Part shown: positions 1-23,040 of the stretch, piece after piece | Layout of the letters: each line of letters starts with the position of its first letter | Numbering within the stretch: position 1 is the first letter of the stretch | Assembly (NCBI GenBank): GCA_900128565.1 | Contig: LT636010.1 | Span: 1-23,040 of the forward strand | Reading direction: 5' to 3' | DNA from: Stramenopiles sp. TOSAG23-6 | Taxonomy: Eukaryota; Sar | Length of the DNA: 23,040 bases | The notes under the pieces: model-generated | The model's input: the letters and a program-made list of their open reading frames with translations, nothing else | The model's database searches: none | Told to the model about the DNA's origin: nothing | Program-made: the position numbers and the translations under genes

Positions 1-968
1 AAAANGANGANGANGAAAAAAAAGAAGAAAAAGAAGAAGAAAGGAGACACAGAGACAGAAGCAACAGACGAGGAAACACCAGAAGCTGACAACGCTGTTG
101 CAACTGAAGAAACCCCAGAGGACGGCACAGAAGACAACGCTGTTGCAACTGAAGAAACCCCAGAGGACGATACAGAAGTTAAAGAAGAAACTAGAAGATT
201 TCGTTTCAGACAACTTAGCCCTAACCCTACAAGATTTCGTTTTAGACACAAAATACAAAGCCAACAAAATTTGTATTTGGGACTGAGAAATCGAAATATA
301 TCTAAAACTGGATGTGCAGATGTATGTTTTATTATTTTTTTTTTGAATTTTGATTTTGATTTTTTTTTTCATACGAAATTTTGTACCTAACAATTGTTTT
401 TTTACTCAATTTTTTTTTTTTGAAATATTTTTCCAAAATATATGGTCTTGCACCAACTGTAAAAGCTGACACTCCTCAACCTCCAACTCATTTCACAGAT
501 TTTTCATGTCAAACATTTTGTGTTATAAAAGATCTATTTTGTCAAGATCAAAGATTTGTGAAGTTTTCGCCAATGTACATGTATGTTTTATTTTTTTTTT
601 TTTTACCGAAAAAAAAAATCGAATTTATTTTTCGTACGAAATTTTGTACCTAACAATTTTTTTTAGATTTTTTTTTAAATATTTTTCCAAAATACATTGA
701 ACTACTCCAAGATATGCATGATCGTGGAATGATTGTTGACGAATCCGTTTATATCGCGATAATGCAACCTTTTATTTGGGATTGTACAGTTTCATCCGTG
801 AGTATCTTGCAAACACTTTTAGAGGATCGAGTTATGAGAGGTGGTGAAGCTACTGCTGATATATATCGATGTGTTATATTAGGTCATCAAAATATTGGCG
901 ATGAGGAAAGTGCAAATGAATTAATTAAAGCAATGGAAAATCAAGGAATGTGTTACCATTCAAGATGA
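1..968 (+). CDS. PPR-like protein, 3' part, three exons (5' end outside window)
   Basis: Exons are <1-321, 444-580 and 698-968 (TGA at 966-968). They are joined by removing two introners at the AT boundary rule, which keeps one frame open through all three (at least 242 residues). The N-terminal part is lysine-rich, then acidic, with a 15-residue repeat (DNAVATEETPED core) present twice. The C-terminal part contains stretches such as ELLQDMHDRGM and ANELIKAMENQGM that match the second helix of pentatricopeptide (PPR) repeats; about two repeats are visible. PPR proteins usually bind organellar RNA, so an organellar RNA role is plausible but inferred. The first bases include four N calls in a GA-rich run, so the extreme 5' sequence is unreliable. 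The gene is convergent with the helicase gene, with only 51 bp between stop codons. Confidence 0.6.
88..168 (+). repeat. 45-bp in-frame tandem repeat in the PPR-like gene
   Basis: Two nearly exact copies begin at 88 and 133 (period 45 bp, 15 codons) and encode the acidic DNAVATEETPED motif. A degenerate third start follows. The low-complexity acidic stretch lies between the lysine-rich 5' end and the PPR part. Confidence 0.85.
322..443 (+). mobile_element. Introner copy 1 (intron, 122 bp) in PPR-like gene
   Basis: Begins GTATGTTTTATT after exon GCAGAT and ends CCAAAATATAT before GGTCTT. Core TTCATACGAAATTTTGTACC, then CTAAC at 387-391. Removal joins GAT to GGT in phase 0. The body has an internal GATTTT expansion, which makes this the longest copy. 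Confidence 0.9.
581..697 (+). mobile_element. Introner copy 2 (intron, 117 bp) in PPR-like gene
   Basis: Begins GTATGTTTTATT after exon ATGTACAT and ends CCAAAATACAT before TGAACTACTC. Both boundaries share TACAT. Core TTCGTACGAAATTTTGTACC, CTAAC at 650-654. Removal gives ATG TAC ATT GAA (phase 2) and avoids the in-frame TGA that would otherwise follow. The body has a T-run facing an A-run (about 590-618) that could fold into a hairpin. Confidence 0.9.
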
Positions 969-973
969 ATAAA
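968..973 (+). promoter_or_regulatory. Possible polyadenylation hexamer AATAAA overlapping the PPR-like stop codon
   Basis: TGAATAAA at 966-973 places AATAAA so that it starts on the last base of the stop codon. With the convergent helicase stop only 51 bp away, the two 3' UTRs must be very short or overlap. In AT-rich DNA the hexamer can occur by chance. Confidence 0.35.
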
Positions 974-1019
974 CAAATTGAAAATAAACCAATTTTTATG
1001 ATGTATACTTCTTTATCGT

Positions 1020-4000
1020 TTACTTTTTCTTTATTGGGATACATTCTTCTCTGATCCAATATTTTGGTGATATTTCTTTTGCAAATCTTGAAACTTTTGC
1101 AAAATTCCCATTTTCATCCTTTAACACAAAAGTCGCATAAAACTCCTCCCGAGCTCTCGTCAATGCAACAAAAGCTAACCTTCGTTCTTCCTGAACATGA
1201 GTTGTAGAAAAATATGTCATTTTGTTTTCATTTTTTAATTTTTTTTAATTTTTTTTAATCTTTTGTTACGAAAACAAATTTTAATTTAAAAAAAAAAAAA
1301 AAATTAAAAACAACTTAATTCGAAATTGAAAACGTACATCAGTAATTGTATTTTGCATTATATTCAAATCATCTGCAAGAGTTTCAATTGTCGCAAAATT
1401 ACGTTGTGGTACTTTCCAATGCATACCCCAACGAACTCCATTGGTAAGTGATGAACTCGCAACCTTTGCTGATTTATATGCATTTTGTATCGGTGTCAAG
1501 ATCTCTTCATGTTGCTCAATTAAGGGTATTATTCTTTCATTGAAACGCATTAGAAATACAACTGGCCATTCTAAACCCTTTGCTTGGTGAATAGTTGACA
1601 CTACGACAGCATCAGCTCTTGTTTTGATACCATGTTTACTATGCTTCTCCATTTGTCTTCTCTGTAATACTGACAGTATACATCGACGGAGATTTTCACT
1701 TCCTTTACTTTTATTTTCTGTATTTGTTTCAAATTTGAGATCGATTTCATAGGCTAAAATATCTTCTTTCAAAACTGAAATATTATGTCTTTTTGTTTGC
1801 TCTGTTTTTTTATTTATTCGTAAATAGTCTAAATATCCTGTTTGTTGTAGTATAAAATTAATAATTTCACTTGGTTTCATGTCCACAATTTCTTTACGAA
1901 TCTTTTTAATGTCTCGACAAAGATTTTTTAGAGATTTTTTTTGATCTGAATTTAATTTTGGTATTATATTTTCGTCCTCTCTAGAATTTTGTCCGTCATT
2001 TGCGGCAAGACAAAAGACTTCCCATGCAGAGAGTTCAGGATCTGACTGCCATATTTTTTGTAATTCCTTTCGAGTTTTATGTCGTATACCCGTTGTTTTA
2101 ATGCCAAGTACACGAAATAATGAACTATTAAAATCAGATTCGTCATGTGATGAAAAAGGATTTGTCTTTGAGAAAGAATTGTTCATTCTCATAGTGAGTA
2201 CATCACACCAAGCGAGAATATGGATTATGAAAAAATATTAAAAAAAAAAACCTAAATTTGTTAGGTACAAAATTTCGTACGAAAAAAAATCTAATTTCGA
2301 AATTGAAATGAAAACGTAAATCCTTTACTTCTGGTGTAGCATAAGCATCACCAGAGACATGCTCTGCCGTATTTAACGTAGGAATATTTAACTTTTTAAT
2401 TGCTACTTCGACCATTTTTGCTAGTCTTTTCGTTCGGGCTAAAACACAAATATCACGAAATCGCCTGCCTCGCTCTGACCAATGGTGCCGTATATTTGAT
2501 GCGATACGGGACACTTCATGATGAATATTTAAACATGGTAATAAATGTAATTTACTACCATTGGCGTTTGAAGTCCAAATATTCTTCTGTTCCCTGCCAA
2601 AAAACGCATAAATTGGAATCCTACTAGAATATCCTATATTTTCTATACTTTTATTATTTTCTATATTTTTATTTTTCATCAGAATTGGCCCATTTTTACT
2701 AGGGTTAGTGCTAACTAATTGTTGTAAAACTCCTGTTGAATCTTTAGAATCTTTAGAATGTTTAGAATGTTTAAGATCTTTAGAACATTTATAATCGTTA
2801 TGTTGAATAAGAGAAAATGCTGCTTTGACAATCGTTTTTGTTGATCTAAAATTTCGTTTTAGTGTTAATATTTGAGTGGTGGGGAAAATATCTTGAAATA
2901 AAACAAAAGCACGTGCAGAAGACCCACGAAAACTGTATATTTGTTGATCATCATCTCCAACCACCGTAATAGCAAGTGATTTTTCACATAATAGTTGTAT
3001 TAAATCAATTTGTTGTTGACTAGCATGTATTTTGGAAAAATATTTCAAAAAACAATTGTAAAAATCGTTAGGTATAAAATTTCGTACGAAACAAAAATCG
3101 AATTTGAAAAACAATAAAACATATATCTTGAAACTCATCTACTAAAAAGTGTGTGAATTTTTTTCTAATATTTTTTAATATAGTATTTGCATTCGTTTTG
3201 AGCAACATCAAACACATCGGAATAATATCAGCGAAATCAACTAAATTTTTTTCTTGGAGATTTTTTTCATACATTTTGTATATTTCAAAAAATTCACTAA
3301 CAGCAGCACCAGATTTTTGCTTTTCTTTTTTACCACTATCCAGGCTATATTGCAACGGCGTCAAACTATTGATATATTCCGAAACCAAGCACGGTCGGTG
3401 CAATCTTTGTTTACACATTTTGATAAATTTCATACAAATTCCCACAGATTTTTCTACTACGGGATCTTTTTGACTATTATTTTTTTCAGTTTTACATTCC
3501 GTACCAAATTCCGTACCATTTGATATTTCTGTGTCTACGAAATCTTTTTCAATTTGATCAACTTTATTCAAAATTCTTAGATTAGTACTATCTAATGCCT
3601 GTATTGCTCCAAAATTATCACTATGGTGTATTTTATATTGTTTATAACATTCTCTAATTATTTTTTTCTGCTCTTCGGGATTGACCACTTTTAGCTCATT
3701 GGATGACCTACAGCGACCCGTGGCACCAACGTTTCTTTTTAGAATGCGAAGGCAAAATCCATGGAAAGTACAAACCTGTAAAGTTCGAATTGATTCACTT
3801 CGAAATACTTGACTCACTCGTTCTCGTATTTCATTTGCGGCCTTGCGAGTAAATGTCACAACACATATATTTTCAGCTTTTATACCTGATTGAAGCATGT
3901 TGATGATACGACAAGTCAAAGTTAATGTTTTACCTGCACCAGCAGAAGCGATAATAGCTAGGGGTCGATCAAAGGAAGCAGTGACTGCCTTTCGCTGATC

Positions 4001-4603
4001 CTGTGTCAGGCGCGCCATATATTTCTTATCCGAGGAGGCTACCAAAGAACCCAAGAGTTGATTTGAAAAAAGATTGGCAACATTAAGAGGTTCAATCGAA
4101 GACGTTGGAGTTTCGATGTTGTTTTCGTTTTGTTTGTTTGCACATGTTGCAGAAGTTTTTGTGCTTGAAGAATGCGGGTTTGAATTCAACTTTGTGATAG
4201 GTTTGGCGGACTTTGGTGTTTTGTATGTTAATAAAGTACTATTTTGTTGATGAGAGTGTGAATTACCCCGATTGCTAAGAAAAGTGTCCCACATACTTAC
4301 ATTATTTGTTTTAGTAAATCTAGATCTTCTATTTGCATCACTAGAAATCTTTTTTGTTGTTGCTGGATTCAAAGTATTCTGATTGAGATCAGAACGATGC
4401 TTACTATCGGAACTTTGGCGGGGGACAGATGTTTTCAGCGATTTCGAGAGATGTGTCGACGAAGAGGAATATCCCCGCTTTCGTTGATCAAAACCTCTCA
4501 CACAACTACGATTTCTCTTCCTTCGAGACTTCAAGTCGTTCTTGATTTCATAAGGTCGTGGAGGCAGGACCTTTGGGCGAAACCAATTAAACTTGTTCGG
4601 CAT
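1020..4603 (-). CDS. UvrD/Srs2-type superfamily 1A DNA helicase, four exons
   Basis: Exons on the minus strand are 4603-3125, 3024-2320, 2219-1338 and 1229-1020, all phase 0, giving 1,091 residues. SF1A helicase motifs appear in order: Q-motif region LTQDQRKAV; Walker A ASAGAGKT (about 219-226, Lys225); VTFTRKAANEI (Ia); DEFQD (489-493); QIYSFRG (521-527); LKRNFRS (548-554); STIHQAKGLEWP (about 936-947); EERRLAFVALTRARE (about 1036-1050). The family uses ATP to move 3'-5' on DNA, and eukaryotic Srs2-like members act in recombination control. A basic, Ser/Asn-rich N-terminal extension of about 200 residues (including SRRKRNRS) precedes the helicase and could hold a nuclear or organellar signal. 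The open frame extends to a TTG at 4648, but 4603 is the first ATG. Longer than bacterial UvrD (about 720) because of the N-extension and low-complexity insertions. The third intron is degenerate, so that junction is less certain. Confidence 0.88.
1230..1337 (-). mobile_element. Introner copy 10, degenerate (intron, about 108 bp) in helicase gene
   Basis: The 5' end GTACGTTTTCAATTTCGAA matches the family, but the core has decayed to TTCGTAACAAAAG and the 3' half is A/T runs with no CTAAC. Cutting after GAT on the left and after TTAAAAAAT on the right restores the frame (GAT GAA AAC AAA ATG ACA) and follows the AT rule. Other nearby 3' cuts such as after GACAT break the frame. It looks like an old copy that still needs removal. 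Confidence 0.6.
2220..2319 (-). mobile_element. Introner copy 9 (intron, 100 bp) starting TT instead of GT
   Basis: In gene orientation the exon ends GTAAAGGAT, the element begins TTACGTTTTCATTTC and ends CATAATCCAT, and the next exon begins ATTCTCGCT. Removal gives the helicase sequence PEVKDILAW. The shared boundary is only AT, so the possible cuts give AT-CC, TT-CA or TT-AT ends; none gives GT-AG. The core TTCGTACGAAATTTTGTACC and CTAAC are perfect. Confidence 0.88.
2738..2782 (-). repeat. 9-bp in-frame tandem repeat in helicase gene
   Basis: About five units of GAATCTTTA-like sequence (plus strand) encode the Lys-His/Asp-Ser rich stretch KHSKHSKDSKDS between motif IV and the C-terminal helicase domain. 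Probably a flexible, length-variable loop. Confidence 0.7.
3025..3124 (-). mobile_element. Introner copy 11 (intron, 100 bp) starting AT instead of GT
   Basis: In gene orientation the exon ends GAGTTTCAAGAT, the element begins ATATGTTTTATTG and ends CCAAAATACAT, and the next exon begins GCTAGTCAAC. Removal joins helicase motif II DEFQD to ASQQQ in phase 0. The shared boundary is AT only, so possible ends are AT-AC, TA-CA or AT-AT. Core TTCGTACGAAATTTTATACC, then CTAAC. Confidence 0.88.
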
Positions 4604-4756
4604 TCCCAATAAAAACTTGCCAAATCTGAAATCTGAGATTGGGGCCAAGCTTTGTTCGAACGAGTCGCCCTGTGTCTGCTGCTGTCATTTTTTTTTGTTA
4701 TTTGGGATCTTGTTTTATTTTTTTGCAGTAAAAAGTTTGAAAATAAATTTATTTTA
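4604..4756. other. Short intergenic region between helicase start and the large gene's 3' end
   Basis: 153 bp separate the helicase ATG from the stop of the upstream tandem gene, both on the minus strand. It must hold the helicase promoter and 5' UTR plus the large gene's 3' UTR. A T-run lies at about 4688-4696; no clear motif otherwise. Confidence 0.5.
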
Positions 4757-4759
4757 TTA
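4753..4759 (-). promoter_or_regulatory. AATAAA overlapping the stop codon of the large gene
   Basis: The minus strand reads TAATAAA, so a canonical poly(A) hexamer begins on the second base of the TAA stop. Same arrangement as in the PPR-like and Sel1-MYND genes, but the flanks are very AT-rich. Confidence 0.3.
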
Positions 4760-7700
4760 AGGAAGTGGATGAGAATTAAATTCTTCTTTTTTTAACATTT
4801 CCTTTCTTTCTCGTAGCTGAGCAAAATAATCACTATAGTAGTCACTATAATAGTCTGCATAATAATTTGAATAGTGCATGGTTGTATACATTCGTCTCTG
4901 TGAGTGATGGCATTTATCACAAAATTTCTGCTCTTTTTGACACAAATAACAATAATGTTTTTCTGTCGCATTTGAACCGAGTGTGTAAAGCAAAGTAGGT
5001 GTGAGTGTGTGTGTCAATGCCCTTGTCAAAGAATGTGTCAAAGTTATAGTCATTGAGCTGTGCAATGCATTTGGTAACATTTGGTTAATTATCTTTGGAA
5101 TTGAATATGAAAGAGATTGTGAAAGACTGTGTCCCAGTCCATAAGCAATCCGATTTGAAAGAAAATTTGTTAAAGGCAGGCGAATCTTACTTGTAACAGT
5201 AGCAAGTAGATTTGGAGTTATCGTATTTATTAGGCTTTCGCTAACAATTCCGCCAAGCATAGTAGTGAGTTTATGGACCAATTCCTTTAGCATTGGTTTA
5301 CAAGTTGCAGATAAACAAACGGCTTCTGATTTTTCAACCATTAGAAGTTGTCGGCCGCCACTGCGAATATTATTCTCACTGTTTGCAAATGAAAGATCAG
5401 TATTCTGTTCATTCTTATTCTTAATATTTTGTAATGCTTTTTCGGTATACTTCGTGAATGTGCGATCGAGTTTATCGGACAGGTGTTTAATACTGGCACT
5501 GCTCTTAGCGTCTCTTTCGGTAACAATGTCGGAAGATAGAGTAGCAAAATTTCGTATTCTTCGTTTACTCGAACCTTTCGCCATATTATTTCGCTCTTCA
5601 AGTTGTATGAGAATTGTATCAATTTCTGCATGTGTCATTATTTCATGTCCAATTACGTCATCTTTTTTTCTGTTGGGTTGTACATTCTTAAATTTAGGAA
5701 TATTATATTTATGATGCAATCTGTCATTCCATTCGAGAAATGAAAATGCCTTACCATTTCTATCATCTCCATTAATTGTTGAAACTTTAGAATCCTCGCC
5801 ATTTGTATCTGAATTTACATTAAACCATGATGAAACATCACTGTCTAAAATATTCCTCTGGTTTTCTTCCAGTTTTGTAAGTTTTTCCAGTATATTTCGC
5901 ATAGCGTAACTTTGTGCTTTGGCCAAATGAAGATTTTTTTCCTCAATGAAGGAAGTTCCTAAATCTTTCAATGCTGTAGAATAAGTAATATTTCTGTGTT
6001 TCTGTAGCAAATCTGTTACTACTTTGCCTTTCTCACCTCCAAGTCGATTACCATAATCTTCTTCTAATGATGTATCGATGCTTTCCTTGCCTTGTTGTTT
6101 TGCATTCGCAAAGATATTATCTATGGCATTAAAATACCCTTCGTGTAATGCTTTTGAGTTGTTTGCAAAATGTGACGCTTCATGAAGCCTGCCTTGACTG
6201 TGTAAATTAAGTAAATGCTTCAGTTTTGTTTGCTGATATTTTCTTAATTTTGACCTCTGTATCTCTTGCCACCTGGCAGATGCATTTGCAGAGAATGATG
6301 AAATAGGCAAATCATGACGTTCGAATCTATTTTGAATTGATTTGACGTATTCCTTTGCAAACATTGATGCACTAGCTGAACTACGAGATTTATTTTGTAG
6401 TATATATTCCGTGCCATTATTACCCGTAGAAGTATACAAATGAGTTATATTAGTTGTTTCGGTTATATTGTGTAAATTATTGAAATTATTAGAAGCAAAT
6501 AACTTTTCGCCACCATCATCGCCAAAATAACGATCCTGATGATAACCATTCCTTTTTGCTGCTGATAAAAGCTTTGCATTGGCCTCACGAAATCGTATAA
6601 ATTGTGGGTCACCATAACCACGACCAGTACCAAATGCAGTATTTTTTGATAACTCTGTCCAATTTCCAATGCTACTTCCAACGACAATATTCCTCATTCC
6701 CCAGACTTCTACACTTCGCCAACCAAACGGAGATTCTGCTTTTAGTGTTCGAATACGAATCCTTGAAGTTCCCCGTTTTGCTTTTGGAAAGTCTACTTCC
6801 AGCCACATTTTATCAAATTCTCTAACTTTGATTTCGGTAACTTTTTCCCATGTTTTGCCTTTCAATGAAGCAGATCGTTCAATGATGTGATGTGCATCAG
6901 CAATCTTTCTTCCAAACTTTCGAGTGTTTGGAATTTTCTTGTACTCTGTAGATAAAACAGCGATGTCATCATTTGCTTTCTTGCTGCATTTTTCAAGACA
7001 CAGTCCTGCTTTCCATGCAGCTTTAGATTGTGTACCCTTCACTTTGATAGATTTAGCTTTTGTAAGCATACACTTACTAGTACAATTCTTTCTTTTTTTA
7101 TCTAATTCGTTGACCTTTTTTGTCCATTCTGCCACAATACTTTTTGTCGCCGAGTTTTCTAATTGTTTTTGTGGTAGTCGAGTTTTGTCTGGGGGTCTAA
7201 ATACTCTTAAACGCATTCGTGTTACATTTTGAGGTTTTGTCCAAGATAATTCAAACCAGTGCGGTGGTTTAGTCGCGGCTGCAATCCAACCATACACAGC
7301 AGGTTTTCGGCTACCATGGTCCATCATTTTTTCTATGCCAACAGCTAGTTTAGCAGGAGTGTTGAAATTATCTAACATTTCCCAGAATGTATCCTTAGAA
7401 TGTAAGAATTGTCGGAGTAGTTCTGGCACATGAATATCCATTGGTCCACCCACACCGTACAATTTACGCATCCCATGCCAGAACTTGATTAGCTTATTAT
7501 GGCCTAGGTTCATTCCACCCGTAGCTTCTGAATCGAACCATTTTGTATCTTTAGTAAGTTTATGCTCTTTCTTTGTCCCAATTTCACTAGATAATACATT
7601 GGCCATTCGAGCCACTTGAAGAATATTATTCAATTGTGGCGATGTTATCCCGGAACCAGAGCTCGATGCGGTTACAGTAGCAGCGACAGAAATAAGAGCT

Positions 7701-10700
7701 TCCCAGTCAACAGTAACATTAAATGGGGGTGGTTGCATCGCTTTTATTGCTGTTACATTCGGAGATGGAAAGGGTGGAGCTTCCTCTGGTAACAATGGAA
7801 CTAATTCTCCTTTTGGAGGTTCTTCCCCTTTAACTTTTGCCATAAGTGTTGCAAGCTCATTGAACTGCTCCTGTAGATTTTCTTTTAGAGCATCTCTTTC
7901 TTTTTCCAAAGCTTCGATTTTTTCATTTGTTTTTTCAGCAGTATTTGCAATTTGTGCTGCTACATTCTTTTCTACTTCTTGCTTTTCAGTTTCTTTTTCC
8001 TTCAAATCATCTTTAAGGCTTTTCACTTTTGCCTGAAGCTCTGGAACAGTTGAAGCTTCAAGTCTAGTTTCTATTGCAAGTTTTCTTGCATTTAATTGAC
8101 CCATTTCTCTTTGAATACTTAAACATTTTTGTTTTTCCTTGAGACTTGCGCCACTAGTTGGTTTTAGCACCGATGTGAGACATTTATTGAAATTCATTTT
8201 TAAACCTTCTAATTTTGGGAGCATTCCAAATTCAGGTAAACAAGCTTTCGTTGTAGCCATCACTGCTGCCATTGTCAAATTCATAGGCACACCATTTGTT
8301 ATTGCGAGGGGTTTTATTTTCTCAAAATTAGAGCATTTTAACTCAAGTGGGCCCAAAAGATTCAAAAGCTGTTCCATTTTGAGACGTTTCATGTCCATTT
8401 CTATTTGTAATTTAATCCTCTTCATTTCCAATTCGATAGCTAGCTTTATTTCTTTGGCAAGTCTTATGGCAGCAAGTCTCATTTCCCTCGCAAGTTGTAT
8501 CGCAGCTTCAATTTCCAATTTTATTTGGATTTTAATTTGTTCTAACTGTTTAATAGTAAATTCAATAGCTAACTTCATTTGTTCAATCTTCAGCAATTGC
8601 TGGGCTATTTGCAGTTGTATTTCTGCTTTCATCCTGGCAATTTTGTCCATGATTTCTTGTTTCATTTTGTTAATTAATGCCATTATATCTGTGACGTCTG
8701 GAATCCCGATATTGAGTACAAGATTAAGTACGACTGGTATAACTTCAAGCATTACTTTTGCAGCCTTTTCAATCATCTGCATGATGAGTTGCGGTGCAGT
8801 CATCGCAATAACACAGAGGACAATTAAGCCCAACAACGAAGACATATCAAAACCAAATGGAAGGGGTGGTTTAGGGAAGGGAAGCATTGCTGGAAGTCCA
8901 AATCCTGGTAATACTACACCCCCGTTGGTTGGACAGTCGCCTTGATTCAACACAGATTTTGTATATTTTTTCCCATACACATCAAGTGGTTCTTCACCAG
9001 CCCTGGAATCTGATTCCATTAGAGATAGAGCTGGTACGATCCGATTATACCGGCGTTTCTTTGCATAATTTACAACACTAAGAAATGGATCGGTTTCTAT
9101 ATTACTATCTGACTTTGGCAACCCATGTGACCGTGTGGTTCTGTCTTGACTATAAAATATTGGCATCTGATTTACTCCGTATTTCATTGGACCAGTTGAT
9201 GAGGAAGTCAGTGTAGACATTTCAGATCCTATTTCCAAGAAAGAAGTACTCCGTTTTCCATACTCACCTTTAGCTGGATCAGTCGACTTTAACAGTCCAT
9301 TGATTGTATTTTCATAATAACTAACTTCTCTAGCATACTCTTCTTTTGATATGACTGCTTTTACATTATCATTTTCAGATGACTTTACTGATTTAGCTTC
9401 AGATTTGGATTTTTCTGCACAATACTGTGCTAATAATTTTGCTTTTTCTTGACGCTGTTTCATTGTAGATGTGCTTCTCGATGTTGATTTAAATGAAAAC
9501 ACATCAGAAGGAGAAAATTCTCCTGGTCTTGTTGCAGGTTTTCTAGATAAGTTGTATTGTTCTGTGCCTACAATGCCTCGTTTTTTGCATGCCATATACT
9601 GTGCTTGCTCAATTGAACAATTCCCCAAGTCATTTGCAGCTTTAAAGCATGATTTGAAGGCGGCTGTTTCTACAATACACCCGTTTGGATCTTCTTCCCG
9701 AAAAAATGCATATGCTGCATCGTATGCTGCTGTGGCAGAGGCTGACTCTAAAAATATAACTGAGCTCTCCGCATTAGCTCTGGCAAGAACATCTTCTGCG
9801 GTAATTGGGCCAATTAAATTCTCTACTATATCTGTTGAATTAGTCCTAACAAGACTATTTTGAAGAGTCTCTACTCGGCCACCATTTATTGTAGTATTAT
9901 CTCTGCTTAGATCTTTTATAGTATTATGTATTGTACCGTTAGTAGGGTTATGGTTTGCAGCAGCAACAACATTTTTTATAGTAGTTGGCGAATTCTTTGA
10001 CTTGGTGCTTTCATTTTTCCTCCTAACACTATTGGCAGCTTTCTCGGCCGCGGATGCTGCTACTTTTGGATTATGTACGTTTGGATTGACGATGATAAAT
10101 TCTGCAGCATTCAGTGGAACTTCATGGGGTGAGAAAGAAATTTTACCAATGAATGAATTTCCGTCGATATCTAAAAGTCCTTGACCCCAAATGTTTTTTT
10201 TTCCTGTCTCTTCATTAACGACATTTACGTCATTCAAAGAACGAAATATTAAACGACATGATGGAATAATGGAACGTGGTATTCGACCTCCAACTAACTG
10301 CTCTATACCAAATACAAGATTTGATAGTAATAATCGTACTGTAAGTATTGATTCCATCGCCTTATGGTTCTTAGAATTTTTATCTTCAATAATTTTCGAG
10401 TCGTTACTTGTTAATGGAAGCGTTCGAAACCACCGCCCAATAATGTCTCGACGGCCCATAATTGGAGAAAATCTTGGGTGGCCTGCCTTTTTTTGTGATG
10501 TGGTGAATTTCAAACTATTTGGGTCATAAACAACTTTTGATGGAAAAGTATTATTTTGAACCTTTTTGACACATTCTAGTTGTGTTGTAAGCTCAAGAAG
10601 ATCTCGAACAGATTCCCAATCTGCCTCATTGATAATTGGCCACGTTCCATTGAAAAATGGACCTCCATCTTGAGAAAAATGAACCCGAAAATTTGCAGAT

Positions 10701-10879
10701 TCGAGCACCTGTGAACGTATAGTGTCCTGCTCATCATGACGGCTCATTGTAGAAATCGACGCTCTTTGGAATTGGTAAGTGGACTCTCGGACGCGCAAAG
10801 ACTCTGCACTAATGACGAGATAAATCAAGAAGACTCCACTAAAAGTATTGCTCGCATGTCTCATTTGATAGTAAATCAT
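4757..10879 (-). CDS. Large secreted or membrane protein with CX9C array, long amphipathic helix and Tyr-rich tail
   Basis: One uninterrupted 2,040-residue frame from ATG 10879, with no introner. I do not recognise the family. Residues 1-28 look like a signal peptide (hydrophobic FSGVFLIYLVISAES). Cysteines at about 401, 411, 421 and 431 form three consecutive CX9C spacings, like a CHCH helical hairpin. Two hydrophobic stretches (about 682-700 and 708-725) precede a roughly 110-residue Ile/Leu/Lys/Glu amphipathic helix (about 730-840). A second coiled coil spans about 925-1010. Residues about 1185-1405 show a pattern (HWFELSW, VTRMRLRVF, MWLEVDFP, SPFGWRSVEVWG) suggestive of a galactose-binding/F5-8C-like sandwich with a Cys-rich insertion. 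Many N-X-S/T sites follow. The C-terminus has a Leu/Thr/His helical stretch (LTHSLTRALTHTLTPTL), a CX2C-X6-CX2C cluster and YYADYYSDYYSDYF. A surface or extracellular role is inferred from the signal peptide only. Divergent from the ABCA gene. Confidence 0.8.
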   Translation of the reverse strand: MIYYQMRHASNTFSGVFLIYLVISAESLRVRESTYQFQRASISTMSRHDEQDTIRSQVLESANFRVHFSQDGGPFFNGTWPIINEADWESVRDLLELTTQLECVKKVQNNTFPSKVVYDPNSLKFTTSQKKAGHPRFSPIMGRRDIIGRWFRTLPLTSNDSKIIEDKNSKNHKAMESILTVRLLLSNLVFGIEQLVGGRIPRSIIPSCRLIFRSLNDVNVVNEETGKKNIWGQGLLDIDGNSFIGKISFSPHEVPLNAAEFIIVNPNVHNPKVAASAAEKAANSVRRKNESTKSKNSPTTIKNVVAAANHNPTNGTIHNTIKDLSRDNTTINGGRVETLQNSLVRTNSTDIVENLIGPITAEDVLARANAESSVIFLESASATAAYDAAYAFFREEDPNGCIVETAAFKSCFKAANDLGNCSIEQAQYMACKKRGIVGTEQYNLSRKPATRPGEFSPSDVFSFKSTSRSTSTMKQRQEKAKLLAQYCAEKSKSEAKSVKSSENDNVKAVISKEEYAREVSYYENTINGLLKSTDPAKGEYGKRSTSFLEIGSEMSTLTSSSTGPMKYGVNQMPIFYSQDRTTRSHGLPKSDSNIETDPFLSVVNYAKKRRYNRIVPALSLMESDSRAGEEPLDVYGKKYTKSVLNQGDCPTNGGVVLPGFGLPAMLPFPKPPLPFGFDMSSLLGLIVLCVIAMTAPQLIMQMIEKAAKVMLEVIPVVLNLVLNIGIPDVTDIMALINKMKQEIMDKIARMKAEIQLQIAQQLLKIEQMKLAIEFTIKQLEQIKIQIKLEIEAAIQLAREMRLAAIRLAKEIKLAIELEMKRIKLQIEMDMKRLKMEQLLNLLGPLELKCSNFEKIKPLAITNGVPMNLTMAAVMATTKACLPEFGMLPKLEGLKMNFNKCLTSVLKPTSGASLKEKQKCLSIQREMGQLNARKLAIETRLEASTVPELQAKVKSLKDDLKEKETEKQEVEKNVAAQIANTAEKTNEKIEALEKERDALKENLQEQFNELATLMAKVKGEEPPKGELVPLLPEEAPPFPSPNVTAIKAMQPPPFNVTVDWEALISVAATVTASSSGSGITSPQLNNILQVARMANVLSSEIGTKKEHKLTKDTKWFDSEATGGMNLGHNKLIKFWHGMRKLYGVGGPMDIHVPELLRQFLHSKDTFWEMLDNFNTPAKLAVGIEKMMDHGSRKPAVYGWIAAATKPPHWFELSWTKPQNVTRMRLRVFRPPDKTRLPQKQLENSATKSIVAEWTKKVNELDKKRKNCTSKCMLTKAKSIKVKGTQSKAAWKAGLCLEKCSKKANDDIAVLSTEYKKIPNTRKFGRKIADAHHIIERSASLKGKTWEKVTEIKVREFDKMWLEVDFPKAKRGTSRIRIRTLKAESPFGWRSVEVWGMRNIVVGSSIGNWTELSKNTAFGTGRGYGDPQFIRFREANAKLLSAAKRNGYHQDRYFGDDGGEKLFASNNFNNLHNITETTNITHLYTSTGNNGTEYILQNKSRSSASASMFAKEYVKSIQNRFERHDLPISSFSANASARWQEIQRSKLRKYQQTKLKHLLNLHSQGRLHEASHFANNSKALHEGYFNAIDNIFANAKQQGKESIDTSLEEDYGNRLGGEKGKVVTDLLQKHRNITYSTALKDLGTSFIEEKNLHLAKAQSYAMRNILEKLTKLEENQRNILDSDVSSWFNVNSDTNGEDSKVSTINGDDRNGKAFSFLEWNDRLHHKYNIPKFKNVQPNRKKDDVIGHEIMTHAEIDTILIQLEERNNMAKGSSKRRIRNFATLSSDIVTERDAKSSASIKHLSDKLDRTFTKYTEKALQNIKNKNEQNTDLSFANSENNIRSGGRQLLMVEKSEAVCLSATCKPMLKELVHKLTTMLGGIVSESLINTITPNLLATVTSKIRLPLTNFLSNRIAYGLGHSLSQSLSYSIPKIINQMLPNALHSSMTITLTHSLTRALTHTLTPTLLYTLGSNATEKHYCYLCQKEQKFCDKCHHSQRRMYTTMHYSNYYADYYSDYYSDYFAQLRERKEMLKKEEFNSHPLP

Positions 10880-11137
10880 TAGAAAACAAAGATCACTAAA
10901 ATTAGAAATGAAAACATGAATGAACTGCTGCTGTCACGCTGTTTGTTCTTCTTTCACTTGAATGTGATTGCTCCTCTGAACTTCGTGTACCGGGTAACAT
11001 TTTTTTTGAAAAATTCAACTCGCAACTCGCTCTACAAAAAGACAGCGGAGAGAGAGAGTTTGTTTCTCTCTAATTCTCTGAACTGTGTTGACAGGAGGAC
11101 AGTTTTTGTTTTCACGTGTGTTATATTAATAGATTAT
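10880..11137. promoter_or_regulatory. Head-to-head intergenic region (large gene / ABCA)
   Basis: 258 bp lie between the two start codons, so it should hold both promoters. It contains GTACCGGGTAAC (10987-10998), a GA/CT inverted repeat (GAGAGAGAG then TTTCTCTC, about 11048-11060) and a palindromic CACGTG (11113-11118). The ABCA frame stays open back to ATG 10916, but those 74 codons do not resemble ABCA proteins and would leave only 36 bp between genes. Confidence 0.5.
10987..10998 (+). promoter_or_regulatory. Shared promoter 12-mer GTACCGGGTAAC, copy 1
   Basis: Identical to the 12-mer at 19093-19104. Each copy lies about 125-140 bp upstream of the plus-strand ATG of a head-to-head pair, in the same orientation, and each is followed by a T-run. 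GC-rich for this window. Function inferred only. Confidence 0.3.
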
Positions 11138-14100
11138 ATGAAGATGAAAGGGGCAAAGGGGCAATTAGAACTTGTTGATGTAGGAGTCTCTATTCCTTTC
11201 GAAAAGGCTGCTGGTCCTGAAAAGCATTTCAAACCTTCCGAAACCTCACGTTTAGCTTGTTGCACACAGTTATCTGCATTATTAGCCAAAAATAAAACGC
11301 AGCAGTGTCGTCATAAGCTTTCCACCACATGTGAACTCTTATGCCCATTGTTTTGGATTGCTTTATTTGGTTTTGTTTATTTACAGTTTGAATTCAAGAC
11401 TACATGTGAATATATTCCTTTAGGAAGGTCAAATGATGACATTTTTGTCGTGTCCGGGACACCCTATTCGGATGATCACTGGGCATCTCACGAAGAAAAA
11501 AAGCAAAACATTAACTTACAATTATTTTTGATGAGAGCACGAAAATGGAAAATTGCTTTATACCCAGACTCAGCTGATTTGCGAAAATTTGTCGATCGAG
11601 TAGATAAGATTGTACCCGGTATAAATCCAGCTGAAATATTTTCCGAAAGTCAGATGAAGAATACGCCAGATTTAAAGTATTTCTCTATGCCAAAGTTTTC
11701 TGATTTAGTCGTATACAAGAAAGATGAAAATGCACTGCACGATTATATAGGCCAAGCTAGTTATGATTCTCTCGATAAAATCGTATTTGCAGTTGCTTTT
11801 GAGAAGACTGGCTTCCAAGATAATATTTGGGAATATACCATTCGTAACAATCAAACATTGGCTGCGAGCCCCGACATTGGCCAAACTGATATGACAATTC
11901 GCAATGGAAAAGGATGGGTACAGGATTGGGGTAATGACAATTCTGTTGAAGGTCAATCAGCAAGGTATGTAAGAGGATATGCTGATGAGATTACTCGAGC
12001 AGAAGGTTTCGATAACAAAAATGATGACAACCACAATAATAACTACTGTACGTTTTCATCATGAATTTCAATTTTTTTTTTTTTGGTTTCATACGAAATT
12101 TTGTACCTAACAATTTTTTTTTGAAATATTTTTTCAAAAGACATGTGATCATCAAACAGGACATCCAAAAGATTTTCCAAAGTCACAGGAAGTACATTGG
12201 GGTAGTGTACCAAACTTTGCAGGAATACAACTATTACTCGATAGAGCTATTATAAATACGCCGTCTACGACATTGTCATCTGCACAAAATTTCTACAAAG
12301 CAATCGCACCTAATCATTTTCAGTGGAGTGATCACAACGCTCTTCGTAGTGCAGCCTGGGAAAGAACATCTAATTTATTTAAGAATCTTTCGTGGTGTCA
12401 TTTTGGAAACTTTATAGACAAAACTGTTCGTCCTCTTATTTATGGATTAGATGAATCAGGACGCAAAAAATTTATTGAAACTGTATTTGCATTTGAAAAG
12501 TCACATATAATGGCACCACAATCAATTACACTTGCTAATTTTCCAGAACCTCGTTTTAGATCAAATATTTTCTTTGAACAAAAAACCATCTTGAATATGA
12601 TGAGTATTTTTTTCGTTTTTGCATTTTGTGTTCCAGTAAAACATCTGCTGAATAAGATTGTTTATGAACATGTATGTTTTCAGGAACAATTTTAAATTTA
12701 AATTTAAATTTATTTATATTTTTATAAAAATTTTGTACCTAACAAAAAAACAAAAAAAAATGAAAATGAAAATATTTTCCTAAAATACATGAGTCTGGAA
12801 TAAAAGAAGGTATGAAAATGATGGGGATGAATGAATTTGCATTAGTCACATCATGGTTAATAACGTATGGTTCACAAATTATATTAACTATGCTTATGGT
12901 TAGCGTCGCAGTGAAAATGACAATGTTTGCAAATTCTTCGATTATCTGTCTGTTTGGATTCTTCTCTTGCTTCTCTTTTTCAGTAATTTCATTTTGTTAT
13001 ATGATGAGTGGATTTTTTTCAAAGGCGACGACCGCAGGAGTTATAGGTGCACTCGCATTTTTTTGTTCATTTTTCGTTTATTTTGCAGTGAATAGTGATT
13101 CTCCCGAAGTCACAGTCCGGATGATCTCTTTCTCTGGAACTGCTTCATTTGCTATGGGTCTTGACACAATCGCGCTATTTGAAAAAAGTGAAATTGGCAT
13201 GACATCTGAAACGTTTGATAGCGTTGGGTTGAACGGTTTAAGTTTAATGGAATTTTGTATACATATGCTTATAGACAGTGCACTATATATTTTAATTGGA
13301 TTTTACGTAGACAAAGTTGTACCAAAAGAAAGGATGATTTCTTTACATCCTTTATTTTTTATCTTACCATCGTTTTGGTGTCCAAGAAGGTGCACATCGT
13401 CAAAAACGCAGTATCAACAAAACGATCGAGTGGGTAACTATTTTGGTGAAGTTGGGGAAGACAATCAAGATAAAGATCCTCATTTTGAACCACTTGCACC
13501 TTTACAAATGAAACAACTTGAAAATCAAAGATGTTTGCAAATTGATAATCTTCGGAAAGAATTTCACACAGCTGATGGAACAAAAAAAGTTGCTGTTGCT
13601 GGTCTAAATGCCGCAATGTTTGAGGGACAAATTTATGTATTACTCGGTCATAATGGTGCTGGGAAGACGACAACGATATCCATGCTCTGTGGGTTGATTT
13701 CTCCTTCTGGTGGCTCAGCTACTGTATTTGGTTATAATGTTCAATCAGAAATGCATAAAATCCGTCAAATGATTGGAGTGTGTCCTCAGCACAACGTATT
13801 GTACGCAGATCTAACTTGTATGGAACACCTGATGCTATACTCGCGAATAAAACTTATACCTTCTTCAAAGCGCAAGGCACAATGTCAACAGCTATTGAAA
13901 GATGTCGGTCTTTCTGAAAAGACAAATATGTTAACACCAACTCTCTCTGGTGGTCAGAAACGTAAATTGTGTCTTGCGATTGCTTTGTGTGGTGATTCGA
14001 AAGTATTATTTCTAGATGAGCCGACCTCTGGTATGGACGTTTTTGCTCAACGTTCAACCTGGAATCTTCTACAAAAAGCAAAAGCCAGTCGTATAATTAT

Positions 14101-17100
14101 TCTGACTACACATTCTATGGAAGAAGCTGATGTGTTGGGTGATCGAATCGGAATTATGGCAAATGGTAAAATGGTGTGCAGTGGATCACCTTTATTTCTG
14201 AAAAATCTGTACGGAGTTGGTTATTGTCTTACTTGTACACGAGCACCTGATGCTATTGCTGGAGGCACTGAAGATGTTGCGCTAGAACAAGCGATTATGG
14301 GACTCATTCCTTCTGCGAAGAAGCTGTCGGAACATGGTAAAGAACTGTCGTATCAGTTACCTCTCGCATCAGCTTCATCATTCGAAAGATTATTTGAAGA
14401 TCTTGGAAAGTTAAGTGATCAAGGAACTCTAGACTCGTTTAATGTTTCAGTAACTACAATGCAAGAGGTATTTCTTCGATCAGCAATTGAAGCTGAGAGA
14501 AGTGTCGCACAAAAAAAAGCAGACGAAGATTTGAAACGAAAATGTTCAATGAGAAAAGAATCATTTCGAGGCTTGTCTTTGGAAGCGAAAGAAAACGAAG
14601 AGAAGAATGCAAACGCTGAAGAAAAGTCACGAATTCAACGTCAAAGGACTTTGATGGGTGAAGAGGCCGAAAAAGCTCTTAACAATCGCCTCAAGCGATT
14701 GAATCGAAGTATGATATGTGTACATTTTGTGGCTCTTTTAGCAAAACGATGGCATAATGTTAAACGTGATTTTAAAGCAGTTTTGTTTCAGGTTATTGTA
14801 CCTATATTTGCACTGTTTATTGGTATTTACTTTGTGTCAAATGTAACAACGGAATACAATGCAATAGTACCAAATACAGCCAAGTTTAATGAGAAATTGA
14901 AGGCTCCGTATTCACACAATACGAGACTTCCATTTACAATGATAAACCCTTCACCAAAAGTGAATGAACTGATTTCTAGTGTCAAATCCAGAAAAGATTA
15001 TCAAATCTCAGGTTCTGATTTTGATGCAATTTCTGTTATTACAAAATACGATGGTCAGTATTGCCATAATGAAGACATTAAAGAAACTGATGAGTGGTAT
15101 GCCACAAATATGCCTGGTAAAGATCCCTGTGACCCAAATACAGCTCGAACTATGATTTTTCCCGGAGTTTGTGCGACATGTCAGCAAGCTAATCTTGATT
15201 GTAAAGGTTTGGTGAAGGGAAGTATTTGTTACCCAAAATCTCAAAGTCAGATACAATCGATTGGTGCCATGGGATATACTGATTTAGAGCTATTGCACAT
15301 TGTGCAATCTGGCTGCAAGGATAAAGCTGTGGGTGACTCTTGTAAGTTCACTTTAGAACAAGACATTAATAAATTTGATCCTTATACAAAGAGTCAGTTG
15401 ATAAGTGCTGCTCGATACTCAGTACTCGAAAATAAGAGAAAACTGAAAACTATTTCTAAAAATGAAAAAATCGAAATGCAGAGAATAGCTTTTTGTGCAA
15501 TGAATAAGCGAGTAATTGAGACTTCAAAATTAGATGCTTCTTCTGTGTATAGCGCTATGATGTTTCACGGTGACACAGATATAGTTGATGGGCGTTTTCA
15601 TGCTTCCCTTCAATTTAATCAAACAGCACCACATGGTCCTGTCCTAATGCAAAATATATTGAACACGGCCATTTTACGGCGGACTTTACAATCTACCACT
15701 GCTTCAATACAGGTGACAAATCATCCGCTACCACCTACAGCATCTGAAATTGCATTCAGTACTCAAGTCGCTGGTTTCATGGTCGTGTTTATTGTTGGCA
15801 TTGCGTGGGCTTTTATTCCAGCTGCTGCGGCTGAATTTATCGTTCACGAAAGATATCACGGTGTTAAACATCAGCAATTAGTTTCAGGTGTCTCATTGAC
15901 TGCTTATTGGTTATCAAATTTTTTCTGGGATTCTATTCAATATACTATTCCTGCTGGTGCTGGTGTCGCGATATTTTTATATTGGGATATTGATGTATAC
16001 ACTCGATCATCGGGTAATAATTTCATGTGTTGTGTCACTTTAATTGCCACATACGGGCCTGCAGCTATAGGTCATGCGTACTTACTCAGTCGTCTTTTCG
16101 AGAAACCGGCAAAGGCTGTAAATTCCATTCTTGTCATGAATGTTCTCCTTGTTATTGTAATTATCGCTATATTCGTTGCACAAACAGTTAATGCGTCGTC
16201 TTGTAATATTGCATCTAATTTGAGACGACTGTTTTTAACTTTTCCAGGATACGCATTCGTTGATGGCCTTTTAAGACTATCATTATCAAGTATCATGATG
16301 ACATGTGATGAGCGCCACAATCCTCTTGTAATGCCACCCCGTCTCGCTGAAGGACAATTTCCTGATGCATTTCAAATGAAAATTACTGGCGATTCTATAA
16401 TGTATATGGGAGTTTGTAGTCTTTTATATCCGATTCTGTGCATACTTATTGAACTCTTTTATAGTGTTCCAACTTTACGAAAACTATTTTGTGGTTGCTT
16501 TGAACCTAGCACAACTGATAAATTATGTTATGATGACGATGACGTAGGTACTGAGGTGAAGAATATGAAGAAAAATGCAAATGTATCATTGGCTGAATCG
16601 ATGGTTGAGGTACGCGGTCTTCGAAAAGTATATAATGTAAAGAAAGCTTCAGGTGGAAGAAGTGTCAAAGCTGCAGTCAAGGATATGTGGTTTCGAATTC
16701 CACAAGGTGAATGTTTTGGTCTTCTTGGTGTAAATGGTGCAGGCAAATCAACTACTTTTAAGATGCTCAGTGGTGATGTGTTACCATCCAGTGGCACTGC
16801 GCGTCTTGGTGGCCGTGATGTCATGTCTGAGCAAGTTGCCGTTCGTCGGCTAATTGGATATTGCCCTCAGCATAATGCATTATTACCACGACTTACTGTA
16901 ATTGAGCATTTATATTTATTTGCAAGGATCAAAGGTGTAACGAATGGAATTGATTTGGTTGTTAAAAATCTATTAAAATCTATGGATTTAGTTGAATTTA
17001 CTCATAAACGCTCATCGTCTCTTTCAGGGGGTAATAAGCGAAAGTTATGTGTTGCCATTGCACTTATTGGAAATCCTCCTGTTATTTTCCTGGATGAACC

Positions 17101-17974
17101 TTCGGCAGGTATGGATCCTGTAGCAAAACGATTCATGTGGGATTTAATTTCGAAAATGTCAACGGAAAATTCTGAAGCTTCACAGAAGCTTACGATAATT
17201 CTCACTACACACTCTATGGAAGAATGTTCAGCACTCTGTACTCGCATTGGTATAATGGTTGATGGTCGTTTGCAGTGTTTAGGATCTGAGCAGCATTTGA
17301 AAAACAGATTTGGTCAAGGATATCAATTGGATATTAAGTTGAAGGAACCTACAACAGAAGAGATAAATAACATTCTAGATACTATTCGAAAGACAATAAA
17401 TCCAGCGGGACATATTTTATCGAAAGATATAGATAAAGCATGTAGCGCACTGGGTGATATTGGTAGAAGTGTTCAGTTGATGCCTGATGATGTTAATGCC
17501 AAACCTAAAAGATCGAAAACATCTAATAATTCCGAGGCTAATGATAACAAGACAGCTGGAAGTTCATGGTTATTGAAAGAAGCTCTCACGAAAGAAGGAT
17601 TCTTAGAGGCTACTTCATTCGCTAGGTGGTGGTTACGTACGGATTGGACGTTTGCCGTATCGACTTGGGTATCACAGGAACTCTCGTCTACTACAGATTT
17701 ACAAGAGCAACATGGAGGAACTATTCGATATGCTGTGGATGGGATGCCTAAATCGAATGATGCACAGGACACTCAAGGTGCTCAACATGCGGCAAGCACT
17801 AGCGATGGTAGTAGACGGGTTAGTCTTGCGCGAATGTTTGGTATGATGGAAAGTGCTAAGCAAAAACTTTTCGTTGAAGAATATGCACTTGGGCAGACTA
17901 GTCTTGAACAAATTTTTATTTCTTTTGCCAAGAAGCAAGAAAATGATGCAGGTAATGTAAAAGGCTTCAAATAG
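11138..17974 (+). CDS. ABCA-class full-length ABC transporter, three exons
   Basis: Exons are 11138-12047, 12145-12671 and 12791-17974, giving 2,206 residues, close to animal ABCA1 (about 2,260). Layout is TMD1-NBD1-TMD2-NBD2. TM1 is near LLCPLFWIALFGFVYL, followed by a large extracytosolic loop; EHESGIKEGMKMMGM is the conserved ABCA coupling segment, rebuilt across introner 4. NBD1: Walker A GHNGAGKT (765-772), LSGGQ (864-868), Walker B LFLDEP (D888, E889), H-loop His920. NBD2: GVNGAGKS (1792-1799), signature LSGGN (1890-1894, Gln replaced by Asn), Walker B FLDEP (D1914, E1915), His1953. The tail YALGQTSLEQIFISFAK matches the ABCA C-terminal motif. The family moves or flops lipids across membranes; substrate and membrane are unknown here. 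ATG 11138 is chosen over 10916 because only the former gives an ABCA-like N-terminus. Both introners sit in the first quarter; the last exon is 5.2 kb without one. Confidence 0.93.
12048..12144 (+). mobile_element. Introner copy 3 (intron, 97 bp) in ABCA gene
   Basis: Begins GTACGTTTTCATC after AACTACT and ends CAAAAGACAT before GTGATCATC. Core TTCATACGAAATTTTGTACC, CTAAC at 12107-12111. Removal gives AAC TAC TGT GAT CAT in frame. The left exon ends ACT instead of AT, so this copy alone limits the cut to positions around the shared TGT. Confidence 0.9.
12672..12790 (+). mobile_element. Introner copy 4 (intron, 119 bp) in ABCA gene
   Basis: Begins GTATGTTTTCAG after TATGAACAT and ends CTAAAATACAT before GAGTCTGGA. 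Boundaries share ACATG. The palindrome is eroded to TTTATAAAAATTTTGTACC but CTAAC (12739-12743) is kept. Contains an AAATTT tandem run. Removal restores VYEHESGIKEGMKMMGM, a conserved ABCA segment. Confidence 0.92.
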
Positions 17975-18313
17975 ATGTTTTTATTATTTATATTTAGTAC
18001 CTCACTGGTACGATATTAATTTTAAAAATAAATTTGACTCCATTACTTTTATGCATTTGTTAAATTTTCTCAATGATGTAATATTTTTCAATTGATTTTA
18101 AAAAATACTTCAAATTCTTCGAAACTAATTCTTCCATCCACTTTCGACTAAAGATACGACACGAAATATAATATAATTACTCCTGTGAAGAAACAAAAAA
18201 AGAAATTTGTTTTCTACGTATAATAATTCATTTTGGAGACCTTACTACAATTTAAGTAAAATAATGTTTTTATATCATTTTAAAAATTGAAAATATTCAA
18301 AGTATTTTTTTAT
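17975..18313. other. Convergent intergenic region (ABCA / Sel1-MYND)
   Basis: 339 bp between two stop codons. It holds a small perfect inverted repeat GTACC-TCACT-GGTAC (17997-18011) 22 bp after the ABCA stop and an AATAAA (18027-18032), possibly the ABCA poly(A) signal. No open frame or RNA gene is recognisable. Confidence 0.5.
17997..18011 (+). repeat. Small inverted repeat downstream of ABCA
   Basis: GTACC and GGTAC arms of 5 bp around a 5-nt loop, 22 bp after the ABCA TAG. Could be a 3'-end structure, but it is short enough to be chance. Confidence 0.35.
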
Positions 18314-18316
18314 TCA
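18309..18316 (-). promoter_or_regulatory. AATAAA overlapping the Sel1-MYND stop codon
   Basis: The minus strand reads TGAATAAA, identical to the PPR-like gene's stop context. Confidence 0.35.
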
Positions 18317-18976
18317 TTTTATTGATAATTTTAAAAAATTCCTACAATATTTTTTTATCAGTGTATTACTTTTTGAGTAGCAACACTCTTTTTTGTGTGT
18401 ACTCTTCCAATGTGTTTTTTGACACTTCTTTGAACAATACCACACACATTTACACGCATTACAAAAGTATAATTCAGTAATTTTGTCAACTTTACCACAA
18501 TTCACACATTTTGAGTTGTCATATTCCAGTATCTCGTTTTTTAGTGTCTCATCTGTTGTATCTGTTATCTGTTTTTTTGCTTTCCTCATCCACTTTGCTC
18601 CTGCTTTATAACATTTAGTGACACCCAGACCCTGCAAATAAAATAAACCAAGATTACACTGTGCTTTCACGCAGCCTTGTTTTGCAGCTTTTGTATACCA
18701 TTCAGCAGCAGTTTTATAACATTTAGTTACACCGTGACCTTTTTCATAACATACACCAAGATTATACTGTGCGTGCGTAAAGCCTTGTTTTGCAGCTTTT
18801 GTAAACCATTCAGCAGCAGTTTTATGACATTTAGTAACTCCATGACCTGTATAATACCATAAACCAAGATTAAACTGTGCTTCCATTCGGCCTTGATTTG
18901 CATCTTTTGTAAGCTCCTCAGCGGTTGGCGCATAAACATCACCATGAACACCACCAAAAAATTTCAGTCCTTCCAT
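18314..18976 (-). CDS. Sel1-repeat protein with C-terminal MYND zinc finger
   Basis: 220 residues from ATG 18976. Three Sel1-like repeats of 36 residues (about 16-135) carry the pattern AQFNLGLWYYTGHGVTK...AAEWFTKAAKQG. They are followed by a MYND finger, Cys157 to Cys198, with CVNC, CNAC, CSKKC and HKKEC as the zinc ligands. Sel1 repeats form alpha-solenoid scaffolds and MYND fingers bind proline-rich peptides, so an adaptor role is likely but the partner is unknown. The frame stays open upstream to a TGA and could use the GTG at 19069 (31 more codons, no in-frame ATG). Either translation starts at 18976 or a 5' exon or leader supplies the start. Repeats are also nearly identical as DNA. Head-to-head with mS33. 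Confidence 0.85.
   Translation of the reverse strand: MEGLKFFGGVHGDVYAPTAEELTKDANQGRMEAQFNLGLWYYTGHGVTKCHKTAAEWFTKAAKQGFTHAQYNLGVCYEKGHGVTKCYKTAAEWYTKAAKQGCVKAQCNLGLFYLQGLGVTKCYKAGAKWMRKAKKQITDTTDETLKNEILEYDNSKCVNCGKVDKITELYFCNACKCVWYCSKKCQKTHWKSTHKKECCYSKSNTLIKKYCRNFLKLSIK
18590..18930 (-). repeat. 108-bp tandem repeats encoding Sel1 units
   Basis: Matching segments recur every 108 bp; for example TTCAGCAGCAG occurs at 18701 and 18809. About three units, the outer ones more diverged, which suggests recent internal duplication of the 36-residue unit. Confidence 0.75.
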
Positions 18977-19229
18977 GTGGCATTCAGTAGCACACCCGTA
19001 TGTAAAACGTATCCTAGGTCCTACTTCAGATTCGCGTTTAGTACTGTCGTACTGTCTTCTTCTTGGCACAGGTCCGATCTGAGCCGATTTCGAGTACCGG
19101 GTAACTCAATTTTTCTAACACGTGCCGCTACTGTTCTCCCCTTGTGACAATATTTTGTTGTAAGTGTACTAATTAGCTACATTAATAATCAACACAAGTA
19201 CATACATTTACGTGTTATACTTGAGAAAG
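18977..19229. promoter_or_regulatory. Head-to-head intergenic region (Sel1-MYND / mS33)
   Basis: 253 bp between the chosen ATGs. It contains the 12-mer GTACCGGGTAAC (19093-19104) and CACGTG (19118-19123), both also present in the 10880-11137 region. The left part (18977-19069) may be coding for the Sel1-MYND protein if it starts farther upstream. Confidence 0.45.
19093..19104 (+). promoter_or_regulatory. Shared promoter 12-mer GTACCGGGTAAC, copy 2
   Basis: Identical to 10987-10998; ends 125 bp upstream of the mS33 ATG and 13 bp before a CACGTG palindrome. Confidence 0.3.
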
Positions 19230-19532
19230 ATGTCAAAAATAGTGAAGCGTGGCGCAGAATTTATTGCTGCAAGTAATCGCTTATTTGCAGGGATGAATGG
19301 ACGTGCTGGGAGAAAAGGAGTGAAGAAGCGCCCCATTGCCCGGTCACAGTATATGGTTGGTGACTTGACCAAAGGTATTATGGGATATTGGCCTGAATGG
19401 CGACCTCATAACTTACCATTATATTTCTCTACTGAGATGGAACAGAAAGAACTAAAGGATGATCGTTTGAAGCGACGTGGCAAGGGTCCACCAAAGAAAG
19501 GCGCTGGAAATAAAAAGAGAAAAAAACGCTGA
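19230..19532 (+). CDS. mS33: Mitochondrial small-subunit ribosomal protein mS33
   Basis: 100 residues from ATG 19230; the in-frame GTG at 19212 is not needed. The RLF...G...R core, the GIMGYWPEW segment in place of the family's YYP region, and the C-terminus DRLKRRGKGPPKKGAGNKK fit the MRP-S33/Rsm27 family, whose fungal members end with a similar RGKGAPKK motif. Size is right for the family (about 100 residues). It would assemble into the head of the mitoribosome small subunit, which implies the organism keeps mitochondrial translation. No cleavable transit peptide is obvious beyond a basic N-terminus (MSKIVKRG). Single exon, convergent with the ankyrin gene. Assigned by remembered motif similarity, not by a search. 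Confidence 0.75.
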   Translation: MSKIVKRGAEFIAASNRLFAGMNGRAGRKGVKKRPIARSQYMVGDLTKGIMGYWPEWRPHNLPLYFSTEMEQKELKDDRLKRRGKGPPKKGAGNKKRKKR

Positions 19533-19768
19533 ATGGTCCCTCCAACAGTGTGGTATTAAGTTATAAGTGTATTATACTACATGTTTTATGTCCCTTGAAA
19601 AGTGTATAGATAAACGAATGATATTTTAATTAAGTAGTTTACTCGTATAGTACTGTAATTATGAAATTGAAAATTTAATAGTAGCCAAAATAATATGTAA
19701 AGTAGGCAGTTTACTGTTGGTAATGCTGAAAGTGACGCCTGTCTAGCAACACAAGACACCAAAGCTAC

Positions 19769-21552
19769 TTAAATATTGTCGTACCAACGATCTTCAACAG
19801 TCACACTTGTCAATCTTTCATATGGATCCACTAAAGGAAGGCCATTTGTTGCATATTCTATTTCCTTTTTGAATTCCAAGAGCTCCATATGTTTCAAACG
19901 TTGGATTTTCTTTTGTTTTGTTTCCTCAATTTGTGCATTCAAAGTTCGTTCTTTTAGCGAAAGACCACCTTTATTCCTCTCTGCTATTCTTAGTGCTGTC
20001 GCAACCTCTATTTGACTAACACCCACTCGCTTTCGTTTGACTTTGATTTGTGGTGGTTTGCGTAAAGCAGCAAGAATTCTTTTTGTTGAAAGATTTTTTC
20101 TTTTCCGTATAATTTTTTCGTTTTTTCGGAGTCGTAATAATTGAAACTTTAATTCATTTTGTTCTCGTTCAAATTTCTCATCCTCGCTTTCATTTTGTGT
20201 ATTGTCTCTTATGTGTCTCGTACTATTAATGATACCATTGATAGTACCATTGATAGTACCATTGATAGTACCATTGATAGTACCATTACAACATGAATGA
20301 TTTTTATTGTTACTACAATTTCCATTTCTAATCATCTCAACTCTATTTGATATTTCTTTCGTTAATTTTTGCTTTTCTATTAGCATATTTGATCTGCCAT
20401 TAAAATCACATGGGTTACATTGTGTTTTCTCATTTAGTTTCACAGAGCATTTTATACTACTATTATATCCGATGCGCTGATTTTTCAGCCAATTGGCAAT
20501 TTTATAATGATGTTTTGTTCGCGCTACATTTTCTGGCTTTTCTCCCGTAGTTTTTGTGACAATATTTAGTAGCTTTTCTCGATCTTTACTTTTTCTATTT
20601 TTTTGTCTTTCAAGATGAAAACTTGAAGAAGAATAGTTTATATTTGATGCTTTTATATGCTCTATATATCTGGGAATATTTGAAACGACACCAACAAGAA
20701 ATTTCACAATCACTTGACTACCTTGTCTTGCAGCTAGATGTATTTTGGAAAAATATTTAAAAAAAAATCGTTAGGTACAAAATTCCGTACGAAAAAAAAA
20801 TTATTTACTAAAAAAAAAAAAATAAAACATACATGTAGAGCCGTCCAATTTTCTTTGTCAACTGTTCCTATCAACCTTTTTACTGCAGCAGCACCACCTT
20901 CCTTCAAACATTGTTCAATGAGCCATTGAACTACAGAAACATGCCCTTGATCACACGCAAGCATAAGAGTAGTACGACCCCTCCTTTCCTTTGCTTCCAT
21001 AAAAGCACCATTATCTTGTAGCCAACGCATCATCTCTAGGTTGCCTGCAGAGGCTGCGACATGTATTGGATGAAAACCTCTTTTATCAAGGGATACGATA
21101 CTCCCCCCCATACTATATATGATTAAATGCGCAATATGAATGTTGCCAGTCATTGCTGCTATATGTATAGCTTTGAGATTTTCTCCACCGGTCGCTTCGT
21201 CAGCTAAAACCACGTTAGCGTTACGTGCACTTTGTAGCAAAGTCTTACGAAAAAGGTCAACTTGGCCTGTGCGAATTGAAGCCACAACTTTCTTTTGCTG
21301 TTCTATAGTAAAAGGCACCGAATAGTCACACAATAGTATTCGAGGTTTTCTGGGTAAATTTATTTGGTTAGCATCTGATAAAAGTTCCTTCAAACGTTGA
21401 GGTTTCCTTGAGGAATGAAAAGGTATTTTACATTCATGATCAACTTTACTTTGTATAGTTTTATATAATTTTAGCCCTTGCCCTTCTTTTGAAGTTGGTT
21501 GACTATGAGGCCGACTATTTCGACTTCGAGAACTAAATCCAATGGCACGCAT
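19769..21552 (-). CDS. Ankyrin-repeat protein with Lys-rich C-terminal region, two exons
   Basis: Exons 21552-20833 and 20737-19769 give 562 residues. Four ankyrin repeats lie at about 122-265: LKAIHIAAMTGNIHIAHLI, GFHPIHVAASAGNLEMMRWL, GRTTLMLACDQGHVSVVQWL and WTALHLAARQGSQVIVKFL. The last is rebuilt across the introner, inside the TALH-LAA signature. Ankyrin repeats mediate protein binding. The remaining 300 residues are basic and low complexity, with an NGTI repeat, then a helical segment ending PYERLTSVTVEDRWYDNI that I do not recognise. No membrane segment or signal peptide is visible, so it is probably cytosolic or nuclear. Divergent from the carboxypeptidase gene. Confidence 0.85.
20234..20287 (-). 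repeat. 12-bp in-frame minisatellite in ankyrin gene
   Basis: Four and a half exact copies of ACCATTGATAGT (plus strand), encoding NGTI repeats. Exact identity suggests recent slippage, so length may vary between strains. Confidence 0.9.
20738..20832 (-). mobile_element. Introner copy 8 (intron, 95 bp) in ankyrin gene
   Basis: In gene orientation the exon ends GCTCTACAT, the element begins GTATGTTTTATT and ends CCAAAATACAT, and the next exon begins CTAGCTGCA. Boundaries share TACAT. Core TTCGTACGGAATTTTGTACC, then CTAAC 32 nt from the end. Shortest copy. Removal restores the ankyrin signature TALHLAA in phase 0. Confidence 0.93.
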
Positions 21553-21764
21553 GTACGAATGAATAATCTATAGAGAATTAATCTTTGTAGATCTTTTGAT
21601 ATTGACTAGGGACGTTTTCTTGTTGTCATCTGGAGGGAAAGTCAATGACGTCATAACAGAAACGAAGCCATCATAACAGAAACGAAAAACTGCTACTGCC
21701 GCTACGAATGGTTGGCTGTTAAACTTATATTACGTATCTTAACACAATCAGTAAATTGAATAAA
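21553..21764. promoter_or_regulatory. Head-to-head intergenic region (ankyrin / carboxypeptidase) with CRE-like site
   Basis: 212 bp between ATGs. Contains the palindrome TGACGTCA (21646-21653), the CRE/bZIP octamer, overlapping the first of two 16-bp direct repeats TCATAACAGAAACGAA (21651-21666 and 21671-21686). Probably a bidirectional promoter; the bound factor is unknown. Confidence 0.5.
21651..21686 (+). repeat. 16-bp promoter direct repeat, two copies 20 bp apart
   Basis: TCATAACAGAAACGAA occurs twice exactly with a 4-bp GCCA spacer. The 20-bp spacing is about two helical turns, which would place paired binding sites on the same DNA face. Confidence 0.75.
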
Positions 21765-23040
21765 ATGCATATTTTAAAGTCCATCGCATTGTGTGCTGTG
21801 ATTACTTTGGTATCTGCCGCACCAGAGAGTGACTTTGTTGAATCATTACCTCTCTATGGTCCTCCGCCAACACCAATGTACAGTGGCTTCTTGAATGCGA
21901 CTTCGTCATCACCTGACCGTGGAGTCCGCTTGCACTACTGGTATGCGCAAAGCACTAAACTAAACCATAGATGGGCTCCTACTGTCCTTTGGTTAAATGG
22001 TGGACCAGGTAGTACGTCTATGTTGGGTATGCTTCAAGAGAATGGCCCGCTCTTAATCAACGCCACTGGCGGGTTGATGGACAATCCTTATGCCTGGACA
22101 AAGTACGCAAATATGCTATATCTAGAAAGCCCTTCTGGTGTTGGATTCAGTTACTGTCATTTATCAAGTGTTCCCGATTCTGACTGCAAAAACACAGATG
22201 TAACAACAGCTCGAGATGCTCGTATTGCTTTACAAGACTTTTTTACGAATAAATTTCCTGAATTGAGAGGAAATGAATTCTTTATTACAGGCGAGTCATA
22301 CGGTGGAGTGTATGTATTTTAGAATTTTTTTTCAATTTTGAATTTTTTTTTCGTACGAAATTTTGTACCTAACAAATTTTAGTTTTTTTTTTTAAATATT
22401 TTTCCAAAATACATGTCCCTACACTGGCTCGTGAAATTTTAGACAATGCTCCAGAAATTAATCTTAAAGGTGTTGCCGTTGGCGATCCCTGCACTGATAA
22501 TAAGGCTCAACAGGATTCAATGGACATGCTCTGGTATGCTCACAAACACGGTTTTGTTCCTGATGTACGTTTTCAAAATTGATTTTTTTTGAAACATTTT
22601 CATACAAAATGTTGTACCTAACAATTTGTTTTTCTAAAAAAAAATATATTTTTTCAAAATTTATGATGAGTTCGATTTATTATGGAATAAATGCCGCGCT
22701 CGTCACCCACCCCCACTTGTACTAGGTACGGTCAAAGGTAAAGGAAATGCAGATTCTCGAGGACGAATGCAAATGTCAGTCTGGAGTGAAGAATGCCTCA
22801 TTGCAAAACGAAAATACATGCTACAATCGTCCATGGCATTTTCACAAGTTTGGGATCATGCTTGGATCAATAATTTATCATTATATGGACCGGGATCTCC
22901 AGGTGATGTCTCTTTTGATCAACCAGGAAGTTTGAATTATATGACTTTACAATTTATGTACGTTTTCATTTCAATTTCGAATTTTTGTTTTCGTACGAAA
23001 GTTTGTACCTAACGATTTAAAAAATTTTATTGTTTTACAA
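21765..23040 (+). CDS. Secreted serine carboxypeptidase (peptidase S10), 5' part
   Basis: Exons 21765-22313, 22415-22564 and 22665-22957, with a further intron at 22958 running off the window. ATG 21765 is chosen; the TTG at 21756 is not needed. Residues 1-18 are a signal peptide (ILKSIALCAVITLVSA). S10 hallmarks: LWLNGGPGS (oxyanion loop, 76-84; the usual Cys after NGGPG is Ser here), YLESPSGVGFSY (119-130) and GESYGG with nucleophile Ser178. Introner 5 splits GESYGGVY from VPTL. The catalytic Asp and His lie beyond the window. The family removes C-terminal residues from proteins in lysosome-like compartments or outside the cell; which applies here is open. Three introners in 1.2 kb is the highest density in the window. 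Confidence 0.93.
22314..22414 (+). mobile_element. Introner copy 5 (intron, 101 bp) in carboxypeptidase gene
   Basis: Begins GTATTTTAGAA after GGAGTGTAT and ends CCAAAATACAT before GTCCCTACA. Boundaries share ATGT. Core TTCGTACGAAATTTTGTACC, CTAAC at 22369-22373. Removal joins VY to VPTL in phase 0. Confidence 0.94.
22565..22664 (+). mobile_element. Introner copy 6 (intron, 100 bp) in carboxypeptidase gene
   Basis: Begins GTACGTTTTCAAAATTG after GTTCCTGAT and ends TTCAAAATTTAT before GATGAGTTC. Core TTCATACAAAATGTTGTACC, CTAAC at 22618-22622. Removal joins FVPD to DEFD in phase 0. The most diverged of the copies that still have an intact CTAAC. Confidence 0.92.
22958..23040 (+). mobile_element. 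Introner copy 7 (intron, cut by window edge) in carboxypeptidase gene
   Basis: Begins GTACGTTTTCATTTCAATTT after CAATTTAT. Core TTCGTACGAAAGTTTGTACC then CTAAC. The 3' end is outside the window, so its splice rule cannot be checked. Confidence 0.88.

Follow-up and report, generated by a model that had tools for sequence, protein, structure and literature searches.

Ten complete copies of a short repeated element are spread over five genes of the window (the whole 23,040-nt stretch analysed, contig LT636010.1 of Stramenopiles sp. TOSAG23-6), with one further copy cut at the window end, and host frames join without internal stops when each complete copy is cut out after its final AT. The copies end in AT in 10/10 cases and in AG in 0/10, as the sequence-only reading had claimed, and this is now backed by frame, protein homologues and the failure of public gene models. 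The elements are probably introners that the major spliceosome removes with a relaxed requirement at the last intron base, the AT perhaps being a duplicated 2-bp target. They would be short, non-coding mobile elements, moving as DNA and lying in the sense direction in genes, that are taken out of transcripts as introns. Each would arrive with a donor (GTATGT or GTACGT) and a branch site (TACCTAAC) of its own and terminate in ATAC, while insertion would duplicate a 2-bp target (mostly AT, sometimes GT), the second copy becoming the last two intron bases. The major (U2-type) spliceosome would then recognise the normal donor and branch site, cutting after YAT (in rare cases after YAG, CGT or another sequence) 31–55 bases downstream of the branch A and giving back the pre-insertion sequence.

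The window's first gene, PPR-like by eye, holds two GT..AT copies on the forward strand, at 322–443 (in-frame join GCAGAT/GGTCTT, the slash here and below marking the removed copy) and 581–697 (SPMY/IELLQDMHDRG); the former includes an example of the conserved core with its branch-site-like TACCTAAC (360–393, forward strand; repeat family D4). A UvrD/PcrA-type helicase gene (reverse strand, 1197–4603 from the start codon to the end of its third copy, the gene continuing beyond; PDB matches to PcrA and Rep) carries three copies on the same strand. Aligned to PcrA, there is no gap at either of the first two joins: DEFQD/ASQQ at 3025–3124 (AT..AT; PcrA DEYQDTNRAQ) and EVKD/ILAWCDVL at 2220–2319 (TT..AT; PcrA EIKDILAY). 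The third (1197–1337, GT..AT; NTITD/VQEERRLAFVALTRA) is diverged and without the CTAAC core, and the position of its join was read off the frames by eye. In an ABCA-type transporter gene (forward strand, 11138–17974; Pfam ABC_tran and ABC2_membrane_3, with homologues) two GT..AT copies lie at 12048–12144 (NNY/CDHQTG) and 12672–12790 (YEH/ESGIKEGMKMMG), both on the forward strand. An ankyrin-repeat gene recognised by eye (reverse strand, 19769–21552; a 562-residue joined frame from 21552, from whose length the low end was calculated) has one GT..AT copy at 20738–20832 on the reverse strand, joining TALH/LAARQG within an ankyrin-like repeat. The last gene, encoding an S10 serine carboxypeptidase (forward strand, 21765–23040; PDB match to lysosomal protective protein), has two complete GT..AT copies on the forward strand, at 22314–22414 (GESYGGVY/VPTLA) and 22565–22664 (FVPD/DEFDLLW), and the 5′ part of a third (GTACGTTTTC start plus core; 22958–23040, forward strand), cut by the window end.

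Starts are thus GT in 8/10 complete copies, AT in one (3025–3124) and TT in one (2220–2319), so the form GT...ACAT proposed by the sequence-only reading describes most copies and fails for these two. It was right to call the cut ambiguous around a shared AT: each window copy allows 3 to 6 equivalent cuts, and two positions are common to all copies, GT..AT and, shifted left by one base, TG..CA. The latter destroys the GTATGT donor motif, and we infer that GT..AT is the position used.

Junctions are codon-exact at several sites (S10, ABCA, helicase). At each of the two S10 sites 118/120 homologues show no net indel, whereas the public same-species model P0121 has indels there and also reads on into the partial third copy. 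The public ABCA model P0001 drops, at the junction of the second copy, a Glu that is kept in 57/60 motif-matched homologues. Among the public gene models checked, the flaws comprise false indels, one lost exon and one read-through intron; re-annotation may therefore be needed for the proteome predicted for this organism, and perhaps for those of related MAST genomes. Parts of P0001 and P0121 look like a choice of AG, as expected if these were canonical GT-AG introns with the true acceptor at an AG near the repeat end, in which case the repeat boundary would give a false impression of an AT end. From the branch site to 30 bases beyond the end, 14/44 copies offer an AG that is in frame and makes no stop; two of these themselves end in AG and three have the AG only, or also, 30–33 bases upstream. 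With the donor fixed, however, the remaining 30/44 copies have no such AG; the first AG past the branch site is in frame in 12/44, about as expected by chance; in 5/9 window copies with the CTAAC core no AG lies between the core and the end; the choice of AG costs the ABCA residue described above; and the public S10 model has indels where 118/120 homologues show none. Canonical acceptors are thus very improbable.

The family extends far beyond the window. An 18-base core has 2578 matches in the same 8 Mb assembly, against 5 for the reversed control, and the 3′ end of the element has 770, against 0. Copies are 86–137 nt long among the 49 best and 95–141 nt in the window. Of 81 copies, 51 are in the sense direction and none antisense, with 13 unclear and 17 whose flanks scored as non-coding on both strands. 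The GT..ACAT length, modulo 3, is that required by the host frame in 44/50 testable copies at fetched loci (chance, 1/3); with strict end calls the agreement was 34/36 with 99-base flanks, 25/27 with 75 and 16/19 with 60, and without the end-call filter 48/62, where 1/3 is expected throughout. Among the 6/50 misses, L002:1445 has clean ends and no explanation. These elements accordingly share two features with introners: similar introns recur at many unrelated positions in genes, and they lie in the sense direction and keep the frame on removal. In ciliates, internal eliminated sequences are removed at the DNA level, and comparable elimination, with the elements missing from the expressed genome, would account for the short direct repeats at the ends and the exactly restored frame. 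We regard it as the least probable of the alternatives, given that 51/51 clear copies are sense, that donor-like and branch-like signals are present and that the nearest proteins are MAST gene models.

A motif-free coding model gave 106 gaps of ≤600 bases, of which 66 contain the family core and 40 lack it; a stricter recount left 17 core-less gaps of 40–300 bases, 8 of which have good coding flanks. On inspection by eye, L040:7898–8003 was the one core-less gap that appeared intron-like, the rest looking like intergenic gaps or antisense artefacts. Since the recount also called 28/36 family gaps 'weak', the coding model is blunt and these numbers do not prove that canonical introns are absent. 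It is quite conceivable, if somewhat short of probable, that a single introner family with a YAT acceptor makes up nearly all introns of this stramenopile lineage, whose ordinary-looking major spliceosome would have dropped the last-base G, with the duplicated target supplying the acceptor letters. On this view the rare AG copies would represent secondary shifts back toward the former rule.

In 49 tight copies the donor has G at +1 in 43, T at +2 in 46, A at +3 in 45, G at +5 in 46 and T at +6 in 49; end finding used positions +3 to +9 but not +1 and +2. Some of the non-GT starts in this set are probably wrong end calls. At the acceptor, −3 is C in 42 and T in 7, −2 is A in 45 and −1 is T in 45, the last dinucleotide being AT in 41 and AG in 2. 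The branch-site core TACCTAAC lies 31–55 bases from the intron end in 48/49 copies, its universality in the set being due to collection of copies by that core. The donor GTATGT and this branch site look like major-spliceosome signals: of the features of U2-type introns, an extended GT donor and a CTAAC-like branch site are present and an AG acceptor is not. AG stands at the exact position of the AT, with an open joined frame, in five copies (L015, L040, L042, L043 and L045), a sixth (L033) being uncertain, as the start called for it is TT. As YAT also occurs upstream of the site used (AAATATTTTT), YAT alone cannot be the whole acceptor signal.

Two further alternatives concern how the cut is set. 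U12-type introns have an ATATCC donor and a branch site closer to the intron end than here. Minor (U12) AT-AC introns, cut two bases to the left, would give the same mRNA for most copies, AT being frequent before GT and AC before AT, and neither reading makes a stop in 14/15 copies where the two differ. The copy at 12048 would, however, gain a stop under AT..AC, and neither the donor, which differs from ATATCC, nor the branch site, at 31–55 bases, fits the U12 type, leaving this slightly less credible even than a hidden AG. In euglenid nonconventional introns the two ends pair and the stem sets the cut. Spliceosome-independent removal of this kind, improbable here though less so than the foregoing, would fit the partial complementarity of the ends (AUGUAU with AUACAU), end-to-end pairs in 4/10 predicted folds and the missing GT start in two window copies. 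Against it, end pairs are absent from the other 6/10 folds, fold energies are near those of 50 simple shuffles (z +1.1 to −2.5), a GTAC donor brings no compensating change in its partner base (A kept in 13/15) and a GTATGT-like donor is retained.

That the AT is a duplicated target of a transposed element is a possibility absent from the sequence-only reading. Exon-end and intron-end bases at the same locus match at −2 in 40 copies (35.3 ± 1.3 under random pairing) and, slightly in excess, at −1 in 42 (40.5 ± 0.8). This signal is one column, about 3.6 SD above random pairing, of 16 examined, with −8, +4 and +5 also about 2.2 above. The inverted ends are short and imperfect (GTATGTTTT / AAAATAC). 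The last two intron bases may thus be a copied target site of 2 bp at most, for which the signal is modest. A rival in which the major spliceosome acts in the same way, with the AT belonging to the element and a preference for insertion after AT mimicking duplication, is less likely but has to be taken seriously. Since the exon end is AT in the majority of copies, base composition accounts for most of the match (35.3 of 40 expected), and among the 15 copies with unequal exon and intron end dinucleotides are L045:4343 (exon GT, intron AT) and L008:433 (exon AA, intron GT). The excess at −2 and the presence of GT at both ends in three copies (L019:1269, L050:9404 and L020:649) argue instead for duplication.

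To the sequence-only reading, the failure of the AG rule pointed to an altered spliceosome or a separate recognition mode. The cut after AT rather than AG stands, but the need for an altered spliceosome is unproven. Prp8, the one spliceosome component that could be read, is present and ordinary in that part: a 617-residue fragment aligns to human Prp8 without indel and keeps Gln1522, a residue that touches the 3′ splice site. Searches for U1, U2 and U6 RNA and U2AF35 gave no usable match, and are uninformative because the assembly is partial and they had no working positive control; a U6 pattern search gave two matches at 3 mismatches (Rfam returned nothing for the one examined), and Rfam at gathering level gave 0 matches in 140,000 bases and in 122,274 bases. 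AG is the near-universal intron end, and mass intron gain through introners, which is well documented, raises the question of how a new intron comes by a working acceptor. Under splicing by the major spliceosome, the acceptor here looks like little beyond the target letters, and the machinery would take them; if true, one base of the AG rule can be given up without any departure from the ordinary in donor, branch site or Prp8.

The host, a marine single-celled organism, appears to be a MAST stramenopile, probably MAST-3, judging from the two nearest proteins to the window genes, the MAST gene models P0001 and P0121 (EukProt names GSMAST32), on which this identification rests. The single match in an SSU rRNA pattern search was a bacterial-type SSU. 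A dinoflagellate origin was rejected, given these nearest proteins and no spliced-leader match at ≤2 mismatches.

Amoebophrya introner elements, as described by Farhat et al. 2021 (PMC7789003), are repeated introns with non-canonical ends, direct repeats of 3–5 nt over the exon-intron border and inverted repeats of 8–20 nt, with widely varying splice dinucleotides and 252 and 1954 families in two strains. Repetition and non-canonical ends are common to both systems, as may be direct repeats across the border and inverted repeats at the ends, whereas here there is one dominant family with near-fixed GT..AT, clear donor and branch motifs, a repeat of ≤2 bp and no match to the dinoflagellate spliced leader. 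Gozashti et al. 2022 (PMC9860276) describe introners with target duplications, in which mobile families carry the 5′ site and co-opt a 3′ site of the target (Chrysochromulina), with GY/AG as the splice sites and GC or GA as rare donors; the unhyphenated spelling 'noncanonical' is absent from its main text. Introns are mobile in both cases, and the acceptor is AT here against AG in that account. In Fritillaria borealis, as reported in PMC13326754, introns depart from GT/AG in large numbers, AU occurs as a 3′ end (a probe ending in AU, taken from one intron, was tested) and the U2AF genes have undergone duplication; the donor there is also altered, to AG-A(N) (PMC7789003), whereas here it stays GT and the acceptor is altered, U2AF not having been found in the partial assembly. 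The TG 3′ splice sites of PMC2374985 likewise belong to U2-type introns without AG, and are described there as alternative sites in 36 human genes, in contrast to the genome-wide family here.

The window holds a repeat of 95-141 bases, present as ten complete copies and one cut by the window end, within five protein genes: host gene 1, PPR-like as judged by eye, and genes for a UvrD/PcrA-type helicase, an ABCA transporter, an ankyrin-like protein and an S10 carboxypeptidase. Every copy runs in the coding direction of its host gene, with the layout AT/GTAYGTTTT .. TTCGTACGAAATTTTGTACCTAACAA .. TTTTTCCAAAATACAT/ or .. TTTTCACAATACAT/ (slash, proposed exon/intron cut or, in proteins, exon-exon joint). 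The sequence-only reading had assigned GT...ACAT boundaries, not GT...AG, to all ten complete copies. The AT end holds for 10/10 (that of helicase copy 1197 placed by eye), and so does the in-frame cut there, with host frames joined and no internal stop, whereas the GT start is found in only 8/10, the remaining two beginning with AT and TT (one each). The AT-ended introners of the window are real, and a cut after the AT is, on sequence comparison, well supported.

Frame alone leaves shifts by multiples of three, and equivalent shifts, undecided; the former doubt is removed by homologue alignments. With the AT cut, the S10 joints read GESYGGVY/VPTL and FVPD/DEFDLLW, and across the 20 residues spanning each joint 118/120 homologues are free of net indels. 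The ABCA joint, YEH/ESGIKEGMKMMG, carries Glu in 57/60 of the proteins matched by motif search (60/120 matched), and the helicase joints DEFQD/ASQQ and EVKD/ILAW are gap-free at the junctions against PcrA. Three of the four anchors that the earlier reading had put forward (the first joint of S10 and of the helicase, and YEH/ of ABCA) agree with homologues. Together, the window copies allow only GT..AT or TG..CA as a uniform cut, and the donor motif favours the GT..AT position. An AT..AC reading was rejected, as it creates a stop in ABCA copy 12048.

Two public EukProt models match these genes, P0001 for ABCA (GSMAST32.ASY1.ANO1.946.1; 77% identity over 53% of the query) and P0121 for S10 (GSMAST32.ASY1.ANO1.947.1; 91% over 100%), and are taken to come from this species or one very near to it because they have long identical stretches in common with the queries. 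The AT cut is used at 0/5 of the ABCA and S10 introner junctions in these models: P0001 begins 3′ of the first ABCA junction and is one residue short at the second; P0121 has a longer stretch in place of GGVY at the first S10 junction, is two residues short at the second and runs into the third. The public same-species model is one of the two S10 exceptions at both joints, and one of the three ABCA proteins without Glu. We infer that these model errors arose by forcing introns to end in AG; an in-frame AG lies 3 bases past the end of the second ABCA copy.

In the surrounding assembly (8.03 Mb, 408 contigs), the 18-base core with ≤2 mismatches gave 2578 matches vs 5 for the reversed pattern, and the 29-base 3′ end 770 vs 0 for the control. 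Exact 3′-end matches with G or T last numbered 548; among the 100 matches listed, 96 end in T and four in G, two of the latter at mirrored places of one contig. Core matches on contigs C2, C4, C13/C14, C27 and C37 are mirrored on both strands or near-repeated between contigs, as if these were palindromic or duplicated, so distinct introner copies are fewer than the match counts. Such contigs can appear in amplified single-cell assemblies.

Reading frame was assessed in copies from the window and from retrieved loci (303,591 bases including overlaps) with one open frame in both flanks, using GT..ACAT length modulo 3 (chance, 1/3). Under strict end calls (56 such copies) the length fits in 34/36 with 99-base flanks, 25/27 with 75-base flanks and 16/19 with 60-base flanks; an intermediate end-call filter gives 44/50, and no end-call filter 48/62. 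One strict miss is S10 copy 22314, where the automated start call was off by 4 bases (reset manually for the intermediate set), and the other, at position 1445 of locus L002, is unexplained; the six misses of the intermediate set lie in L002, L003, L019, L037, L043 and L046. A second collection, with frame required and the terminal dinucleotides unscored, retained 86/223 cores, ending in AT (64), AG (5), AA (5), GT (4), TT (4) or other pairs (four), and beginning with GT in 61.

Among 81 copies with acceptable ends, 51 are clearly sense, none clearly antisense and 13 ambiguous; in the other 17, which include the copy with the single most negative direction score, the flanks scored as non-coding. 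The direction of the clear copies is more in line with excision from RNA than with DNA elimination. Donor bases in 49 tight, frame-validated copies are G at +1 (43), T at +2 (46), A at +3 (45), T (34) or C (15) at +4, G at +5 (46) and T at +6 (49), and acceptor bases are C (42) or T (7) at -3, A at -2 (45) and T at -1 (45), with 31-55 bases from branch A to intron end in 48/49. Conservation inside the element is partly by construction, because copies were found by the core and chosen by internal motifs; the terminal dinucleotides took no part in copy scoring. We take these donor, branch and acceptor signals to resemble those of the yeast-type major spliceosome, with YAG changed to YAT. A Prp8 gene was found (contig C84, locus L052), of which 617 residues could be aligned to human Prp8 with no indel, a 21-residue stretch being identical; Gln1522, presumably a contact with the 3′ splice site, is conserved. 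The Prp8 frame changes at ~1480-1515 of L052, where a run of N makes a gap in the assembly more likely than disruption of the gene. U1, U2, U6 and U2AF35 had no usable match in the partial assembly, in searches uninformative for want of a working positive control, and the dinoflagellate spliced leader had no match.

AG occupies the exact position of AT in copies of loci L015, L042, L043, L045 and L040, with an open joined frame in 5/5; a sixth, in L033, is doubtful, its start being called at TT. AG copies in this register tie the AT to the normal acceptor position. Other copies end in AC (L022), AA (L049) or GT (L008), and the last intron base may be loose in general. Exon end and own intron end are identical at -2 in 40/49 copies vs 35.3 ± 1.3 for random pairing, and at -1 in 42/49 vs 40.5 ± 0.8, a slight excess; -3 and +1 have no excess in these 49 copies, and columns -8, +4 and +5 also lie ~2.2 standard deviations above random pairing. 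Both ends are GT in three copies (L019, L050, L020), and ends are unequal at L045:4343 (exon GT, intron AT) and L008:433 (exon AA, intron GT). With moderate confidence only, the terminal AT can be read as one copy of a duplicated 2-bp target site. The repeat is thus read as an introner with a non-AG acceptor, possibly supplied by the target site.

The nearest precedents for non-canonical intron ends are in Amoebophrya (PMC7789003) and in Fritillaria, the latter with an AU acceptor on record (PMC13326754); another Amoebophrya has mostly GT-AG introns (PMC12005148). Three MAST papers (PMC5778133, PMC8163842 and PMC12614181) use ‘intron’ 2, 0 and 0 times in the main text, the second having one ‘splic’ word there, and discuss no splice dinucleotides in the sections available. 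Within the open-licence literature, no paper combines ‘MAST-3’ and ‘introner’, none on introners in stramenopiles concerns MAST by title, and no title among the matches listed for GT-AT or non-canonical introns indicates a comparable family.

The best protein matches of the ABCA and S10 genes are GSMAST32 models, and the host appears to be a MAST stramenopile, probably MAST-3. A full-length bacterial-type SSU rRNA (Rfam RF00177) lies at 177-1669 of locus L051 (contig C136), and may come from a contaminant, from prey or a symbiont, or from an organelle. Other features of the window are a 2058-codon open frame (4760-10933, minus strand; no Pfam match at 0.001), three 137-base repeats spaced by 108 bases (18570-18922), a 45-base repeat in two copies (88-177) and a tandem 12-base repeat (20220-20287). 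Gaps between open frames in loci L033, L038, L002 and L013 hold short telomere-like stretches (CCCTAACCCTAA, whole or in part).
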